This document shows, piece by piece, positions 1 through 64,000 of a DNA stretch of 64,000 bases. The stretch's first letter is position 1. Each line of letters begins with the position of its first letter. Source of the DNA: Pseudomonadota bacterium. Its GTDB lineage: Bacteria > Pseudomonadota > Gammaproteobacteria > Burkholderiales > Rhodocyclaceae. The notes under the pieces were generated by a model, which made no database searches, was not told the origin of the DNA, and was given only the letters and a program-made list of their open reading frames with translations. The translations under genes were made by a program, and so were the position numbers. The DNA lies in NCBI GenBank assembly GCA_018261895.1, contig JAGTRT010000007.1, positions 1-64,000 of the forward strand. Reading direction: 5' to 3'.

Positions 1-1
1 G

Positions 2-3000
2 AGTCTCAACCTCAGCGCGCCGACCAACGCCACACTGGGTGACGCCATCCAGGTTGCCACCATTGTGGATGACGGTCGCACCCTGCCACCGGGCGTGCCA
101 GCCAATGACGACCGGCCGACGCTGAGCATCGATAGTCCGACAGTTGGCGAGGGTGGTTATGCCACCTTCACGGCGACCTTGAGCAATCTCAGCACGACGG
201 CAGTGACATTCACGCCCAGCCTGAGCAACGGTACGGCAATCGTCGGCACCGATACCAGCGCCGCGAATACGCTGCAGTACTTCAACGGCACCACCTGGGT
301 GTCGGCCAGTGGCGGCGTCAGCATTCCGGCCGGTAGCAACAGCGTACAGCTGCGCCTGCAGACGACGAATGACCTGCTCGATGAACCGGCCGAGAATTTC
401 TCGCTTACCGGTACGGTGACCAGCGGCAATACGGTCAATGCTTCGGCAACCGGTACTGCCTCGATTATCGACAATGACACGACGCCGACGGTCGGTGCAG
501 CAGCAGCCATCCTCTCGGAAGAGGGGCTGACCGGTGGCCTTGCGGATACCTCGGGCAATACCGATACGACCGACGTGCGGACAGTCTCCGGTACCATTCC
601 GGTTGCCGATGCTGATGGCAACGCGCTGACGGTAACGCTCTCTGCGCCGGTAGCTGCGCTGACATCCAATGGTCAAACAGTGACCTGGACCGGTACAGGC
701 ACCCAGACGCTGATCGGTTCGGCCGGTGGCAGCGAAGTGGTTCGGGTCAGTGTCGACAATGCTGGAAATTACACGGCAACCTTGAGCAAGGCGCTCGATC
801 ATTCGCTGAACAGCCAGGAGGATGTACTCAGTTTTGATGTGGGTGTTACTGCGAGCGACGGTACGCAAAGTGGCTCCGGCATGCTGACCATCTCCGTTGA
901 AGATGACATGCCGACGGCCATTCCTGGTACGCAGACAGTGGTTCTGCCTTCTCAGGATACCAACATCATGCTTATTCTCGATGTTTCCGGCTCCATGAAC
1001 GATGACGCCGATGGCACGGGGCCTGGTACGCTGACGCGTCTACAGGTCATGAAGAATTCGGTCAACATGATGCTGGATCAGTACGATAACCTCGGCGACA
1101 TCAAGGTTCGTATCGTCACTTTCTCCAGCAATGCGGCGGAACGGGATGCTGTTTGGGTGGACGTTGCGCGGGCCAAGCAAATCGTCAATGGTCTGACGGC
1201 CAACGGAAGCACCAATTACGACGCTGCGTTGCTTACTGCTCAGGGCGCATTTACCGATAGCGGCAAGATTGCCGGTGCTAAGAATGTCTCGTATTTCCTG
1301 ACGGATGGACAGCCCACGGCTGCCAGCGATTGGGATGGCAGCGGTCCTTTGCTCAGCCAGAACGGCATTCAGTCCGGCGAAGCGGCTTTGTGGGTCAATT
1401 TCCTGACCGCCAACCAGATCAACTCGATGGCCTACGGCATGGGCACCGGGGCAACCCAGGCCAACATGGATCCGGTGGCCTACGACGGAATCAATCAGGT
1501 TAATACCAGCGCGATTGTCGTGGCCAATCCGGCGGTTGATCTGCCGCCGATCCTGCGCGATTCTATTGTGATGCCGGCCGGTGGCGAACTGGTCAATGGC
1601 TCGCTCGGCGCTGGTTCTGGTATTGGCGCCGATGGCGGCGGGTTGGCCAGCTTTGTCCTGGACGGTACAACCTACAGTAGCGGTGGTGCAGTATCCGGCA
1701 CCAACCGGGGTACTTACGATGCTGCTACCAACTCCTGGACGGTGACGTCCACGGCGGGTGGCAAGTTTGCAGTCGATATGGATAGCAGCCAATATACCTA
1801 CACGCCGCTGGCCTCGACTGCGACCCAGTACAGCGAAAGCATCGCGTATACCCTGCGTGACAATGATGGTGACAGCGCCTCTTCGGTACTGACCATCGAT
1901 GTCATGCCACCGCAGGTCGTTACCCTGACCAGCACCAATGCAACCATTTCCGGGTTGAACATGGGCCTGTCCGGCGAGTATTTCGGATACAACGAATACC
2001 GTAACGGTACGGCTAGCGACCCCACCTACGAGGGATCGACAGCGGTTCGTCTGCATTCCGATGACGGTACGGCCGATGCCGGTAGCGCTAACAATGTCGA
2101 CCGTCTGGCCGATGTCGAGGCGATCATCGAGGGGCGCAACAACAACACCAACCTGATCAACAACGCCATTCTTTCGGATCCGACCAAGGCCGATGCCACT
2201 TTCTCGGTCAACAAGCTGGAGTTCGGTCTGCCGGCCGGTTCCAACACCCCGCTGTTCAGCAACGACCTCGGCCAGAACGGCAAGGTGACCAGCGGCGCAA
2301 TCGGCGCCACGGCGGGCGGCGTTACCAACAATCTGTATACCTTCCTCAAGGTTTCCTCCGGTAACGTGGATGGACTGGCGGCAACCAGCGGCCTTGGTGA
2401 CACCACCGATGCAGTTATCCGGATGGTTGGCTACATCTACATCCCGGCCGGCGGTGTTTACGACATGCGGGTGACGGCGGACGACGGTTATCGTGTGCTG
2501 ATCAATAACCAGAATCTGGGTCAGGCCGACTTCATCCAGTCGACCGCTACCCAGGTTTACAGCGGTGTCACGCTTTCGGAAGGCCTGCAGCCGATCGAAA
2601 TCCTTTACTGGGACCAGGCCGGCCACGCCAGCCTGCGTGTCGAGTTCAAGGTTAGCGGGGCGGCCGACAGCACCTACAAGATCGTTGGCAACGACGAATA
2701 TGCCCTGTTCTCGCCGAGTGATGTACCGACTCTGGCGGCTGGCCAGGATATCGTCGAAACCTCGACCAACGGTACCTGGGCGGTTCGCACCGGCGAAACC
2801 TTCGACGGTACGTCGGCCTCCGAGAAAATCGTCGGTAGCGATGGTCGCGATACGATCAACGGTGGTGGCGGCGACGATATCATTCAGGGCGGTTCCGGTT
2901 CTGATTTCATTGCCGGTGGTCTCGGCAACGATGTGCTGACCGGTGGTCTGGGATCGGATACCTTTGCCTGGTCGCTCGCTGATCAAGGCTCGCCGGCCCG

Positions 3001-3289
3001 CGATATTGTCACCGACTTCAATGTTGCCTCCCGGGCGACGGGTGGCGACATTCTCGATCTGCGCGACCTGCTGCCGAATGGTGCTACCACCCCGGCAACG
3101 CTCGATGACTACCTGCACTTCAGCAAGTCGGGCAGCGATACGGTGATCGACGTGAAGCCTGATGGGTTGGCTGGTTCTGTGACCCAGAAGATCGTGCTGT
3201 CCGGTGTCGATCTGACGGCGAACAACACCCTGAACGATCAGGCGATCATTCAGGACCTGCTCAACAAGGGCAAGCTGGTTACCGACTGA
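2..3289 (+). CDS. Giant RTX adhesin, C-terminal part (VWA, PA14, RTX repeats), cut at 5' end
   Basis: The frame is open from the first bases of the window, so the start lies outside. The visible part reads as a Calx-beta-like module (up to about nt 480), a VCBS/cadherin-like repeat (about nt 480-900), a von Willebrand A domain from nt 960 with the MIDAS motif DVSGS, a PA14-type domain from about nt 1960 (GLSGEYFGY), then RTX nonapeptides (GGGGDDIIQGG, GGLGNDVLTGG, GGLGSDTF) at about nt 2830-2970 and a C-terminal tail of about 100 residues. This architecture is typical of LapA-like adhesins exported by type I secretion using the C-terminal signal, with RTX repeats folding on calcium outside the cell. 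The role in attachment or biofilm is inferred from the family. No secretion genes are in view. Confidence 0.9.
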   Translation, partial: SLNLSAPTNATLGDAIQVATIVDDGRTLPPGVPANDDRPTLSIDSPTVGEGGYATFTATLSNLSTTAVTFTPSLSNGTAIVGTDTSAANTLQYFNGTTWVSASGGVSIPAGSNSVQLRLQTTNDLLDEPAENFSLTGTVTSGNTVNASATGTASIIDNDTTPTVGAAAAILSEEGLTGGLADTSGNTDTTDVRTVSGTIPVADADGNALTVTLSAPVAALTSNGQTVTWTGTGTQTLIGSAGGSEVVRVSVDNAGNYTATLSKALDHSLNSQEDVLSFDVGVTASDGTQSGSGMLTISVEDDMPTAIPGTQTVVLPSQDTNIMLILDVSGSMNDDADGTGPGTLTRLQVMKNSVNMMLDQYDNLGDIKVRIVTFSSNAAERDAVWVDVARAKQIVNGLTANGSTNYDAALLTAQGAFTDSGKIAGAKNVSYFLTDGQPTAASDWDGSGPLLSQNGIQSGEAALWVNFLTANQINSMAYGMGTGATQANMDPVAYDGINQVNTSAIVVANPAVDLPPILRDSIVMPAGGELVNGSLGAGSGIGADGGGLASFVLDGTTYSSGGAVSGTNRGTYDAATNSWTVTSTAGGKFAVDMDSSQYTYTPLASTATQYSESIAYTLRDNDGDSASSVLTIDVMPPQVVTLTSTNATISGLNMGLSGEYFGYNEYRNGTASDPTYEGSTAVRLHSDDGTADAGSANNVDRLADVEAIIEGRNNNTNLINNAILSDPTKADATFSVNKLEFGLPAGSNTPLFSNDLGQNGKVTSGAIGATAGGVTNNLYTFLKVSSGNVDGLAATSGLGDTTDAVIRMVGYIYIPAGGVYDMRVTADDGYRVLINNQNLGQADFIQSTATQVYSGVTLSEGLQPIEILYWDQAGHASLRVEFKVSGAADSTYKIVGNDEYALFSPSDVPTLAAGQDIVETSTNGTWAVRTGETFDGTSASEKIVGSDGRDTINGGGGDDIIQGGSGSDFIAGGLGNDVLTGGLGSDTFAWSLADQGSPARDIVTDFNVASRATGGDILDLRDLLPNGATTPATLDDYLHFSKSGSDTVIDVKPDGLAGSVTQKIVLSGVDLTANNTLNDQAIIQDLLNKGKLVTD

Positions 3290-3310
3290 TCCTCACGGGC
3301 AACCGGAAAA

Positions 3311-3337
3311 AAAGGGCGATTTTCGAATCGCCCTTTT
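3311..3337 (+). terminator. Rho-independent terminator after the RTX adhesin
   Basis: An 11-bp stem (AAAGGGCGATT/AATCGCCCTTT) with a TTCG tetraloop is followed by a T-run. It lies 22 bp after the adhesin stop and immediately before a copy of the dispersed repeat. Confidence 0.9.
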
Positions 3338-3339
3338 TA

Positions 3340-3374
3340 TTTCGGTTTTGGCCATTTTTTCCGGTAGACCGTCA
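3340..3374 (-). repeat. Dispersed 35-bp repeat, copy 1
   Basis: Reads on the minus strand as the consensus with one change in the first block (GGTCTACC for GGTCAACC). It lies between the adhesin terminator and the convergent Crp/Fnr gene. Confidence 0.85.
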
Positions 3375-3404
3375 AAGGTCCGGAAATGGCGCTGCCGTGA
3401 CCGA

Positions 3405-4133
3405 CTATTCGTGCTGGCGCAGCCTGGGGACGCTCGGGATGTGGATTTTCCGGCCTTCTACGGCAATCAGGCCGAGTTCGCTGAGTTCGTGCAGGATGCG
3501 CGAGAAATGCTCCTGCGTCAGGTTGAGGCGGGAGGCGATGACGCCCTTGCTGGTCGGCAGCGTGACCGAGATGTTGCCGCCATCCTGCTCGTTTTCGGGC
3601 AGTTCGCGCAGCAGGTAGCCGATGATGCGCTGCTTGCCGGAGTGCAGCGAATAGGATTCGACGTCGTTCATGAGCTGGTGCAGGCGCATGGCCATGCCGG
3701 CCAGCATCTTGCGGCACAGGTTGTGGTCGCGCTGCAGCTCCTCGAAGACGACGTTCTTCGAGACATGGAGCAGGAGGCAGTCGGTCAGCGCCTGGGCGAA
3801 GACGATGTAGGGCTTTTCCATGAACATGATGGCTTCGCCGAAACTCTGGCCCTGGCTGATGATTTCCACGACTTTCTCGCTGCCCTGCGACGAGGTGAAG
3901 GCCAGCTTGATCTGGCCATAAACCAGCAGGTGGAAGCCGTTGCAAGGGTCGCCCTTGTGAAAAAGGATCTCGCCCTTGTCGGTGTGGATTTCGCGGGTGC
4001 CACGCGCGATGCGGCCCAGCTCTTCCGGCGCCAGGCCCTGGAACAGCGGGATGTGGGTCAGCAAGGCTTCGATATTGATGGGGTGGCTACCGTGCATGAT
4101 TGTGACCGTGTGAAATGTGCGCCATCGTGTCAT
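3405..4133 (-). CDS. Crp/Fnr family transcriptional regulator
   Basis: A 242-residue protein with a cyclic-nucleotide-binding-type beta barrel (about 25-145), a long dimerisation helix, and a C-terminal winged helix (about 185-235) with the recognition segment TSKGVIASRLNLTQEHFSRIL. The N-terminal cysteines of oxygen-sensing Fnr are absent; only isolated cysteines are seen, so a [4Fe-4S] sensor is unlikely. It may be a Crp- or Dnr-like sensor, but the effector cannot be told from the sequence. Starts at 4133 or at the internal Met at 4097 are both possible; neither has a strong ribosome site. It converges on the adhesin gene; regulation of the adhesin would be speculation. Confidence 0.85.
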   Translation of the reverse strand: MTRWRTFHTVTIMHGSHPINIEALLTHIPLFQGLAPEELGRIARGTREIHTDKGEILFHKGDPCNGFHLLVYGQIKLAFTSSQGSEKVVEIISQGQSFGEAIMFMEKPYIVFAQALTDCLLLHVSKNVVFEELQRDHNLCRKMLAGMAMRLHQLMNDVESYSLHSGKQRIIGYLLRELPENEQDGGNISVTLPTSKGVIASRLNLTQEHFSRILHELSELGLIAVEGRKIHIPSVPRLRQHE

Positions 4134-4209
4134 TCCACCCGCGCCATAGCAATACGACTTTGTGACTAGTGGCCGGCGCTGCCACGGGCGACGGCGCCGG
4201 TTGCCGCGC

Positions 4210-5364
4210 TCAGTTCTCGCAGCGGAACGGCAGATGCCCAGCCGCCTGGTCGCGGTAGGTGGCGACCGCGTCGCCCTGCGTGGCCAGGTGACGGCCGATC
4301 AGACGATGCATCGCCGGATCGGCGATCCAGTGGGCAGAATGCACCACGGTCGGCGTGAAACCCCGGGCGATCTTGTGCTCGCCACCGGCGCCGGGCTCGA
4401 AGCGGGTCAGGCCCTCGCGCAGGCAATAGGCGATGCCCTGATAAAAGCAAAGCTCGAAATGCAGGCTGTGGTACTGCCCGCTGCACCCCCAGTAACGCCC
4501 GCACAGCGTGTCGTCGCTGCGGAAGCAGAGCGAGACGGCGACCGGTCGCAGCCCGTCGCGGGCGATGAAAACGACCATGCGCCGGCCCAGCGCATGCGCC
4601 AGATCGGCGAAACACGCCGCCGTGAATACCGCATGGTTGCCGAACTTGTCGAAGGTCGAGGCATACAGCGCGTGCAACGCCGGCCACTCGGCCGGATCGA
4701 CCTCGTTGCCGTGGCGGACCTCGATGCTCAAGCCGCTCTCGGCCACCTTGCGTCGCTCGGCCCGAACCTTGCGCCGCTTTTCCGCGGCAAAGCCCGCCAG
4801 GTAGCCGTCGAAATCGCCGCAGCCGTTGTCGATCCACTGGAACTGCACGTTGTGGCTGATCAGCATCCCGGCGGCGGCCAAGGCCTCGCGGTCCGCCTCG
4901 GCCGGAAAGGCGACGTGCCAGGACGACACCTCGTCGCCAGCGGCGAGCGCCAGCGCTCCGTCGATCAGGGCATGGCGTATCGACACGGCCTGCGGCCCCT
5001 CGGCCACCAGCAGGCGCGGCCCGGTCGCCGGCGTGTGCGGCAGGCCGCTCAACAGCTTCGGGTAGTAGGCGCGGCCCAGTTGCCGGTAGGCGGCAGCCCA
5101 CGACCAGTCGTGGATGAAATCGCCGTGCGAGTTGAAGCGCAGGTAGAGCGGCAGGATGCCGACGATGCCGCCGTCCTCGTCCGTGGCCACCAGATGGCGG
5201 GCCAGCCAGCCCCAGTCCGCGCCGGCTACGCCGTGCCGTTCGACAATGCCGAGAAAGTCCGCGTTGAGGAAAGGATCGCCGGGTGGCGCGAGGCGGGACC
5301 AGGCCATGCGCGGGATGGCGTCGGCAGCTTCGAGGATTTGAATCGACAGGGCGGGCATGGGCAT
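4210..5364 (-). CDS. FemAB-like / DUF482 N-acyltransferase
   Basis: 384 residues matching the peptidogalycan biosynthesis/recognition (FemAB_like, DUF482) family in length and layout. The protein has two GNAT-like halves. The conserved C-terminal segments include the regions around WGCSGQYHSLHFELCFYQG and FEPGAGGEHKIARGF, which are characteristic of this family. Members are cytosolic and are thought to transfer an acyl or amino-acyl group, but the substrate is not established. The gene stands alone between the Crp/Fnr gene and a divergent gap that carries a copy of the dispersed repeat. A second Met two codons in (5358) is an equally possible start. Confidence 0.8.
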   Translation of the reverse strand: MPMPALSIQILEAADAIPRMAWSRLAPPGDPFLNADFLGIVERHGVAGADWGWLARHLVATDEDGGIVGILPLYLRFNSHGDFIHDWSWAAAYRQLGRAYYPKLLSGLPHTPATGPRLLVAEGPQAVSIRHALIDGALALAAGDEVSSWHVAFPAEADREALAAAGMLISHNVQFQWIDNGCGDFDGYLAGFAAEKRRKVRAERRKVAESGLSIEVRHGNEVDPAEWPALHALYASTFDKFGNHAVFTAACFADLAHALGRRMVVFIARDGLRPVAVSLCFRSDDTLCGRYWGCSGQYHSLHFELCFYQGIAYCLREGLTRFEPGAGGEHKIARGFTPTVVHSAHWIADPAMHRLIGRHLATQGDAVATYRDQAAGHLPFRCEN

Positions 5365-5459
5365 GTTTTTCCGGGGACGTAGAAGCGGACCGCCGCCAGC
5401 AGCGCAGGTTCCCAGCGCCCGAGCGATTTGCCCAAAAAGTCCCTTCCGGCGGGAATCCT

Positions 5460-5494
5460 ACGGTCAACCGGAAATTTCGGCGAAAATTGAAATT
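5460..5494 (+). repeat. Dispersed 35-bp repeat, copy 2
   Basis: Perfect first block ACGGTCAACCGGAAA, then the TTTCGGCG variant of the middle and GAAAATTGAAAT. It lies in the divergent gap between the FemAB-like gene and the DUF302 gene. Confidence 0.9.
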
Positions 5495-5547
5495 TCCGCC
5501 GGGCGGTCGCCGCCGCCGGCGTATCGAATTCAGGACCAGGACCGCCC

Positions 5548-5922
5548 ATGTACTACACCGTCGACAGCGACAAATCCTTCTACGAAGCCAGCACCGACCT
5601 CGTGCCGGTCGTTCAGCGCCTCGGGCTCAGCGTTCTTCATGTGCATGACCTCGGCGCCATGCTCGACAGCAAGGAGATCGAATTCGACGACGCCTGCATG
5701 GTCTTCGAGGTCGCCAACCCGCGCCTGGTCGAAAAGGCCCTGGCCATCGACATGCGCCTCAGCCTGGCGCTGCCCTGGCGGATCGCGGTCTATACCGAAA
5801 ACGGCAACACGAGGATCAGCCTTCTCCGCCCGGTGTCAGCCCTTGCCGCCGACCCCGCTGCCGCCCGCCTGGCGCAGGAAATCGAGGAAAAGCTCGTTCA
5901 GGCCGTCGACGAAGCGCGCTGA
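5548..5922 (+). CDS. DUF302 domain protein
   Basis: A 124-residue soluble protein that fits the DUF302 alpha/beta fold: an N-terminal strand with YYTVDSDKSFYEA, a central segment with DLGAMLDSKEIEFDDACMVFEVANP, and LALPWRIAVYTENG near residue 80. Most DUF302 proteins carry this central pattern and are small and single-domain; some are linked to lipid or haem binding, but no function is settled. It has no signal peptide. It lies upstream of the NYN gene on the same strand with a 73-bp gap, so co-transcription is possible. Confidence 0.8.
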   Translation: MYYTVDSDKSFYEASTDLVPVVQRLGLSVLHVHDLGAMLDSKEIEFDDACMVFEVANPRLVEKALAIDMRLSLALPWRIAVYTENGNTRISLLRPVSALAADPAAARLAQEIEEKLVQAVDEAR

Positions 5923-5995
5923 GCGGACATCGCCAAAACGCCGGGGAGGGTGTTGTCAGCGGTATACTCGGCCTTCCTTAAGTTGAAAGCATTTC

Positions 5996-7300
5996 ATGGC
6001 CTCACCCAACGACACCGCCAGCATGGCGCTCTTTTGCGACTTCGAGAACGTCGCCCTCGGCGTCCGCGACGCCAATTACGAGAAGTTCGACATTCGCCCC
6101 GTGCTGGAGCGCCTGCTCGCCAAGGGCAGCATCGTCGTCAAGAAAGCCTATTGCGACTGGGACCGCTACAAGGCCTTCAAGTCCGCTATGCACGAGGCCA
6201 ATTTCGAGCTCATCGAAATCCCCCACGTGCGCCAGTCCGGCAAGAATTCGGCCGACATCCGCATGGTCGTCGATGCCCTCGATCTCTGCTACACCAAGGC
6301 CCACGTCGACACCTTCGTGATCATTTCCGGCGATTCCGACTTCTCGCCGCTTGTCTCCAAGCTGCGCGAAAACGCCAAGAAAGTCATCGGCGTTGGCGTC
6401 AAGCAGTCGTGCTCCGACCTGCTCGTCACCAACTGCGACGAGTTCATTTACTACGACGACCTCGTGCGTGACCGCGAAGGCCGTGGCAACGCGCGGCGCG
6501 ACCGCGAAGCGCCCAAGCGCTCGCCGGAGGAAGAAGCCAATCGCAAGCTCAAGCAGGAAGAGCGCAAGGCCAAGGCCATCGACCTGGTCGCCGCCACCTT
6601 CACCGATCTCATGGCCGACCGCGGCGAAAGCGAACGCATCTGGGCATCCGTGCTCAAGGAAGTCGTCAAGCGGCGCAATCCGGGCTTCAACGAAAGCTAT
6701 TATGGCTTCCGCACCTTCGGCAACCTGCTCGAGGAAGCCGCCAGTCGCGGCCTGCTCGGCTTCGGACGCGACGACAAGGGCGCCTTCGTCTTCCGCGGCC
6801 AGCCCAAGCCGGCGGTCGAATCGGAGATGCCGGCGGAAGCACAGGCTGACGCAGCGCTCACCGGCACGGAAGCCGAGCCGAATCTCACGGTCAACCCGGA
6901 AAATGAGCCAAAATCAGAATCCCCTGTCGCCGAGCCGGAAGCCGCCAGCAGCGGCCGTCGGCGCGGTGGCCGTCGTTCGCGCAACGGTCGGGAGCGTCCG
7001 CTAGCCGAGGTGGTTGAAACGGCGCCGACGTCCGAAGCTGCACCGGTCAGCGCACCCGCCGAGGCCTCACCGGCCAGCGACGAAGCAGCGCCGGCCGACA
7101 AGGCCGAAAGCAAGCCGCGTCGTGGCGGGCGCCGGCCGCGCAAGGTCGAAGCTACGCAGGAACCGACACCGGTGGCCGCCGAGCCGGCGCCCGTCGAATC
7201 GCCGGTAGTGGCCGATGCGGGCGCGGCAGACGCTAAACCCGCCAAGGCCAAACGTTCGTCGCGTCCGCGCCGGGCCAAGCCGGCGGCCGACGCCGCTTAA
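5996..7300 (+). CDS. NYN (LabA-like PIN) nuclease with LOTUS/OST-HTH domain and disordered tail
   Basis: 434 residues. Residues 10-160 form a NYN domain with acidic clusters expected for metal binding (FCDFENV near 14; SADIRMVVDALD near 88; ISGDSDFSPL near 108). Residues about 200-270 look like an OST-HTH/LOTUS RNA-binding domain (ERIWASVLKEVVKRRNPGF...YYGFRTFGNLLEEA). The rest is a low-complexity tail rich in Ala, Pro and Glu with basic RRGGRR-type patches. LabA-type proteins of this layout are predicted RNases or RNA-binding regulators. A degenerate copy of the dispersed repeat (nt 6887-6920) codes for residues about 298-309, at the start of the tail. Target RNA is unknown. Confidence 0.85.
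   Translation: MASPNDTASMALFCDFENVALGVRDANYEKFDIRPVLERLLAKGSIVVKKAYCDWDRYKAFKSAMHEANFELIEIPHVRQSGKNSADIRMVVDALDLCYTKAHVDTFVIISGDSDFSPLVSKLRENAKKVIGVGVKQSCSDLLVTNCDEFIYYDDLVRDREGRGNARRDREAPKRSPEEEANRKLKQEERKAKAIDLVAATFTDLMADRGESERIWASVLKEVVKRRNPGFNESYYGFRTFGNLLEEAASRGLLGFGRDDKGAFVFRGQPKPAVESEMPAEAQADAALTGTEAEPNLTVNPENEPKSESPVAEPEAASSGRRRGGRRSRNGRERPLAEVVETAPTSEAAPVSAPAEASPASDEAAPADKAESKPRRGGRRPRKVEATQEPTPVAAEPAPVESPVVADAGAADAKPAKAKRSSRPRRAKPAADAA
6887..6920 (+). repeat. Dispersed 35-bp repeat, copy 3 (inside NYN gene, degenerate)
   Basis: Matches the consensus with one extra C in the first block and changes in the middle (ACGGTCAACC CGGAAAATG, then CCAAAATC). It is read in frame as TVNPENEPKSE in the disordered tail. 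Confidence 0.6.
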
Positions 7301-7333
7301 GCAGGAATGGACGGCGCTGCGGCGCCGTCCCGG

Positions 7334-7843
7334 TCAGATCACCGCCAGCAGCTTGGCGCGGAGGCCTTCCGCTTCGCGCTTGCCCTCGCGCGACATCACG
7401 ATGGCGTGATACCACTCGTCGAAAAGCGCGCGCAGCTCGTCATGGCCACTGGCCTGTTCGATGCGGTCGAGCAGCGAGGTGTTGCCGAGCGCCCCGACAA
7501 AGGCGTTGAGCGTGTTGCTCATGAAATTGCGGGCCTTTTGCAGGCGCACAGGATCGTGTTCGGCCGGCAGGGGGCTGAATGCCGTGATCGAGGGCAGTGC
7601 GCCCGGGGCTGCGCCACGCTTGCCGGTAGTGTCGATCAGGCTCGACACCTCGATGTAGCCCTCTTCTTCGAGCATGCCCAGCGTGTGCTGCAAGTCGTCC
7701 GACTGCAGCATGCTGCGCAGGTCGTCGACGGTCCGTTTGCCATCGATAAAAATCAGCACGCGCCGGACCCGCGGCGTCAGGCCGCCAGCTTTCGACGTGA
7801 TTTCGTCATGCCCCTTCGGGGTCTTGGCGAACACCACACTCAT
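7334..7843 (-). CDS. Conserved hypothetical protein, winged-helix-like N-terminus
   Basis: 169 residues, not recognised by name. The first 70 residues (KAGGLTPRVRRVLIFIDGKRTVDDL, followed by a helix-rich stretch and LGMLEEEGYIEV) look like a winged-helix or PilZ-neighbour type module seen in betaproteobacterial hypothetical proteins. The C-terminal half is a predicted all-helical domain (RLQKARNFMSNTLNAFVGALG, then DELRALFDEWYHAIVMS). No signal peptide or membrane segment. The ribosome site GGAGAC lies 7 bp before the ATG. It converges on the NYN gene; a 9-bp GC hairpin without a T-run (7309-7330) separates them. Confidence 0.65.
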   Translation of the reverse strand: MSVVFAKTPKGHDEITSKAGGLTPRVRRVLIFIDGKRTVDDLRSMLQSDDLQHTLGMLEEEGYIEVSSLIDTTGKRGAAPGALPSITAFSPLPAEHDPVRLQKARNFMSNTLNAFVGALGNTSLLDRIEQASGHDELRALFDEWYHAIVMSREGKREAEGLRAKLLAVI

Positions 7844-7896
7844 GGTTTGTCTCCGTTATTTATGTAAATATTTGTAGTGCATTGTACACAAAAAGA

Positions 7897-7919
7897 AAAA
7901 CCCGCCGGCGGCGGGTTTT
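7897..7919 (-). terminator. Rho-independent terminator after panD
   Basis: Stem AAAACCCGCC/GGCGGGTTTT with a 3-nt loop. On the minus strand it is followed by TTTTCTTTTTG, 25 bp after the panD stop, so it ends the pan operon. Confidence 0.85.
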
Positions 7920-7943
7920 CGCGGGTGCGGAAGCTTGCGCTGA

Positions 7944-8327
7944 TCAGGCGGCGGCTTGCACCGGAATCTTGTGACCACGACGGACGATGCGGTTCTGCGA
8001 ATCGACGTAAATCAGGTCCGGCTCGTGGCGAGCCAGTTCGACTTCGTTGTACACCGCGAAGGTGGCGATGATCAGGATGTCGCCCGGGGCGGCGCGGCGG
8101 GCAGCCGAACCATTGACGGAGATGACGCCCGATCCGCGCTCGGCGCGAATGGCGTAGGTGGTGAAACGCTCGCCGTTGTTCACGTTCCAGATGTCGATCT
8201 GTTCGTATTCCTTGATGTTTGCCGCTTCGAGCAGGTCTTCATCAATGGCGCAGGAACCCTCGTAGTGCAGATCGGCATGGGTCGCCGTCACGCGATGCAA
8301 CTTGGATTTCAGCATTGTTCTCTGCAT
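7944..8327 (-). CDS. panD: Aspartate 1-decarboxylase proenzyme PanD
   Basis: Makes beta-alanine from L-aspartate for pantothenate synthesis, in the cytosol. Starting at the Met at 8327 gives 127 residues. This places the self-cleavage pair Gly24-Ser25 (HYEGSCAID) exactly where it falls in the E. coli enzyme, where Ser25 becomes the pyruvoyl group. Lys9, His11, Arg54-type and the C-terminal [10 protein letters not shown] segment are also present. An in-frame ATG at 8339 would add four residues; neither start has a clear ribosome site. It lies downstream of panC on the same strand with a 90-bp gap and ends in a terminator. Confidence 0.95.
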
Positions 8328-8417
8328 GGTTTCACTCATCCAGACGGTTGGGGGAAGCGCATTGTAACGGCAATGGCGATGCTGTCAACGGGCGTAATTA
8401 TGGATATTGCGGACGGC

Positions 8418-9329
<912 letters not shown>

Positions 9330-10148
9330 TCAGGCGGCGTAGGTGTGTTCCGGTCCCGGATAGCTGCCGTCCTTGACGGCGGCGATGGCGCGGCAGGCCG
9401 CATCGTGGATGCTGCTGGCGCCTTCCATGAAATTCTTGACGAACTTGGCCTTCTTGCCCGGCGGGATGTCGAAGGCGTCGTGCAGCACCATGACCTGGCC
9501 CGAGCAGTCCTTGCCGGCGCCGATGCCGATGGTGATGATGTTGAGCAGCGCAGTGACTTCCGCTGCCAGGACGGCCGGGATGGCCTCAAGGACGATCATC
9601 GTCGCGCCGGCGTTTTGCAGCGCGAGGGCGTCGTCCTTGAGCTTCTGCGCGGCCGCTTCGCCCTTGCCCTGAACCTTGTAGCCACCCAGCGCATGCACGG
9701 ACTGTGGTGTCAGGCCGACGTGCCCGCAGACCGGAATGCCACGATGCACGAGGAATTCGACGGTCTTCGCCATTTCCTGGCCGCCTTCGAGCTTGACCAT
9801 CTGGGCGCCGGCGGCCATGAGCGTGACGGCGTTGCGGAAAGCCTGTTCTGGCGATTCCTGATAGCTGCCGAAGGGCATGTCGGCGATGATGAAGGGGCGG
9901 TCCGAACCGCGCTTGATGCAGGCGGTGTGGTAGGCGATGTCGGCCACGGTGACCGGCAGGGTCGTGTCGTGCCCCTGGATGACGTTGCCCAGCGAATCGC
10001 CGATGAGGATCGAGTCGACGCCGGCGCCATCGAGCAGGCGCGCGAAGCTGGCGTCGTAGCAGGTGAACATGGCAACTTTTTCGCCGGCCTGGTAGAGCTT
10101 GGCAAGATCGGCCTGGGTCAGGCGGCGCGTAATGGTTTGGGCAGACAT
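9330..10148 (-). CDS. panB: Ketopantoate hydroxymethyltransferase PanB
   Basis: Transfers a hydroxymethyl group from methylene-tetrahydrofolate to 2-ketoisovalerate, the first step of pantoate synthesis. 272 residues with the family signature segments: [17 protein letters not shown] (about 29-45), [20 protein letters not shown] (metal-binding Asp), [14 protein letters not shown] (Lys), [19 protein letters not shown] and the catalytic Glu in VLEAIP. The start is directly next to the stop of the upstream DUF486 gene, so the two are translationally close and probably share a transcript with folK and pcnB. Confidence 0.97.
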
Positions 10149-10511
10149 TCAGGTCCTGAAAACGAAATAGACGGCGCCTAGGATACACAGAGCCGCCCAT
10201 AAGTAGTCAAGCTTCAGCGGCTGATTCATGTAGAAAATGACGAAGGGCACGAAGACGGCCAGGGTGATGACTTCCTGCAGGATCTTGAGCTGGCCGAGGT
10301 CGAGCTCGGTATGGCCGATGCGATTGGCCGGTACCTGCAGCAGGTATTCGAACAGGGCGATGCCCCACGAGGCGAGGGCGGCGATCCACCAGGGCTTGTC
10401 GTTGAGGTTCTTGAGGTGCGAATACCAGGCGAAGGTCATGAACACGTTGGAGAGCGTGAGCAGGACGACGGTCTGCCAGAGCACCGGGACCTGGAAACCG
10501 AAAAGGTTCAC
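10149..10511 (-). CDS. DUF486 small membrane protein (DMT superfamily)
   Basis: 120 residues with four predicted hydrophobic segments (about 8-28, 40-58, 75-95, 102-118) and the family-typical FMTFAWYSHLKN and SWGIALFEYLLQVPANRIG stretches. DUF486 proteins are short relatives of drug/metabolite exporters; substrate unknown. It begins with GTG at 10511, overlapping the folK stop (GTGA), and its stop abuts the panB start. It is therefore wedged into a folK-panB operon. A transport role for a folate or pantothenate precursor is only suggested by position. Confidence 0.85.
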   Translation of the reverse strand: MNLFGFQVPVLWQTVVLLTLSNVFMTFAWYSHLKNLNDKPWWIAALASWGIALFEYLLQVPANRIGHTELDLGQLKILQEVITLAVFVPFVIFYMNQPLKLDYLWAALCILGAVYFVFRT

Positions 10512-10984
10512 AGCCGGACGATGCCCTGGTTGGCGACAGCCGGCAGCCAGGCGGCGACCGTGCCGCGGCCGGGCAGGGCGAGCTGCGGGGCAATTTCGGC
10601 CAGCGGGCAGAGCACGAAGGCGCGCAGGTGCAGGCGCGGGTGCGGCAGGGTCAGGCGCGGCAGGTCGATGAACTGGTCGCCGTAGAGCAGCAGGTCGAGG
10701 TCGAGGGTGCGCGGGCCGTTCTTTTCGGCGCGGATGCGGCCGAAACGTTGCTCGATCTCGAACAGCGCGTCGAGCAGGGCTTCCGGCGCCAGGCTCGTTT
10801 GCAGCTCGGCGACGGCGTTGACGAATTCGGGCTGGTCGGTGAGACCGACCGGCGCCGTGCGATAGAGCGACGAGCTATGGGCGACCCGGCTGTCGGGCAG
10901 GTTGGCCAGCGCGGCAAAGGCGGCGCGGACGGTTGCCGCCGGGTCGCCGAGGTTGGCACCCAGGGCAACGTAGGCGGTGTTCAT
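10508..10984 (-). CDS. folK: 7,8-dihydro-6-hydroxymethylpterin pyrophosphokinase FolK
   Basis: Transfers pyrophosphate from ATP to hydroxymethyl-dihydropterin in folate synthesis. The ATG at 10984 gives 158 residues, as expected. Visible signatures are YVALGANLGDP at the N-terminus, SSLYRTAPVG, FVNAVAEL, the conserved arginine region FGRIRAEKNGPRTLDLDLLLYG and LPHPRLHLRAFVL. The frame stays open further upstream but that part is the shadow of pcnB; the ATG overlaps the pcnB stop as ATGA, which supports translational coupling. folK downstream of pcnB is a common order in proteobacteria. Confidence 0.96.
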   Translation of the reverse strand: MNTAYVALGANLGDPAATVRAAFAALANLPDSRVAHSSSLYRTAPVGLTDQPEFVNAVAELQTSLAPEALLDALFEIEQRFGRIRAEKNGPRTLDLDLLLYGDQFIDLPRLTLPHPRLHLRAFVLCPLAEIAPQLALPGRGTVAAWLPAVANQGIVRL

Positions 10985-12324
10985 TCGGCGGCGCTGGTAG
11001 TGGCGCCGGCATTGGCCGGCTTTTTCTTGCGGCGGCGCCGCTTTTTCTCGCCGGGCTGCTCGGGCTGCAGCATGGCGGCGCGTTCGTCGCCATCGACGTG
11101 CTGGAAGCGCGTCCACCAGTCGGCTACTTCCTTGTCGATTTCGCCGGATTCCGCGCGCAGCAGGAGGAAGTCGTAGCCGGCGCGGAAGCGCGGCTGTTCG
11201 AGCAGGCCGTACGGGCGCTTGCCGGAACGCTGGTCGAAGCGCGGTTGCAGGGCCCAGATGTCCTTGATGTCGCCGGCGATGCGGCGCGTGATGGCGAGCT
11301 TTTCGCCCTGCACGTCGAGCACCGTGTCCATGGCCTGGTAGAGCGCCGGAATCTTCGGCTCGCCCTTGGCCTTGAGTTTTTCCCAGTGGGCCAGCACTTC
11401 GTGCCAGAGCAGCGTGGCGAACAGGAAGCCGGGCGAGGTGCCCTTGCCGCGACGGATGCGCTCGTCGGTGTTGGCCAGGGCCAGCATGACGAATTTTTCG
11501 CCCATCGGCTGTTCGAGGATCACGTCGAGCAGGGGCAGCAGGCCGTGGTGCAGGCCTTCGTCGCGCAGCTGGGTGATGCATTTGACCGAATGCCCGGAGG
11601 TCAGCAGCTTGAGCATTTCGTCGAAGAGGCGGGCGGCCGGGACGTTTTCGAGCAGGCCGGCCATTTCGCGGATCGGCTTCTTGGCTTCCGGATCGATCAT
11701 GAGGCCGAGCTTGGCGGCGAGGCGGACGGCGCGCAGCATGCGGACCGGATCTTCGCGGTAGCGGGCGCGCGGCTCGCCGATCATGCGCAGGGTCTTCTGC
11801 TTGAGGTCGCCGACGCCGTGGTGGTAGTCGATGACGGCCTCGGTGGCGGGATCGTAGTAGAGCGCGTTGGCCGTGAAGTCGCGGCGGGCGGCGTCGTCAG
11901 CGTGGCTGCCGAACACGTTGTCGTGCAGTACGCGGCCGTGTTCGTCGGTCTTCGTCTTTTCGTCGAGCATGCCGCGGAAGGTAGTCACTTCCAGCGTTTC
12001 CTGGCCCATCATGACGTGCACGATCTGGAAGCGGCGGCCGATGATGCGCGAGCGGCGGAAGGCGCGGCGCACTTCTTCCGGCGTGGCATCGGTGGCGATG
12101 TCGAAATCCTTGGGATCGGCGCCGATCAGCAGGTCGCGCACGGCGCCGCCGACGACGTAGGCCTTGAAACCTTGTTCCTGCAAGGTTTCGCAGACGCGCC
12201 GGCTACCGCTGCTGATGCGGTCGCGGGTGATGCCGTGGCTGGAGACGGGGATGACGGCCGGTTCGTGCTTGTTGGCCCGGGGTTTTTTGCCGCTGAATAC
12301 GCGGGAAATGAATTTGCGGATCAC
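10981..12324 (-). CDS. pcnB: Poly(A) polymerase I PcnB
   Basis: Adds 3' poly(A) tails to RNA, promoting decay. 447 residues. The class II nucleotidyltransferase core has YVVGGAVRDLLIGADPKDFDIATDATPEEV (about 55-85; GG, RD and the DxD metal pair), followed by RRDFTANAL and the RNA-binding motifs GEPRARYREDPVRMLRAVRLAAKLG. A long basic C-terminal tail (EKKRRRRKKKPANAG) is typical of bacterial poly(A) polymerases as opposed to CCA-adding enzymes. It is upstream of folK with ATGA overlap and 47 bp downstream of the HAD phosphatase gene. Confidence 0.96.
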   Translation of the reverse strand: MIRKFISRVFSGKKPRANKHEPAVIPVSSHGITRDRISSGSRRVCETLQEQGFKAYVVGGAVRDLLIGADPKDFDIATDATPEEVRRAFRRSRIIGRRFQIVHVMMGQETLEVTTFRGMLDEKTKTDEHGRVLHDNVFGSHADDAARRDFTANALYYDPATEAVIDYHHGVGDLKQKTLRMIGEPRARYREDPVRMLRAVRLAAKLGLMIDPEAKKPIREMAGLLENVPAARLFDEMLKLLTSGHSVKCITQLRDEGLHHGLLPLLDVILEQPMGEKFVMLALANTDERIRRGKGTSPGFLFATLLWHEVLAHWEKLKAKGEPKIPALYQAMDTVLDVQGEKLAITRRIAGDIKDIWALQPRFDQRSGKRPYGLLEQPRFRAGYDFLLLRAESGEIDKEVADWWTRFQHVDGDERAAMLQPEQPGEKKRRRRKKKPANAGATTSAAE

Positions 12325-12371
12325 TTGTACCGATCGAAGCGCGCCAAAGGCGCTGCGGAAAATGCAGGATT

Positions 12372-13040
12372 CTACCGCAAAGTGATGATTTTCCAGTCCA
12401 TTTCAGTGGCGTGGGCGCGCAGTTTGTCGTCCGGATCGACGGCGACCGGCGTCGTGACCTTGCGCATGAGCGGCAGGTCGTTGTGCGAATCGCTGTAGAA
12501 GTAGCTGCGCTCGAAACTGCCCCACCACAGGCCGAGCGACTCCAGCCAGCTGTCGACGCGGGTGATCTTGCCGCCTTGGAAGGACGGCGTGCCGGTCGGT
12601 TCGCCGGTGAAGCGGCCGCTTTCCGGATCGACGGCGGGAATCGTGCCGATCAGGTGCGGAATGCCGAATTCACGGGCGATGGCGCCGGTGACGAAGCTGT
12701 TGGTGGCGGTCACGATGGCGCACAGGTCGCCGGCTTCCAGGTGCTGGCGGACGAGGGCGCGGGCCGGGGCGCCGATGATCGGCCGGATGTGGCGTTCAAG
12801 GTATTCGCCATGCCAGGCGTCGAGCTGGCTGCGCTCGTGGCGGGCCAGCGGGGCGAGCTGGAAGGCGAGGAATTCGTAGATGTCGAGCGTGCCGGCCTTG
12901 TACTGCTCGTAGAACTGGATGTTCTTCGCCTCCTGCACCTCGCGGTCGACCACGCCCTTGCTGATCAGGAACTGCGCCCACTCGAAGTCGGAATCGCCGG
13001 AAAGAAGGGTGTTGTCGAGGTCGAAGAGGGCGAGGTTCAT
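12372..13040 (-). CDS. HAD-IB family hydrolase (SerB-like phosphatase)
   Basis: 222 residues from the Met at 13040. HAD motif I is LFDLDNTLLSGDSD (nucleophile Asp and acid Asp), motif II is in AIVTATNSF, a Lys follows in FQGGKI, and motif III/IV is YSDSHNDLPLM. An all-helical C1 cap lies between motifs I and II. This is the HAD-IB/SerB-like layout; betaproteobacterial homologues next to hda and pcnB are usually annotated only as HAD hydrolases, and the substrate is not known. The upstream gap holds a copy of the dispersed repeat. Confidence 0.88.
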   Translation of the reverse strand: MNLALFDLDNTLLSGDSDFEWAQFLISKGVVDREVQEAKNIQFYEQYKAGTLDIYEFLAFQLAPLARHERSQLDAWHGEYLERHIRPIIGAPARALVRQHLEAGDLCAIVTATNSFVTGAIAREFGIPHLIGTIPAVDPESGRFTGEPTGTPSFQGGKITRVDSWLESLGLWWGSFERSYFYSDSHNDLPLMRKVTTPVAVDPDDKLRAHATEMDWKIITLR

Positions 13041-13108
13041 GTTTTTCGGGGCAGATCGCAAAGGAAGGCCGACATTATATCGGCTGCTGCTGAGGCCTCG
13101 CCCGGTTC

Positions 13109-13143
13109 GACGGTCAACCGGAAAAAATGGCCAAAATGGAAAT
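13109..13143 (+). repeat. Dispersed 35-bp repeat, copy 4 (consensus)
   Basis: Identical to the majority base at essentially every position. It begins two bases beyond the hda stop codon on the far side, in the hda-HAD gap. Confidence 0.95.
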
Positions 13144-13145
13144 GC

Positions 13146-13790
13146 TCAGCGGGTATTGAGCAGTTCGCGCAGCAGGGGCAGGGTGACGGCGCGCTTGTGT
13201 TCGAGCGTGTAGTGGTCGAGGGCGACGACGATGGCCGACAGGGTGCGCATGTCGCGCGGGGCGTGGCGCATGAGGTAGTCGATCAGTTCCGGCGTCAGCT
13301 TGAGGGCGCGTTCGCGGGCCTGGGTGGTGATCGCTTCGGCCTTTTCGGCGTCGGTGAGCGGGTGCAGGCGGCTGATCAGGCCGGAGCCGAGGCGGGTGCG
13401 CAGGTCTTCTCGGAGCTGGAGGTGGGCCGGCGGCTGGCTGGCGGCGGTGAGCAGCATGCCGCCCGCCATCTTGAGGCGGTTGAAGTGGTTGAAGAGGGCG
13501 ATCTGGCCGGTTTCGTCGAGATCCTCGACATGGTCGACGGCGAGCTGATCGGCGGCCGGCGCTGCCTGCAAGGCTGGGTCGCGGGCGGCATCGACGTAGG
13601 CAAAGCCGCTGGCCTGCAGCAAATGCGAGCGACCGGAGCCGGCTTCGCCCCACAGGCAGAACGAGGTGTCCGGACGGGTGCCGGCCAGCCATTCGGTGAG
13701 CAGGGTGACGGTTTCGGCGTTGCTGCCGGCGACGAAGTTGTCGAGCGTCGGCGCGCTTTCGGGCAGCAAATCGAGGATCAGTTGACGCAT
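13146..13790 (-). CDS. hda: DnaA inactivator Hda
   Basis: Works with the sliding clamp to stimulate hydrolysis of DnaA-bound ATP and so limits replication initiation. 214 residues. The N-terminus (MRQLILDLLPES) carries a clamp-binding type motif. The AAA+ core has a Walker A variant GEAGSGRSHLLQA (about 48-60) and a Walker B-like VDHVEDLDE. Sensor segments follow, with ASQPP and the DLRTRLGSGLISRLHPL box typical of DnaA/Hda. The stop is followed within a few bases by a dispersed-repeat copy. The downstream gene is the HAD phosphatase in the same direction. Confidence 0.95.
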   Translation of the reverse strand: MRQLILDLLPESAPTLDNFVAGSNAETVTLLTEWLAGTRPDTSFCLWGEAGSGRSHLLQASGFAYVDAARDPALQAAPAADQLAVDHVEDLDETGQIALFNHFNRLKMAGGMLLTAASQPPAHLQLREDLRTRLGSGLISRLHPLTDAEKAEAITTQARERALKLTPELIDYLMRHAPRDMRTLSAIVVALDHYTLEHKRAVTLPLLRELLNTR

Positions 13791-13899
13791 CGTCGCAGCG
13801 ATTGGGAACGGGGGCTGAATTCTAGCATTGCTCCCGCCTTGCGCATGGCGCCGGCTGCCGATGCAGGTCGCGCCGGGGATGGCGCGGCCGGGGCGTGGT

Positions 13900-14211
13900 T
13901 CAGGCGGAGGCGCGGGTCAGGATGGCCGCAAGTTCGGGGTAGTAGCCGCTGCGGCTGATGCCGAGGAGCCGTTCCATTTCGAGGGCTTCGAGGGCGTTGC
14001 GGGCGGAGGGGGATTGCTTGATCAGTTCCGGGAAAACGCGCTCGGGATCGACCAGGTTGAAGACGGTGCTCAGCAGGCGACCGCAGGACTGGTAGTAGGC
14101 GGGGTCCAGCCGGACGAACTGGCCGCCATTGTCGCAGGCGTCGAGATAGGCAGCAGCCTTGCTGGCCGATTCGGCTAGCGACTGGAGTTGGCTTTGGCTG
14201 ATATGCGACAT
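13900..14211 (-). CDS. Hypothetical protein, 103 residues
   Basis: Not recognised. The ATG at 14211 is chosen because AAGGAGA lies 7 bp upstream; a longer open frame to 14235 lacks this. The protein is mainly helical (QLQSLAESASKAAAYLDAC near the start, ARNALEALEMERLLGISRSGYYPELAAIL at the end), has three cysteines or fewer and no signal peptide or membrane segment. It lies alone between hda (109-bp gap) and tyrS. Nothing in the context suggests a function. Confidence 0.65.
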   Translation of the reverse strand: MSHISQSQLQSLAESASKAAAYLDACDNGGQFVRLDPAYYQSCGRLLSTVFNLVDPERVFPELIKQSPSARNALEALEMERLLGISRSGYYPELAAILTRASA

Positions 14212-14333
14212 GGTGCGTCTCCTTGGCGAATTCAATTCGGAAAACTGCTTCCGTGTCTAAATTAACGTCAGAAAACGCAAGGGGTTGAGAGTTTTTACGC
14301 ACCGTTACAAATATATTGTCCGGTGCGTGTGAA

Positions 14334-15608
<1,275 letters not shown>

Positions 15609-15732
15609 GCTGTTGCTCTCCACAAGACGGGAATGCCCGGCGCCGGGCTTCGGGAAACGGTAAAGGCCGGCATTTTATCAGAGGCGGGCCGCCATCCCGC
15701 CAATCTGCGGCCGCGTGGGCGGGAGTGGGCAC

Positions 15733-15767
15733 ATTTCAATTTTGGGCATTTTTTCCGGTTGACCGTG
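15733..15767 (-). repeat. Dispersed 35-bp repeat, copy 5
   Basis: Minus-strand reading has the perfect first block CACGGTCAACCGGAAA, middle AAATGCC and end CAAAATTGAAAT. It is in the tyrS-purM divergent gap. The rest of that gap holds no recognisable gene; a TAAAAT-like -10 element is at about 15844. Confidence 0.92.
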
Positions 15768-15896
15768 GGAGGCGAGGTTTTGGGGCCTGATGCCTTAAAT
15801 GGCGCGGCCACCCGGCGGGTTAGGGGAGCTTGCCTGTTTCGGGTAAAATCATCGTTTTTTCCAGCGGCGATTGCCGACACTTGGCGCCTAAAGACC

Positions 15897-16937
15897 ATGA
15901 CCCAGAACACTTCTCTCTCCTACCGTGATGCCGGCGTTGATATCGATGCAGGTGACGCCCTCGTCGAACGTATCAAGCCGCTGGCCAAGAAGACCCTGCG
16001 CGAAGGCGTGCTCGGCGGCATTGGCGGTTTTGGCGCGCTCTTCGAAGTACCGAAGCGTTACAAGGAACCGGTGCTGGTGTCCGGTACGGATGGCGTTGGC
16101 ACCAAGTTGCGCCTGGCTTTCGACCTGAATCGTCACGATACCGTCGGCCAGGATCTGGTCGCCATGAGCGTCAATGACATCCTCGTGCTCGGCGCCGAAT
16201 CGCTGTTCTTCCTCGACTACTTTGCCTGCGGCAAGCTTGATGTCGATACCGCAGCTTCGGTCGTCGGCGGCATCGCCAAGGGTTGCGAACTGGCCGGTTG
16301 CGCGCTGATCGGTGGCGAAACGGCTGAAATGCCGGGCATGTACCCGGCTGGCGAATACGACCTGGCCGGTTTCGCGGTCGGTGTGGTCGAAAAATCCAAG
16401 GCCATCGACGGCAAGGACATCGCCCCGGGCGACGTCGTGCTCGGCCTGGCGTCCTCCGGCGCCCACTCGAACGGCTACTCGCTGGTGCGCAAGATCATCG
16501 AGCGCTCCAAGCCGGACATGAACGCCAAGTTCGACGGCGACCGTACGCTGGCCGACGTCGTCATGGCGCCGACCCGCATCTACGTCAAGCAGGTGCTGGC
16601 CACCATGCAGAAGGTCACCATCAAGGGCATGGCCCACATCACCGGTGGCGGCCTGCTCGAGAACGTGCCGCGCGTCCTGCCGGAAAACGTCGTGGCCGAG
16701 CTGACCAAGTCCTCGTGGCCGCGTCCCAAGCTGTTCGACTGGATGCAGGCCGAAGGCAATGTCGCCGAGAACGAAATGCACCGCGTCTTCAACTGCGGCA
16801 TCGGTCTCGTGGTCGTCGTCGCAGCGGCCGATGCCGATGCGGCCGAAGCTGAACTCAAGGCCCAGGGCGAAGCCGTCTATCGCATTGGCAAGATCCGGGC
16901 GCGTTCGGGTGACGAAGCGCAAACCGTCGTGGTGTAA
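15897..16937 (+). CDS. purM: Phosphoribosylformylglycinamidine cyclo-ligase PurM (AIR synthetase)
   Basis: Fifth step of de novo purine synthesis: closes FGAM to aminoimidazole ribotide using ATP. 346 residues from the ATG at 15897, matching the usual length. Signature segments: [13 protein letters not shown] (N-terminal), [72 protein letters not shown] and [16 protein letters not shown]. The open frame continues upstream but without family sequence. purN lies elsewhere in the window (32341), so the purine genes are scattered. Confidence 0.97.
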
Positions 16938-16953
16938 AACGCATTGGCAGGCC

Positions 16954-17580
16954 GTGGCGATCATCGCCTGCGGCCTGTTCTTGCTCAATTTCTCGTCGGC
17001 CGTCTGGGCGGCGAGCAAGAAGCCGTCGCACAAGGTGACGGCATCCAGACATGCCAAGAAAGTCGCGCGACCCGCGTCGCGCCCGGTGCCAATGGCGCCT
17101 GAATTCGGCCCGGCCGACCTGATCGAGGATGGTATTCCCGGCTTGCGCGGCCATGCCAGCTTTTATGGCAAGGGCTTTCAAGGCCGCAAGACGGCCACCG
17201 GCGAGCGTTTCGATGTCCAGCAGTTCACCGCCGCCAGCAACCGCTTTCCGCTTGGCACCATGTTGGCCGTCCGGCGCGTGGACAACGACCGCTGCGCCAT
17301 CGTCAAGGTCAATGACCGCATGCACGCCAAGCATCGCAAACGCATCATCGACGTGTCGCGCAGCGTGGCTGAATATCTCGACATGATCCGCGCCGGCGTC
17401 GTCTTCGTGAGCGTGGCGCCTCTGAAGAAGGACGGGCAGGAGCGCAACGACTCGGCCTGCCGTGCTGCCTTCGAAGCGGATGCCATGGCGGCGTGCCCCA
17501 CCTGCAGCGTGGACGGACTGTCGTCAGGACTGGGTGGGCCGGCGAAACTGCCGGATTTCCTGCCGCCCATCGGCGAGTGA
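16954..17580 (+). CDS. RlpA-like double-psi beta-barrel protein (septal ring lytic transglycosylase family)
   Basis: 208 residues from a GTG at 16954, 16 bp after purM; this start gives a clean signal peptide (IIACGLFLLNFSSAVWA, cleavage near residue 22). After a basic linker comes an RlpA-type DPBB domain: GHASFYGKGFQGRKTATGERFD (about 72-92), FTAASNRFPLGTMLAVRRVDN, and the catalytic-type Asp in VKVNDRMHAKHRKRIIDVSRSVAE. RlpA proteins cleave denuded glycan strands in the periplasm. No SPOR domain is visible; the C-terminus instead has two cysteine pairs' worth of residues (CRAAFEADAMAACPTC). The upstream extension inside purM is not used. Confidence 0.8.
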   Translation: MAIIACGLFLLNFSSAVWAASKKPSHKVTASRHAKKVARPASRPVPMAPEFGPADLIEDGIPGLRGHASFYGKGFQGRKTATGERFDVQQFTAASNRFPLGTMLAVRRVDNDRCAIVKVNDRMHAKHRKRIIDVSRSVAEYLDMIRAGVVFVSVAPLKKDGQERNDSACRAAFEADAMAACPTCSVDGLSSGLGGPAKLPDFLPPIGE

Positions 17581-17625
17581 TTTTTTCCTTCGCTTTCAGT
17601 CTGTTCGTTACAATTCAGCCAGATC

Positions 17626-17641
17626 CTGACCGCTCGGTCAG
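17626..17641. promoter_or_regulatory. Palindromic operator-like site (TetR type) before the RND operon
   Basis: Perfect inverted repeat CTGACCG-CT-CGGTCAG, 22 bp before the adaptor ATG. ACCG-N2-CGGT palindromes are typical of TetR/AcrR-family operators at RND pump genes. No TetR gene is present nearby, so the regulator would act in trans. Confidence 0.55.
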
Positions 17642-17662
17642 TGCGAACATCAGCTGAACACC

Positions 17663-18826
17663 ATGAACAAAAATACCCGTTTCGGCGTCATCGCCATTGC
17701 GCTGGCCGGCCTGCTCGGCCTTGCCTATTTTGCCTACACCGCGAACCGTGCGCCGGCCGAAGGGCCTGCCGCGCCGGCGGGTGGCCCGGCCAAACCTGCC
17801 GGGGGCGGTGCGCCGGCCAGTTTTCCGACGGCGGTGGAGGTGGCCAAGGTGGCCAGCAGCGATTTCGCCGATGACGTCGCGGCCGTCGGCACGCTGAAAT
17901 CCAACGAGTCCGTCGTGCTGCGCCCGGAAACGGCTGGTCGGGTGGCCTCGATTGGCTTCAAGGATGGGACGATTGTTGCCCGGGGCACGGTGCTGGTGGT
18001 GCTCGACGCCGCGATTCAGGAGGCCGAGCTGCAGCAGGCGCGTGCGAATCTGGCCCTGGCCAAAAGCAGCTATGACCGCAACGTCGAATTGGTCGGCAAG
18101 AAATTCCTGAGCCAACAGGCGCTCGACAGCTCGGCGGCGACGCTCAAGGTGCAGGAGGCTGCCGTTCAGCTGGCCGAGGCCAAGGTTGCCAAGATGCGCA
18201 TCAAGGCGCCGTTTACCGGCATGGTCGGCCTGCGCAACGTGAGCGTCGGCGATTACCTCAAGGACGGACAGGAACTCATCAATATCGAGGATGTGGCCAC
18301 GCTGCGTGTCGATTTCAAATTGCCGGAAAACTACCTGGGCCGTATCGTCAAGGGCCAGACCGTCGAGGTCGTGAGCGATGCCTTGCCCAGCGAGCGCTTC
18401 AAGGCCGTGCTCGATGCTGTCGACCCGATGGTCGACCAGAACGGCCGGGCGATTTCCGCCCGTGCCCGCCTCGACAACGCCAAGGGCAAGTTGCGCCCCG
18501 GCATGTTCGTCCGCGTCCGCCTGCTCTTCGGCGAGCGCAAGGGGGTGCTCATGGTGCCGGAACAGGCCATCGTGCCTGGCGGGTTGCCGGCCGTCTTCAA
18601 GGTGGTCGATAACAAGGCCAGCCTGGTCAAGGTCAAGCTGGGCGTGCGCCGTACAGCCCAGGTCGAGGTCGTCGAAGGCCTCGCCGCAGGCGATCTCGTG
18701 GTCACCGCCGGGCAATTGAAATTGCGCGATGGCGCGGCTGTTCGTCCGGTCGGCGAGGGCGCGCCGCCGGCGCCAACCGCGCCCAAGGCAGAGACGGCCA
18801 AGGCAGAGACGGCGTCCGGCAAATGA
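17663..18826 (+). CDS. RND efflux periplasmic adaptor (HlyD/MFP family)
   Basis: 387 residues. An N-terminal membrane anchor (FGVIAIALAGLLGLAYFAYTA) is followed by a Pro/Ala-rich linker. The split lipoyl domain, helical hairpin (LQQARANLALAKSSYDRNVELVGK ... AAVQLAEAKVAKMRIKAPFTGMVG) and beta-barrel come next, with the family stretch LRVDFKLPENYLGRI. It bridges the inner-membrane pump and an outer-membrane channel. It overlaps the pump gene by ATGA. The C-terminus repeats a short Lys/Ala/Glu segment (KAETAKAETA). No outer membrane factor is encoded beside it; the nearest is at 36568. Confidence 0.93.
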   Translation: MNKNTRFGVIAIALAGLLGLAYFAYTANRAPAEGPAAPAGGPAKPAGGGAPASFPTAVEVAKVASSDFADDVAAVGTLKSNESVVLRPETAGRVASIGFKDGTIVARGTVLVVLDAAIQEAELQQARANLALAKSSYDRNVELVGKKFLSQQALDSSAATLKVQEAAVQLAEAKVAKMRIKAPFTGMVGLRNVSVGDYLKDGQELINIEDVATLRVDFKLPENYLGRIVKGQTVEVVSDALPSERFKAVLDAVDPMVDQNGRAISARARLDNAKGKLRPGMFVRVRLLFGERKGVLMVPEQAIVPGGLPAVFKVVDNKASLVKVKLGVRRTAQVEVVEGLAAGDLVVTAGQLKLRDGAAVRPVGEGAPPAPTAPKAETAKAETASGK

Positions 18827-21800
18827 AGGTCTCCGATATTTGCATCAAGCGGCCGGTCTTCGCGACCGTGCTGTCGCTCGTCATCATGCTGCTCGGCATC
18901 GTTTCCTACACCCGCTTGCCGGTGCGCGAGTACCCGAAGATCGACGAACCGGTGGTCACGGTCGGCACGACCTATCGTGGTGCCTCGGCCGAAATCATCG
19001 AGTCGCAGGTGACCAAGCCGCTCGAGGATTCGCTGGCCGGTATCGAAGGTGTGGAAGTGATCACTTCCATCTCGCGAGCCGAAAACAGCCAGATTTCAGT
19101 GCGTTTCAAATTGGAGCGGGCGCCCGATTCGGCCGCCTCGGATGTGCGCGACCGCGTGTCCCGCGTCCGCAACAAACTGCCGGATGCGGTCGATGAGCCG
19201 GTCATCGCCAAGGTCGAGGCCGATGCCAACCCGGTCATCTGGATCGCTTTCTCTTCCGACAAGCATTCGGCGCTGGAGGTCACCGACGTCGCCACGCGCA
19301 TAGTCAAGCCACGCCTGCAAACCCTGCCCGGCGCCGCCGACGTGCGCGTCTTCGGCGACCGCAAGTTTGCCATGCGCATCTGGCTCGACAAGCAGCGGCT
19401 GGCGGCCTACCAGCTGACGCCAGCCGATGTCGAGGACGCGTTGCGCAAGCAGAACGTCGAAGTGCCGGCCGGCCGCATCGAGAGCCGCGAGCGCGAGTTC
19501 TCGGTGGTGGCCAATACCGACCTCAAGACGCCGGAAGAATTCGGCTCGGTGGTCGTCAAGACGGTCGCCGGTTATCCGGTCCGCATCCGCGATCTTGGCC
19601 GTGTCGCCATCGGCGCTGCCGAGGAGCGCAGTGCCGTCCGCTTCAAGGGGCGCTCCGCCGTCGCGCTCGGCGTGATCAAGCAGGCGACGGCCAATCCGCT
19701 CGAACTGTCGAAAGCCCTGCGTGCCGAGTTGCCGAAAATCACCAGCGAGCTGCCGGAGGGCATGAGCGCCAATTTGTCGTACGACTCGTCGGTGTTCATC
19801 GACCGCTCGATCGAATCGGTGTTCAAGACCATCGGCGAGGCCATCCTGCTCGTGCTCGCCATCATCTTCTTCTTCCTGCGCAACCTGCGGGCGACGCTGA
19901 TTCCGCTGGTGACCATTCCCGTGTCGCTGGTCGGCGCCTTCGGCATCATGTTCGCGCTTGGCTTCACGATCAATACGCTGACCCTGCTCGCGCTGGTGCT
20001 CGCCATCGGCCTTGTCGTCGACGACGCCATCGTCGTGCTGGAAAACATCTACCGCCACATCGAGGAAGGCATGCCGCGCATGCAGGCGGCCTTGCAGGGC
20101 TCGAAGGAAATCGGCTTCGCTGTCGTCGCGATGACCCTGACGCTGGCCGCCGTGTATGCGCCGGTGGCCTTCATGACGGGGCGTACCGGCAAGCTGTTCA
20201 TCGAGTTCGCGCTGACCCTGGCCGGCGCCGTGCTGGTCTCCGGCTTTGTCGCCCTGACCCTCTCGCCGATGATGTGCTCGGTGCTGCTCAAGCACGAGGA
20301 AAAGCACGGCAAGGCCTTCCTCATGGTCGAGGGCTTCCTGAACTGGCTGAACGCCGGTTACAAACGGGTGCTGACCGCCTCGCTCAATCGCCGCTGGATC
20401 GTGCTCGTCTGTTTCGTCGTGGTCGCCGCTTCGTGCGGCATCCTGCTCAAGGCGCTCAAGTCCGAACTGGCGCCGGTCGAGGATCGCGGCATCATCTTCG
20501 GCATGTTCATCGGGCCGGAAGGGGCGACGCTCGACTACACCGAAAAGTATGCCCGCCAGATTGAAGGCATTTACAGTCAGACCAAGGATGCCGAGCGCTA
20601 TTTCGTGGTGGCAGGCAACCCGACGGTCAGCCAGGGGATTTCGATTCTCGGCCTGACCGACTGGAACGACCGCAGCCGCCGTTCGCCCGACATCGCCAAG
20701 GAATTGTTCCCGAAATTCGCCGGCATTCCGGGCGTCATGGCCTTCCCAGTCACGCCGCCATCGCTGGGCCAGAGCCCGCGTGAACGGCCGGTCAATTTCG
20801 TCATCGTCACGGCGGCACCCTACGAGGAGTTGCAGAAGGTCACCAGCCAGATCCTTGTCGAAGTGGCCAAGAATCCGCAGCTGACCAACGTCGATACGGA
20901 CCTCAAGCTCAACAAGCCCGAGCTGTCGGTCAACGTCAAGCGCGACAAGGCGGCCGACATGGGTGTGTCGGTCGATACCATCGGACGGACGCTGGAGACC
21001 TTCCTTGGTGGCCGGCAGGTGACGCGCTTCAAGCGCGATGGCGAGCAGTACGACGTGATCGTCCAGGTCGCCGAGGACGAGCGCCGCAATCCAGACGACA
21101 TCCGCGAGATCTACGTGCGGGGTCGCGACGGCAGCATGATCTCGCTGGAAAACCTGGTCGATGTGCGCGAAACGATCAGCCCGCGCGAACTGAACCACTT
21201 CGGCCAGCGCCGAGCCGTGACGATCACCGCCAACCTGGCACCGGGCTACACGCTCGGCGAGGCGCTGAGCTTCATGGATGGCGTGGCCAACCAGATCCTC
21301 AAGCCGGGCTATGCCGCCGACTACAACGGCCAGTCGCGCGAATTCCGCCAGTCTTCGTCATCGCTGGCTTTCACCTTCGGCCTGGCGCTGGCGTTCATTT
21401 ATCTCGTGCTGGCAGCGCAGTTCGAAAGCTTCCGCGATCCCTTCATCATCATGCTGACCGTGCCGCTGTCGATGGCCGGTGCGCTGCTCGCCCTCTGGCT
21501 GAGTGGCGGCACGCTCAACGTTTACAGCCAGATCGGCCTGGTTACGCTGGTCGGCCTGATCACCAAGCACGGCATCCTCATCGTCGAATTCGCCAACCAG
21601 TTGCAGGAAAAGGGCATGGCGCTCAAGGAGGCGGTCATCGAGTCAGCCTTCCTGCGTCTGCGGCCCATCCTCATGACGACCGGCGCCATGGTGCTCGGCG
21701 CCGTGCCGTTGGCCTTCAGTGTCGGCGCCGGCGCCGAGTCGCGTCAGCAGATCGGCTGGGTCATCGTTGGCGGCCTGCTGCTCGGGACTTTCTTCACGCT

Positions 21801-21861
21801 GTTTGTCGTGCCGACAGTGTATTCCCTGCTCGCCGCGAGGAAGGAAGCCGAGCCCGCCTGA
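18823..21861 (+). CDS. RND multidrug efflux transporter (AcrB/HAE-1 family)
   Basis: 1012 residues, twelve predicted membrane helices in the standard 1+5+1+5 pattern and two large periplasmic loops. Diagnostic segments: IKRPVFATVLSLVIMLLG (TM1), the proton-relay aspartates in GLVVDDAIVVLENIYRHIEEG (about 402-420), VAMTLTLAAVYAPVAFM, and GLITKHGILIVEFANQLQEKG in the second half. The proton-driven pump works as a trimer with the upstream adaptor and exports amphiphilic compounds; substrate is not predictable. It is close to the MexF/MdtB-like branch by general feel only. Start overlaps the adaptor stop. Confidence 0.94.
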   Translation: MKVSDICIKRPVFATVLSLVIMLLGIVSYTRLPVREYPKIDEPVVTVGTTYRGASAEIIESQVTKPLEDSLAGIEGVEVITSISRAENSQISVRFKLERAPDSAASDVRDRVSRVRNKLPDAVDEPVIAKVEADANPVIWIAFSSDKHSALEVTDVATRIVKPRLQTLPGAADVRVFGDRKFAMRIWLDKQRLAAYQLTPADVEDALRKQNVEVPAGRIESREREFSVVANTDLKTPEEFGSVVVKTVAGYPVRIRDLGRVAIGAAEERSAVRFKGRSAVALGVIKQATANPLELSKALRAELPKITSELPEGMSANLSYDSSVFIDRSIESVFKTIGEAILLVLAIIFFFLRNLRATLIPLVTIPVSLVGAFGIMFALGFTINTLTLLALVLAIGLVVDDAIVVLENIYRHIEEGMPRMQAALQGSKEIGFAVVAMTLTLAAVYAPVAFMTGRTGKLFIEFALTLAGAVLVSGFVALTLSPMMCSVLLKHEEKHGKAFLMVEGFLNWLNAGYKRVLTASLNRRWIVLVCFVVVAASCGILLKALKSELAPVEDRGIIFGMFIGPEGATLDYTEKYARQIEGIYSQTKDAERYFVVAGNPTVSQGISILGLTDWNDRSRRSPDIAKELFPKFAGIPGVMAFPVTPPSLGQSPRERPVNFVIVTAAPYEELQKVTSQILVEVAKNPQLTNVDTDLKLNKPELSVNVKRDKAADMGVSVDTIGRTLETFLGGRQVTRFKRDGEQYDVIVQVAEDERRNPDDIREIYVRGRDGSMISLENLVDVRETISPRELNHFGQRRAVTITANLAPGYTLGEALSFMDGVANQILKPGYAADYNGQSREFRQSSSSLAFTFGLALAFIYLVLAAQFESFRDPFIIMLTVPLSMAGALLALWLSGGTLNVYSQIGLVTLVGLITKHGILIVEFANQLQEKGMALKEAVIESAFLRLRPILMTTGAMVLGAVPLAFSVGAGAESRQQIGWVIVGGLLLGTFFTLFVVPTVYSLLAARKEAEPA

Positions 21862-21926
21862 TCGCGGCGCTTGCGGTGGCTGGTGAATGCGAACAGAATA
21901 TCCGCAATGGTTATTCGGAGTGAGTT

Positions 21927-23054
21927 GTGGATTCGAACATGCGCGTATTTGTCGTCGATGACGATCCGTTCTTTCTGGACCTGATCGGCGGCATTCTGGG
22001 GGGAGTTTGCGAACTGGAGTCTTTCGGTTCGATCGATGCCTGCCAGGCGCGCCTGGCCGATACCAAACCGGATTTGTTCCTGCTCGATATCGAAATGCCG
22101 GTGGTGGATGGTTTCGCCTTCTGCCGGCGCCTCAAGGACGATTTCGATACGCAGGACATCCCGGTGCTGTTCGTTTCGTCACACGACGATGAAGACACGC
22201 TCCTGCATTGTTACGAGGCGGGCGGCGAGGATTTCATTCGCAAGCCGGTCGACCCGGCCGTGCTGATCGGCAAGCTGGCCGTGGCCAACCGGATTCTGGC
22301 TGACAAGAAGGCGCTGCGCGAGCAGGCCGGCTACGCCCAGCAAACCGCCATGGCGGCCATGGTCAGCATGAGCGAACTGGGCGTTGTCCTGCAGTTCCTC
22401 AGTAAATCCTTCGTTTGCGACTGCATCAAGGCCCTGTCGGCGCTCGTCATCGATGCCATGGCGCAATACGATCTGCAGGCGGCGGTACAGATGCGCATGG
22501 GCAAAGACATCATTACGCTGAGCCAGAACGGCCAGGATGTGCCGCTCGAAGTGTCCGTGCTCAATCACGTCAAGGACAGCGGGCGGATTTTCCAGTTCCG
22601 CTCGCGCTGCGTCTTCAATTTCGGGCGCGTGACCTTGCTGGTCAACAACATGCCCCTCGAAGATGCAGATCGTTGCGGGCGCATTCGCGACAACTGCGCA
22701 ATTCTGGCGGAAGGGGCAGATGCCCGGCTCAAGGCCATCGAAACCGACCTGCTGGCACAGCGGCGCCGCGCCGGCATCGAGGCCGCCTTGCCGCGTCTTT
22801 ATTCGACGCTCGACGGCGTGCAGAACAATTACCGGCGCAACTGTTTCGAGCTGACGCAGGTGATGATCGATTTCGAGGAAACGCTCGGCAAGACCTTCAT
22901 CCACCTCGGCCTGATGGAAAAGCAGGAGGCCGAGCTCGGCAACATGGCCAACGAATTCATGCTGCGCGTGGTCGGCACGCAGGATGCGTCACTGGAAATC
23001 GTCGGCAAGCTCGAGGCCCTGGCCGACGATCTCAAGGCGCTGCTCAAGCACTGA
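21927..23054 (+). CDS. Response regulator with uncharacterised output domain (paralogue of 61538-62671)
   Basis: 375 residues starting at GTG, chosen because GGAGTGAG precedes it at 8 bp. Residues 5-125 form a CheY-like receiver: acidic pocket D11-D12-D13, phospho-acceptor D54 in LLDIEMPVVDG, Ser in FVSSHDD, Lys in FIRKPVD. Residues about 130-375 are an unknown, mostly helical region with AYAQQTAMAAMVSMSELGVVLQFLSKSF, a middle part resembling a GAF-like sensor (VFNFGRVTLLVNNMPLEDADRCGRIRDN) and a long coiled C-terminus. The same output recurs in the gene at 61538-62671. No HTH, GGDEF, EAL or kinase motif is seen. Its 3' end overlaps convergent miaA by 11 bp. Confidence 0.85.
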   Translation: MDSNMRVFVVDDDPFFLDLIGGILGGVCELESFGSIDACQARLADTKPDLFLLDIEMPVVDGFAFCRRLKDDFDTQDIPVLFVSSHDDEDTLLHCYEAGGEDFIRKPVDPAVLIGKLAVANRILADKKALREQAGYAQQTAMAAMVSMSELGVVLQFLSKSFVCDCIKALSALVIDAMAQYDLQAAVQMRMGKDIITLSQNGQDVPLEVSVLNHVKDSGRIFQFRSRCVFNFGRVTLLVNNMPLEDADRCGRIRDNCAILAEGADARLKAIETDLLAQRRRAGIEAALPRLYSTLDGVQNNYRRNCFELTQVMIDFEETLGKTFIHLGLMEKQEAELGNMANEFMLRVVGTQDASLEIVGKLEALADDLKALLKH

Positions 23055-23988
23055 GGAAGTCGGCGACCCGCGTCGATACCCTGTCGGCGAGCGCCGGGTC
23101 CAGGCAGTCGTAGTTCTCGGCTTCGAAGGAGTTGGTCAGCCAGGTGATCTGGCGTTTGGCCAGTTGGCGCGTCGCAAAAATGCCGCGTTCGCGCAATTCC
23201 TTTTTCGGGATGATGCCGTCCTGGACTTCCCAGGTTTGCCGGTAACCGACGCAGCGCATCGACGGCAGGTCGGCGTTCAGTTGGTATTTCTGGCGCAGCA
23301 TGCGCACTTCGTCATCCAGGCCACCGAGCAGCATCTCGTCGAAGCGGCGGGCGATGCGCTCATGTAGTACGGCGCGGTCCGACGGCAGGAGGCCGATCGA
23401 CAGCAGTTCGTAGGGCGGCTTCTGCTTTTCGCTTTCGGCGAGCAATTCGGACATCGGGCGCCCGGTCAGCAGGCAGATTTCCAGGGCGCGTTGCAGGCGC
23501 TGGCTATCGGTCGTGTGCAGGCGGGCGGCGGTGGCAGGGTCGAGCAGCGCGAGCTTGGAATGCATGGCCGGCCAGCCTTCTGCCGCCGCCTCGGCGTCGA
23601 TCTGGGCGCGCAGGGCGGCGTCGGCCTGCGGCAGGTCGGCCAGGCCGTGGAGCAGGGCGCGGTAATAGAGCATGGTGCCGCCGACGAGGACAGGCACCTT
23701 GCCCGCCGCCGTGATGTCGGCCATTGCGGCCAGCGCGTCGGCGCGGAACTTGGCGGCGGAATAGCTTTCTTCCGGCGTGATGAGGTCGATCAGCCGGTGC
23801 GGGTAGCGGGCCAGCGTGGCGCGGTCGGGCTTGGCCGTGCCGACATCCATGTCGCGAAAGACCTGCGCCGAGTCGACGCTGATCAGTTCGACCGGAAAGC
23901 GGTCGGCCAGCGCCATGGCCACCGCCGTTTTGCCCGAGGCGGTCGGGCCCATGATCAGGATGGCAGGCGGCAGTCGGGTGGCGTTCAT
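23044..23988 (-). CDS. miaA: tRNA dimethylallyltransferase MiaA
   Basis: Adds an isopentenyl group to A37 of tRNAs reading UNN codons. 314 residues from the Met at 23988 (the upstream Met at 24006 is less likely). P-loop GPTASGKTAVAMAL (about 14-27), then SVDSAQVFRDMDVGTAKP with the catalytic Asp, the DLITPEESYSAAKF segment, GGTMLYYRALLHGL and the tRNA-binding CVGYRQ. The gene stands alone and converges with the receiver-protein gene; the upstream gap starts with a dispersed-repeat copy. Confidence 0.96.
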   Translation of the reverse strand: MNATRLPPAILIMGPTASGKTAVAMALADRFPVELISVDSAQVFRDMDVGTAKPDRATLARYPHRLIDLITPEESYSAAKFRADALAAMADITAAGKVPVLVGGTMLYYRALLHGLADLPQADAALRAQIDAEAAAEGWPAMHSKLALLDPATAARLHTTDSQRLQRALEICLLTGRPMSELLAESEKQKPPYELLSIGLLPSDRAVLHERIARRFDEMLLGGLDDEVRMLRQKYQLNADLPSMRCVGYRQTWEVQDGIIPKKELRERGIFATRQLAKRQITWLTNSFEAENYDCLDPALADRVSTRVADFLSA

Positions 23989-24047
23989 GGCGGCGAATGC
24001 TATCACGCGCCGCCTCGTCGATCATCGCCGGCCAGCCGGCAGCCTTT

Positions 24048-24082
24048 GACGGTCAACCGGAAAAAATGGCCAAAATAGAAAT
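24048..24082 (+). repeat. Dispersed 35-bp repeat, copy 6
   Basis: Differs from the majority sequence only at the variable base before GAAAT. Located between the miaA start and the 3' end of the DUF2202 gene. A short inverted repeat (CGCAGCGCTTCCGG ... CCGGAAGCGCTGCG, about 24107-24142) follows and may be the DUF2202 terminator, though its T-run is poor. Confidence 0.95.
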
Positions 24083-24153
24083 TTGGATTGCGTTCGGTGT
24101 TTGGCTCGCAGCGCTTCCGGCGTGGGCACCGGAAGCGCTGCGATGATGAACGA

Positions 24154-24774
24154 TCAGCAGGCGGTGCGTTGGCGACGGCGCGCCACTGCGCCAACGATGC
24201 CGAGCCCGGCGAGCAGCATGGCGTAGGTTTCGGGTTCCGGCACCGGGGGCGGCGGGGTCATGGCCAGCCAGTTGTTGAAGGCGCGCAGGTGGTTGTTCGA
24301 GGCATTGGTCAGGTTGCCGTAGACCGTGTAAAGCGAGGAGGTGCTCGGCACCAGAGCGCGGGCGGCAGCCAGGTCATTGATGTCGATGACTTCGATGTTC
24401 TTGCCGACGGTCAGCGCGGCAAAGCTCGAGGTGCTGCCTTGCGCGATGAGGCTGTGGTAGAGCGACTGGAGTGAGGCGTTCTGAAATTGCCCGGCCGGCA
24501 GCGAGGTCAGGTCGGTGACATTCAGGCCAACGGCGTTGGCTTCGGCAAGCAGCGAGGTAACATGGCTGTCTTCCGAACGCGGGATGTTCTGGAACGGCTT
24601 GATTGTCGGGTAGAGGGCGCCAAATGTCCGGTAGACGTCGCCGGCCAGCTTTTCTTCTTCGATCATGAAACGCAGGCTGTCGATGGCCGCTGGCGAATAG
24701 GTCTGGGCCTGGGCGACGGTGCTGCCGGTCAAGGTGATGGCCAGCGCGGAAATCAAGATTTTGAACGTGTTCAA
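24154..24774 (-). CDS. DUF2202 ferritin-like protein with PEP-CTERM sorting signal
   Basis: 206 residues from a TTG start at 24774, preceded by AGGGGGT; this start gives a standard signal peptide (FKILISALAITLTGSTVAQAQ). The mature part is a DUF2202 domain, a four-helix ferritin-like fold: the first helix has LRFMIEEEKLAGDVYRTFG (EEE/E metal-type acids) and the second has RSEDSHVTSLLAEANAVG. The C-terminus VPEPETYAMLLAGLGIVGAVARRRQR is a PEP-CTERM signal for exosortase processing. Export of a ferritin-like domain to the surface is the notable combination. The open frame continues upstream of the TTG but is not signal-like. Confidence 0.85.
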   Translation of the reverse strand: MNTFKILISALAITLTGSTVAQAQTYSPAAIDSLRFMIEEEKLAGDVYRTFGALYPTIKPFQNIPRSEDSHVTSLLAEANAVGLNVTDLTSLPAGQFQNASLQSLYHSLIAQGSTSSFAALTVGKNIEVIDINDLAAARALVPSTSSLYTVYGNLTNASNNHLRAFNNWLAMTPPPPVPEPETYAMLLAGLGIVGAVARRRQRTAC

Positions 24775-25055
24775 GATGCTACCCCCTGATGATTTACTTA
24801 TTGGAATGGTGCCGGAGCGCCGCGGTGAGCGGCATTCGTCCGCGCCCACAGGGTTTTCTGGCTGCGGCGATGATAAGAAGATGCTAATGCTTTCGGAATG
24901 TGTCAAATTGCCGCATGCATAACGGGAGGTCTGGCCTCTTCCCGGGCGTGTCCTGATCCACTGGCGATCATCTTCCGATGACTGTAATGTTCGCAAATGG
25001 GCCTGCATACGGGCCTCGCCCCCATTGACGGTGGCGTCATCCTGAAGGTTGCGAC

Positions 25056-26396
25056 ATGTTCGGATTCATCAAACGCTTGCTCGGCATGGCGGGCGAAAAG
25101 CCTGCGCACAATGCGGTAACCCCGCCTTCGACATCAGGGACGGCGGCCTTGCCGTCGGCGCCCAGTGCGCCTGTTCGCAAGGCACCGGCCGTTGTCCTGC
25201 GGCGCGACGAGATTCTCGATGGCAAGACGCGGATTGCCGGGTATCGCTTCACTGTGCGGCGCCCGGATAGTGGGCTGCTGGCGGAACCCTGGGCCAGCGT
25301 CGAGGCGCTGGCGGCGAATCAGGTGGCGAGCTTTGCCGAGCGACGGCTGGCGCTCATCCCGCTGGCGCCGGAGGATTGGGCGCGCGAGGATTGCCGGGCG
25401 CTGATCGGCCCGAATACGGTGTTTGTCCTGATGCTGCCGGAGAGCGATGCAGGCATTGCTGCCTGGTGCGAGGCGGCGGCTGCCATCCGCCAGGCCGGCG
25501 CGAAGGTGGCACTGGCGGGCGGTGGCGGGAGCGGCCAGCAACAGGCGGCCTTGCCGCATGCCGACTATCTGCTGCTCGACTTCCCGGATTTTTCCTTGCC
25601 CAGCCTTGAGCAGATGCTCAAAACCCTGCGCGATGAGAAGCCGGGGCTGGCCTTCATCGCCGACAACGTGGGCCGCTGGTCGGAGTACCGCTACTGCGTT
25701 TCCCGCGGCATCGCCTATTGCCTCGGCGCATTTGCGACGGCGCAGGACGATGCGCAGGAAGCCCGGGAAATCGGCCAGAGCCGCCTGGTCCTCATCGAGA
25801 TGCTGAACCAGCTGCGCAAGGAGGCGGAGCTGTCCGACATCGCGCAGACGGCCAAACGCGATCCCGGCGTCATCGTCAAGGTCATCGCCATGGCCAATTC
25901 GCCGGCGCTTGGTCTGTCGCAGGCGGTGACCAGCATCGACCAGGCGATCATGGTGCTCGGTCGCGAGCAGCTCTATCGCTGGCTTTCCATCGGGATGTTC
26001 CGGGCTGGCGCGTCGTCGCCGCGGGACGAGGTCCTGCTCGAAATCGCGCTGGCGCGCGGCCGTTTCCTGGAAGTGCTGGGGCAGGAGAAACACGGCAAGC
26101 TGGAATGCGACGAGCTGTTCCTGCTCGGCCTGCTCTCCCTGCTCGATACCTTGCTCGGCCTGCCGATGAACGAGGTGATTGCGAAGATCAATCTGTCGCC
26201 CGTGCTCATGGAGGCCCTGCTGAGCAGCGGCGGCCCGCTGGCGCGCTATCTGATGCTGGCCATCGCCGTCGAGAAAGGCCACGTGCAGAACGTCACCCGG
26301 CTGGCCGAACAGTTGGGCTATGCGCTGGAAAGCATCGAGGCGGCGTCGACGGAGGCGGTGGCCTGGGCCGAGGATGCGGTCAATCTGACGAAGTGA
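25056..26396 (+). CDS. Degenerate EAL plus HDOD signalling protein (YuxH-like)
   Basis: 446 residues. After an Ala/Pro-rich N-terminus, residues about 45-215 resemble an EAL domain that has lost the EAL catalytic motifs (RRDEILDGKTRIAGYRFTV and DYLLLDFPDF occupy the usual places). Residues about 225-420 are an HDOD domain (LRKEAELSDIAQTAKRDPGVIVKVIAMANSPALGLSQAVTSIDQAIMVLG). YuxH-type proteins of this layout are cytosolic and are thought to bind rather than degrade cyclic di-GMP, or to work in regulation. Convergent with the TonB-like gene, 21-bp gap. Confidence 0.85.
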   Translation: MFGFIKRLLGMAGEKPAHNAVTPPSTSGTAALPSAPSAPVRKAPAVVLRRDEILDGKTRIAGYRFTVRRPDSGLLAEPWASVEALAANQVASFAERRLALIPLAPEDWAREDCRALIGPNTVFVLMLPESDAGIAAWCEAAAAIRQAGAKVALAGGGGSGQQQAALPHADYLLLDFPDFSLPSLEQMLKTLRDEKPGLAFIADNVGRWSEYRYCVSRGIAYCLGAFATAQDDAQEAREIGQSRLVLIEMLNQLRKEAELSDIAQTAKRDPGVIVKVIAMANSPALGLSQAVTSIDQAIMVLGREQLYRWLSIGMFRAGASSPRDEVLLEIALARGRFLEVLGQEKHGKLECDELFLLGLLSLLDTLLGLPMNEVIAKINLSPVLMEALLSSGGPLARYLMLAIAVEKGHVQNVTRLAEQLGYALESIEAASTEAVAWAEDAVNLTK

Positions 26397-26417
26397 GTAG
26401 CGATCCCGGCGCGGGCG

Positions 26418-27233
26418 TCAGCAGGCCCGGCCGCCGGCCCGCGTGAAGCCGAAACTGCCGTCGCCGAAGCCGGCGGGCTGGATGCAGATGCGCATGGTCA
26501 GCGAACGGGCAGCCTTGTCGATATCGGGCGGGAATTGGGCGAAGGGGATGGAGCGCTCGACGACGGCCTTGACGAAGGCAATCTCGTCCGCCTGATCGGC
26601 CGCATTGATGACCTTGAAGGACTTCATCGAGCCGTCCGGGTTGATCTTGAATTCGATGGACGCCGGGCGCACGCCCTTGGCGCGCGGATCGTTCTTGACG
26701 AAGGCAGCGCTCCGGTTGAGGCGGCGGAGCAAGCCTTCCAGATACATTTCCAGACTGAAAGGGTCGGGCGGCGTGGCGTTCGGCCGCAGGTCCAGCACCG
26801 CGCTGCCCGCCGAGTCCTCGCGGGCCTGGCGCGCCGAGTCCTCACGGGCCATGGCCAGCGAGCGCTGCGCCAGCGACGGCTTCGGACGGGCCTTGGCCTG
26901 GCTGTCGATTTCCTCAAGGAAGCGGTTCATCTCCGCTTTTTCCGCCGCTGTCCACTGCGGCGCGCTGGCGACCGATTTCCGGCCCGGCTTGTCCGTGGTC
27001 AGCAGGCGAGGGCGTTCCGGCTTGTTTTTCGCGGGTTTCGGGCGGACGCTCGGCGCATCGGGCTGATCTTCCGCATTGACCGGCTTGCGCAGGCGCGCCT
27101 CCAGGCGCGGCGGATTCGACGCCTCGCTCGGATCCTGCCGCGGCAGCATGAGCACGAGCGCGTGAATGAGCAGCGAGGCGGCAAAGGCATACAGCGAAGG
27201 ACGGCGTGCCGGCGTAAGGAGGGACGAAAACAT
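26418..27233 (-). CDS. TonB-like / energy transducer C-terminal domain protein
   Basis: 271 residues with one N-terminal membrane segment (LYAFAASLLIHALVLMLP), a Pro/Lys-rich and then charged periplasmic stretch, a duplicated short unit (AREDSARQAREDSAG, about 128-142), and a C-terminal domain with ASIEFKINPDGSMKSFKVINAA...FVKAVVERSIPFAQFPPDI. The last part matches the TonB/TolA-type C-terminal fold, but no ExbB-ExbD genes are nearby. A role in energy transfer to an outer-membrane receptor or in envelope integrity is inferred. It ends with FGFTRAGGRAC. Confidence 0.75.
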   Translation of the reverse strand: MFSSLLTPARRPSLYAFAASLLIHALVLMLPRQDPSEASNPPRLEARLRKPVNAEDQPDAPSVRPKPAKNKPERPRLLTTDKPGRKSVASAPQWTAAEKAEMNRFLEEIDSQAKARPKPSLAQRSLAMAREDSARQAREDSAGSAVLDLRPNATPPDPFSLEMYLEGLLRRLNRSAAFVKNDPRAKGVRPASIEFKINPDGSMKSFKVINAADQADEIAFVKAVVERSIPFAQFPPDIDKAARSLTMRICIQPAGFGDGSFGFTRAGGRAC

Positions 27234-27610
27234 CGGCCGTATTTTAGGCGGTGAAGCCCCGATCTGGCTGTAACGATGTGTGGTCTGGCGCGCTTTGGCG
27301 CTCCAGGGCGCCGTCTGGGGATTTCGATTTTGGCCGAAATTTCCGGTTGACCGTGAGATCGGGCGTTAAGGCAATTCAGAGGTCTGGTTTCGAGCCTAAG
27401 AATGTTCGGCGTCGTAGGCAAGCATGTTACTGTCATTGCCGGTCCGTGCGGATCTCAATTTTCCGGTTGGCTACAGATGAGCGAAATGAATGTTCAGCCT
27501 AAGACGACCGCTAATGCACAAGCTACCGCCAAAAATATTCATTTGGACTAATGACAATTAGCTAGTTTGTTGTTAGCCTCAAGGGGCAGTAATTTAATTT
27601 AGGGGAAATT
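27234..27610. other. 377-bp gap without a convincing gene
   Basis: Divergent gap between the TonB-like gene and a PEP-CTERM gene. It holds repeat copy 7, a shorter decayed half-copy at about 27455-27470, and, from about 27470, more A/T-rich DNA leading to the ribosome site AGGGGAAATT of the PEP-CTERM gene. A 24-codon frame at 27478-27552 is not supported. Confidence 0.7.
27321..27355 (-). repeat. Dispersed 35-bp repeat, copy 7
   Basis: Perfect first block on the minus strand, middle TTTCGGCC, then AAAATCGAAAT. Lies 88 bp upstream of the TonB-like start in a divergent gap. Confidence 0.92.
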
Positions 27611-28474
27611 ATGAAATATGGTTTTAGGAAACTGGCCTTGGCGGGTGTCATGGCTGCCGCGTTTGCAACCCCCGCTCTGGCCGCAGTATCGGCTTCGGCA
27701 ACGGTGAGCGACTTCAGCATTACGCTATACGATCTGAATCCGCTGGACGGCATCATGCCGACGATCACTTGGTCCAGCATTTCCGCCGATCCGAACATGG
27801 CGACAAATACCAGCGCCAGTGTCAGCGGGCCATATAGCGCTAGCAACACGTACAACTACACCCCGATCGGGGTATTGAATACGTCAACAGCTACGATCTC
27901 TGACGCGACGGCAACGGCCACCATCAATGGAAATATGTTATCGGCGTCTGGGTCCGCCACGGCGACTAGCGCTAGTTGGCAAAATCGGTCGTTTAGCGCA
28001 GGTGCGCGGCATGGCGATTATGTTAGCAACTTCATCTTGAGTGCGAATACTGCTGCTATTTTTACGGCAAATGTGACCACGCTGGCTAGCGTTACAGTGG
28101 GCTATGACCCTCTTAGTGGTCAGAGCGAAGCCGCATCGGCAAATATCACCATGTCAGTGAGCGGCAATGGCGCGAGCGGTAATGGCAGCCAAAATTCTAG
28201 CGATAGCCTATCGGCTTCAGCCGGTGGTTGGTGGTGGTATCCCACTCTCCCGTTAACACAGTCTAACTCGGCTATCCTGGCTGGCTCCTTCGTTAACACC
28301 TCGGCAGGTGATCTGTCTGGTGCTTTCCAACTGGGGGCAACCGTAAATGGCTATACAAATGTAGTGGCTAGTGCTGTCTCCGTGACCGCCGTTCCCGAAC
28401 CGGAAAGCTACGCGATGTTCCTGGCAGGTCTCGGTCTGATCGGTGCTGTAGCGCGTCGTCGTCAGGCACGCTGA
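27611..28474 (+). CDS. PEP-CTERM secreted protein, Ser/Thr/Ala-rich
   Basis: 287 residues. Signal peptide LALAGVMAAAFATPALA (cleavage near residue 24), a low-complexity beta-rich body full of Ser, Ala, Thr and Asn (for instance SVSGNGASGNGSQNSSDSLSAS), and a C-terminal PEP-CTERM signal VPEPESYAMFLAGLGLIGAVARRRQAR. Exported proteins of this kind are sorted by exosortase and often glycosylated or embedded in the biofilm matrix; the body is unlike any family I recognise. Codon use is less GC-biased than in the flanking genes, which hints at different origin or weak expression pressure. Strong ribosome site at 8 bp; followed by a bidirectional terminator. Confidence 0.85.
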   Translation: MKYGFRKLALAGVMAAAFATPALAAVSASATVSDFSITLYDLNPLDGIMPTITWSSISADPNMATNTSASVSGPYSASNTYNYTPIGVLNTSTATISDATATATINGNMLSASGSATATSASWQNRSFSAGARHGDYVSNFILSANTAAIFTANVTTLASVTVGYDPLSGQSEAASANITMSVSGNGASGNGSQNSSDSLSASAGGWWWYPTLPLTQSNSAILAGSFVNTSAGDLSGAFQLGATVNGYTNVVASAVSVTAVPEPESYAMFLAGLGLIGAVARRRQAR

Positions 28475-28490
28475 GGGAATCGCCTACTCA

Positions 28491-28518
28491 AAAAAGCCCC
28501 GCTTCGGCGGGGCTTTTT
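28491..28518. terminator. Bidirectional terminator between PEP-CTERM gene and mutL
   Basis: AAAAAGCCCCGC/GCGGGGCTTTTT with a TTCG loop; T-runs on both strands serve the two convergent genes. Confidence 0.92.
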
Positions 28519-30389
28519 TATTGCCCGCGCAGGAAAAGCTTGTCGAGCTGGTCCATCGTCAGTTCCGTCCAGGTCGGGCGGCCGTGGTTGCATTGGCCGG
28601 CGCGTTCGGTTTCTTCCATCTGGCGGAGCAGAGCGTTCATTTCGGGGAGGGTGAGCTGGCGGCGGGCGCGGACGGCGCCGTGGCAGGCCATGGTGGCGAG
28701 AAGCTCGTTGCGGTGGGCGGTGGCGAGCTGGGTGATGCCGTGTTCGCGCAATTCGGCAATGAGCGATCTGGCCAGCGCGGCGGGGTCGCCGGACTGGAGC
28801 AGGGCCGGCACGGCGCGGACGCCGAGTTGGTTCGGGCCGAGTGGCGCGATTTGGAAGCCGAGATCAGCCAGGGCGTCGGCGTGTTCTTCGACGGCGGCAA
28901 TGTCGAGCGGGTCGGCCGAGAAGACGGCGGGGATGAGCAACGACTGGGTGGCGATCTGGCGGTGGTCGAAGGCGGTTTTGAGCTTTTCGTAGAGGATGCG
29001 CTCGTGCGCGGCGTGCATGTCGATGAGGATGAGACCGCGGGCGTTCTGGGCGAGGATGTAGATGCCGTGCAGTTGGGCCAGGGCGTAGCCGAGGGGCGGG
29101 CCGGCGCTGTCGGTCGGCGTACCGGCCGTTTCGGCGGGGCTTTGACGGTCAACCGGAAATTTTGGCTGAAATGAAAATGTCGCGGCCGGGCTGGCGGGGG
29201 CAACTTGCTGGGCGGCGCGGGCAAACGCGAGATAGGCCGCCGCAGCGGGTTCGGCCACGCCGAGGCTGCCTTGATGGCGCAGGGGCGGGGCGTATTCCGG
29301 ATTGGCCCTATTTTGCGTTTCAGACAGAAAACCGCGGCTGACCGCAGATGACGAGTCGTCGACGTCGGCGCTGCCGCGTTCGATCAATGCCGGTGCCGTT
29401 GCCGCCTGCACCGGCGCAGCCAGCGTGCGCTGGATGGCGTGGAAGACGAACTGGTGCATGGCGCGCGAATCGCGGAAGCGGACTTCGGTCTTGGCCGGGT
29501 GCACATTGACGTCGACGAGCGCCGGTTCGATGTTGACGAACAGGCAGACGGCCGGCTGGCGGCTGCCATGCAGCACGTCACGGTAGGCCTCGCGCAGGGC
29601 GTGGCTGATGATCTTGTCGCGCACGAAGCGGCCGTTCACGAAGACGAACTGGCCGTCCTTGGTGTCGGTGGCGCGCGTCGGGTCGATGGCGAAACCGCCG
29701 ATCGACAGGCCGCCGGCACCGGCATCGACAGCCCGGGCGGCGCCGAGAAAGTCGTCGCCAAGAATGTCGGCGATGCGTCGGGCGCGGTCGGCGGGGGCGA
29801 GCTGGAACAGGTTGCGGCCGTTGTGGGTCAGGCTGATGGCGACATCCGGCCGGGTCAGGGCCAGGCGCTTGACGGCGTCGGCGCAGTGCGCGAACTCGGT
29901 GCTTTCCGACTTGAGGAATTTGCGGCGGGCCGGGGTGTTGTAATACAGGTCGCGCATCTCGACCACCGTGCCGGCCATCAAGGCAGCCGGCTCGGGTTCG
30001 GCGCCCGGCTCGCCACGCAGTTTCCAGGCATGGCCGGCGCCGCGTTCGCGGCTGGTGATCGTCAGGCGGGCGACGGAGGCCACCGAGGCCAGCGCCTCGC
30101 CGCGAAAGCCGAGGGTGCCGACGCGTTCAAGGTCGTCGATCGTCGAAATCTTCGAGGTGGCATGCCGGGTCAGGGCCAGAGCCAACTCGTCTTTGGCGAT
30201 GCCGCAGCCGTCGTCGGTGATGCGGATGAGCTTGACGCCGCCTTCTTCCAGATGCACCTGGATGGCCGTGCTGCCTGCATCCAGGCTGTTTTCGAGGAGT
30301 TCCTTGAGGACGGAAGCGGGTCTTTCGACCACTTCGCCAGCAGCAATCTGGCTGATCAGGAGGTCGGGGAGGCGGGCGATAGTCGGCAT
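28518..30389 (-). CDS. mutL: DNA mismatch repair protein MutL
   Basis: 623 residues. GHKL ATPase motifs in order: ENSLDAGSTAI, RITDDGCGIAKDEL, TLGFRGEALASV and, later, NGRFVRDK. The C-terminal dimer domain contains DMHAAHERILYE (about 452-463), fitting the DQHA-x2-E-x4-E endonuclease pattern with Met for Gln, so this MutL probably nicks DNA itself and does not depend on a MutH. The linker (about 340-430) is low-complexity, and residues about 404-416 (FSFQPKFPVDRQ) are encoded by a dispersed-repeat copy. Single gene, convergent with the PEP-CTERM gene. Confidence 0.96.
   Translation of the reverse strand: MPTIARLPDLLISQIAAGEVVERPASVLKELLENSLDAGSTAIQVHLEEGGVKLIRITDDGCGIAKDELALALTRHATSKISTIDDLERVGTLGFRGEALASVASVARLTITSRERGAGHAWKLRGEPGAEPEPAALMAGTVVEMRDLYYNTPARRKFLKSESTEFAHCADAVKRLALTRPDVAISLTHNGRNLFQLAPADRARRIADILGDDFLGAARAVDAGAGGLSIGGFAIDPTRATDTKDGQFVFVNGRFVRDKIISHALREAYRDVLHGSRQPAVCLFVNIEPALVDVNVHPAKTEVRFRDSRAMHQFVFHAIQRTLAAPVQAATAPALIERGSADVDDSSSAVSRGFLSETQNRANPEYAPPLRHQGSLGVAEPAAAAYLAFARAAQQVAPASPAATFSFQPKFPVDRQSPAETAGTPTDSAGPPLGYALAQLHGIYILAQNARGLILIDMHAAHERILYEKLKTAFDHRQIATQSLLIPAVFSADPLDIAAVEEHADALADLGFQIAPLGPNQLGVRAVPALLQSGDPAALARSLIAELREHGITQLATAHRNELLATMACHGAVRARRQLTLPEMNALLRQMEETERAGQCNHGRPTWTELTMDQLDKLFLRGQ
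29144..29178 (+). repeat. Dispersed 35-bp repeat, copy 8 (inside mutL)
   Basis: First block perfect, middle TTTTGGCTG, end GAAAAT. It is antisense to mutL and codes for part of the inter-domain linker without breaking the frame. Confidence 0.88.
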
Positions 30390-30465
30390 GCCCGGATTAT
30401 CCCAGATTGCCCAGGCTGAAGCGCGATCTATGGTTTCAGATATGAGCGACCAATCAGGGCCAACG

Positions 30466-30846
30466 CTACTTGCTTACGCCGATATCCCCTAGCCACGAGC
30501 GCGCTTCGCCGAGCGTGTGGAATATCCTTGTCGGAAAGGCATTCAGGGGTGAATTCGCATACAGGGTGGCCAGCTCTTTGATTTCCGGCAAGCTTGTCAC
30601 GACGGCTATCCGGATATTCGGATTGGTACAGGCGGCCCCACTGTCCATGACGGAAATCTCTTCGACGCTCTCATTCGTCAGGGATACGCCAGTGGTCGCG
30701 AGGAAGTCGTTAATGACGTAGCGCAACTCGTCAAATCGCACATCCTTTTCGGCATCGATGACCGACTGAATCATGTCGTTGTCCGTCAGCAGACCGGAGT
30801 AACGTTTGATGACGCCATGCGGTTCCCAGACGATTTCGTAACTCAC
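30466..30846 (-). CDS. Hypothetical protein, 126 residues, STAS-like
   Basis: Starts at GTG 30846 with AGAGGG just upstream; the longer frame to 30951 has no ribosome site. The sequence (SYEIVWEPHGVIKRYSGLLTDNDM, then RFDELRYVINDFLATTGV, IRIAVVTSLPEIKELATLYAN and RIFHTLGEARSWL) fits the small STAS/SEC14-like proteins found in many proteobacteria, usually with an anti-sigma or c-di-GMP context, but this is weak. Base composition is lower in GC than its neighbours. No signal peptide. It is divergent from dedA. Confidence 0.65.
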   Translation of the reverse strand: MSYEIVWEPHGVIKRYSGLLTDNDMIQSVIDAEKDVRFDELRYVINDFLATTGVSLTNESVEEISVMDSGAACTNPNIRIAVVTSLPEIKELATLYANSPLNAFPTRIFHTLGEARSWLGDIGVSK

Positions 30847-30998
30847 TGCGCCCTCTAATTTGGAGTGTTGCGACCAATGTATAGCATCCCGGCATGCTGG
30901 AAAAGGGGGTGGCGATGAGGCGAATTCAAGTCTTATCGTCATAGTCGGCAAGCCTCCATAAGGTAAAATGCGGCCTCATTCAAAGCCCGGCGCACTAC

Positions 30999-31640
30999 AT
31001 GGAATTCCTCACCCAGTTCATCGATATCGTCATGCACCTCGACAAGCACCTGGCCATTCTGGTGCAGCAGTACGGGTTGTGGATTTACGGCATCCTGTTC
31101 TTCATCATCTTTGCCGAAACCGGCTTCGTGATCTTCCCCTTTCTTCCGGGTGATTCCCTGCTCTTCGTGGCTGGCGCGCTGGCCGCGATCGGCGAGGGTG
31201 GCATGAATATCTGGACGCTGATCGCCGTCCTGCTCGCCGCGGCGGTGCTGGGGAACATGGTCAATTACCAGATCGGCCGCCTGCTCGGGCCCAAGGTGTT
31301 TCACTGGGAGAACTCGCGCTTCTTCAACCGGGCTGCGCTGGAAAAGACCCATGCCTTCTATGAAAAGCATGGCGGCAAGACGCTGGTCATCTCGCGTTTC
31401 CTGCCGCTCTTCCGGACCTTTGCGCCGTTCGTGGCGGGCATCGGCGCCATGTCCTATCCCAAATTCTTCATCTTCAACCTGATCGGTGCGGCGGCCTGGG
31501 TCGTGTCGCTGTGCCTGGCCGGCTTCTGGCTGGGCAACATGCCGTGGGTCAAGGCCAACCTGTCGATCCTCATCGTCGGCATCATCGTCCTCTCGCTGGT
31601 GCCGGTCGGTATCGGCTACATGAAGAGCCGGGCCGCCTGA
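30999..31640 (+). CDS. DedA family membrane protein
   Basis: 213 residues with five to six hydrophobic segments. The family hallmarks are clear: FAETGFVIFPFLPGDSLLFVAGALAA (about 40-66), GNMVNYQIGRLLGPKVF with the basic glycine-rich turn, FYEKHGGKTLVISRFLPLFRTFAPFVAGIGAM (about 121-152) including the essential Arg residues. DedA/VTT proteins are inner-membrane scramblase- or flippase-like proteins needed for envelope homeostasis, some for recycling undecaprenyl phosphate. First gene of a tight run of six; its stop overlaps the next start. Confidence 0.94.
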   Translation: MEFLTQFIDIVMHLDKHLAILVQQYGLWIYGILFFIIFAETGFVIFPFLPGDSLLFVAGALAAIGEGGMNIWTLIAVLLAAAVLGNMVNYQIGRLLGPKVFHWENSRFFNRAALEKTHAFYEKHGGKTLVISRFLPLFRTFAPFVAGIGAMSYPKFFIFNLIGAAAWVVSLCLAGFWLGNMPWVKANLSILIVGIIVLSLVPVGIGYMKSRAA

Positions 31641-32344
31641 TGCGCTGGCTGGCCGTCATCCTCGTGCTCATGTTGGCGGCCTGTTCGACGAAAATGGACA
31701 AGGCCGGGCGGACGGAATCGACGGTCAACCCGAAATATTTGCTCAAATCGGAAGTGGACCGCATCGCCGACACCAATCGGGCCGAGGTTGTGGACGGCTT
31801 GCTGCTGATTGCCGACAAGCTCTACAAGCGCAATCCCAAGGAATGGCGAAAAGGCGGGGCGGAGAGCCGCGAGGCGGCTGTGGACCGGCTTCGCCAGCGC
31901 CATTTCCGCAGCTGGCCGGAATTCGGTGGCCAGCGCGAAGGCGCCGTGGCGGCGCTGGCCTTTGCCGACGTCTATGCGGGGGACCGCGTCACGGCCCTGA
32001 TGTTCGGGCTGCTCACCATGGTCGATGCCGCCTACGAGCACAAGGACGAGTTCTACATTCTCGACAGCCTCAATGAGATGAAGCTCTACAACAGCGCGCG
32101 CAACATGGATATTGCCGTCTGGAAGCTCGGCCACGACCGCACGGCGGCGGGCGAACTGTTCCTGCTCTCGAACGAGCTCGATCCAGCCAACCGCAACCTT
32201 TCCTTCGAGCGCGAATTCGGCCGCATCATGGGCCTGCTCGACTTCATGGCCAAGGTCGTCGCCGACCGCAATGGCCGAACCTTTTCCCGCGTCAGCCAAT
32301 CCGTGGCCAGCGCCATTTTCCTACCCGTGAGTTTTTTGAAATGA
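31640..32344 (+). CDS. Lipoprotein of unknown function
   Basis: 234 residues beginning at the ATG that overlaps the dedA stop. Lipobox LMLAACS with Cys15, then a Lys/Ser linker whose residues about 27-38 (STVNPKYLLKSE) come from a dispersed-repeat copy. The mature part is predicted helical (RIADTNRAEVVDGLLLIADKLYKRNPKEW; MDIAVWKLGHDRTAAGELFLLSNELDP) and resembles betaproteobacterial lipoproteins sitting next to dedA and purN, but I do not recognise a domain. It overlaps purN by ATGA, so dedA-lpp-purN are translationally coupled. Confidence 0.8.
   Translation: MRWLAVILVLMLAACSTKMDKAGRTESTVNPKYLLKSEVDRIADTNRAEVVDGLLLIADKLYKRNPKEWRKGGAESREAAVDRLRQRHFRSWPEFGGQREGAVAALAFADVYAGDRVTALMFGLLTMVDAAYEHKDEFYILDSLNEMKLYNSARNMDIAVWKLGHDRTAAGELFLLSNELDPANRNLSFEREFGRIMGLLDFMAKVVADRNGRTFSRVSQSVASAIFLPVSFLK
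31720..31754 (+). repeat. Dispersed 35-bp repeat, copy 9 (inside lipoprotein gene)
   Basis: GACGGTCAACCCGAAA, then a diverged middle and CAAATCGGAAG. Sense orientation; codes for the linker just after the lipobox. Less conserved than the intergenic copies. Confidence 0.65.
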
Positions 32345-32988
32345 AGAAGATCGTCATCCTGATTTCCGGCCGTGGCAGCAACATGGAGGCATTGATTGCC
32401 GCCCGCGATGCCGGCGATCTGCCCGTCAATATCGCAGCCGTGATCAGCAACCGCGTCGAAGCGGAAGGCCTGGAAACCGCTGCGCGATCGGGCATCGTGA
32501 CGCACTTCGTCAATCACAAGGCCTTCCCCGGGCGCGAAGCCTTCGATGCCCGCCTGGCCGACTGCATCGATCAGTTCGAGCCCGACCTCGTCGTGCTGGC
32601 CGGCTTCATGCGCATCCTGTCCGAAGGCTTCGTGCGCCACTACGGCGGGCGGCTCATCAACATCCACCCCTCGCTGCTGCCCGCCTTCCCCGGCCTGCAT
32701 ACCCATCAGCGCGCCCTCGAGGAAGGCGTGCGCATCCATGGCTGCACCGTCCATTTCGTGACGCCCGAACTCGATCACGGCCCGGTCATCATCCAGGCTG
32801 CCGTGCCGGTGCTCGATGGCGACGACGAGGCCAGTCTCGCCGCCCGCGTCCTGCGCCAGGAGCACCAGATCTATCCGCGGGCCGTGCGCTGGTTCCTCGA
32901 AGGCAAACTGCACCTGGAAAACGGCCGCGTCCGCCTGGACGAATCGCTGGCCGATAGCGCAGTCCTCGTCTCGCCCGAGATTCGCTGA
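32341..32988 (+). CDS. purN: Phosphoribosylglycinamide formyltransferase PurN
   Basis: Folate-dependent formylation of GAR in purine synthesis. 215 residues. N-terminal ISGRGSNMEALIAA (phosphate binding), LAGFMRILSEGF, the catalytic Asn-His-Asp set in INIHPSLLPAFPGLHTHQRALEEGVRIHGCTVHFV and PELDHGPVIIQAAVPV. Usual length. It overlaps the lipoprotein gene upstream and is followed after 6 bp by the DUF3108 gene. purM is about 15 kb away on the same strand. Confidence 0.97.
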   Translation: MKKIVILISGRGSNMEALIAARDAGDLPVNIAAVISNRVEAEGLETAARSGIVTHFVNHKAFPGREAFDARLADCIDQFEPDLVVLAGFMRILSEGFVRHYGGRLINIHPSLLPAFPGLHTHQRALEEGVRIHGCTVHFVTPELDHGPVIIQAAVPVLDGDDEASLAARVLRQEHQIYPRAVRWFLEGKLHLENGRVRLDESLADSAVLVSPEIR

Positions 32989-32994
32989 GACGGG

Positions 32995-33951
32995 ATGCCG
33001 CTCGCCTTCGTCATCGCGCTGGCCGCGTCGCTCGGCATTCATGCCGCTGCGCTCTTCGGCCCCGATGTCGAACTGTTTGGCGGCGCGGACGAACCCGCGC
33101 CGCTGCGCGCCGAGTTGCAGCCACCACCGCCGGCCGCGCCGGCAAGCGAGAGCAAGCCGGTCGCCAAGCCGCGGCCAAAGACGGTGAAACCGGCTTCGTC
33201 AGCCGGCAAGGCAGCGTCCGCTACCGACCTGGTCGTGCCGGCCACGGAGAACCCGGCTCCTGAGCTTGCCCAGCCAGCGCCGTCGATTACCACGCCGCCG
33301 GAGCCGGCGCCGGCCAAACCCCTGCTGCCGGCGAAAGGCACGATCCGCTTCGCCATCTACTACGGCGCGCAAGGCTTCCAGATTGGCCGCGCCGAGCACA
33401 CCTGGGAATTTACCGAAGACGGTCGCTACCACCTGAGCGGCAAGACCGAAACCAGCGGCCTCGCCGCGCTCATCAAGACGCTCGTCTTCCAGAATGAAAG
33501 CAGCGGCCGGCTGGTGGCCGGCGGTCTCCAGCCCGAGCAGTACCGGACGCGCAAGAATGGCAAGGATGCCAACGAAAACGCCGATTTCGACTGGTCGGCA
33601 AGCGAAGTCCGCCTGTCGCGCAGCGGTGCGGTCGAAAGCGTTGCCCGCGGCGCCCAGGACATCCTGTCACTCAACTACCAGCTGGCCTACATGGCGCGAC
33701 TGGAAGACGGCGCGACGGTCGGTGTCGTGACCGGCAAGAAATACGATCGCTTTGCCCTCGACTCGCTGGGCGAGGAATCCCTCGACACTGGGGCCGGCCA
33801 ATTTCGTACCCTGCACCTCCGCGTGGTGGGCGATACCGTCACGGAAATCTGGATCGCGCTCGATCGGCATCGTCTGCCGGTTAAAATTCGCTACACCGAT
33901 AAAAAAGGCGACATCTTCGAACAAGTCGCGACTGAAATAGGATCACCATGA
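32995..33951 (+). CDS. DUF3108 envelope protein
   Basis: 318 residues. An N-terminal membrane anchor or uncleaved signal (PLAFVIALAASLGIHAAALFG) leads into a Pro/Ala-rich linker (about 35-112) and then a periplasmic beta-sandwich-like domain (ELR... RFAIYYGAQGFQIGRAEHTWEFTEDGRYHLSGKTETSG; FRTLHLRVVGDTVTEIWIALDRHRLPVKIRYTDKKGDIFEQV). The second half matches the DUF3108 family, found in the envelope next to purN in betaproteobacteria. Function unknown. Its stop overlaps the RsmB-like start by ATGA. Confidence 0.85.
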   Translation: MPLAFVIALAASLGIHAAALFGPDVELFGGADEPAPLRAELQPPPPAAPASESKPVAKPRPKTVKPASSAGKAASATDLVVPATENPAPELAQPAPSITTPPEPAPAKPLLPAKGTIRFAIYYGAQGFQIGRAEHTWEFTEDGRYHLSGKTETSGLAALIKTLVFQNESSGRLVAGGLQPEQYRTRKNGKDANENADFDWSASEVRLSRSGAVESVARGAQDILSLNYQLAYMARLEDGATVGVVTGKKYDRFALDSLGEESLDTGAGQFRTLHLRVVGDTVTEIWIALDRHRLPVKIRYTDKKGDIFEQVATEIGSP

Positions 33952-35210
33952 AAGCCCGCTTCACACCCGCCCTGTTTGCCCACGCTGAGGCTGTTCTCGG
34001 CCTCCTGCTGCGCTTCGATTATCCGGCCGACGCCGTCGTGTCCCGCTATTTCCGCGAGCATCGCGAGTTGGGTCATGCCGATCGCGCCTTCGTTGCCGAA
34101 ACAGTGTTCGCCGTGCTGCGGCGCGGGCGGAGCATCGAAGCGCGTTGCGCCGGCAAGCTGTCGGATCGCCGCCGTCTGCTGGCCGGGCTGGCGGTGGCGC
34201 GCGGCTGGAGCCAGCGTGAGCTGGCGCCCGTGCTCAAGGCGAGCGAAGAGGAATGGCTGGCCGCCGCCAAGGCCATGCGCGAGGAAGACTTGCCGCCGGC
34301 CGTGCGCTGCGACCTGCCGGACTGGCTGTACGCGCGTCTTGAAGCCCAGTTCGGCGCCGACGAAACGCTGGCCCTGGCCCACGCGCTGAACCAGCCGGCG
34401 CCGCTCGACCTGCGCGCCAATACGCTGAAAACGACGCGCGACGATTTGCTCGCCAAGCTGGCCGCCGCCGAGATCGCTGCCCAGCCGGGATCGCTGTCGC
34501 CCATCGCCATCCGCCTGCGCGACAAGCCGGCGCTGGCCAAGCACCCGCTCTTCCTCGAAGGCGCCTTCGAAGTCCAGGACGAGGGCAGCCAGTTGCTCGG
34601 CTTCCTGCTCGAACCGAAGCGCGGCGAAATGGTTGTCGATTTCTGTGCCGGCGCCGGCGGCAAGACGTTGCTGCTCGGCGCATTGATGCGCAACACGGGG
34701 CGTCTCTACGCCTACGACGTGTCCGACAAACGTCTGGCCAACCTCAAGCCGCGCCTTGCTCGTTCCGGCCTGTCCAACGTCCATCCGGCGCGCATTGAGC
34801 ATGAGCGCGACCAGAAGATCAAGCGCCTGGCCGGCAAGGCCGACCGTGTGCTGGTCGATGCACCGTGTTCCGGCCTCGGCACGCTGCGCCGCAACCCCGA
34901 CCTCAAATGGCGTCAGGGCGAGACTTCCGTGGCCGAACTGACGGTCAAGCAGCTGTCGATTCTGGAATCCGCCGCGACCATGGTTCGCCCGGGCGGCCGC
35001 CTGGTTTACGCGACCTGCAGCCTGTTGAGCGCCGAAAACGACGAGGTCGTCGCCGCCTTCCTCGCCAAGCATCCCGAATTCACGCTGTTGCCGGCGGGTG
35101 AAATTCTGGCCAAACAGGGCGTGGCTATCGAGGGCGACATGCTGCGCCTGCTGCCGCATCGCCATAACACGGACGGCTTCTTTGCCGCTGCCATGGAGCG
35201 CAAGGCATGA
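33948..35210 (+). CDS. RsmB/NOP2/Sun-type rRNA cytosine-5 methyltransferase
   Basis: 420 residues. After an N-terminal helical domain, the SAM-dependent fold carries VDFCAGAGGKTLLLGALM (motif I), the YAYDVSDKRLANLKPRL stretch, the Cys pair in VDAPCSGLGTLRRNPDLKW (motif IV) and RLVYATCSLLSAENDEVV (motif VI), where the second Cys is the nucleophile. This fits 16S rRNA m5C methyltransferases such as RsmB, but the N-terminal NusB-like part is not clearly present, so the exact target base is uncertain. Overlaps DUF3108 and mscS genes at both ends. Confidence 0.88.
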   Translation: MKARFTPALFAHAEAVLGLLLRFDYPADAVVSRYFREHRELGHADRAFVAETVFAVLRRGRSIEARCAGKLSDRRRLLAGLAVARGWSQRELAPVLKASEEEWLAAAKAMREEDLPPAVRCDLPDWLYARLEAQFGADETLALAHALNQPAPLDLRANTLKTTRDDLLAKLAAAEIAAQPGSLSPIAIRLRDKPALAKHPLFLEGAFEVQDEGSQLLGFLLEPKRGEMVVDFCAGAGGKTLLLGALMRNTGRLYAYDVSDKRLANLKPRLARSGLSNVHPARIEHERDQKIKRLAGKADRVLVDAPCSGLGTLRRNPDLKWRQGETSVAELTVKQLSILESAATMVRPGGRLVYATCSLLSAENDEVVAAFLAKHPEFTLLPAGEILAKQGVAIEGDMLRLLPHRHNTDGFFAAAMERKA

Positions 35211-36478
35211 GTGAGCGTAGCCAGGCCCTGCGCCTGATCAACGACCTGCTGTCGGACTTCCGCGACCCGGATTTTGTCTGGCAGGTGGTCGCCCTGATTG
35301 GTTGTATCGGCCTTGCCGCGCTGATCGCGGCGTGGTGGCGCGGGCGTCGTACCGAAGGCGCCGGGCGCCTGTCCGACGCCAGTTCGCGGCTCGCCTTCCC
35401 GCTCACCGGCATGCTGCTCACCGGCATCACCATCGCCACGCTGGGCTCGATGATTCATCTCAATCTGCTCAAGCTGGCCATGCCGCTGTTCGGTTCGCTG
35501 GCCCTCGTGCGCGGTGTGGTCTTCGTCCTCCGTCAGGCCTTCCCGCGCGCAGCCTGGCTGACGGCCTGGGAGCGCATCATCGCGACCATCGTCTGGGGCT
35601 GGCTGGCGCTGTACATCACCGATCTGGCGCCGTTCGTCATCGATGCCCTGGAAAGTGTGCAGTTCCACGTCGGCAAGCAGCACATCGATTTGTGGACCAT
35701 CCTGCGCGGCGTCGCCACCATCTTCCTGACTGTTGTTTTCGCCTTGTGGATCGCCGGCGTCATCGAGGCGCGGCTCATGGGCGTCCATTCGCTCGATGCC
35801 AACCTGCGCATCGTCGGCGTACGCGTCGCCAAGGCCGGCCTGACCGTCATCGCCATCCTGACCAGCCTGGCGCTGGTCGGCATCGACATGACGGCGCTAT
35901 CGGTCTTCACCGGCGCGCTTGGCGTCGGTCTCGGCTTCGGCCTGCAGAAGATCGCCAGCAATTACGTGTCCGGCTTTATCATCCTGCTCGACCGCTCGAT
36001 CCGCATCGGCAATGTCGTCCAGGTCGGCGCCGATGCCGGCGAAGTTACGCAGATCACGACCCGCTACACCGTGCTCAAGAACCCGGGCGGCAGCGAGTTC
36101 ATCGTGCCGAACGAGACGCTGATCAGCACCACGGTGCAGAACCAGACCTATTCCAACGCGCAATTGCGCCTGACGACGACGGTGGGCGTCGCCTACGACA
36201 GCGATCTCGATCTGGCTGCCCGTCTGATGACCGACGTCGCGGAAGCTCAGGAACGCGTACTGGCCGACCCGCCGCCCAAGGTTTTCCTGACCCAGTTCGC
36301 CGACAGCAGCATCATTCTGGAACTCGGCTTCTGGATCGACGACCCGGAAAAGGGCAAGGGCAACGTCGTGTCCGACATCAACTTCGCCATCTGGCGCGCC
36401 TTCAAGGCCCACGGCGTGGTGATTCCCTTCCCTCAGCGGGAAGTCCGACTGCTCAACGAACCTGCTGCCAGCGCATGA
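35207..36478 (+). CDS. MscS family mechanosensitive channel
   Basis: 423 residues with about five to six hydrophobic segments (about 25-45, 62-82, 87-110, 125-145, 160-185, 200-230) and an MscS core: ALGVGLGFGLQKIASNYVSGFIILLDRSIRIGNVVQVG (pore helix TM3 and start of the beta domain, about 235-275), then the GEVTQITTRYTVLKNPGGSEFIVPNETLIS segment and a C-terminal alpha/beta domain. Opens under membrane tension and releases solutes in osmotic downshock. Last of the six-gene run; overlaps the RsmB-like gene and is followed immediately by a hairpin. Confidence 0.92.
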   Translation: MSERSQALRLINDLLSDFRDPDFVWQVVALIGCIGLAALIAAWWRGRRTEGAGRLSDASSRLAFPLTGMLLTGITIATLGSMIHLNLLKLAMPLFGSLALVRGVVFVLRQAFPRAAWLTAWERIIATIVWGWLALYITDLAPFVIDALESVQFHVGKQHIDLWTILRGVATIFLTVVFALWIAGVIEARLMGVHSLDANLRIVGVRVAKAGLTVIAILTSLALVGIDMTALSVFTGALGVGLGFGLQKIASNYVSGFIILLDRSIRIGNVVQVGADAGEVTQITTRYTVLKNPGGSEFIVPNETLISTTVQNQTYSNAQLRLTTTVGVAYDSDLDLAARLMTDVAEAQERVLADPPPKVFLTQFADSSIILELGFWIDDPEKGKGNVVSDINFAIWRAFKAHGVVIPFPQREVRLLNEPAASA

Positions 36479-36479
36479 A

Positions 36480-36506
36480 AAATGGCGCGGGGTGAGCGCG
36501 CCATTT
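36480..36506. terminator. Hairpin/terminator after mscS, joined to repeat copy 10
   Basis: Stem AAATGGCGCG/CGCGCCATTT, loop GGGTGAG. It runs directly into the dispersed repeat. The same hairpin plus repeat recurs at 48509-48569. Confidence 0.75.
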
Positions 36507-36537
36507 CAATTTTGGGCTTTTTTTCCGGTTGACCGTC
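36503..36537 (-). repeat. Dispersed 35-bp repeat, copy 10
   Basis: Minus-strand reading has the perfect first block, AAAAAGCCC middle and AAAATTGAAAT end. Lies between convergent mscS and the outer-membrane channel gene. Confidence 0.94.
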
Positions 36538-36567
36538 AAAGGCGGGCTGAACCGCGTTTTTCTGCCG

Positions 36568-37950
36568 CTAGCGGCAACCGACCCTCTCCGACCCGGCGCC
36601 AAGGCCGAGGGCGCGATAGAGCGTGGCCTGGTTGTTCAGCTGACTCAGCCGATTGAAGACCAGCGAGCGCTCGACCGTGCGTAATCTTGCCTGCGCATCG
36701 AGCCACAGCTGAACATCGGTGCTGCCCGACTTGAATCGGGTCTGGGCAATCGCTTCGGCCCGTCGTGCCTGTTCCATTGACTGATTCAGCTTTTCCGCCG
36801 CAGCGCGCAACTGGGTGCGTGCCGACAGGCTGCCTTCAACTTCGGCCAGGGCGTTGTAGAGGCGCTGGCGGTAATTGATCACGGCTTCTTCATGCTGGGT
36901 TTCGGAGACGCGGATGGCCAGTCGGGTGGTATTCCACTGAATGAACGGCAGGGTCAGGCCGACGCCCAGCGTGGCGACAGGGTTCTTGAGGAATTCGAGC
37001 AGCGCGGCGCTCGACGTGCCGACGCTGCCGGTCAGCGAAAAGCTGGGGTAGTAGTAGGCACGGGTGTAATCGATATTGGCCAGGGTGGCGCGCAGCCGGT
37101 ATTCGGCCGAATGCAGGTCGGGCCGGCTGGCCAGGATGTCGGCCGGCAGGCCGGCGGCAACCTCCGGGAGCATGGCAGATTCCAGCGCGCTCGGTTCGAC
37201 GATCTCGGTTTCCGGCGGGTGGTTGAGTAACAGGGCGAGGGCATGCCGGGTTTCGATCTGTTGCTGAACCAGTTGCGTACGTGCCGCTTCCTGGGTGGAC
37301 AGGTTGAGTTCGGCCTGGGCCATGTTGAGGCCGGAAATCGCGCCAGCGGTGTAGCGGCTCCGGGTCAGGGCCAGCGTTTGCTCGGCATACGCGATGTCGG
37401 CGGCGCTCAGCGCCAGCAGCTTGTTGAGGTAGGCCAGTTGCCAGTAGAGCTGAGTGGTGGTGCCCAGCAGCGAAATGGCGAAGGCCCGGCAGTCGGCCTC
37501 GCTGGCCTTGGCTTCGAGGTGGGCGGCGGCGCGCTGGCTGGCCAGCTTGCCCCAGAAATCGAGTTCGAAACTGAGCGATGCGCCGACCCCGCTCGAATCG
37601 AAATTGGCGGTCGGGTCGAAACGGCGGCTTCGGGCCGAGTTGGCGCCGACCGCGACGTTTGGCGTCAGGTTGGTGTCGACCTGGGCGGCCTGCAACTGCG
37701 CGCGACGGACACGGATCGTCGCTGTGGCGAAATCGTTGTTGCGGCGTAGTGCCTGATCGATCAGCTCGTCGAGCCGCGGGTCGCCAAAATTCTTCCACCA
37801 TGTGTCCGGGCTTGCGATGGCGTCCGTGCTCGGCGTTGCCCAGCGTTCGGGTATTTGCAACTCGGGATCTTTGCCCGCCATGGGCAGGCTGGTGCACGCC
37901 GGGAGCAGCACAAAAAAAGCCAGAAGGAAGCTACGCGGAAAGTTTTTCAT
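36568..37950 (-). CDS. Outer-membrane efflux lipoprotein (TolC/NodT family)
   Basis: 460 residues with a lipobox LLPACTS (Cys19) and the duplicated helical-barrel repeats of outer membrane factors: TWWKNFGDPRLDELIDQALRRNNDFATATIRVRRAQLQAAQ in the first half and DILASRPDLHSAEYRLRATLANIDYTRAYYYPSFSLTGSVGTSS in the second. This NodT-type channel forms the exit duct for the MacA-MacB pair encoded directly upstream (9-bp gap), so the three genes encode a complete tripartite pump. It might also serve the RND pair at 17663-21861, which has no channel of its own. Confidence 0.93.
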   Translation of the reverse strand: MKNFPRSFLLAFFVLLPACTSLPMAGKDPELQIPERWATPSTDAIASPDTWWKNFGDPRLDELIDQALRRNNDFATATIRVRRAQLQAAQVDTNLTPNVAVGANSARSRRFDPTANFDSSGVGASLSFELDFWGKLASQRAAAHLEAKASEADCRAFAISLLGTTTQLYWQLAYLNKLLALSAADIAYAEQTLALTRSRYTAGAISGLNMAQAELNLSTQEAARTQLVQQQIETRHALALLLNHPPETEIVEPSALESAMLPEVAAGLPADILASRPDLHSAEYRLRATLANIDYTRAYYYPSFSLTGSVGTSSAALLEFLKNPVATLGVGLTLPFIQWNTTRLAIRVSETQHEEAVINYRQRLYNALAEVEGSLSARTQLRAAAEKLNQSMEQARRAEAIAQTRFKSGSTDVQLWLDAQARLRTVERSLVFNRLSQLNNQATLYRALGLGAGSERVGCR

Positions 37951-37959
37951 GGGAGCAGT

Positions 37960-39927
<1,968 letters not shown>

Positions 39928-39936
39928 GCGCGCGGC

Positions 39937-41088
39937 CTAGGATGTGCTGGCACCGTCCTCGATGATCACCTCGTCGCCTTCGTTGAGTCCCTCGATCTGG
40001 ATCCATACCCGGTCGTTGATGCCCGGCTTGACCATGGCCGACGTGATCTTGCCATCCTTGCCCAGCACTCGCACCGGATAAAAACCGCCCGGTTCGGCGC
40101 GGCCCAGCGCGGAAAGAGGTACGCACAGGACGTTCTTGGCTTCGAGTTCGACGACGGTTACCTGCGCGGTCATCGCAATGCGCAGGCGATGATTGGGGTT
40201 CGGTACGTCGAAGAGCGCGTTGTAGAACACCGGCCCCGTCGCCTTGGCATTGTCTTTCAACTCCTGGGGGGCCGGTTCAACCTTGCTTACCTTGCCGAAA
40301 TGACGCTCATTGGCGTCGCCGAGGATGGTGAAATAAGCCGACTGACCCGGCTGGATGCGGATCACGTCAGCTTCGGAAATCTGCGCCTTGACAGTCATGA
40401 CGTCGAGATTGGCCAGTTTAAGAATGACGGGCGCCTGTTGGGCAGCGACCACAGTCTGCCCTTCCTGGGTCACGATGGCGACCACATCGCCGCTCATCGG
40501 GGCGACGATCTTGGTGAAGCCGAGATTGGTTATGGCCGAATTCATCTGGGCCTTCGCCTGGTTGATCTGGGCGCCGAGTGAGGCGTAATTGGCGCTCAGT
40601 AGCTGGACCTGTGCTTTTGCCGACTCCAGGTCCTGATGCGAGGTGGCGTCTTTGGCCAGCATTTCTTCCTGGCGACGGAAGGTCTGGTTGGCCTGCCACA
40701 GACTGGCAGCAACGGCGCGGCGCTGGGCTTCCAGGCTTTCCAGACTGGCTTTGGCCGCAATCAGGTCGTTCTGCGCCAGTTCCGGATCGATCTCGGCCAG
40801 TAGCTGCCCTTTTTCAACGCGGTCGCCGAGTTGAACCTTCAATGACTTCAATTGCCCGGAGACGCGGGCACCAACGTCGACTTGCTGTTGGGCCTGCAGA
40901 TTGCCTGTCGTCATTACCGAACTGAGCAAGTCCCGGCGTACGACCTGAGCGGTCAGGTAGCTGCGTGATTTTGAAGCGAGAATGTAGTGCTGGACGAGGA
41001 AAACGGTCAGCACCACGGCCACCAGCACGCTCGCCGCAATGGCAGCCTGTCGGGCCGTGATTTTTTTCAGGGGTCGATGAAATCGCAT
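39937..41088 (-). CDS. macA: MacA-like periplasmic adaptor protein
   Basis: 383 residues with an N-terminal membrane anchor (QAAIAASVLVAVVLTVFLVQHYIL) and the adaptor domains: lipoyl half (QVDVGARVSGQLKSLKVQLGDRVEKGQLLAEIDP), helical hairpin (LESLEAQRRAVAASLWQANQTF...LLSANYASLGAQINQAKAQM), lipoyl return (TKIVAPMSGDVVAIVTQEGQTVVA) and a beta-barrel with LGRAEPGGFYPVRVLGKDGKI. It is the first gene of the MacA-MacB-channel operon, with 9 bp to macB. Confidence 0.94.
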   Translation of the reverse strand: MRFHRPLKKITARQAAIAASVLVAVVLTVFLVQHYILASKSRSYLTAQVVRRDLLSSVMTTGNLQAQQQVDVGARVSGQLKSLKVQLGDRVEKGQLLAEIDPELAQNDLIAAKASLESLEAQRRAVAASLWQANQTFRRQEEMLAKDATSHQDLESAKAQVQLLSANYASLGAQINQAKAQMNSAITNLGFTKIVAPMSGDVVAIVTQEGQTVVAAQQAPVILKLANLDVMTVKAQISEADVIRIQPGQSAYFTILGDANERHFGKVSKVEPAPQELKDNAKATGPVFYNALFDVPNPNHRLRIAMTAQVTVVELEAKNVLCVPLSALGRAEPGGFYPVRVLGKDGKITSAMVKPGINDRVWIQIEGLNEGDEVIIEDGASTS

Positions 41089-41149
41089 TCTCAGTCGCCG
41101 AAATATACAAATGTCATTAGATGGCTAAAACGGGAAAGGCGATTCCGAA

Positions 41150-41167
41150 TGACGACCTTCGTCGTCA
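41150..41167. repeat. Hairpin downstream of the first CxxCH paralogue
   Basis: Stem TGACGAC/GTCGTCA with a 4-nt loop. A matching hairpin (GACGAC/GTCGTC) lies downstream of the second paralogue at 41858-41873, so the 3' flank was duplicated with the gene. No long T-run. Confidence 0.5.
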
Positions 41168-41208
41168 CAGGGAACCGCCCAAGCATGGCTTAGCTGATCT
41201 GAAACAGC

Positions 41209-41640
41209 TTAGTCGTCGTGATCTCTGTCTTTCGACTTCGACTTTCTGGAATCCTGCTTGTCGTTGGAGTCGTCTCGATCCTTGGACTCATGCTTCCGCT
41301 TGCTACCGTGATTGTGGTCATTGCTCGGCGGCGTCACGACCGGAGGCGGGGTTACCACGGGCGGCGGGGTTACCACGGGCGGCGGCGTCACAACCGGTGG
41401 CGGCGTCACGGTCGGCGGCGGAGTCGTCTTGACCGTGTGGCACGCGGCGCAAGGCGACGAGCCGATACTCACGTGGCCGGACGGGGGCGGTGCAACGCAG
41501 GCACCACAGCTGTCGATAGCTGCGGCGTTGCCCGCGAATAGCGAGCCAACCACTACCGGGGTAATCAACGCGATGCTGCGAGCGATTTTCCGCATCGCTA
41601 CGCCAATTTCTGACGTCATTTTTTTACTTTTTGCTTCCAT
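41209..41640 (-). CDS. Secreted Pro-repeat protein with CxxCH motif (paralogue A)
   Basis: 143 residues. A late-starting signal peptide (MRKIARSIALITPVVVGSLFAGNAAA, from residue 16), then SCGACVAPPP (C45, C48) and PCAACHT (C64, C67, H68), a CxxCH pattern usual for covalent haem c attachment. About five TPPPVV-type hexapeptides (residues 73-102) follow, then a highly charged His/Lys/Asp/Ser-rich tail. No known cytochrome fold is large enough here; the single CxxCH may bind haem or metal, or be coincidental. Ribosome site GGAGAGGAGAG precedes the ATG. Tandem with a longer paralogue at 41916; gene and both flanks appear duplicated. Confidence 0.78.
   Translation of the reverse strand: MEAKSKKMTSEIGVAMRKIARSIALITPVVVGSLFAGNAAAIDSCGACVAPPPSGHVSIGSSPCAACHTVKTTPPPTVTPPPVVTPPPVVTPPPVVTPPPVVTPPSNDHNHGSKRKHESKDRDDSNDKQDSRKSKSKDRDHDD
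41335..41424 (-). repeat. Coding tandem repeat, hexapeptide TPPPVV
   Basis: Five 18-bp units encoding TPPP(T/V)V, the short counterpart of the 17-unit array in paralogue B. Confidence 0.85.
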
Positions 41641-41857
41641 TGGTTCTCTCCTCTCCTTGCTGATAACGGATTTAAGTCGCGTTAGCAGAAAGGCAAACTA
41701 ACCTGGATAGGACAGGCATGAAGCCATCGTGTGGGGAAATGACGCCGCTCGGATCGTTGGTGGGCAAAGCAAACCCTTCGATTTTTGTGGCGTTCCTGCT
41801 TGCGCAGAGCTTTCCCTCACTATCTCCATGCCTTCGGCTTAAAAGGCGATTCCACAG

Positions 41858-41873
41858 GACGACGTTTGTCGTC
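41858..41873. repeat. Hairpin downstream of the second CxxCH paralogue
   Basis: Stem GACGAC/GTCGTC with a GTTT loop; counterpart of 41150-41167 in the duplicated 3' flank. The 41641-41915 gap otherwise holds only the promoter of paralogue A, whose upstream sequence resembles that of paralogue B near 42620. Confidence 0.5.
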
Positions 41874-41915
41874 GCATGGAACCGCTTGATCATGGCTTAC
41901 ATGATCTGGAACTGC

Positions 41916-42560
41916 TTAGTCGTCATGCCCCTTGTCTTTCGACTTCTTGGAGTCATGCCTGTCCTTGGAGTCGTGTTTGTCGCGGGAATGATGATGCTCG
42001 TGCTTGTCGTGATGTCCGTGATGGGACGGAGGCGTCACAACGGGGGTTGGCTTGACGATAGGCGTCGGGGTAACGACCGGGGTCGGTTTGACGATCGGCG
42101 TCGGGGTGACAACCGGCGTCGGCTTGACGATCGGAGTGGGGGTCACAACCGGCGTCGGGGTCACGACCGGAGTGGGAGTGACAACCGGGGTCGGCGTCAC
42201 AACCGGGGTCGGCGTCACAACCGGGGTCGGCTTGACGATGGGGGTGGGGGTCACGACTGGCGTCGGCGTGACGACCGGGGTCGGCGTTACAACCGGCGGA
42301 GGTGTTACAACCGGAGTGGGGGTCACGACCGGGGTCGGCGTCGTCGTAACCGTATGGCACATCGCGCAAGGCGTCGTGCCGGTAGCCGGGTGGGGGGCGG
42401 CCGGGGGCGGGGCGACACATGCGCCGCAACTCGGGAGTGCCTCGGCGTTGCCGGCGAGCATTGAACCGACCAACACCGGGGTGATCAGGGCGATGGCGCG
42501 TGCAATCTTGCGCATCGAACCAATGGTTGCTGAACTCATATTTTTACCTTCTGTTTTCAC
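41916..42560 (-). CDS. Secreted Pro-repeat protein with CxxCH motif (paralogue B)
   Basis: 214 residues starting at GTG with AGGAG 7 bp upstream. It has the same plan as its neighbour: signal peptide from residue 16 (MRKIARAIALITPVLVGSMLAGNAEA), SCGACVAPPP (C45, C48), PCAMCHT (C65, C68, H69), then 17 hexapeptides of the TPTPVV, TPPPVV, TPTPIV and KPTPVV types (residues 74-175), and a His/Lys/Asp-rich tail (HHGHHDKHEHHHSRDKHD). An extended polyproline-type rod is expected. The N-terminal 70 residues are nearly identical to paralogue A, while repeat number differs, as expected for slippage. Family not recognised; haem binding is a possibility only. Confidence 0.8.
   Translation of the reverse strand: MKTEGKNMSSATIGSMRKIARAIALITPVLVGSMLAGNAEALPSCGACVAPPPAAPHPATGTTPCAMCHTVTTTPTPVVTPTPVVTPPPVVTPTPVVTPTPVVTPTPIVKPTPVVTPTPVVTPTPVVTPTPVVTPTPVVTPTPIVKPTPVVTPTPIVKPTPVVTPTPIVKPTPVVTPPSHHGHHDKHEHHHSRDKHDSKDRHDSKKSKDKGHDD
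42036..42341 (-). repeat. Coding tandem repeat, 17 hexapeptide units
   Basis: Seventeen 18-bp units encoding TPTPVV, TPPPVV, TPTPIV and KPTPVV. Within the array a 36-bp TPTPIV-KPTPVV double unit itself recurs, showing stepwise expansion. Confidence 0.92.
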
Positions 42561-42810
42561 TAATTTTCTCCTGTCCGTAATGATATTTGGCTTATGAAGC
42601 CGTTATGCGAATTGCGAATTCGCCTGGATAAGATAGGCATGATGCATGCCAGTGGGAAAAAATACCACGCAATCAATGCTTATGCAATAAGAATATCTAT
42701 TATGGGTGTTTAAATCGCACAAATATTTGTTTTTTAATGACTTGTCTGTCGTTTTTTGGCGACTGTCTATAAGTTGATTGCGCTTATCTTTATGAATTTA
42801 TGAGCGATTT

Positions 42811-43848
42811 TTATGTCGTTTGGTGGCGACAGTGTTGTGCGTTCCCAGTGGTATGCGTGTCTATAGTCAGGTGACTTGAGCCGGCTGAGCCGGCGGGCGT
42901 ATATCCCTGGACAAAATACAAAGGGCGCTGCTTGGTTTCGCCGAAAATGCGACCGAGGTACTCGCCCAGAACGCCGATGAAGAACAACTGGATGCCACCT
43001 AGAAACAGCATGGTTACCATCAGCGATGGATAGCCCGGCACGTCCTGGCCGAGGATCAGTGTTTTGCCGATAATCCAGAGACCGTAGAGAAAAGCCAGCG
43101 AAGAGGTCAGCAAACCCAGATAGGTGGCGAATTTGAGCGGGGCGATGGTGAATGACGTAATGCCTTCCAGGGCGAAGTTCCAGAGCTTCCAGTAATTGAA
43201 TTTCGTTTCCCCGGCGGCGCGTGGATCACGGCGGTATTTGATGGCTTTTGAGGGAAAACCAACCCAGGCAAAAAGCCCTTTCATGAAACGGTGCTGCTCA
43301 CGCAACTGCAGCAACGCTTCCACGGAGCGCCGGCTCATAAGGCGAAAATCCCCTGTGTCACGGGGGATTTTTACTTTCCCGGAGAGTCGGTCCATGACTT
43401 TGTAAAACACACTGGCGGTGGCTTTTTTGAGCCAGCTTTCGCCATCGCGATGGGTGCGCGTGGCATAAACGATGTCAAAGCCGTTTTCCCATTCGCTGAC
43501 AAATTCCCGAATCAGTTCGGGAGGGTCCTGCAGATCGGCATCGATGACGACCACGGCATCTCCCTTGGCGTGATCAAAGCCAGCCGTCATGGCGATTTCC
43601 TTGCCAAAATTGCGCGACAGGTTAACGCTGGCCACCCGTCTATCCCGGGTGCACAGTTCATTGATGATGCGCTGCGTCTGGTCGGTGCTGCCGTCATTTA
43701 CGAAAATGATTTCCCAGCGATAACCGGGTAATTGCTCGAACAGCGCACTCATTCGCGTGTGAAATGCATTCAGCACAGCCTCTTCGTTGTATGCCGGGAC
43801 AACGACGGAGATCAGCGGCTTGGGGAGTTCGGCTTCAGTCAGTTTCAT
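42811..43848 (-). CDS. GT2 family glycosyltransferase, GtrB-like
   Basis: 345 residues. GT-A domain with VVVPAYNEEAVLNAF (about 14-28), FVNDGSTD, LSRNFGKEIAMTAGFDHAKGDAVVVIDADLQDPPEL (DxD near 102) and DFRLMSRRSVEALL. Two C-terminal membrane helices (about 235-258 and 272-295) match polyprenyl-phosphate hexose synthases (GtrB, DPM1 relatives) that load glucose or a related sugar onto undecaprenyl phosphate. It follows gtrA by 12 bp and ends the four-gene run. The downstream gap of 250 bp up to the CxxCH gene is A/T-rich and holds no further gene. Confidence 0.9.
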   Translation of the reverse strand: MKLTEAELPKPLISVVVPAYNEEAVLNAFHTRMSALFEQLPGYRWEIIFVNDGSTDQTQRIINELCTRDRRVASVNLSRNFGKEIAMTAGFDHAKGDAVVVIDADLQDPPELIREFVSEWENGFDIVYATRTHRDGESWLKKATASVFYKVMDRLSGKVKIPRDTGDFRLMSRRSVEALLQLREQHRFMKGLFAWVGFPSKAIKYRRDPRAAGETKFNYWKLWNFALEGITSFTIAPLKFATYLGLLTSSLAFLYGLWIIGKTLILGQDVPGYPSLMVTMLFLGGIQLFFIGVLGEYLGRIFGETKQRPLYFVQGYTPAGSAGSSHLTIDTHTTGNAQHCRHQTT

Positions 43849-43860
43849 GATTAGATCCCA

Positions 43861-44274
43861 TCAACGATGCCCGGATGCGGGCTGGTGGCGAAACGCCCAC
43901 CATTTGCTGCCGGCGAAATTCCAGAGGAGACAAATGCCGGTGGTCAGCAACTGGGCCGGCCAGTGATACCAGTGCATCCCGGCAGTCAGCAGCGCCATCA
44001 GCGCGGTATTGATCAGCCAGCCAATGCTGGCAACGACGTAGAACTTGCTGGCGGCGTCGAGGTGCGACTTGTCGCTGGCGAAGGTGAATCGGTAATTGAG
44101 CAGGTAATTCACGACCGAGCCGACCAGGGCACCCGCAGCGGAGGACCAGGTCGGCGCCCAGCCAAGCCAGTCGGCGCCCAGCCACAGAACGGCGTAGTGG
44201 GCCAATGTGCCGAGCGCGCCAACGGCGGCGAAGCGCAAAAATTGCGCTGCATGTGGCAAATTCCTGGGCATCAT
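43861..44274 (-). CDS. GtrA family membrane protein
   Basis: 137 residues from the ATG at 44274, which overlaps the stop of the upstream DUF2298 gene; longer starts would run into that gene. Four predicted membrane helices and the GtrA signature stretches FLRFAAVGALGTLAHYAVLWL, GALVGSVVNYLLNYRFTF and FVVASIGWLINTALMALL. GtrA-like proteins are thought to flip polyprenyl-linked sugars across the inner membrane. Paired with the GtrB-like gene just downstream. Confidence 0.9.
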   Translation of the reverse strand: MMPRNLPHAAQFLRFAAVGALGTLAHYAVLWLGADWLGWAPTWSSAAGALVGSVVNYLLNYRFTFASDKSHLDAASKFYVVASIGWLINTALMALLTAGMHWYHWPAQLLTTGICLLWNFAGSKWWAFRHQPASGHR

Positions 44275-46310
44275 GGACGCCGCACCCATAGACCGACGTG
44301 CACTTCGGGATTGGCCTGGAATTCGAGCCATGCATACTTGTCGCCGATCGCCTCATTGGCCTGTTGCCAGGCGCCGGGTTGCATCTCGAAATCCTTGTAA
44401 TTCCAGACGATGTAATCGACCTTGTTGGCGATCAGCCAGTTCGCCGCATCGGGCAGTGTGCCCAGGTAGAACTGGAGAATCTGTTCTTTCAGCATCCACG
44501 CCTGGCCGACGTTGCGGTGCCAGGTCGACAGGTGCGAAGGCCAGCCAAGCAGACTCGGCTTGGCGGCAAAAACCGCATAGATGCCCGAATCGGTGTAGGC
44601 GTCGCCGTAGCAGTTTTCCAGGACGATGCCGTAGGGTGCCTTTTCTAGGTGGCGGAACATGTCGCGGACTGTCGGGTCCTGCGTATACAGTCCATGCGCG
44701 GCCAGTTTTCCCTGATCGCCCTTGCCGGAATAGATCCAGTAGCGTGCTACGTCATAAGCGTACAGATTGATGAGCATGAACGAGGCAACCACCAGCCAGC
44801 GCACCCAGGCGCGGCTACTGGCCAGCACGCTGACCCCCAGGGCCACCGAACCTCCTGTCCAGATCCAGCCCCACCACTTCATGGTCGTATTGGCCCGCTC
44901 GTAGGCGCCGCCTGTCGGGTCATCAACGTAGATCAGTTCGGAAATCAGCAACAGGCCGAGGAAAATGACCGAGAACAGTAGCGCCAGGCGGCGGTTTTCC
45001 TTTTGCCACAGGCCAAGCGCTGCCAAAAGCATCAGCGGCCAATGAACGGCCAGGAACTGCACCAGCGGCGTGTGATCCTCGGGCGAGATCAGTCTGATCG
45101 GTGTCGCCAGGGCCTTGTTGGCGAAGCCGCTCAGGAAGGGGTAGAGCAACAGGAATCCGCCAAGGCCACCCAGCAGCAGGGCTTTCCAGAGTGGCGGCCG
45201 GCCGTTCAGGTAACGCCAGGCAATCCAGCCCAGTACCAGCGCCACCTGCAAGGGAAAGGTCCAGGTATTGGTGGCTAGCATTACTGGCACGGTCAGGGCC
45301 AGCAACGCCTGCGGGGCAAAGGTGGAATCTCCGGGGGGGCGGGCGTCGCCATCACGAACTGCTTTCGCCTGGCTGGCAGCCTCGCTGGCCCCAATGGCAG
45401 CGATAGCCAGCAACAACAGGAAGAAGCCGCCGAGCGGCGGATGATAGTCGCTGACAAAATACTGGTAGCCGAAATCCTCTGACTGCAACTCGCGTGGCAC
45501 CCAGGTTGAGGTTGCCGTCTTGGGAAACAGGCGCTGGCCGAATTCGGTATTCAGGCGTTGATCGAAGTAGCCAATGAAGCGCTGGCTGGCCAGCATGCGA
45601 TCATTGACGTGTTGTGCCATTTCCTCGCCGGAAGGGTTGGCTGGTTGCTGGTACGACAGGTGCACGAACGGCGTTGCTCCCGTGCCGCCAAGAACGAAGG
45701 TGATGATGACCAGCCAGCGTGCCCATTTTTGTGCAAGGAATCGCCGGGCGAAATCCCAGGCCAGCGTGATCGGCAAGGCCATCAGCAAGGCAAAGGCAAG
45801 GTTGTAGGTCAAGCCCGGGCCAAGACCGAAAATCCGCCCCATCAATGCGGCAGCGTAGTGCTGGAAGGCGTAGTAGAAATCGAAACGGTTGGGCGGGAAC
45901 CAGTGATCGAGTGGAGGCAACTGACTACCGGGCAAATAATTGCCGATGAAATACAGGTCGGTGACCCGCTCCGAGGTAGGGAAAATGACCGGGAAAGTCC
46001 ATTTCCATGCCAGTCCGTAGCCCAGGGCCACCAGAAAAACCAGTTCGGCGCGCCAGAACGATTGCTCGATCAGTCGCTGGCGTTCGCTGTACAGCAGAAA
46101 AGTCGCGGCGCCTGTGGTCAAGGGCCATAACCAGGTCAGTTTGCCCAGGCCGACAAAATGTTCGGTGAAGAAAAAGAACAGGCAGAACAACAAAATGCCC
46201 GCCGCCCGGGCCAGCGCGAATGCGCTGATGAAGCGGCTGAGCAGCGCGGTCTGCCCGGCCAGATTGACCACCAGCAACAGCAAGGTGAACAGAAAATAAA
46301 TCAGGTTCAT
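44271..46310 (-). CDS. DUF2298 polytopic membrane protein (paralogue 1)
   Basis: 679 residues with a dozen or more hydrophobic segments. It matches the DUF2298/YYY-domain family through LYFIGNYLPGSQLPPLDHWFPPNRFDFYYAFQHYAAALMGRIFGL (about 122-166), the YHPPLGGFFLLLLA stretch near 285 and IYVDDPTGGAYERANTTMKWW (about 460-480). DUF2298 proteins resemble GT-C glycosyltransferases; the donor and acceptor are unknown. It overlaps both its paralogue upstream and gtrA downstream by ATGA, so a shared transcript is nearly certain. Acting with GtrA/GtrB, it could transfer a polyprenyl-linked sugar to an exported acceptor (inference). Confidence 0.88.
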   Translation of the reverse strand: MNLIYFLFTLLLLVVNLAGQTALLSRFISAFALARAAGILLFCLFFFFTEHFVGLGKLTWLWPLTTGAATFLLYSERQRLIEQSFWRAELVFLVALGYGLAWKWTFPVIFPTSERVTDLYFIGNYLPGSQLPPLDHWFPPNRFDFYYAFQHYAAALMGRIFGLGPGLTYNLAFALLMALPITLAWDFARRFLAQKWARWLVIITFVLGGTGATPFVHLSYQQPANPSGEEMAQHVNDRMLASQRFIGYFDQRLNTEFGQRLFPKTATSTWVPRELQSEDFGYQYFVSDYHPPLGGFFLLLLAIAAIGASEAASQAKAVRDGDARPPGDSTFAPQALLALTVPVMLATNTWTFPLQVALVLGWIAWRYLNGRPPLWKALLLGGLGGFLLLYPFLSGFANKALATPIRLISPEDHTPLVQFLAVHWPLMLLAALGLWQKENRRLALLFSVIFLGLLLISELIYVDDPTGGAYERANTTMKWWGWIWTGGSVALGVSVLASSRAWVRWLVVASFMLINLYAYDVARYWIYSGKGDQGKLAAHGLYTQDPTVRDMFRHLEKAPYGIVLENCYGDAYTDSGIYAVFAAKPSLLGWPSHLSTWHRNVGQAWMLKEQILQFYLGTLPDAANWLIANKVDYIVWNYKDFEMQPGAWQQANEAIGDKYAWLEFQANPEVHVGLWVRRP

Positions 46311-48349
46311 GGTTTTCTAGTCACCGCTCGCTGTGCATCACGGCGTTCCCAGATGCCGACCTGCTGCTCGCCATTCTGATAGAAGGAGCGCCAGCTGAAA
46401 TCGCGGCCGATGGCGGTGTCGATCTGCTGGCGTACCCCCGGCGCGCGTTGCTCGTCGGCCAGAGACCAGACGAAATAACGCACCTGATACTGGTTCAACC
46501 AGCCCGGCGCATCTGCCAGTTGCCCACGGTAGATAGCCCGGATGGCAGCATGGCGGAGCGGCACGTAGCTCGGCGCCCCTCGCCATTGCGCGACGTGATC
46601 GGCCCAACCGAGCACCACACCTTTGCCGGCGTTGAGCGCCAGGGCTGACGACGTCGAGTAAGCACCTTGTTCGAGTGACTCGAGGACTACGCCGTCGGGC
46701 GAGTTTTTCAGGTGTGTCAGCATGCTGCTCTGGATGTCGTCCTGCCTGAGCCAGGCATCCCCGGCCATCCTGCCCGTGTGGGGTTTGTCGGCATGGCGCC
46801 AGTAAGCGGCGATCGGCAGGGCGTAGCTCAGCAAGGCGGCGAGCATCAGCCCGCCCAGCACTTGCCCGATTCGGCCGCCCCGGCCGAGGACGACGCTGCC
46901 CAGCCCGATCAGGGCGGCCGGCCAAAGCCAGGACCACCATTTCAAGGTGGTATTGAAACGCTCGTACTTGCCGCCCATCGGATCATCGACGTAAATCAGC
47001 TCCGACATCAGCAGCAGTCCGGCCAGCGTCAGGGCCAGCCAACCGGCCCAGGGCACGCGGCGGGATAGCCCGAAACCGGCGACGATGAGGAGCAGGAAGG
47101 GCCAGTGCAGGGCGAGAAAATAGGCTGGCGGCGTGTGGTCGCCGGCCTTGACCCAGCTTACCGGCGTGGCCAGCGAGGCCGGGGCGAAATAGCCGAGGAA
47201 GGGATAGATCAAGGCGAAGCCGAGCAGAACACCGAGCAGTATGGGGACCCATTCGGTAGCCAGGGTCTGGCGCCGGAAGACGAGCCAGCAAAGCAGGAGC
47301 AGGAATTGCAGCGGGAAGATCCAGGTATTGGTCACCAGCACCAGGGGCAGGGTCAGTCCCAGCGCAATGCCAGGTAGCGCCTCACTGGCATTTCGCTGGT
47401 CGGCACCGGAGGTCACCTTCCGCTGGGCGATGCTCAGACTCAGGGCCAGCGTCAGCATGAGCAGGACCAGGCTGCCGAGCGGCGGGTGAAAATCGCCGAG
47501 GTAGCTCAGGTAGGCCACGGTTTCCAGGGGTAAATCAAGGTGTTCAGTGAATCCGGGGGCTTTCGGATCACCGGCCACGGCTTCACCAAGGCGGGTGTTG
47601 ACCCGCTCATCGAACATGCCGGAAAAGCGCGTGCTTTCCCAGATGCGATTGACTGCTGCCGCATGCGCGTCGGACTCGGCGCTATCGTCGATCATCCATG
47701 GCATCAGCGGCGACAGGCCGTTGCCGCCGAGGAGCAGGGTGATGACGAGGGCGGCACGAAGCCAGCGCTGGACAATGAAGTGGCTGGCAACTTCCCAGGC
47801 CAGGCTGGCCAGAAAGCCAATCATCAGGGCCCAGGAAAAATTCATGGCCAGCCCGGCTTCCAGGCCGAAGACGCGGGCCAGCAAGGCCGCTGCGTAGTGC
47901 TGGAAGGCGTAGTAGAAATCAAATACGCCGCCGGCCAGCCAGCGGTCCAGTGCCGGCAATGTCTGGCCCGGCATGAAATTGCTGATGAAGTACAGGTCGG
48001 TCAGATGCTCGGAACTGGCATCGATGTCGGGAAAGGCGAAGCGCCAGGCGAAGCCGTAGGCAAAACCCAGCGCGAAGACCAGTTCGGCGGACCAGAATTG
48101 CTGATTGGCCCGCCAGTCACGCCGGCCGTAGATTGCCCAGCCGGCGCCCGCGGTAGTCAGTGGCCAGAGCCAGGAGAGTTTGCCGAAGCCGACGACGTGC
48201 TCGACGGCAAAAAACACCAGAACCAGGCCCGCGACGGCCAGGAAGCGTGCACTGGCTGCCATCGGCAGAAAGCGCACAGCCATGGCGGTTAAACCGCTGA
48301 TGTTGAACAGGATCAGGCCGACGCTGAGCAGCAGATAAATCAGGTGCAC
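46307..48349 (-). CDS. DUF2298 polytopic membrane protein (paralogue 2)
   Basis: 680 residues from a GTG start. Same plan as the downstream gene: LYFISNFMPGQTLPALDRWLAGGVFDFYYAFQHYAAALLARVFGL, FHPPLGSLVLLMLTL and IYVDDPMGGKYERFNTTLKWWSWLW occupy matching places, and total length differs by one residue. The two are therefore tandem duplicates that have diverged. First gene of the four-gene run; the upstream gap (48350-48594) is partly A/T-rich and carries repeat copy 11. Confidence 0.88.
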   Translation of the reverse strand: MHLIYLLLSVGLILFNISGLTAMAVRFLPMAASARFLAVAGLVLVFFAVEHVVGFGKLSWLWPLTTAGAGWAIYGRRDWRANQQFWSAELVFALGFAYGFAWRFAFPDIDASSEHLTDLYFISNFMPGQTLPALDRWLAGGVFDFYYAFQHYAAALLARVFGLEAGLAMNFSWALMIGFLASLAWEVASHFIVQRWLRAALVITLLLGGNGLSPLMPWMIDDSAESDAHAAAVNRIWESTRFSGMFDERVNTRLGEAVAGDPKAPGFTEHLDLPLETVAYLSYLGDFHPPLGSLVLLMLTLALSLSIAQRKVTSGADQRNASEALPGIALGLTLPLVLVTNTWIFPLQFLLLLCWLVFRRQTLATEWVPILLGVLLGFALIYPFLGYFAPASLATPVSWVKAGDHTPPAYFLALHWPFLLLIVAGFGLSRRVPWAGWLALTLAGLLLMSELIYVDDPMGGKYERFNTTLKWWSWLWPAALIGLGSVVLGRGGRIGQVLGGLMLAALLSYALPIAAYWRHADKPHTGRMAGDAWLRQDDIQSSMLTHLKNSPDGVVLESLEQGAYSTSSALALNAGKGVVLGWADHVAQWRGAPSYVPLRHAAIRAIYRGQLADAPGWLNQYQVRYFVWSLADEQRAPGVRQQIDTAIGRDFSWRSFYQNGEQQVGIWERRDAQRAVTRKP

Positions 48350-48508
48350 GCTTGTCCGTGGCTCCTTGTTTTTCCGGGGGATTGTTCGATGATTTGCGGG
48401 AAAATTTCACGCAACATCGTACGATTCTACGGAAGTTGTGGCGCTCGGGCAAGGTTAAAAATGTTTATTGCATAGCATTTCGGCATTTTTGTATGCATTT
48501 AACATTAA

Positions 48509-48538
48509 AAATGGCGCGGGGTGAGCGCGCCATTTTTT
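48509..48538. terminator. Hairpin joined to repeat copy 11
   Basis: Same stem-loop as at 36480-36506 (AAATGGCGCG, loop GGGTGAG, CGCGCCATTT) with T-runs on both sides. On the minus strand it would end the 48595-48741 gene. Confidence 0.75.
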
Positions 48539-48569
48539 CGATTTTGGGCTTTTTTTCCGGTTGACCGTC
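48535..48569 (-). repeat. Dispersed 35-bp repeat, copy 11
   Basis: Perfect first block, AAAAAGCCC middle, AAAATCGAAA end; nearly identical to copy 10 including the adjacent hairpin. Confidence 0.94.
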
Positions 48570-48594
48570 AGAAGCCCGTTCCTGCGTGATTTCC

Positions 48595-48741
48595 TCAGCT
48601 CAGCAAGGCCATCTGCCGCTCATAGGCGCGCAGCAGGCGTTCCTTGCGCTGCCGGTCGAACGCCTTGCGGGCGTGGGCGATGCGCTGCCCGAGCTTGTCG
48701 AGCTGGAGGAATTTCTTGACCTTGCGTTTCGTCTTTTCCAT
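48595..48741 (-). CDS. Small basic protein, 48 residues
   Basis: Starts at ATG 48741 with GGAGAC 7 bp upstream; an upstream frame to 48777 lacks this. The product (EKTKRKVKKFLQLDKLGQRIAHARKAFDRQRKERLLRAYERQMALLS, shown in parts) is strongly basic and probably one long helix or coiled coil. Not recognised. It lies 115 bp after the DoxX gene of the buf operon in the same direction and before the hairpin at 48509, so it could be the last gene of that transcript. The 48742-48856 gap has a perfect AACGATCGTT palindrome of unknown meaning. Confidence 0.5.
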   Translation of the reverse strand: MEKTKRKVKKFLQLDKLGQRIAHARKAFDRQRKERLLRAYERQMALLS

Positions 48742-48856
48742 GGTGATGTCTCCGTTGGGGGGTGAGGACGAATCCACTTTATCGACCTGCCGGGCGCTCG
48801 TCTGTATCGGTCGTTTGATCGATTTGTAACGATTCCCAACGATCGTTTAGTTTTCG

Positions 48857-49348
48857 TTACCCCAGCCAGCGCCGGCGCAGCCAGTGGTCGAGCGAGAGGC
48901 GGCCGGGGCCGAGCAGGATCAGCGGCAGGAGCATGCCGAGAAACAGCACGGGCAGCTTGAAGTTGCCGTAGCCCTGGTCGGTGAACACGTAGCCTTGCAT
49001 CAGTTCGCCCAGGGTGTTCCAGGATTCCGGCCAATGCACGCTGGCGATGGCGACGACGGTCAGGATGAACAGCGAGGCCGAGAAGAAGCGCGTCCCCAGC
49101 CCGATCAGCAGCGCGACGCCGCCGAGCAGCTCGAACCAGGTCGCCATCTGCCAGCTGATGTCCGGCGGCACGACGTTGAACGGGAAGGGGAAGCGGTCCT
49201 GGATGTCCTCGAACCAGTTGTGGCCATTGAACTTTTCCAGGCCGGATTCGAAGAAATCCCAGGCGAGCAGGAGGCGCAGGCTGAGCATGGCCAGCCACAG
49301 GCCGAGCAGGTCGATGCCGCGCAAAGTGCCGGATAGGAGGTTTTTCAT
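48857..49348 (-). CDS. DoxX family membrane protein (BufD-like)
   Basis: 163 residues from the ATG at 49348, which overlaps the DUF2063 stop (ATGA). Four predicted membrane helices and DoxX-type features: SLRLLLAWDFFESGLEKFNGHNWF at the first helix, then ATWFELLGGVALLIGLGTRFFSA and the LVFLGMLLPLILLGPGRLSLDHWL-like end. DoxX proteins often close MNIO/bufferin operons (bufD position) and may handle quinones or redox; the role is not settled. Upstream open frame is a shadow of the DUF2063 gene. Confidence 0.88.
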   Translation of the reverse strand: MKNLLSGTLRGIDLLGLWLAMLSLRLLLAWDFFESGLEKFNGHNWFEDIQDRFPFPFNVVPPDISWQMATWFELLGGVALLIGLGTRFFSASLFILTVVAIASVHWPESWNTLGELMQGYVFTDQGYGNFKLPVLFLGMLLPLILLGPGRLSLDHWLRRRWLG

Positions 49349-50088
49349 GTCTGCGCTCCCAGGATGATGCCCTGCTCGCGCAGTTGGTCGAGCATGGCGT
49401 GGCCTTGAATGACCAGGGTTTCCGGCGCCGGGTGTTGCAGTTCCTGAGCGATGCGCAGGCAGGCGGCGCGGCCGCTCAGGGCGCCGTCGGCGAGGATGGC
49501 CAGCAGGCGAGCGGTGACCGGTGTGCTGGCGACGAAGCGGATTTCGTCCTGTGCGTCGCGATAGACCAGCAGTTGCGTCGCCAGCGGCTTGCGTGGCCGG
49601 TAGTCCGGGCCGATGCGCTGCACTGGCCAGGCGTAGCTCAGGTTCATGAGCGTCGGGTTGAGCACCGGGTGGGCGATAAGCAGGTCGCCGTTGGGATCGT
49701 GCGCAGGCGCCGGGGCATCCATGATGTCGACGGCGAGTTCGACCCATTCGTAGTGCGCCAGCTCGGGCAGCCATGCGGGCAGGGGCTGGGTGATGGCCGC
49801 CTCGCTAAGGTAGCGGACGAACTCACGCGGAATCTCGCGGAACCAGGGGGTGTGGCTCGGCCAGTCGCGATAGAAGCCGCGGTTCAGGCGGCGCCAGAGC
49901 GATTCGCCGAGCGTGGCGCGGCACACCGGGAAGCAGCTATCGAGAAAGCCGCAGATGTTGTTGAACAGCAGCTCGTTGTACACCGCCATGCGGCGCGCTG
50001 GTACGCCGGCCGGGCGGGGCGCCCGATGCGGGTCGCGCACGTGGCGGCCGAAGGCGCGCTGGAAAGTCTGGAAGTCCGGGGCGTTCAT
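49345..50088 (-). CDS. DUF2063 partner protein of MNIO enzyme (BufC-like)
   Basis: 247 residues. The N-terminal DUF2063 domain is clear: DFQTFQRAFGRHVRDPHRAPRPAGVPARRMAVYNELLFNNICGFLDSCFPVCRATLGE (parts of residues 5-62), followed by FYRDWPSHTPWFREIPREFVRYL. The C-terminal winged-helix-like half ends with QGHAMLDQLREQGIILG. In known MNIO systems (methanobactin MbnC-like, HvfC, BufC) such partners bind the precursor peptide and present it to the DUF692 enzyme. Start overlaps the bufB stop by one base and its stop overlaps doxX. Confidence 0.9.
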   Translation of the reverse strand: MNAPDFQTFQRAFGRHVRDPHRAPRPAGVPARRMAVYNELLFNNICGFLDSCFPVCRATLGESLWRRLNRGFYRDWPSHTPWFREIPREFVRYLSEAAITQPLPAWLPELAHYEWVELAVDIMDAPAPAHDPNGDLLIAHPVLNPTLMNLSYAWPVQRIGPDYRPRKPLATQLLVYRDAQDEIRFVASTPVTARLLAILADGALSGRAACLRIAQELQHPAPETLVIQGHAMLDQLREQGIILGAQT

Positions 50089-50933
50089 CAGGCGGCCCTC
50101 GCGTTCGTCACCGGCAAGGCCGCCTGGCGGCGGGCAATTTCGCCGACTTCGACGGTCAACCGGAAAAAATCGTCAAAATGGAAATCCCGTTCCAGGCAGG
50201 TCGGCACGTTGCCGGTGTGCGCGTACGCGGTGTCGAGCAAAGACCACACGGGGTCGATCACCGTGGCGCCATGCGTGTCGACGAGCAGGCCGTCGGGCTC
50301 GACGTAATGACCGGCGACATGGATGTAGCAGGTGCGCTCGAGCGGCAGCGCGGTCATGAAATCGACCGCATCGAAGCCGAAATTCCGGCTGTTGACGTAG
50401 ATGTTGTTCACATCGAGATGCAGCAGGCAGTCGGCCTCGCGGATGATGTTCCCGATGAACTCGGGCTCGCTCATCTCGGCGCCGGGTGGCGCCACGTAGT
50501 ACGAGGCGTTTTCGATGCCGATGCGCATCTCGAGGATGTCCTGCGCCTGGCGGATGCGCTGGGCCGTCCATTTCACGGCCTCCTCGGTCATTGGGATCGG
50601 CAGCAGGTCATAGAGGTGGCTGTCATCGGCGCACCACGACAGGTGCTCGGTGTACAGCGTCATGCCGTGTTCGGCCATGAAGGCCTTGATCCGGCGCAGC
50701 AGGGCGACGTCGAGCGGGGCGATGCCGCCGAGCGAAAGCGACAGGCCGTGACAGACGAAGGGGTAGCGTTCGGTGAAGTGGCGCAAATCCTTGGCGGATC
50801 TGCCGCCCATGCCGGCCCAGTTTTCCGGGGCCAGTTCGAAGAAGGCTATGTCGTCCGGGACGTGCTGTTTGAGCGGGGCGATCAGCTCCCGACGAAAGCC
50901 GAGACCGGCGCCGACCGGCGGTCGATGGATCAT
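50088..50933 (-). CDS. MNIO/DUF692 multinuclear iron oxidase (BufB-like)
   Basis: 281 residues, the usual length. A TIM-barrel DUF692 enzyme with metal-ligand segments in order: FFELAPENWAGMGG, VCHGLSLSLGG (His near 62), TEHLSWCAD (Glu, His near 95), GIENASYYV (Glu), HLDVNNIYVNSRNFG (Asp, Asn), YIHVAGHYVEPDG (His) and DTHGATV. MNIO enzymes use two or three irons and oxygen to convert Cys residues of a precursor into oxazolone/thioamide or thiooxazole groups. The precursor gene is 70 bp upstream and the partner follows. Residues about 250-261 (DFHFDDFFRLTV) are encoded by an antisense dispersed-repeat copy. Confidence 0.93.
   Translation of the reverse strand: MIHRPPVGAGLGFRRELIAPLKQHVPDDIAFFELAPENWAGMGGRSAKDLRHFTERYPFVCHGLSLSLGGIAPLDVALLRRIKAFMAEHGMTLYTEHLSWCADDSHLYDLLPIPMTEEAVKWTAQRIRQAQDILEMRIGIENASYYVAPPGAEMSEPEFIGNIIREADCLLHLDVNNIYVNSRNFGFDAVDFMTALPLERTCYIHVAGHYVEPDGLLVDTHGATVIDPVWSLLDTAYAHTGNVPTCLERDFHFDDFFRLTVEVGEIARRQAALPVTNARAA
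50151..50185 (+). repeat. Dispersed 35-bp repeat, copy 12 (inside bufB-like gene)
   Basis: First block and AAAAAAT perfect, CGTC for GGCC, then AAAATGGAAAT. It is antisense to the gene and codes for its C-terminal segment in a different frame from the mutL copy. Confidence 0.9.
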
Positions 50934-51003
50934 GGTACTGCTCCTGGCAGAAGGAGGAAGAGGTGGGCAGGCTCACGCCTGCACCACCCATGCTGGGCTG
51001 AGC

Positions 51004-51324
51004 TTACTTCTTGTCAGCGCCGCACTTGGCCTCGCCACATTTGCCGTCCTTCATCTTCTTCTCGCCGGCCGCCTTTTTGTCAGCGCCGCACTTGGCCTCG
51101 CCGCACTTGCCGTCCTTCTTCTTTTCGGCAGCCGCCTTCTTGTCGGCGCCGCACTTCGCTTCGCCGCATTTGCCATCCTTCGCCTTGGTGTCGGCCTGGG
51201 CCAGCTGGTAGCCGGCTTCCAGCTGGGTGGTGCCGAAGGGATTGCCGGCAGCGTGGGCCGGGGTCAGGGCGATGGCGGCAAAAGCGGTGCCGACGGCGAG
51301 GGAAACGAGATTTTGTTTTTTCAT
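51004..51324 (-). CDS. Bufferin-like RiPP precursor with KCG repeats (BufA-like)
   Basis: 106 residues. Signal peptide KKQNLVSLAVGTAFAAIALTPAHA (cleavage near residue 26), a leader-like LEAGYQLAQAD, then three near-identical units DGKCGEAKCGADKK separated by Lys/Ala/Glu-rich spacers. Each unit has two Cys in KCG context, six in all. This is the layout of bufferin/oxazolin precursors, whose EGKCG-type Cys are modified by the MNIO enzyme and bind copper in the periplasm. Here the motif reads DGKCG/EAKCG. Ribosome site GGAG at 10 bp. It lies 32 bp after the zinc-finger gene and 70 bp before bufB, so all are likely co-transcribed. Confidence 0.88.
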   Translation of the reverse strand: MKKQNLVSLAVGTAFAAIALTPAHAAGNPFGTTQLEAGYQLAQADTKAKDGKCGEAKCGADKKAAAEKKKDGKCGEAKCGADKKAAGEKKMKDGKCGEAKCGADKK

Positions 51325-51356
51325 GATGCGCTCCGTTGGAATTGAGGTGAGTTGGA

Positions 51357-51536
51357 TCAGTCCTTGTGACTCATCCAGGCCCCCATTGCCTGACGCATGA
51401 ACTCAAACTGTCGTTCAGCCCGTCGGCACCCCACGCACATGGCCAGATGCAGGCGAAACGCAATGCGCTCCCGAAGGCTGAGCTTGCGTTCCATTTGTAT
51501 CGAGGCGAGGCGGGATGCTTCCTTGCAGCTGATCAT
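51357..51536 (-). CDS. Small zf-HC2 anti-sigma factor
   Basis: 59 residues beginning ISCKEASRLASIQMERKLS after Met, with the zinc-binding motif H-x3-C-x2-C in HLAMCVGC (His30, Cys34, Cys37) plus an upstream Cys4, and a basic/amphipathic C-terminus lacking a membrane helix. That is the zinc-finger anti-sigma pattern of cytosolic redox or metal-sensing anti-sigma factors. The ATG at 51536 is preceded by AGGA. Unusually it is divergent from the ECF sigma gene and heads the bufferin-like operon. Its promoter (51581-51608) looks ECF-dependent, which would give negative feedback. Confidence 0.82.
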   Translation of the reverse strand: MISCKEASRLASIQMERKLSLRERIAFRLHLAMCVGCRRAERQFEFMRQAMGAWMSHKD

Positions 51537-51580
51537 TCCAGTTCCTGTTTATCGTCCTTGGTTTTGGGTACCTGCTCCAT

Positions 51581-51608
51581 TAGTCGGTGCAGTCATGAAA
51601 ACCTTACA
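51581..51608 (-). promoter_or_regulatory. ECF-type promoter for the zf-HC2/bufferin-like operon
   Basis: On the minus strand a -35 element TGTAAG (51603-51608) and a -10 element CGACTA (51581-51586) are separated by 16 bp, about 45 bp before the zf-HC2 ATG. The form fits group-IV sigma promoters. I found no second copy of the pair in the window. Confidence 0.55.
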
Positions 51609-51655
51609 AAATATTTTTACAGTATGATGGTCCGCAATTATCGCATCGAGACGAC

Positions 51656-52225
51656 ATGGCTACAGACCCCCTGAACGACCCCGAGTTTCTCACAGGATTA
51701 CGCCGCGACATGCTGCGTTTCGCCGAGATGCAGTTGCGCGATAAGGCGCAGGCCGAGGATGCCGTACAGGAGGCGCTGGCCGGCGCCCTGGGTGGGCGCG
51801 AGAAGTTTGCGTCGCGTGCCTCGCTGCGCACCTGGGTGCTGTCCATCCTGAAAAACAAGATCGTCGATGCCTTGCGTGCCCGTGTTCGCGAAAAGGCGGT
51901 CGTTACGGCCGACAACGACGACGACCTCGATGCCTTCTTCGACCACCGGCAGCATTGGGCGGAGGATACGCGTCCCTCGGAATGGCAGACGCCGCAGCAG
52001 GCGACCGAGAACAAGCAGTTCTGGGAAGTATTCGAGGCTTGTCTCTATCGCCTTCCCGAGGCCTGTGCCCGCATTTTCACGATGCGCGAAGTGCTCGGTT
52101 TTGATACCGACGAGATTTGCCAGACGGTGGGCATTTCTGCCAATAATTGCTTCGTCCAGTTGCACCGGGCGCGGCTCGCGCTACGAGCCTGCCTCGGCGC
52201 CAACTGGTTCGGCGAAGCGGCCTGA
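51656..52225 (+). CDS. ECF family RNA polymerase sigma factor
   Basis: 189 residues with the two conserved ECF regions: sigma2 (LRRDMLRFAEMQLRDKAQAEDAVQEALAGAL ... FASRASLRTWVLSILKNKIVDALR, about 12-80) and sigma4 (LYRLPEACARIFTMREVLGFDTDEICQTVGISANNCFVQLHRARLALRACL, about 130-180). Such sigma factors are held by zinc-finger anti-sigmas and released by redox or metal stress. The zf-HC2 gene and bufferin-like operon are divergent from it, so the regulon probably includes them. The ribosome site is weak; a TATGAT -10-like box lies at 51623. Convergent with ovoA, 24-bp gap. Confidence 0.92.
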   Translation: MATDPLNDPEFLTGLRRDMLRFAEMQLRDKAQAEDAVQEALAGALGGREKFASRASLRTWVLSILKNKIVDALRARVREKAVVTADNDDDLDAFFDHRQHWAEDTRPSEWQTPQQATENKQFWEVFEACLYRLPEACARIFTMREVLGFDTDEICQTVGISANNCFVQLHRARLALRACLGANWFGEAA

Positions 52226-52249
52226 GTTACCTCCGGCCACTTCCGGCGG

Positions 52250-54355
52250 CTAAATCCGTTCCCAGATCGTGACTTCCGACAGCGTGTGCTGGAACTTCCG
52301 CTTCGTTTCGCGAATGACGAATGGCACCGCTTCGGGTCCGCGCACCAAGCGGAAATGCGGGCCAAGGATGGCTTTCAGACCATCGAGCGTGGTGAAGTTT
52401 TCGCCATCCTTCTTGAAGCCGCCAATCCATTCCTCACGCTTGGTATGTTCCGGCAACCAGGTGTAAGGCGAGGTCAGCATGAGCAGGCCGCCCGGGTTCA
52501 GGCGTTCATGGACGGTCCGCAGGAACAGCGCCGGGCTGTACAGGCGGTCGATCAGGTTGGCGGCAAGGATCAGGTCGTAACCCGAAAATACCGGCTTCAG
52601 GTTGCAGGCATCGCCCTGGAAGAATTCGACCTTGGGCGCCACCTCGCTGAGACCGAGGGCGGCCAGCGAGCATTCCTTGTAGCTCACCAGTTCGCCTTCC
52701 TCGGTCAGCGTGTAGCGTAGCCGCCCTTGTTCGGCCAGTTGTGTGCCGATACCGATGAAGCGGGCCGAGAAATCGAGGCCGGTGACCTGGTCGAAATGCC
52801 GCGCCAGTTCGAAGCTGGCTCGTCCTGTAGCGCAGCCCAGGTCGAAGGCCTTGCCGGCCGGCTTGTCGCCCATGGCGGCGATGGCCATTTGGGCCAGCGT
52901 CTTCGGGAAATTGGCCACGCCGAAATACTCTTCGCCGTAGTGGAATTCGATGTACTCCGAAATCAGGCGGTCGGTTTCGTAGTGCGAGGTCGGCTGCGTG
53001 GCCGGCGCATCGGCGACGACATAGCGGAAACCGGCATGCTGGAAGAAGTGGCGGCGGAAGGCGTAGCGCGATACCGGCGCCGCTTCGTTGCCGCAGGAAA
53101 TCCACGAGCCGCCCTTGATCAGGTTGTGGCGCTCGTCGAAGGTCGGCGTCGTGAAATCGTCGTAGATGGGGTGAACCTCGAAGCCGGCAAACGGGTAGAT
53201 CGGTGTCTCCTGCCATTGCCAGACATTGCCGACGACGTCGAAAAGCGGGCCGTGCGCGAAGCGATTGACCGGGCAGCTCGACGCCTCGTGAGCCAGTCCG
53301 ATGTTGGCCGGCAAATCGCCTGGCAGATCGGGCACGCCGGCGAACCGGCGCAGTGCCAGCCATTCGTCCTCGGTTGGCAGGCGTACGGGCTGGCCGCTTT
53401 CGCGGGTCTTCCACAGGCAGAAGGCCTTGGCCTCGTGGTAATTGGTCTCGACCGGCCAGTCCCAGGGCATGGCCACTTCCTCGAGCATCAGGCGCAGACG
53501 CCACTGTGCGCCGTCCCTGATCCAGAAGGTCGGGTGCTCGGCCTTGGCGAATTTTTTCCAGGCCAGCCCCTCTTCCTGCCAGAGCGAGTTGTCGGCATAG
53601 CCGCCAGCCTCGACGAAAGCCAGGAACTCCCGGTTCGATACCAGATGGCGGCTGGCCTTGAAAGCTGGCGTCGATGCCTCGTGGCAACCGAATTCATTGT
53701 CCCAGCCATAGATTTTCGGATCGCTCCGTTCGCGCCCCAGGCGTACGTCCGCTGCGGGAATGTCGACGAGTGTGTTTGCCGGTGCCTCGCCGCTGTCACG
53801 ACACGGTTCCCAGGCCGGGTGGGTCCGCACGTAGCTGAGCCGATGCTGGCGAATGAGCACCGACGAGGTTTCAAGGTGGATCCGCTCGTGCTCGATACCC
53901 ATCAGGATGATCCAGAACGGCTCATCCCAGCCGATCGGCAGGCTCAGCGGCAAGGTCTCGATGAGCCGCGTCACGATCGCCCGGGCGGTTTTCCGGTAGG
54001 CGCGCACTTCGTCCACGCGCGGCCAGTCGTAACGCTGGTCATTGAGGTCGTCCCAGCTCATTTCGTCGACGCCGATGGCGAACATCGATTCGAAACCCGG
54101 GTTGATGCGCTGGTCGAGCAGCCCGGCCAGCACCAGCTTGTTGATGAAGAAGGTGGCGGTATGGCCGAAGTAGAAAATCAGCGGGTGACGCAGCGAGATC
54201 GGCTTGACGTAATACGCCTCGTCACAACTCAGGACCTCGAACAGTTGTTCGTAGCGATCGAAGGTGGCCTGAAAGTAGTCGAGAATTTCCCGGCGCTTCT
54301 GTTCGGCGTCGTTGCCAGTCAATAGGGGCGTGGCGGGGAAAGGAGCTTGCTTCAT
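52250..54355 (-). CDS. ovoA: OvoA: 5-histidylcysteine sulfoxide synthase/methyltransferase
   Basis: 701 residues with three domains expected of OvoA: a DinB-like N-terminal domain carrying the iron-binding HxxxHxE in GIEHERIHLE (about 172-181) and an upstream His in FYFGHTATFF; an FGE-sulfatase-like domain (about 200-470) with WDNEFGCHEA, HLVSNREFLAFVEAGGY, RLPTEDEWLALRRF, VGNVWQW and NLIKGGSWISCGNEA; and a C-terminal SAM-dependent methyltransferase (AFDLGCATGRASFEL about 505-520). It couples histidine and cysteine oxidatively and methylates the thiol-histidine to make ovothiol A. A separate C-S lyase (OvoB) is not visible. Upstream gap of 215 bp holds a terminator for the next gene pair. Confidence 0.92.
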   Translation of the reverse strand: MKQAPFPATPLLTGNDAEQKRREILDYFQATFDRYEQLFEVLSCDEAYYVKPISLRHPLIFYFGHTATFFINKLVLAGLLDQRINPGFESMFAIGVDEMSWDDLNDQRYDWPRVDEVRAYRKTARAIVTRLIETLPLSLPIGWDEPFWIILMGIEHERIHLETSSVLIRQHRLSYVRTHPAWEPCRDSGEAPANTLVDIPAADVRLGRERSDPKIYGWDNEFGCHEASTPAFKASRHLVSNREFLAFVEAGGYADNSLWQEEGLAWKKFAKAEHPTFWIRDGAQWRLRLMLEEVAMPWDWPVETNYHEAKAFCLWKTRESGQPVRLPTEDEWLALRRFAGVPDLPGDLPANIGLAHEASSCPVNRFAHGPLFDVVGNVWQWQETPIYPFAGFEVHPIYDDFTTPTFDERHNLIKGGSWISCGNEAAPVSRYAFRRHFFQHAGFRYVVADAPATQPTSHYETDRLISEYIEFHYGEEYFGVANFPKTLAQMAIAAMGDKPAGKAFDLGCATGRASFELARHFDQVTGLDFSARFIGIGTQLAEQGRLRYTLTEEGELVSYKECSLAALGLSEVAPKVEFFQGDACNLKPVFSGYDLILAANLIDRLYSPALFLRTVHERLNPGGLLMLTSPYTWLPEHTKREEWIGGFKKDGENFTTLDGLKAILGPHFRLVRGPEAVPFVIRETKRKFQHTLSEVTIWERI

Positions 54356-54500
54356 GCGGATACCGGTTCAGGATGTTGACGGGGGCGTGGTGCCCGGCGG
54401 GCCGGACAGGGAAAGGCACATTATCCGATTTTCGGCATCAGATGGTGGCTATGGACGGCAAATTGGCGATGGGTACGGTGTCGAAAGATGTCAAAAAAAA

Positions 54501-54519
54501 CCCCGCCACGAGGGCGGGG
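54501..54519 (-). terminator. Terminator after the small gene pair
   Basis: CCCCGCC/GGCGGGG with a 5-nt loop, followed on the minus strand by a run of T. It lies downstream of 54571-54750 and upstream of ovoA, separating the two units. Confidence 0.85.
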
Positions 54520-54570
54520 TAACAGGGAGTTTCTCGAATCGGGGGAAATTCGAGAGGAGGGTAAATCGAT

Positions 54571-54750
54571 TCAGGGTCGGTGGCGTTTCTTCAGCCACTG
54601 ACGGGCGACGGCGATGATGGCGCCGGCGGCGACTGCGGCAATGGCCGCCTTCAGGGGTTCGGCCTGGCCTTCCGACAGCCAGTCAAATCCCGCGATGCCA
54701 ACGAAGACACCCAGGGATTCGCTGATCGGCAGGTTGTCCGAAAAGGACAT
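54571..54750 (-). CDS. Small membrane-type protein, 59 residues
   Basis: ATG at 54750. The sequence has an acidic N-terminus (SFSDNLPISESLGVFVGIAGFDWL), a central Ala-rich hydrophobic stretch (AAIAAVAAGAIIAVA) and a basic tail QWLKKRHRP, suggesting a single membrane helix with the positive end inside. Not recognised. The stop of the preceding 35-residue gene abuts its ATG, and a strong terminator follows, so the two make a short transcript. Confidence 0.55.
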   Translation of the reverse strand: MSFSDNLPISESLGVFVGIAGFDWLSEGQAEPLKAAIAAVAAGAIIAVARQWLKKRHRP

Positions 54751-54858
54751 TCAGCGATCCTGGCGAACAGGAATGGTGGCCAGCACGGGCTGGGCTTGGG
54801 GGGCGGCCAGTTCGAACAGGTATTGGCGGGCGGCGTCGATAAATTGCTTGATATTCAT
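54751..54858 (-). CDS. Very small protein, 35 residues
   Basis: Starts at ATG 54858 (NIKQFIDAARQYLFELAAPQAQPVLA after Met) with GAGG about 11 bp upstream; an ATG three codons earlier is too close to that site. An amphipathic helix is likely. It directly precedes the 59-residue gene. Whether it is translated is uncertain, but its phase with the next gene and the ribosome site support it. The 54859-55011 gap holds no gene. Confidence 0.4.
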   Translation of the reverse strand: MNIKQFIDAARQYLFELAAPQAQPVLATIPVRQDR

Positions 54859-55011
54859 TTTGATCATTTCCTCGTCATCTGATTGGCGGGGTTGTAGTGC
54901 TTCCATGCCTCGCATTCTAGAGAGGCACCCGCCCTGCGTCTGTTGCACAAACGTGGGCTGGTGGTAACGGGCTATGATCTTGTGTGACGCTGTGTGACGA
55001 GCTGGAATGCC

Positions 55012-56448
55012 CTATTGACGGGCTTTCCAGCTCAGCGTGAAGCGTGCGCCGCCAAGTGGCGAAGCATCGGCCGTGGCCGTGCCGCCATGCAGTTCCAGAA
55101 CGCGACGGGCAATTGCCAGGCCGAGGCCGTATCCGCCCGTCGAGCGGTCACGCGAACGGTCGAGGCGGGTGAAGGCGGAGAACACATGTTCGCGCTCTTC
55201 CGGGGGAATGCCGATGCCGTCGTCGTCGACATGGATCAGCACCTTGTCGCCATCGAATTCCGCTTTGACGGAAATTCGCTTGGCCGCGTACTTGAAGGCA
55301 TTGCGCAACAGGTTGCGCAGGGCGTAGGGCATGGCCTTGCGGTCAAGGTCGACAAACAGGTTTTCCGGCAGGCTTTCCGTTTCCACAGACACTTCAAGCT
55401 GGCGGCCGAGCAGGCGAACGGAATCGACTTCGTCGGCCAGCCAGGTGGCCAGATTGACGCTGGAGAAATGGGCTTCCGGCGCTTCGCGCTCGAAACGGGC
55501 GTAGGTCAGGCTGGTGTCGATGAGCTGGTCGAGTTCGTCTAGATCGGCTTCCATCATGGCCCACAGCCGTTCGCGTTCTTCCCGCTCGTCGGTTTCGGAG
55601 AGCATTTCGAGCGCGAAACGCATGCGGGCGATGGGGGTGCGCAATTCGTGCGAGATGCCGCAGGACAGTTCGCGGTGGGTGGCGAGCAACTGACGGATGC
55701 GTTCCGCCATGCTGCTCATGGTGTCGGAGAGCGGGGCGAAGAGTTGCGTGCGGATGATGGGCAGGCGCGCATCGAAATGGCCATCGCCGAGATCGAGCGC
55801 CGTCTGGCGCAGGCCTTCGAGATCGCGCCAGACCGGGCGAATCCAGAACCACAGTGCGATGGCGAAAATGAGGCCGATCAGGCTCCAGGTCAGCAGGCGC
55901 AGGCGTAGTTCGAGCGGCAGGCGGTCCTTCAGCTCCGGGTTGCGGTTGGAGGCGAGCGGGCCGACCACCAGCACCTGGTTGGTAGTGCCGAGGCGGTGAT
56001 ACATGATGTCGCCATCGTGGTCGATGGCGATGTCGCCGGCGTCCAGCTTGACGACCTGGCTCGGCGTCAGCGTGCGGTCAAGGCTGATGCGCTCGACGAT
56101 GCCGAGGTTGTAGGAAAACTTCTCGTCGAGTTCCTTGATGCGTTTTTGCCACTCGCGCCGGGGTTGGCGGAACAGTTCGTCCTCGATCATCGTGATCGTG
56201 CCGCGCATGAAGCGGCGGGCGTAGTCGTCGGTAATGCCGCGTTGGGCGGTGGAAATGACGAAGTCGGCCGTGAACGCGATGGCGACGAAGGAGCCCATCG
56301 CCAGCAGGTAGAAATTGAAGAACAGCTTGGACAGGCTGTAGCGCCGGCCGCGCCAGCGCGGCAGCGCGACCCGGATCAGCGAGCGGGCCAGTCCCTGGTT
56401 GTGTTCCTTCGGCCCCGGTTTCTCGGCCGCTGGCTCAGTTCCAGTCAT
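55012..56448 (-). CDS. Sensor histidine kinase, RstB-like
   Basis: 478 residues. Two membrane helices (about 44-66 and 189-210) flank a periplasmic sensor domain; a HAMP linker follows (about 211-262), then the H-box SCGISHELRTPIARMRFALEML (His near 270), N-box LRNLLRNAFKYA, and ATP-lid motifs DDDGIGIPPEEREHVFSAFTRLDRSRDRSTGGYGLGLAIARRVLELHGG. The layout and its partner resemble RstB-type kinases; the signal is unknown. It overlaps the response regulator stop by 14 bp, so the pair is co-translated. Confidence 0.92.
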   Translation of the reverse strand: MTGTEPAAEKPGPKEHNQGLARSLIRVALPRWRGRRYSLSKLFFNFYLLAMGSFVAIAFTADFVISTAQRGITDDYARRFMRGTITMIEDELFRQPRREWQKRIKELDEKFSYNLGIVERISLDRTLTPSQVVKLDAGDIAIDHDGDIMYHRLGTTNQVLVVGPLASNRNPELKDRLPLELRLRLLTWSLIGLIFAIALWFWIRPVWRDLEGLRQTALDLGDGHFDARLPIIRTQLFAPLSDTMSSMAERIRQLLATHRELSCGISHELRTPIARMRFALEMLSETDEREERERLWAMMEADLDELDQLIDTSLTYARFEREAPEAHFSSVNLATWLADEVDSVRLLGRQLEVSVETESLPENLFVDLDRKAMPYALRNLLRNAFKYAAKRISVKAEFDGDKVLIHVDDDGIGIPPEEREHVFSAFTRLDRSRDRSTGGYGLGLAIARRVLELHGGTATADASPLGGARFTLSWKARQ

Positions 56449-57139
56449 GCTTGCTGAAAAGGTAGCCCTTGCCGCGCACGGTCTTGATGCGCGTCGGGTT
56501 TTCCGGGTCGTCGTTCAGCTTCTTGCGCAGGCGCGAAATGCGGGCGTCGATCGAGCGGTCCAGGCCGTCGAAGCCGATGCCGCGCAGTTCCTGCAGCAGG
56601 TCGTCGCGCGACAGCACGTTGCCGGCATGCGTGGCGAGCAGCCAGAGCAGGTCGAATTCGGCCGTGGTCAGGTCGATGGTCTGGCCGCCGAGCGATGCGG
56701 TGCGGGTGGCCTGGCTGATCCTGAACTGGCCGAAGACCATGCTTTCGGATTCGCCGTTGCTGGCTTCGCCCGCCGTCGGCAGGCGACGCAGCAGGGCCTT
56801 GATGCGGGCGAGCAGGACGCGCGGCTGGACGGGTTTGGCGATGTAATCGTCGGCGCCCATCTCGAGGCCGAGAATCTGGTCGAAGTCCTCGTCGCGTGCC
56901 GTCAGCATGAGGATGACGCCCCGGTAATTCGGGCGCACGGCGCGGCAGACCTCGAAGCCGTCCTTGCCGGGCAGCATCACGTCGAGAATGACCAGGTCGG
57001 GCTGCTCGGCCAGGATGCGCGCCTCGGCGGTGTCACCGCGCGGCTCGATGCCGACTTGCATGTCGTTCTTGGTCAGGTATTCGGCCGTCAGTTCAGCCAG
57101 GCGTTCGTCGTCTTCGACAAGCAGGATGCGTGTATTCAT
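56435..57139 (-). CDS. OmpR-family response regulator, RstA-like
   Basis: 234 residues. Receiver domain 1-120 with acidic E9-D10-D11, phospho-acceptor D53 in LVILDVMLPGKDG, Thr in MLTARDEDFDQIL and Lys in YIAKPVQPR. The C-terminal OmpR/PhoB winged helix (about 140-232) has the ELTTAEFDLLWLLATHAGNVLSRDDLLQ and RSIDARISRLRKKLNDDPENPTRIKTVRGKGYLF pieces. It is first in the operon, with the kinase behind. Divergent from dsbB; the gap carries a dispersed-repeat copy. Confidence 0.95.
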   Translation of the reverse strand: MNTRILLVEDDERLAELTAEYLTKNDMQVGIEPRGDTAEARILAEQPDLVILDVMLPGKDGFEVCRAVRPNYRGVILMLTARDEDFDQILGLEMGADDYIAKPVQPRVLLARIKALLRRLPTAGEASNGESESMVFGQFRISQATRTASLGGQTIDLTTAEFDLLWLLATHAGNVLSRDDLLQELRGIGFDGLDRSIDARISRLRKKLNDDPENPTRIKTVRGKGYLFSKHDWN

Positions 57140-57198
57140 CCGGCAATCTTAACCACCTGCCGGTTTACGGTCTACTTTCCTGTGCATCGCGGCAATTT

Positions 57199-57233
57199 CA
57201 CGGTCAACTGGAAAAAATGCCCAAATTTCAAGT
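57199..57233 (+). repeat. Dispersed 35-bp repeat, copy 13
   Basis: CACGGTCAACTGGAAA (one change), then AAATGCCCAAA and a diverged end. In the divergent RR-dsbB gap, 54 bp before the dsbB start. Confidence 0.82.
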
Positions 57234-57286
57234 CTCGTCAGCGATGGCATAGAATCCCGGCTCAATCTGTCTTGAGGAATGAATTG

Positions 57287-57784
57287 ATGAATTGGTCGAA
57301 AGTGCCCACGCGGGCCTGGTTTGCAACATTGGGGCTGGGGTGCCTTGGGCTGGTCGCGGTGGGGATGGAGTTGCAGGCGCTGCTGCGTCTGGCGCCCTGT
57401 CCGCTGTGCATTTTTCAGCGCCTGCTGTACATCGTGATCGGGGTGATCGGCCTGTTCGGCGCCGTCTGGCCGGCCGGGCGACTGCTCTGGGCGACACTGG
57501 CCGGTGCGCTGGCGGCATTGGGCGTCGGGGTGGCGGGCTATCAGACCTGGATGCAGGCCTTCCCGCATCTGGCGCCGGAATGCAGCTTTACTGACCCGAA
57601 TGCCATCGAGCGCCTGGTGGACTGGCTGGGTACGGAATGGCCGTCGATGTTCCTGGCCACCGGCTTTTGCGCGAGCCGCGACTGGGAGTTTCTCGGCATG
57701 TCGATGGCCAATTGGTCGGCCGTGGTCTTCGCCGGCATCGTGGTTTATGCCGGGTTGCTGATCACCCGCAAATCCCGGGGCTGA
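57287..57784 (+). CDS. dsbB: Disulfide bond formation protein DsbB
   Basis: 165 residues from the ATG at 57287 with GAGG upstream. Four membrane helices and the two redox pairs of DsbB: APCPLCIFQRLLYI (first periplasmic loop, CPLC near 38-41) and ECSFTDP ... ATGFCASRDWEFLG (second loop). It reoxidises DsbA and passes electrons to quinone. Upstream frame is a shadow of the divergent response regulator. The terminator at 57792 lies beyond its stop but its T-run is better placed for rpmG. Confidence 0.93.
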   Translation: MNWSKVPTRAWFATLGLGCLGLVAVGMELQALLRLAPCPLCIFQRLLYIVIGVIGLFGAVWPAGRLLWATLAGALAALGVGVAGYQTWMQAFPHLAPECSFTDPNAIERLVDWLGTEWPSMFLATGFCASRDWEFLGMSMANWSAVVFAGIVVYAGLLITRKSRG

Positions 57785-57791
57785 AAAAACA

Positions 57792-57813
57792 AAACCCGCC
57801 GGGAGGCGGGTTT
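57792..57813. terminator. Terminator between dsbB and rpmG
   Basis: Stem AAACCCGCC/GGCGGGTTT with a short loop; a long T-run on the minus strand ends the rpmB-rpmG transcript and it may also stop dsbB. Confidence 0.8.
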
Positions 57814-57836
57814 GTCGAATGCTGGAGGAAACTGAA

Positions 57837-58004
57837 TTACTTCAGCTTCACTTCCTTGTAAGCGACGTGCTTACGTGCCTTCGGGTCGTACTTCATGAAC
57901 TCCAGCTTTTCAGGCGTCGTGCGCTTGTTCTTGGAGGTGGTATAGAAGTGACCGGTGCCAGCTGTGGATTCCAGCTTGATTTTTTCGCGACCGCCTTTAG
58001 CCAT
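57837..58004 (-). CDS. rpmG: 50S ribosomal protein L33
   Basis: 55 residues. The sequence [40 protein letters not shown] and [14 protein letters not shown] is the classic L33 of proteobacteria. No zinc-binding CxxC pairs are present, so it is the zinc-free form. It follows rpmB with a 17-bp gap and is not in the main open-frame list because of its size. Confidence 0.97.
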
Positions 58005-58021
58005 TTTTCAATCCTTCCTAA

Positions 58022-58255
58022 TCAGACTTCGCCGCGGGCACGCAGGTCGGCCAGAACGGAATCGATGCCGTTCTTGTCGATCAGACGCAGGCCGGCGTTG
58101 GAAACGCGCAGACGCACGAAGCGGTTTTCAGTTTCAACCCAGAAGCGGCGATACTGCAGATTCGGCAGGAAGCGGCGCTTCGTTTTGTTATTGGCGTGGG
58201 ATACGTTGTTCCCAACCATCGGGCCTTTACCCGTTACTTGGCAGACTCGCGCCAT
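58022..58255 (-). CDS. rpmB: 50S ribosomal protein L28
   Basis: 77 residues from the ATG at 58255, preceded by [36 protein letters not shown] and [29 protein letters not shown] (in parts) are diagnostic. First gene of the rpmB-rpmG pair, downstream of radC on the same strand. Confidence 0.97.
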
Positions 58256-58336
58256 GATGGTGCTCCAGAATTCGCTAGAAGAGAGCCCACAAGTATAACC
58301 AAAACTCCTGAATCGTATCAAGGGGTTTCGACAATT

Positions 58337-59017
58337 TTATAGCAAACCCCGTTCGGCGAAGGAGAGCGGCGGGGTGTTGCCGGCGACGATGAAGTGGTCG
58401 AGCAGCTTGACGTCGACGAGCGTCAGTGCCTCCTTGAGCGAGCGGGTGAGCATCTCGTCGGCGCGCGATGGCTCGGCGATGCCGGATGGGTGGTTGTGGG
58501 CGAGGATGACCGCCGCCGCGTTCTGGGCGAGCGCGGCCTTGACGACTTCGCGCGGGTAGACCGAGGTCTGGGTCAGCGTGCCGGTAAACAGTTCGTCGGC
58601 CTTGATCAGGCGATTCTGCGCATCGAGCCACAAGGCCATGAAGACTTCGTTACCACGGCTGGCCAGTTTCAGGCGTAGCCAGTCGCGGACCTTGCCGGGC
58701 GAGGTGAAGCTGTCGCGGGTGGCCATTTCCTGGGTGAGGGCGCGGCGAGCCAGTTCGAAGCTGGCTTTCAGTTGTGCGGCCTTGGCCATGCCGATGCCGG
58801 AGACGCTGGCCAGTTCTTCCAGCGAGGCTTCCGCGAGCCGGCCGAGCTGGCCGTCGAAGCGCTGCAGCAGATCGCGCGCCAGGTCGACGGCGCTTTTGCC
58901 GCGTACGCCGACACGTAAATAGATGGCGAGAAGTTCCGCGTCGGACAGCGCTTCCGGGCCGTGGGCGAGCAGTCGTTCGCGCGGTCGTTCGCCTTCCGGC
59001 CAGTCGGTAATCGCCAT
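58337..59017 (-). CDS. radC: RadC family JAB1/MPN (JAMM) protein
   Basis: 226 residues. N-terminal UPF0758 helix-hairpin-helix region ([43 protein letters not shown]) and a C-terminal JAMM metalloprotease fold with the Glu in [10 protein letters not shown]-type lead, the HxHP-x7-D set in [21 protein letters not shown] and [10 protein letters not shown]. It was named for recombination repair but its true role is unresolved. Divergent from coaBC with a 47-bp gap; upstream of rpmB in the common order. Confidence 0.94.
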
Positions 59018-59064
59018 ATTCTTTTCCGTTAGAATGTGCGGACTCCAATTCTAATGGCAAGACA

Positions 59065-60255
59065 ATGGAATTACAGGGAAAACGCATCGTTCTCGGCGTC
59101 ACCGGCGGCATCGCGGCCTACAAGGCGGCCGAACTGGTTCGCCTGCTCGGCAAGCGGGGCGCCGACGTGCAGGTTGCGATGACCGAGGGGGCGACGCATT
59201 TCGTGACGGCGACGACCTTCCAGGCGCTCTCCGGCCAGCCGGTTTACCTGGACCAGTGGGATGCGCGCATGCCGAACGCCATGGCGCATATCGATTTGTC
59301 GCGCTCGGCCGACCTGATCCTCGTCGCACCGGCCTCGGCCGACTTCCTGGCGCGCATCGCGAACGGCATGGCCGATGACCTGCTGGCGACCATGGTGCTG
59401 GCACGCGATTGCCCGCTGCTCGTGGCGCCGGCGATGAACCGCCAGATGTGGGAGAACCCGGCGACGCAGCGCAATGTCGCCCAGTTGCTGGTCGACGGCG
59501 TGCAGCTGATCGGTCCGGACAGCGGCGAGCAGGCCTGCGGCGAAGTGGGGGCGGGCCGGATGGTTGAGCCCGAGGAAATCGTTGAGGAGGTCATTGCCTT
59601 CTTCACGCCCAAGTTGCTGGCCGACCGCAAGGTGCTGATGACCGCCGGTCCGACCTTCGAGGCGATTGACCCGGTACGCGGTATCACCAATCTGTCGTCG
59701 GGGCGCATGGGCTATGCCGTGGCGCGGGCGGCGCGGCAGGCCGGGGCCGAGGTGACGCTGGTCTCGGGGCCGGTCGGTTTGCAGGCTCCGCAGGGTGTGA
59801 CGCGCATCAATGTGCGCAGCGCGCTCGACATGCAGGCGGCCGTGATGGCGCACGCGGCAACTTCGGATATTTTCATCGGCGTGGCGGCGGTGGCCGATTA
59901 CCGCGTGGCCAATGCGGCCGAGCACAAGCTCAAGAAGGATACGGGCGGCATCCCGCCCATCGAGCTGGTCGAGAATCCGGACATCCTGGCCGAGGTGGCC
60001 GCCTTGAAGGATGGTCCGTTCTGCGTCGGCTTTGCGGCGGAAAGCCGCAATCTGGAGGAATACGCGCAGAGCAAGCGGCGCAAGAAGAACATTCCGCTGA
60101 TCGCCGGCAACCTGATTCAGGAAGGTTTCGGCGGTGACGACAACCGGCTGGTGTTGTTCGACGACACCGGCGTCCATCCGCTGACGCCGGCGCCGAAATC
60201 GGTGCTGGCCCGGCAGTTGGTGGAACATATCGCGAACATGATTGGGAGAGCCTGA
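59065..60255 (+). CDS. coaBC: Bifunctional phosphopantothenoylcysteine decarboxylase/synthetase CoaBC
   Basis: Two consecutive steps of coenzyme A synthesis. 396 residues. CoaC part (1-185): [49 protein letters not shown] (His near 73), [16 protein letters not shown] and the reductive Cys in [13 protein letters not shown]. CoaB part (from about 190): [44 protein letters not shown] and the ENPDIL stretch. Its stop codon overlaps the dut start (TGATG), so the two are translationally coupled. Confidence 0.97.
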
Positions 60256-60704
60256 TGCATCACATCGACATCAAAATTCTGGATAACCGCCTGCGCGAGA
60301 CGCCGCCGGCCTATGCGACACCGGGTTCGGCCGGGCTGGATCTGCGCGCCTGTATTGAGGTGCCCATCCATGTGGCGCCGGGCCAGACGACGCTGGTGCC
60401 GACCGGCATGGCGATTCATCTGGCCGATCCGGGCCTGGCGGCCATGATCCTGCCGCGTTCCGGCCTCGGTCACAAGCATGGCATTGTGCTCGGCAATCTG
60501 GTTGGGCTGATCGACAGCGACTATCAGGGCGAACTCATGGTGTCGGTGTGGAACCGCGGTGGCTCGACTTTCACGCTCAACCCGCTCGACCGCATCGCCC
60601 AGCTGATCATCGTGCCGGTCCTCCAGGTCGGCTTCAATATCGTCGACGACTTCGATGCGAGCCATCGCGGCGAGGGCGGTTTTGGCAGCACCGGGCACGC
60701 ATGA
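60255..60704 (+). CDS. dut: dUTP pyrophosphatase Dut
   Basis: Hydrolyses dUTP to dUMP. 149 residues with all five trimeric dUTPase motifs: [46 protein letters not shown] and [11 protein letters not shown] (C-terminal lid). Overlaps coaBC by one base, as is common in beta- and gammaproteobacteria. Confidence 0.98.
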
Positions 60705-60770
60705 GGCTTGAAAGCGCCGCGTAAGAAAATTACGATTTAATTATTTACTTTTATCCGCGGGGTGAGGGAA

Positions 60771-61385
60771 ATGAGAAAAATCGGATTTCGACAGCTTGGT
60801 GCCGTGCTGGCAACAACGTTTTCCTTGGCCGCAGGTGCTGCTGACGGCGGCGATCTGGCCCGCGCGGAGGAGATCGTTTCCGGGCGCTGTTTCCTTTGCC
60901 ATGGCATGGAGGGCGAGTCGGCCAGCCCGGTTTTCCCGCGTCTGGCCGGGCAGCACGCCGATTACATCGCCAAGCAATTGGGCGATTTCAAGTCGGGCAA
61001 GCGCAACAGCGACACCATGAAACCGCAGGCTGAAGAGCTCACGCCGGCCGAAATGAAGGCGCTGGGCGCCTTCTTCCAGGCCAAGTCGGTCGGGCCGCGT
61101 CCTGCCAAGGACCCGGAATTGCTCGCCGTCGGCAAGTTCGTCTTCAATCGCGGCAACCAGTTCAGCGGTCTGCCCGCCTGCTCGGCCTGCCACGGCGCCA
61201 AGGGGCTGGGGACGCCGCAATTGCCGCGCCTGGCCGGCCAGCATCCGCGCTACATCGAGGACCAGTTGAAGCAGTTCAACAAGCGCGAGCGGACCAACGA
61301 CAACGCGGTCATGCACACCGTCGCATCGAAGCTCTCCGAGCTCGAAACGCACGCCGTGGCGGAATACATCGCGACGCTGGACTGA
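60771..61385 (+). CDS. Dihaem cytochrome c4-like protein
   Basis: 204 residues from ATG 60771 with GGTGAGGGA upstream. Signal peptide (FRQLGAVLATTFSLAAGAADG), then two class I cytochrome c halves: CFLCHGMEGESASPVFPRLAGQHADYIAKQL (CxxCH at about 42-46) and CSACHGAKGLGTPQLPRLAGQHPRYIEDQL, each with a later Met ligand (DTMKPQAEEL and NAVMHTVASKL). This is a periplasmic electron carrier of the c4/c553 type, often feeding terminal oxidases. Terminator follows. Whether it serves the FccB protein at the window end is not known. Confidence 0.92.
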   Translation: MRKIGFRQLGAVLATTFSLAAGAADGGDLARAEEIVSGRCFLCHGMEGESASPVFPRLAGQHADYIAKQLGDFKSGKRNSDTMKPQAEELTPAEMKALGAFFQAKSVGPRPAKDPELLAVGKFVFNRGNQFSGLPACSACHGAKGLGTPQLPRLAGQHPRYIEDQLKQFNKRERTNDNAVMHTVASKLSELETHAVAEYIATLD

Positions 61386-61405
61386 GTTCGCCGCACCGGC
61401 AATGG

Positions 61406-61432
61406 AAAGGCCGCCTCATGGGCGGCCTTTTT
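61406..61432 (+). terminator. Terminator after the cytochrome c gene
   Basis: Stem AAAGGCCGCC/GGCGGCCTTT with a TCATG loop followed by a T-run; repeat copy 14 lies 33 bp further on. Confidence 0.88.
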
Positions 61433-61464
61433 ATTTCTTTGCGCGCCTTGGCGGGGCGATGCGG

Positions 61465-61499
61465 ATTTCGATTTTGGGCAAAATTTCCGGTTGACCGTC
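61465..61499 (-). repeat. Dispersed 35-bp repeat, copy 14
   Basis: Perfect first block on the minus strand, middle TTTTGCCC, end AAAATCGAAAT. Between convergent cytochrome and receiver-protein genes. Confidence 0.93.
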
Positions 61500-61537
61500 A
61501 AAGCCTGCCCGACGGCCGGGTGGGCGGCCGTGGATGC

Positions 61538-62671
61538 CTATGCGGCGGCGTCGACCGTGCCGGCGATCGTGTCGAGGGCGGCGATCACGATGTTCAGCTG
61601 CTCGTGTACCTCGCCCGGGCGGCCGACGATCTCCGAGATCTTGCGCCGCAGATCCACGAGGTCGCCGATCAACTGGTTCTCGATGGCCGACGGGATGCCG
61701 GTGTGCAGGAAAGCCTGCTCGAATTCGTCGATCACCTGGCTGATCAGCTCGCGGGAATGCGTCAGGTCGGCCATCTGGCGGGCGTGCAGGTTCTTTACCG
61801 AATTGCGGATTTCGTAGGCGGCGTAGCGGATGCCCTGCTGTTTCAGGATGTTGTCGTGTTCGAGCAGCAGGCCGGCGATGCGCGACTCGATGCCCTCGGC
61901 CAGCGTCGCGATGTTGTCGCGGATGCGGCCGAGGCGTTGCGCGTCGTCCTCGGGCAGGTTGCTGACCAGCACGGTCACGTGGTCGAAATTGACCACGAGC
62001 TTGCGGTCGATCTCGAGGATGCGGCCCAGCGTGCGGCGCTGCTCGATGAGGTTGCGCTGGCTATCCGGCAGCGCCGTGCCTTCCGTGGTCAGGGCCATGC
62101 CGTCGCCTTCCCAGATGATGTACACGGCACCCAGCAGCTCGTATTGGCGCAGCGATTCGATGGCCAACGCGGCGACGGACTGGATGTTGTGGCAGCCAAA
62201 ACTCTTCGACAGGAACTGCATCACCACGCCGAGTTCGCCCATGGCCGACATCGAGGTGAATGCCACGTTCTGGGCATAGGCCATCTGGTCGCGAACGGCG
62301 GCCTTTTCGCTGAAAATCCGGCCGAGCAGGGCCAGTTTGTGGCGGAGCACGGGTTCGTGGACCGGCTTGACCAGCAGGTCGTCGGCCTCGACGCCGTCGC
62401 GGGCAAGGTCGTCCGCCGTGCCGATCAGAACCTGGTAGAGGTCGGCCAGGTCGAAGTCGTCACGCAATTCACGATTCAGCTTGAAAGCGTCATCGTCGGG
62501 CAGGCCGGCGTCCAGCAGGATCAGGTCGGGGCGCCGGGAGGCGAGGGCATTGCGGCAGTCAGCCGCGCTGCGATGGACGTTGAGGTCCGTTTCCCGCGAC
62601 AGCAGGGCTTTGTGCTGCGCGATGAAGTTCTCGTCATCGCTGACCAGAAAGACGAATAGCTTGATAGTCAT
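61538..62671 (-). CDS. Response regulator with uncharacterised output domain (paralogue of 21927-23054)
   Basis: 377 residues from the Met at 62671. Receiver: D12-D13, D54 in LILLDAGLPDDDA, Thr in LIGTADDL, Lys in LLVKPVH. The rest aligns by eye with the 21927 protein: MAYAQNVAFTSMSAMGELGVVMQFLSKSFGCHNIQ, a GAF-like middle (VNFDHVTVLVSNLPEDDAQRLGRIRDNIATLAEG) and a helical C-terminal part. The receiver's acidic pocket is less standard (SDDE). Same length, same domain order, so the two define a paralogous family with a new output domain. Convergent with the cytochrome gene. Confidence 0.85.
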   Translation of the reverse strand: MTIKLFVFLVSDDENFIAQHKALLSRETDLNVHRSAADCRNALASRRPDLILLDAGLPDDDAFKLNRELRDDFDLADLYQVLIGTADDLARDGVEADDLLVKPVHEPVLRHKLALLGRIFSEKAAVRDQMAYAQNVAFTSMSAMGELGVVMQFLSKSFGCHNIQSVAALAIESLRQYELLGAVYIIWEGDGMALTTEGTALPDSQRNLIEQRRTLGRILEIDRKLVVNFDHVTVLVSNLPEDDAQRLGRIRDNIATLAEGIESRIAGLLLEHDNILKQQGIRYAAYEIRNSVKNLHARQMADLTHSRELISQVIDEFEQAFLHTGIPSAIENQLIGDLVDLRRKISEIVGRPGEVHEQLNIVIAALDTIAGTVDAAA

Positions 62672-62800
62672 GGGGAGTCCCGAATCGTCCAGGCTGCGCG
62701 GCAAGCCGCGCGCCGTTAGAAATGCCGTTGGGTGAAATGTACCGGAGAAAAGCTAGGAGCAGGTACGGGAACGGGAGGCGCCTGCCGCCCATCCATGAAA

Positions 62801-62824
62801 AAAGGCCGCATCAGCGGCCTTTTC
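62801..62824 (-). terminator. Terminator after fccB
   Basis: Stem AAAAGGCCGC/GCGGCCTTTT with ATCA loop; T-run on the minus strand, 20 bp past the fccB stop. Confidence 0.88.
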
Positions 62825-62843
62825 GGATCCAGGGGACGTACGG

Positions 62844-64000
62844 TCAGGCCAGCATGTCGGCCCAGATGTTCTTCGCCCAGCCCATGGCAACCTTGCCTTC
62901 CAGCTCGTTGCGGGCAGCCGAGACGCCACCGGCACCCTTGACCGGTTGCACGGTCTTGGTCGCGGCATCGTACTGGTGGATGGAAGAAACGTGGATGACG
63001 TTCTTGGCATCGACGAAGCTGTAGCAGGTGTTCATGACCACCGGCTCCGGGCTCGGCTCCTGACCGGAGAGCATGTTCAGGATGGCCGCTGCGGCGAGCT
63101 TGCCGTGCTGGTTGGCCATGTGCCCGGACTTCGGCATGGTCGGCGCCGGGAAGATGGCGTCGCCGATGACGTGGATGCCCGGCGTGCTGGTCGATTCCAT
63201 CGACAGCCAGTTGATGTCCACCCAGCGGTTGTTGATCAGCTTGATGCCCGACTTGGCAGCGATGTCGCCAGCGCGATGCGGCGGGATGACGTTGAGCACA
63301 TCTGCCTTGAACTTGTCGAATTCGAGCACGGCGGTATTGGTGCCGACTTCGACATCCTTGACCTCGCTGTTGTTGCGGTACTCGATGATGCCCTTGTAAA
63401 GGTCGCTCCACGCCTTCGTGAACAGGCCCTTCTTCGACATCACGTCCTCGTTCGCATCGAGAATCACGACCTTGGACTTGGGCTTGTGTTCCTTGAAGTA
63501 ATTGGCCACCAGGCAGGCGCGCTCGTAAGGTCCGGGCGGGCAGCGGTAGGGCGCTTTCGGAATGGCGATGGCGTAGGTGCCGCCATTCTTCATCGATTCG
63601 AGCTGCTTGCGCAGGGCGACCGTCTGCGGACCGGCCTTCCAGGCATGCAGGATCTTCGACTGGGCATCGGCGGTGTTGAGGCCGGGGATCTGGTCGAACA
63701 TGAAATCGACGCCCGGCGACAGGACCAGGCGGTCGTAGGACATGCTGCCGCCGGCCTTGAGCGAAATGGTCTTCTTGACGCTGTCCACCGCCATCACGTC
63801 GTCCTGAACGACGCGAACACCCCATTTGTTCTTGAGGCCGTCGTAGCTGACGGTGATGTCTTCCATGGTCTTGGTGCCGCCAATGACCAGGTTGGAGATC
63901 GGGCAGGAGATGAAGGTCGGGTTGCGTTCGATGAGAGTCACCTGCACGCCGCCTTCGCTCCACATGCGCAGGTACTTGGCGACCGTCGCGCCGCCGTAGC
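62844..64000 (-). CDS. fccB: Flavocytochrome c sulfide dehydrogenase flavin subunit, N-terminus cut by the window
   Basis: About 385 residues are visible; the frame runs out of the window and already contains the end of the FAD-binding GG-x-G region (YGGATVAKYLR). Then VTLIERNPTFISCPISNLVIGG (redox Cys), LVLSPGVDF, KAPYRCPPGPYERACLVANYF (second redox Cys; Cys pair of sulfide:quinone/FCSD type), VIGDAIFPAPTMPKSGHMANQHGKLAAAAI (FAD) and the C-terminal FCSD flavin-binding domain (CYSFVDAKNVIHVSSIHQYDA). It oxidises sulfide in the periplasm and passes electrons to a cytochrome c subunit, which would lie upstream, outside the window. Secretion signal not visible. Confidence 0.9.
   Translation of the reverse strand, partial: YGGATVAKYLRMWSEGGVQVTLIERNPTFISCPISNLVIGGTKTMEDITVSYDGLKNKWGVRVVQDDVMAVDSVKKTISLKAGGSMSYDRLVLSPGVDFMFDQIPGLNTADAQSKILHAWKAGPQTVALRKQLESMKNGGTYAIAIPKAPYRCPPGPYERACLVANYFKEHKPKSKVVILDANEDVMSKKGLFTKAWSDLYKGIIEYRNNSEVKDVEVGTNTAVLEFDKFKADVLNVIPPHRAGDIAAKSGIKLINNRWVDINWLSMESTSTPGIHVIGDAIFPAPTMPKSGHMANQHGKLAAAAILNMLSGQEPSPEPVVMNTCYSFVDAKNVIHVSSIHQYDAATKTVQPVKGAGGVSAARNELEGKVAMGWAKNIWADMLA

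Follow-up and report, generated by a model that had tools for sequence, protein, structure and literature searches.

According to the available part of PMC12616744, self-recognition in transformation has been described from two families only. The same source describes the USS of the Pasteurellaceae as a core that has two AT-rich tracts downstream of it, with dialects that follow phylogeny. In the portion of PMC7811141 to which we had access, the USS evolves by point mutation, uptake by H. influenzae depends crucially on the inner core GCGG, and the copies in that species are put at 1,465 for the core or 2,206 for the USS. For the Neisseriaceae DUS, the accessible text of PMC3630211 describes species-specific dialects that are congruent with phylogeny, both intragenic and intergenic copies, and frequent inverted pairs. 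The DUS runs without interruption for at most about 13 bases, has no AT tracts (PMC12616744, in part), and has a CTG core (PMC12616744 and PMC3630211, both in part).

Here we describe a motif of about 34 bp that occurs in 14 copies (8 on the plus strand and 6 on the minus strand) in a 64-kb stretch of DNA. (We call this whole stretch, which is what was analysed, the window.) The genome belongs to the Azonexus/Dechloromonas group of the Betaproteobacteria. Judging from its sequence and distribution, the motif is probably a DNA uptake sequence with species variants, like the Neisseria DUS and the Haemophilus USS. An earlier note on this DNA had reported 14 copies in both orientations; all of them are present, at most 1 base from where it placed them. 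Copies were scored as mismatches in the 27 fixed positions of the 34-position motif:

3339..3372, minus strand: motif copy, 2 mismatches
3295-3309, plus strand: core-only partner of the 3339..3372 copy, with a terminator-like hairpin between the two, seen in the sequence
5460..5493, plus strand: motif copy, 1 mismatch, called intergenic
6887..6920, plus strand: motif copy, 4 mismatches, within the ORF at 5996-7300 (weak NYN-domain match), same strand
13110..13143, plus strand: motif copy, 0 mismatches, just past the 3' end of hda (13146-13790, minus strand)
15733..15766, minus strand: motif copy, 0 mismatches, upstream of tyrS (14334-15623, minus strand)
24049..24082, plus strand: motif copy, 0 mismatches, in the gap between miaA and a PEP-CTERM protein gene
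27321..27354, minus strand: motif copy, 0 mismatches, called intergenic
28518..30389, minus strand: mutL, with one good copy here; relatives have dialect-specific copies at two places
29145..29178, plus strand: motif copy, 3 mismatches, within mutL on the opposite strand; this is site 2 of the ortholog comparison
31721..31754, plus strand: motif copy, 5 mismatches, within the ORF at 31511-32344
36503..36536, minus strand: motif copy, 0 mismatches, in a convergent-gene gap, adjoining a hairpin
48535..48568, minus strand: motif copy, 1 mismatch, called intergenic, adjoining a hairpin of the same sequence as at 36503
50152..50185, plus strand: motif copy, 1 mismatch, within an hvfB-type gene (50088-50933, minus strand)
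57200..57233, plus strand: motif copy, 4 mismatches, called intergenic
61465..61498, minus strand: motif copy, 0 mismatches, called intergenic

The 15-base block ACGGTCAACCGGAAA is intact in 10 of the 14 copies, the same number that the earlier note had given. If up to 2 mismatches are allowed, the window has 15 matches to the block (10 exact, 4 with 1 mismatch, and 1 with 2), and the fifteenth is a partial copy at 3295 with 1 mismatch. Dinucleotide shuffles of the window had a mean of 0.16 matches and a maximum of 1. The 3' part of the motif reads WWWWWW at positions 13-18, CC AAAWT at 22-28, and GAAAT at 30-34. The architecture is tripartite: a core and two AT tracts, whose centres in this dialect are near 15.5 and 26, or 10.5 bp apart. 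With its AT tracts, the motif spans about 38 bp. Ten of the 14 copies are intergenic, as compared to about 12% of the window being non-coding (by simple gene calls), and the other 4 are inside genes, on the same strand as the gene or on the opposite strand. The earlier note had seen no fixed position relative to gene starts; by these counts, the placement of the copies is not random. A search of the window for tRNAs found none.

The motif is abundant across the genome (a 3.30-Mb assembly, 85% complete). We counted 362 exact 15-base blocks, with 0 for the reversed control. There are 427 extended motifs at up to 3 mismatches, so the thousand or so copies per genome that the note had extrapolated was roughly twofold too high; the count is about 430. 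Exact blocks occur at 0.16 per kb in the window, as against a genome average of 0.11. In 400 kb of a relative (G070), which is 18% non-coding, there are 45 copies: 23 lie between genes, 18 lie within them, and 4 fall at an edge. The strands are balanced: summed over the genomes that bear the motif, the strand totals are 9066 and 9114.

Related genomes have the motif in several spellings. A pattern that ignores the variants (CGGTCRAC-N15-AWWT, taken from the dialect logos) separated the 76 genomes of the genus into two groups with none in between, as 40 genomes have 238-659 copies and the other 36 have 1-94; the reversed control reached at most 3 per strand. Three of the 36 low-count genomes carry another variant. 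The dialect ATGCTACGGTCGGCC, at up to 1 mismatch, has 313, 186, and 263 copies in G083, G028, and G095, and at most 13 in the other 73 genomes. Word counting without a preset pattern returned AATGCTACGGTC for G083. In G029, G063, G064, G019, G008, and G065, the leading words included GCGGTCRAC with flanks specific to the species; these words were weak in G023. The relatives' variants share one plan: the core is built around CGGT, an AT tract follows it, and about one helical turn further on comes another AT tract, at the same distance in the other dialects. Among loci placed on a MutL tree, the variants go with clades (by inspection; 16 of 43 inner branches are well supported). Among cultured relatives, motif-like copies occur in the loci of Azonexus fungiphilus DSM 23841, Dechloromonas hortensis MA-1, Dechloromonas sp. 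H13, and isolate s22; Dechloromonas agitata is a non-bearer. A dialect from locus L060, CTGCGGTGAACC, is found in quantity in none of the 76 genomes, and 4 of them have 1-3 matches. Across 399 genomes of the order, the 393 from other genera show no enrichment of the motif: they have 12 matches or fewer, and their reversed controls reach 18.

How does this compare to the known systems? Like the Pasteurellaceae USS, the Azonexus motif has a core and two helically spaced downstream AT tracts, its dialects go with clades, and its copies at site 2 of mutL differ by substitution. Most Azonexus dialects contain GCGGT, which ends both USS cores (AAGTGCGGT and ACAAGCGGT). However, none of the dialects that we found has either of these nonamers; the Azonexus core continues as CRAC or CGGC; and some dialects, including the window's, have ACGGT instead. 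Also, the distance from GCGGT to the start of the first AT tract is greater than in the USS. Unlike in H. influenzae, the copies number several hundred per genome, and unlike the Pasteurellaceae, the host is in a different class of Proteobacteria and both the uptake role and a receptor are putative. Like the Neisseriaceae DUS, the motif has species-specific dialects and both in-gene and intergenic copies, and both hosts are Betaproteobacteria. But with its AT tracts it extends over about 38 bp, where the DUS is continuous, no longer than about 13 nt, and has a CTG core; the two are unrelated in sequence. Where the DUS often forms inverted pairs, the window's own genome showed one close inverted pair in the 100 places listed out of 362. 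Among the open-access papers listed for uptake sequences in Dechloromonas, Azonexus, and wider groups, for natural transformation in Dechloromonas, or for the motif's own letters, we found no report of this motif.

The motif is depleted in mobile elements. The elements that interrupt comEC in three bearers have lower GC than their hosts and contain 1 copy, as compared to 13.8 expected before any correction for GC (Poisson P = 1.5e-5). Among viral contigs, 0 had the exact extended motif; 27 had the 15-base block, which is compatible with chance by a rough estimate.

We considered three other explanations. A small non-autonomous mobile repeat, REP-like or otherwise, could have spread by insertion. 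REP sequences and RAYT-associated repeats are short, dispersed, partly palindromic, and mostly intergenic, and the motif is like them in each respect, with about 430 dispersed copies, an imperfect palindrome in its core, and enrichment between genes. Unlike them, its copies bring no change in length at the best-aligned coding site. At site 2 of mutL, 42 of 46 species are gap-free within the 34 positions, with or without the motif, while mismatches to the motif range from 2 to 23 across species; copies there differ from non-copies by substitution, not by insertion. (In two bearers, L037 and L039, the sequence is extended by 18 nt immediately next to the motif.) Site 1 is gappier, with 25 of 46 species gap-free. 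Among the matches listed for orthologs of the window's copy at 50152, rows with 5, 10, 13, and 14 mismatches are gap-free, and those with 4 and 12 have small gaps. An automated nucleotide test of insertion versus substitution gave gaps in most non-matching ortholog rows. The dialects also change letters of the core while keeping the architecture, and the absence of the exact extended motif from the viral contigs points the same way. Because the motif and non-motif orthologs at site 2 are equal in length in those 42 species, a comparison that rests on coding sites, the mobile repeat that the earlier note had proposed is disfavoured, and we consider it very unlikely.

Another possibility is that the motif is bound, at hundreds of sites chromosome-wide, by a chromosome-organising or cell-division protein of the MatP, SlmA, or FtsK-orienting type. 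The high copy number fits, as does the depletion in mobile elements; the AT tracts could bend DNA; and the spread in G070 is fairly even (dispersion index 0.65 over 20 windows, not significant, P = 0.13). But the strand bias relative to replication that the earlier note had proposed to look for did not appear: in 20 stretches covering 400 kb of the 4.15-Mb G070 genome, plus and minus copies number 14 and 13 in one skew half and 6 and 12 in the other (P = 0.36). Furthermore, closely related species spell the motif differently and much of the genus lacks it, which would be unusual for a housekeeping site on the chromosome. The missing strand polarity and the species-specific spelling make a segregation or nucleoid site, which was also among the note's candidates, unlikely. 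Finally, if the motif were part of a terminator or a regulator's site, dispersed over gene ends, this would account for the intergenic enrichment, for the several copies that are close to stop codons, and for the two window copies that adjoin the same hairpin. But copies also lie in genes, in both strand senses (18 of the 45 sampled in G070 and 4 of the window's 14), and an Rfam search of the window gave 0 matches. We regard such a transcription-linked element as highly improbable.

The uptake-type signature that the earlier note had also named is supported by the clade-linked variants, the in-place evolution within a gene, the balanced strands, and the depletion in mobile elements. As to the competence machinery, ComEC is above the cut-off in 68 of the 76 genomes, and comEC is in one piece in the window's genome. 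TIGR00426, which we take to be the ComEA-type domain, is above the cut-off in 67. The window's genome also has a minor pilin operon, with PilV above the cut-off and a PilC-type adhesin below it. Type IV pilins are present as well. TIGR00426 and GspH/FimT are near-universal (matches in 75 and 69 of the 76 genomes) and do not tell the bearers apart. Nine genomes that are at least 99% complete and have comEC in one piece (G066, G015, G077, G084, G026, G021, G097, G068, and G069) have no such word in 80 kb each, so the machinery and the motif are not tied one to one. Nor was loss of the motif linked to interruption of comEC, which is interrupted in 4 of 43 bearers and 6 of 33 others (Fisher P = 0.32).

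Two candidates for the receptor were rejected. The FimT-type pilin does not track dialect (mean identity is 34% within dialects and 30% between them, in 44 genomes). A stand-alone prepilin beside a kefB-like gene is present in 72 of the 76 genomes, bearers or not, and differs among genomes of the same dialect (86-88% against 57-60%). A search of PDB sequences gave pilin matches only and no specific lead.

If the motif is an uptake sequence, we infer competence, specific uptake by a receptor, and a mechanism of accumulation, as follows. Azonexus/Dechloromonas cells would be naturally transformable via type IV pili, ComEA, and ComEC, and a protein at the pilus tip would prefer DNA that carries the motif. 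Since the preferred fragments would be incorporated by recombination more often, sequences that match the motif would accumulate in the chromosome, by point mutation and biased recombination, up to hundreds of copies. They would do so in tolerant places such as intergenic gaps and variable regions of proteins. As the reader protein changes, the preferred spelling would drift and give rise to dialects.

We lean towards the view that the Azonexaceae (Betaproteobacteria) are a third family with an uptake-sequence system of their own, which follows the plan of the Haemophilus USS (a GCGGT-type core and helically phased AT tracts) and comprises about six or more dialects. If so, Beta- and Gammaproteobacteria would have arrived at one architecture through a reader inherited from a common ancestor or through the same physical need to kink DNA into the secretin, and a single genus would have seen repeated gain and loss of dialects. 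The bacteria concerned are free-living, dozens of their species have been sequenced, bearers and non-bearers are closely related, and there are several dialects; a third uptake system among them would let one ask how an uptake bias arises, switches, and is lost, and whether DNA entry follows a physical rule of GCGG plus AT tracts. For an environmental genus, the system would also amount to a barrier to gene flow, readable from genomes, and would offer a practical handle for transforming Azonexus/Dechloromonas bacteria.

The dispersed motif described in the earlier note is present in the window: allowing up to 2 mismatches, the block ACGGTCAACCGGAAA matches at 15 places, 10 of them exactly (the mean in shuffled sequence was 0.16), and the longer motif fits 14 places with up to 6 mismatches. 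The host genome (GCA_018261895.1) contains 362 exact blocks (171 forward and 191 reverse) and 427 extended motifs (up to 3 mismatches), which is about half the copy number that the note had extrapolated. The reversed block, as a control, has no matches in this genome.

We then examined the motif's anatomy, using logos of 47 copies from the host genome and 36 from a relative (G070). Because these copies were picked for having at most 4 mismatches across the 27 fixed positions, part of the conservation there is due to selection. The free positions also carry information: at 16-18, nearly all copies have A or T, with no fixed letter (6% have C at position 18 in G070). T is found at position -3 in 100% of the host-genome copies and 89% of the G070 copies, and the favored letters upstream of identical blocks differ between the two genomes. 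Two AT tracts, centered at about 15.5 and 26, are one helical turn apart; a third short A run lies at positions 31-34, and the signal drops to near background from position 35 onward. The uptake signal sequence (USS) of Haemophilus has this same architecture, a specific core and then spaced AT tracts, according to two papers (PMC12616744, PMC7811141). In Azonexus fungiphilus (locus L062, for instance at 11015), the core ACGGTCGACCGT is perfectly palindromic, which would leave only the flanking AT tract to give the orientation. A hairpin, GGCGCGCTCACCCCGCGCC, occurs twice in the window and adjoins a motif copy each time (36484-36502 and 48513-48531); with up to 2 mismatches, it was not found in 36 other host loci or 20 stretches of G070.

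By its MutL relatives, the host sits among Azonexus/Dechloromonas. At first the motif seemed patchy in its presence, since many relatives have few copies in the window's spelling. Ten genomes low in this spelling were each sampled for 80 kb, and their words were counted with no motif specified beforehand. GCGGTCRAC variants were among the leading words in six of them (G029, G063, G064, G019, G008, and G065); a variant was weak in G023, and G034, G060, and G069 had no word of this type. Word counting in ten further low-count genomes turned up one more species-specific spelling, or dialect (AATGCTACGGTCG in G083); the other nine had no word of this kind. From 20-kb loci there are hints of further variants, for example CTGCGGTGAACC in L060 and AATTGTCGCGGTCGAC in L071.

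In bearers (genomes with hundreds of copies), core-anchored logos show that the distance from each core to an AT tract is fixed, and from these logos we took a variant-blind pattern, CGGTCRAC-N15-AWWT. Its counts split the 76 genomes of the genus into two separate groups, 40 with 238-659 copies and 36 with 1-94 (reversed control: at most 3 per strand). Three of the 36 hold 186-313 copies of ATGCTACGGTCGGCC. By either pattern, 43 of the 76 genomes are bearers, a count that rests on these two patterns and that dialects outside both would escape. Among 399 genomes sampled from the order, the six from the genus have 45-476 variant-blind copies; the 393 from other genera (7 from the same family) have at most 12 matches, with up to 18 for the reversed controls. 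The dialects were compared to the MutL tree by inspection, and repeated loss of the motif within the genus is suggested.

How did the copies arise? We aligned the window's mutL with those of 45 related species, guided by the protein (46 rows, with L031 as the gap reference). At the place of window copy 29145, 42 of the 46 rows align with L031 over the 34 positions without gaps or insertions, and mismatches to the motif range from 2 to 23. Two bearers (L037 and L039) have an 18-nt extension directly adjoining this place. The gene has a second such place, where species with other dialects carry their own spelling (such as GCGGTCGAC in L071 and L047) and only 25 of the 46 rows are gap-free. For the window copy at 50152, which lies in an hvfB-type gene, orthologs that mismatch the motif at 5, 10, 13, and 14 positions align without gaps; small gaps occur in two other ortholog rows. 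In an automated comparison of 31 sites, most non-matching rows were gapped; these came from poorly alignable regions, mainly mutL. Within the limits of these alignments, the copies at coding sites appear to behave as in-place substitutions.

Near mutL, the window also encodes two PEP-CTERM proteins, one over the FxDxF family cut-off (24154-25008) and one below it (27611-28474). RiPP maturation genes of the HvfB/HvfC type lie at 49345-50933 (both over the cut-offs), and 65-3289 encodes a large protein whose C-terminal domain is a type I secretion target domain.

The competence gene comEC is a repeated landing site for large inserts: in 10 of the 76 genomes its pieces lie apart on one contig, which indicates an interruption of about 2 to 64 kb. 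At least two unrelated kinds of element are among the large inserts. One kind, Tn7/Tn5053-like by its domains, carries an rve-domain transposase together with TniQ, and another has a family B polymerase.

Inserts that interrupt comEC (genome:contig:positions; sampled in loci L261-L276)
G085:C1:2720418-2763735, rve-domain transposase and TniQ
G060:C1:3064466-3128662, rve-domain transposase and TniQ
G002:C33:109617-143311, family B DNA polymerase and D5/VapE-type primase
G089:C1:2218699-2251157, family B DNA polymerase

Three of the ten interrupted genomes are bearers by the variant-blind pattern. In these three, which were sampled (G085, G067, and G002), the inserts total 125.6 kb and contain 1 motif; at the rate of each genome itself, 13.8 would be expected (P = 1.5e-5, with genome lengths rounded for two). 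These inserts have lower GC content than their flanks, and the depletion is the raw figure, without GC adjustment. The three sampled genomes that are poor in motifs (G089, G060, and G005) gave none in the sample, either inside or outside the inserts, and are uninformative.

By our own simple gene calls, 10 of the window's 14 copies are intergenic. In 400 kb of G070, where non-coding sequence makes up 18%, 23 of 45 copies are intergenic, 18 are coding, and 4 are at an edge. Strand totals for the variant-blind pattern across the 40 bearers are 9066 versus 9114. The replication-linked strand bias that the earlier note wanted checked did not appear in this sample: the two skew halves of G070 had no relation to copy strand (P = 0.36). 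Copies are spread slightly more evenly than random, but not significantly so.

If the motif is an uptake tag, then a receptor would read it. ComEC is over the cut-off in 68 of the 76 genomes (in one piece in the host), and TIGR00426, which we take to be a ComEA-type model, in 67. The host's minor pilin operon encodes a GspH/FimT-like protein, PilV, a PilC-type adhesin (below the cut-off), and one further pilin. None of ComEC, TIGR00426, or the minor pilin genes separates bearers from non-bearers. The reader should track the dialect, and FimT does not: its mean identity is 34% within the window's dialect (twelve genomes, three with only 91-167 copies) versus 30% when these are compared with 32 other genomes (four of them non-bearers). 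A stand-alone prepilin likewise shows no dialect tracking. FimT-like alleles of the minor pilin operon are often under 40% identical even between genomes of the same dialect (L242, L338-L377). A 2025 paper on Pasteurellaceae proposes a FimT-like minor pilin (PpdA/ComN) as the USS reader.

The case for uptake is weakest in the receptor evidence, and several genomes retain comEC without the motif, which also counts against it. Nevertheless, we favor uptake because the motif has dialects with a common architecture, evolves in place, is balanced between strands, and is scarce in mobile elements. These are also the genomic marks of DUS (in Neisseriaceae) and USS (in Pasteurellaceae), and the other kinds of repeats that we considered meet this combination less well. 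Overall, the motif is quite probably a DNA-uptake sequence, which would direct preferential uptake of the DNA that carries it.
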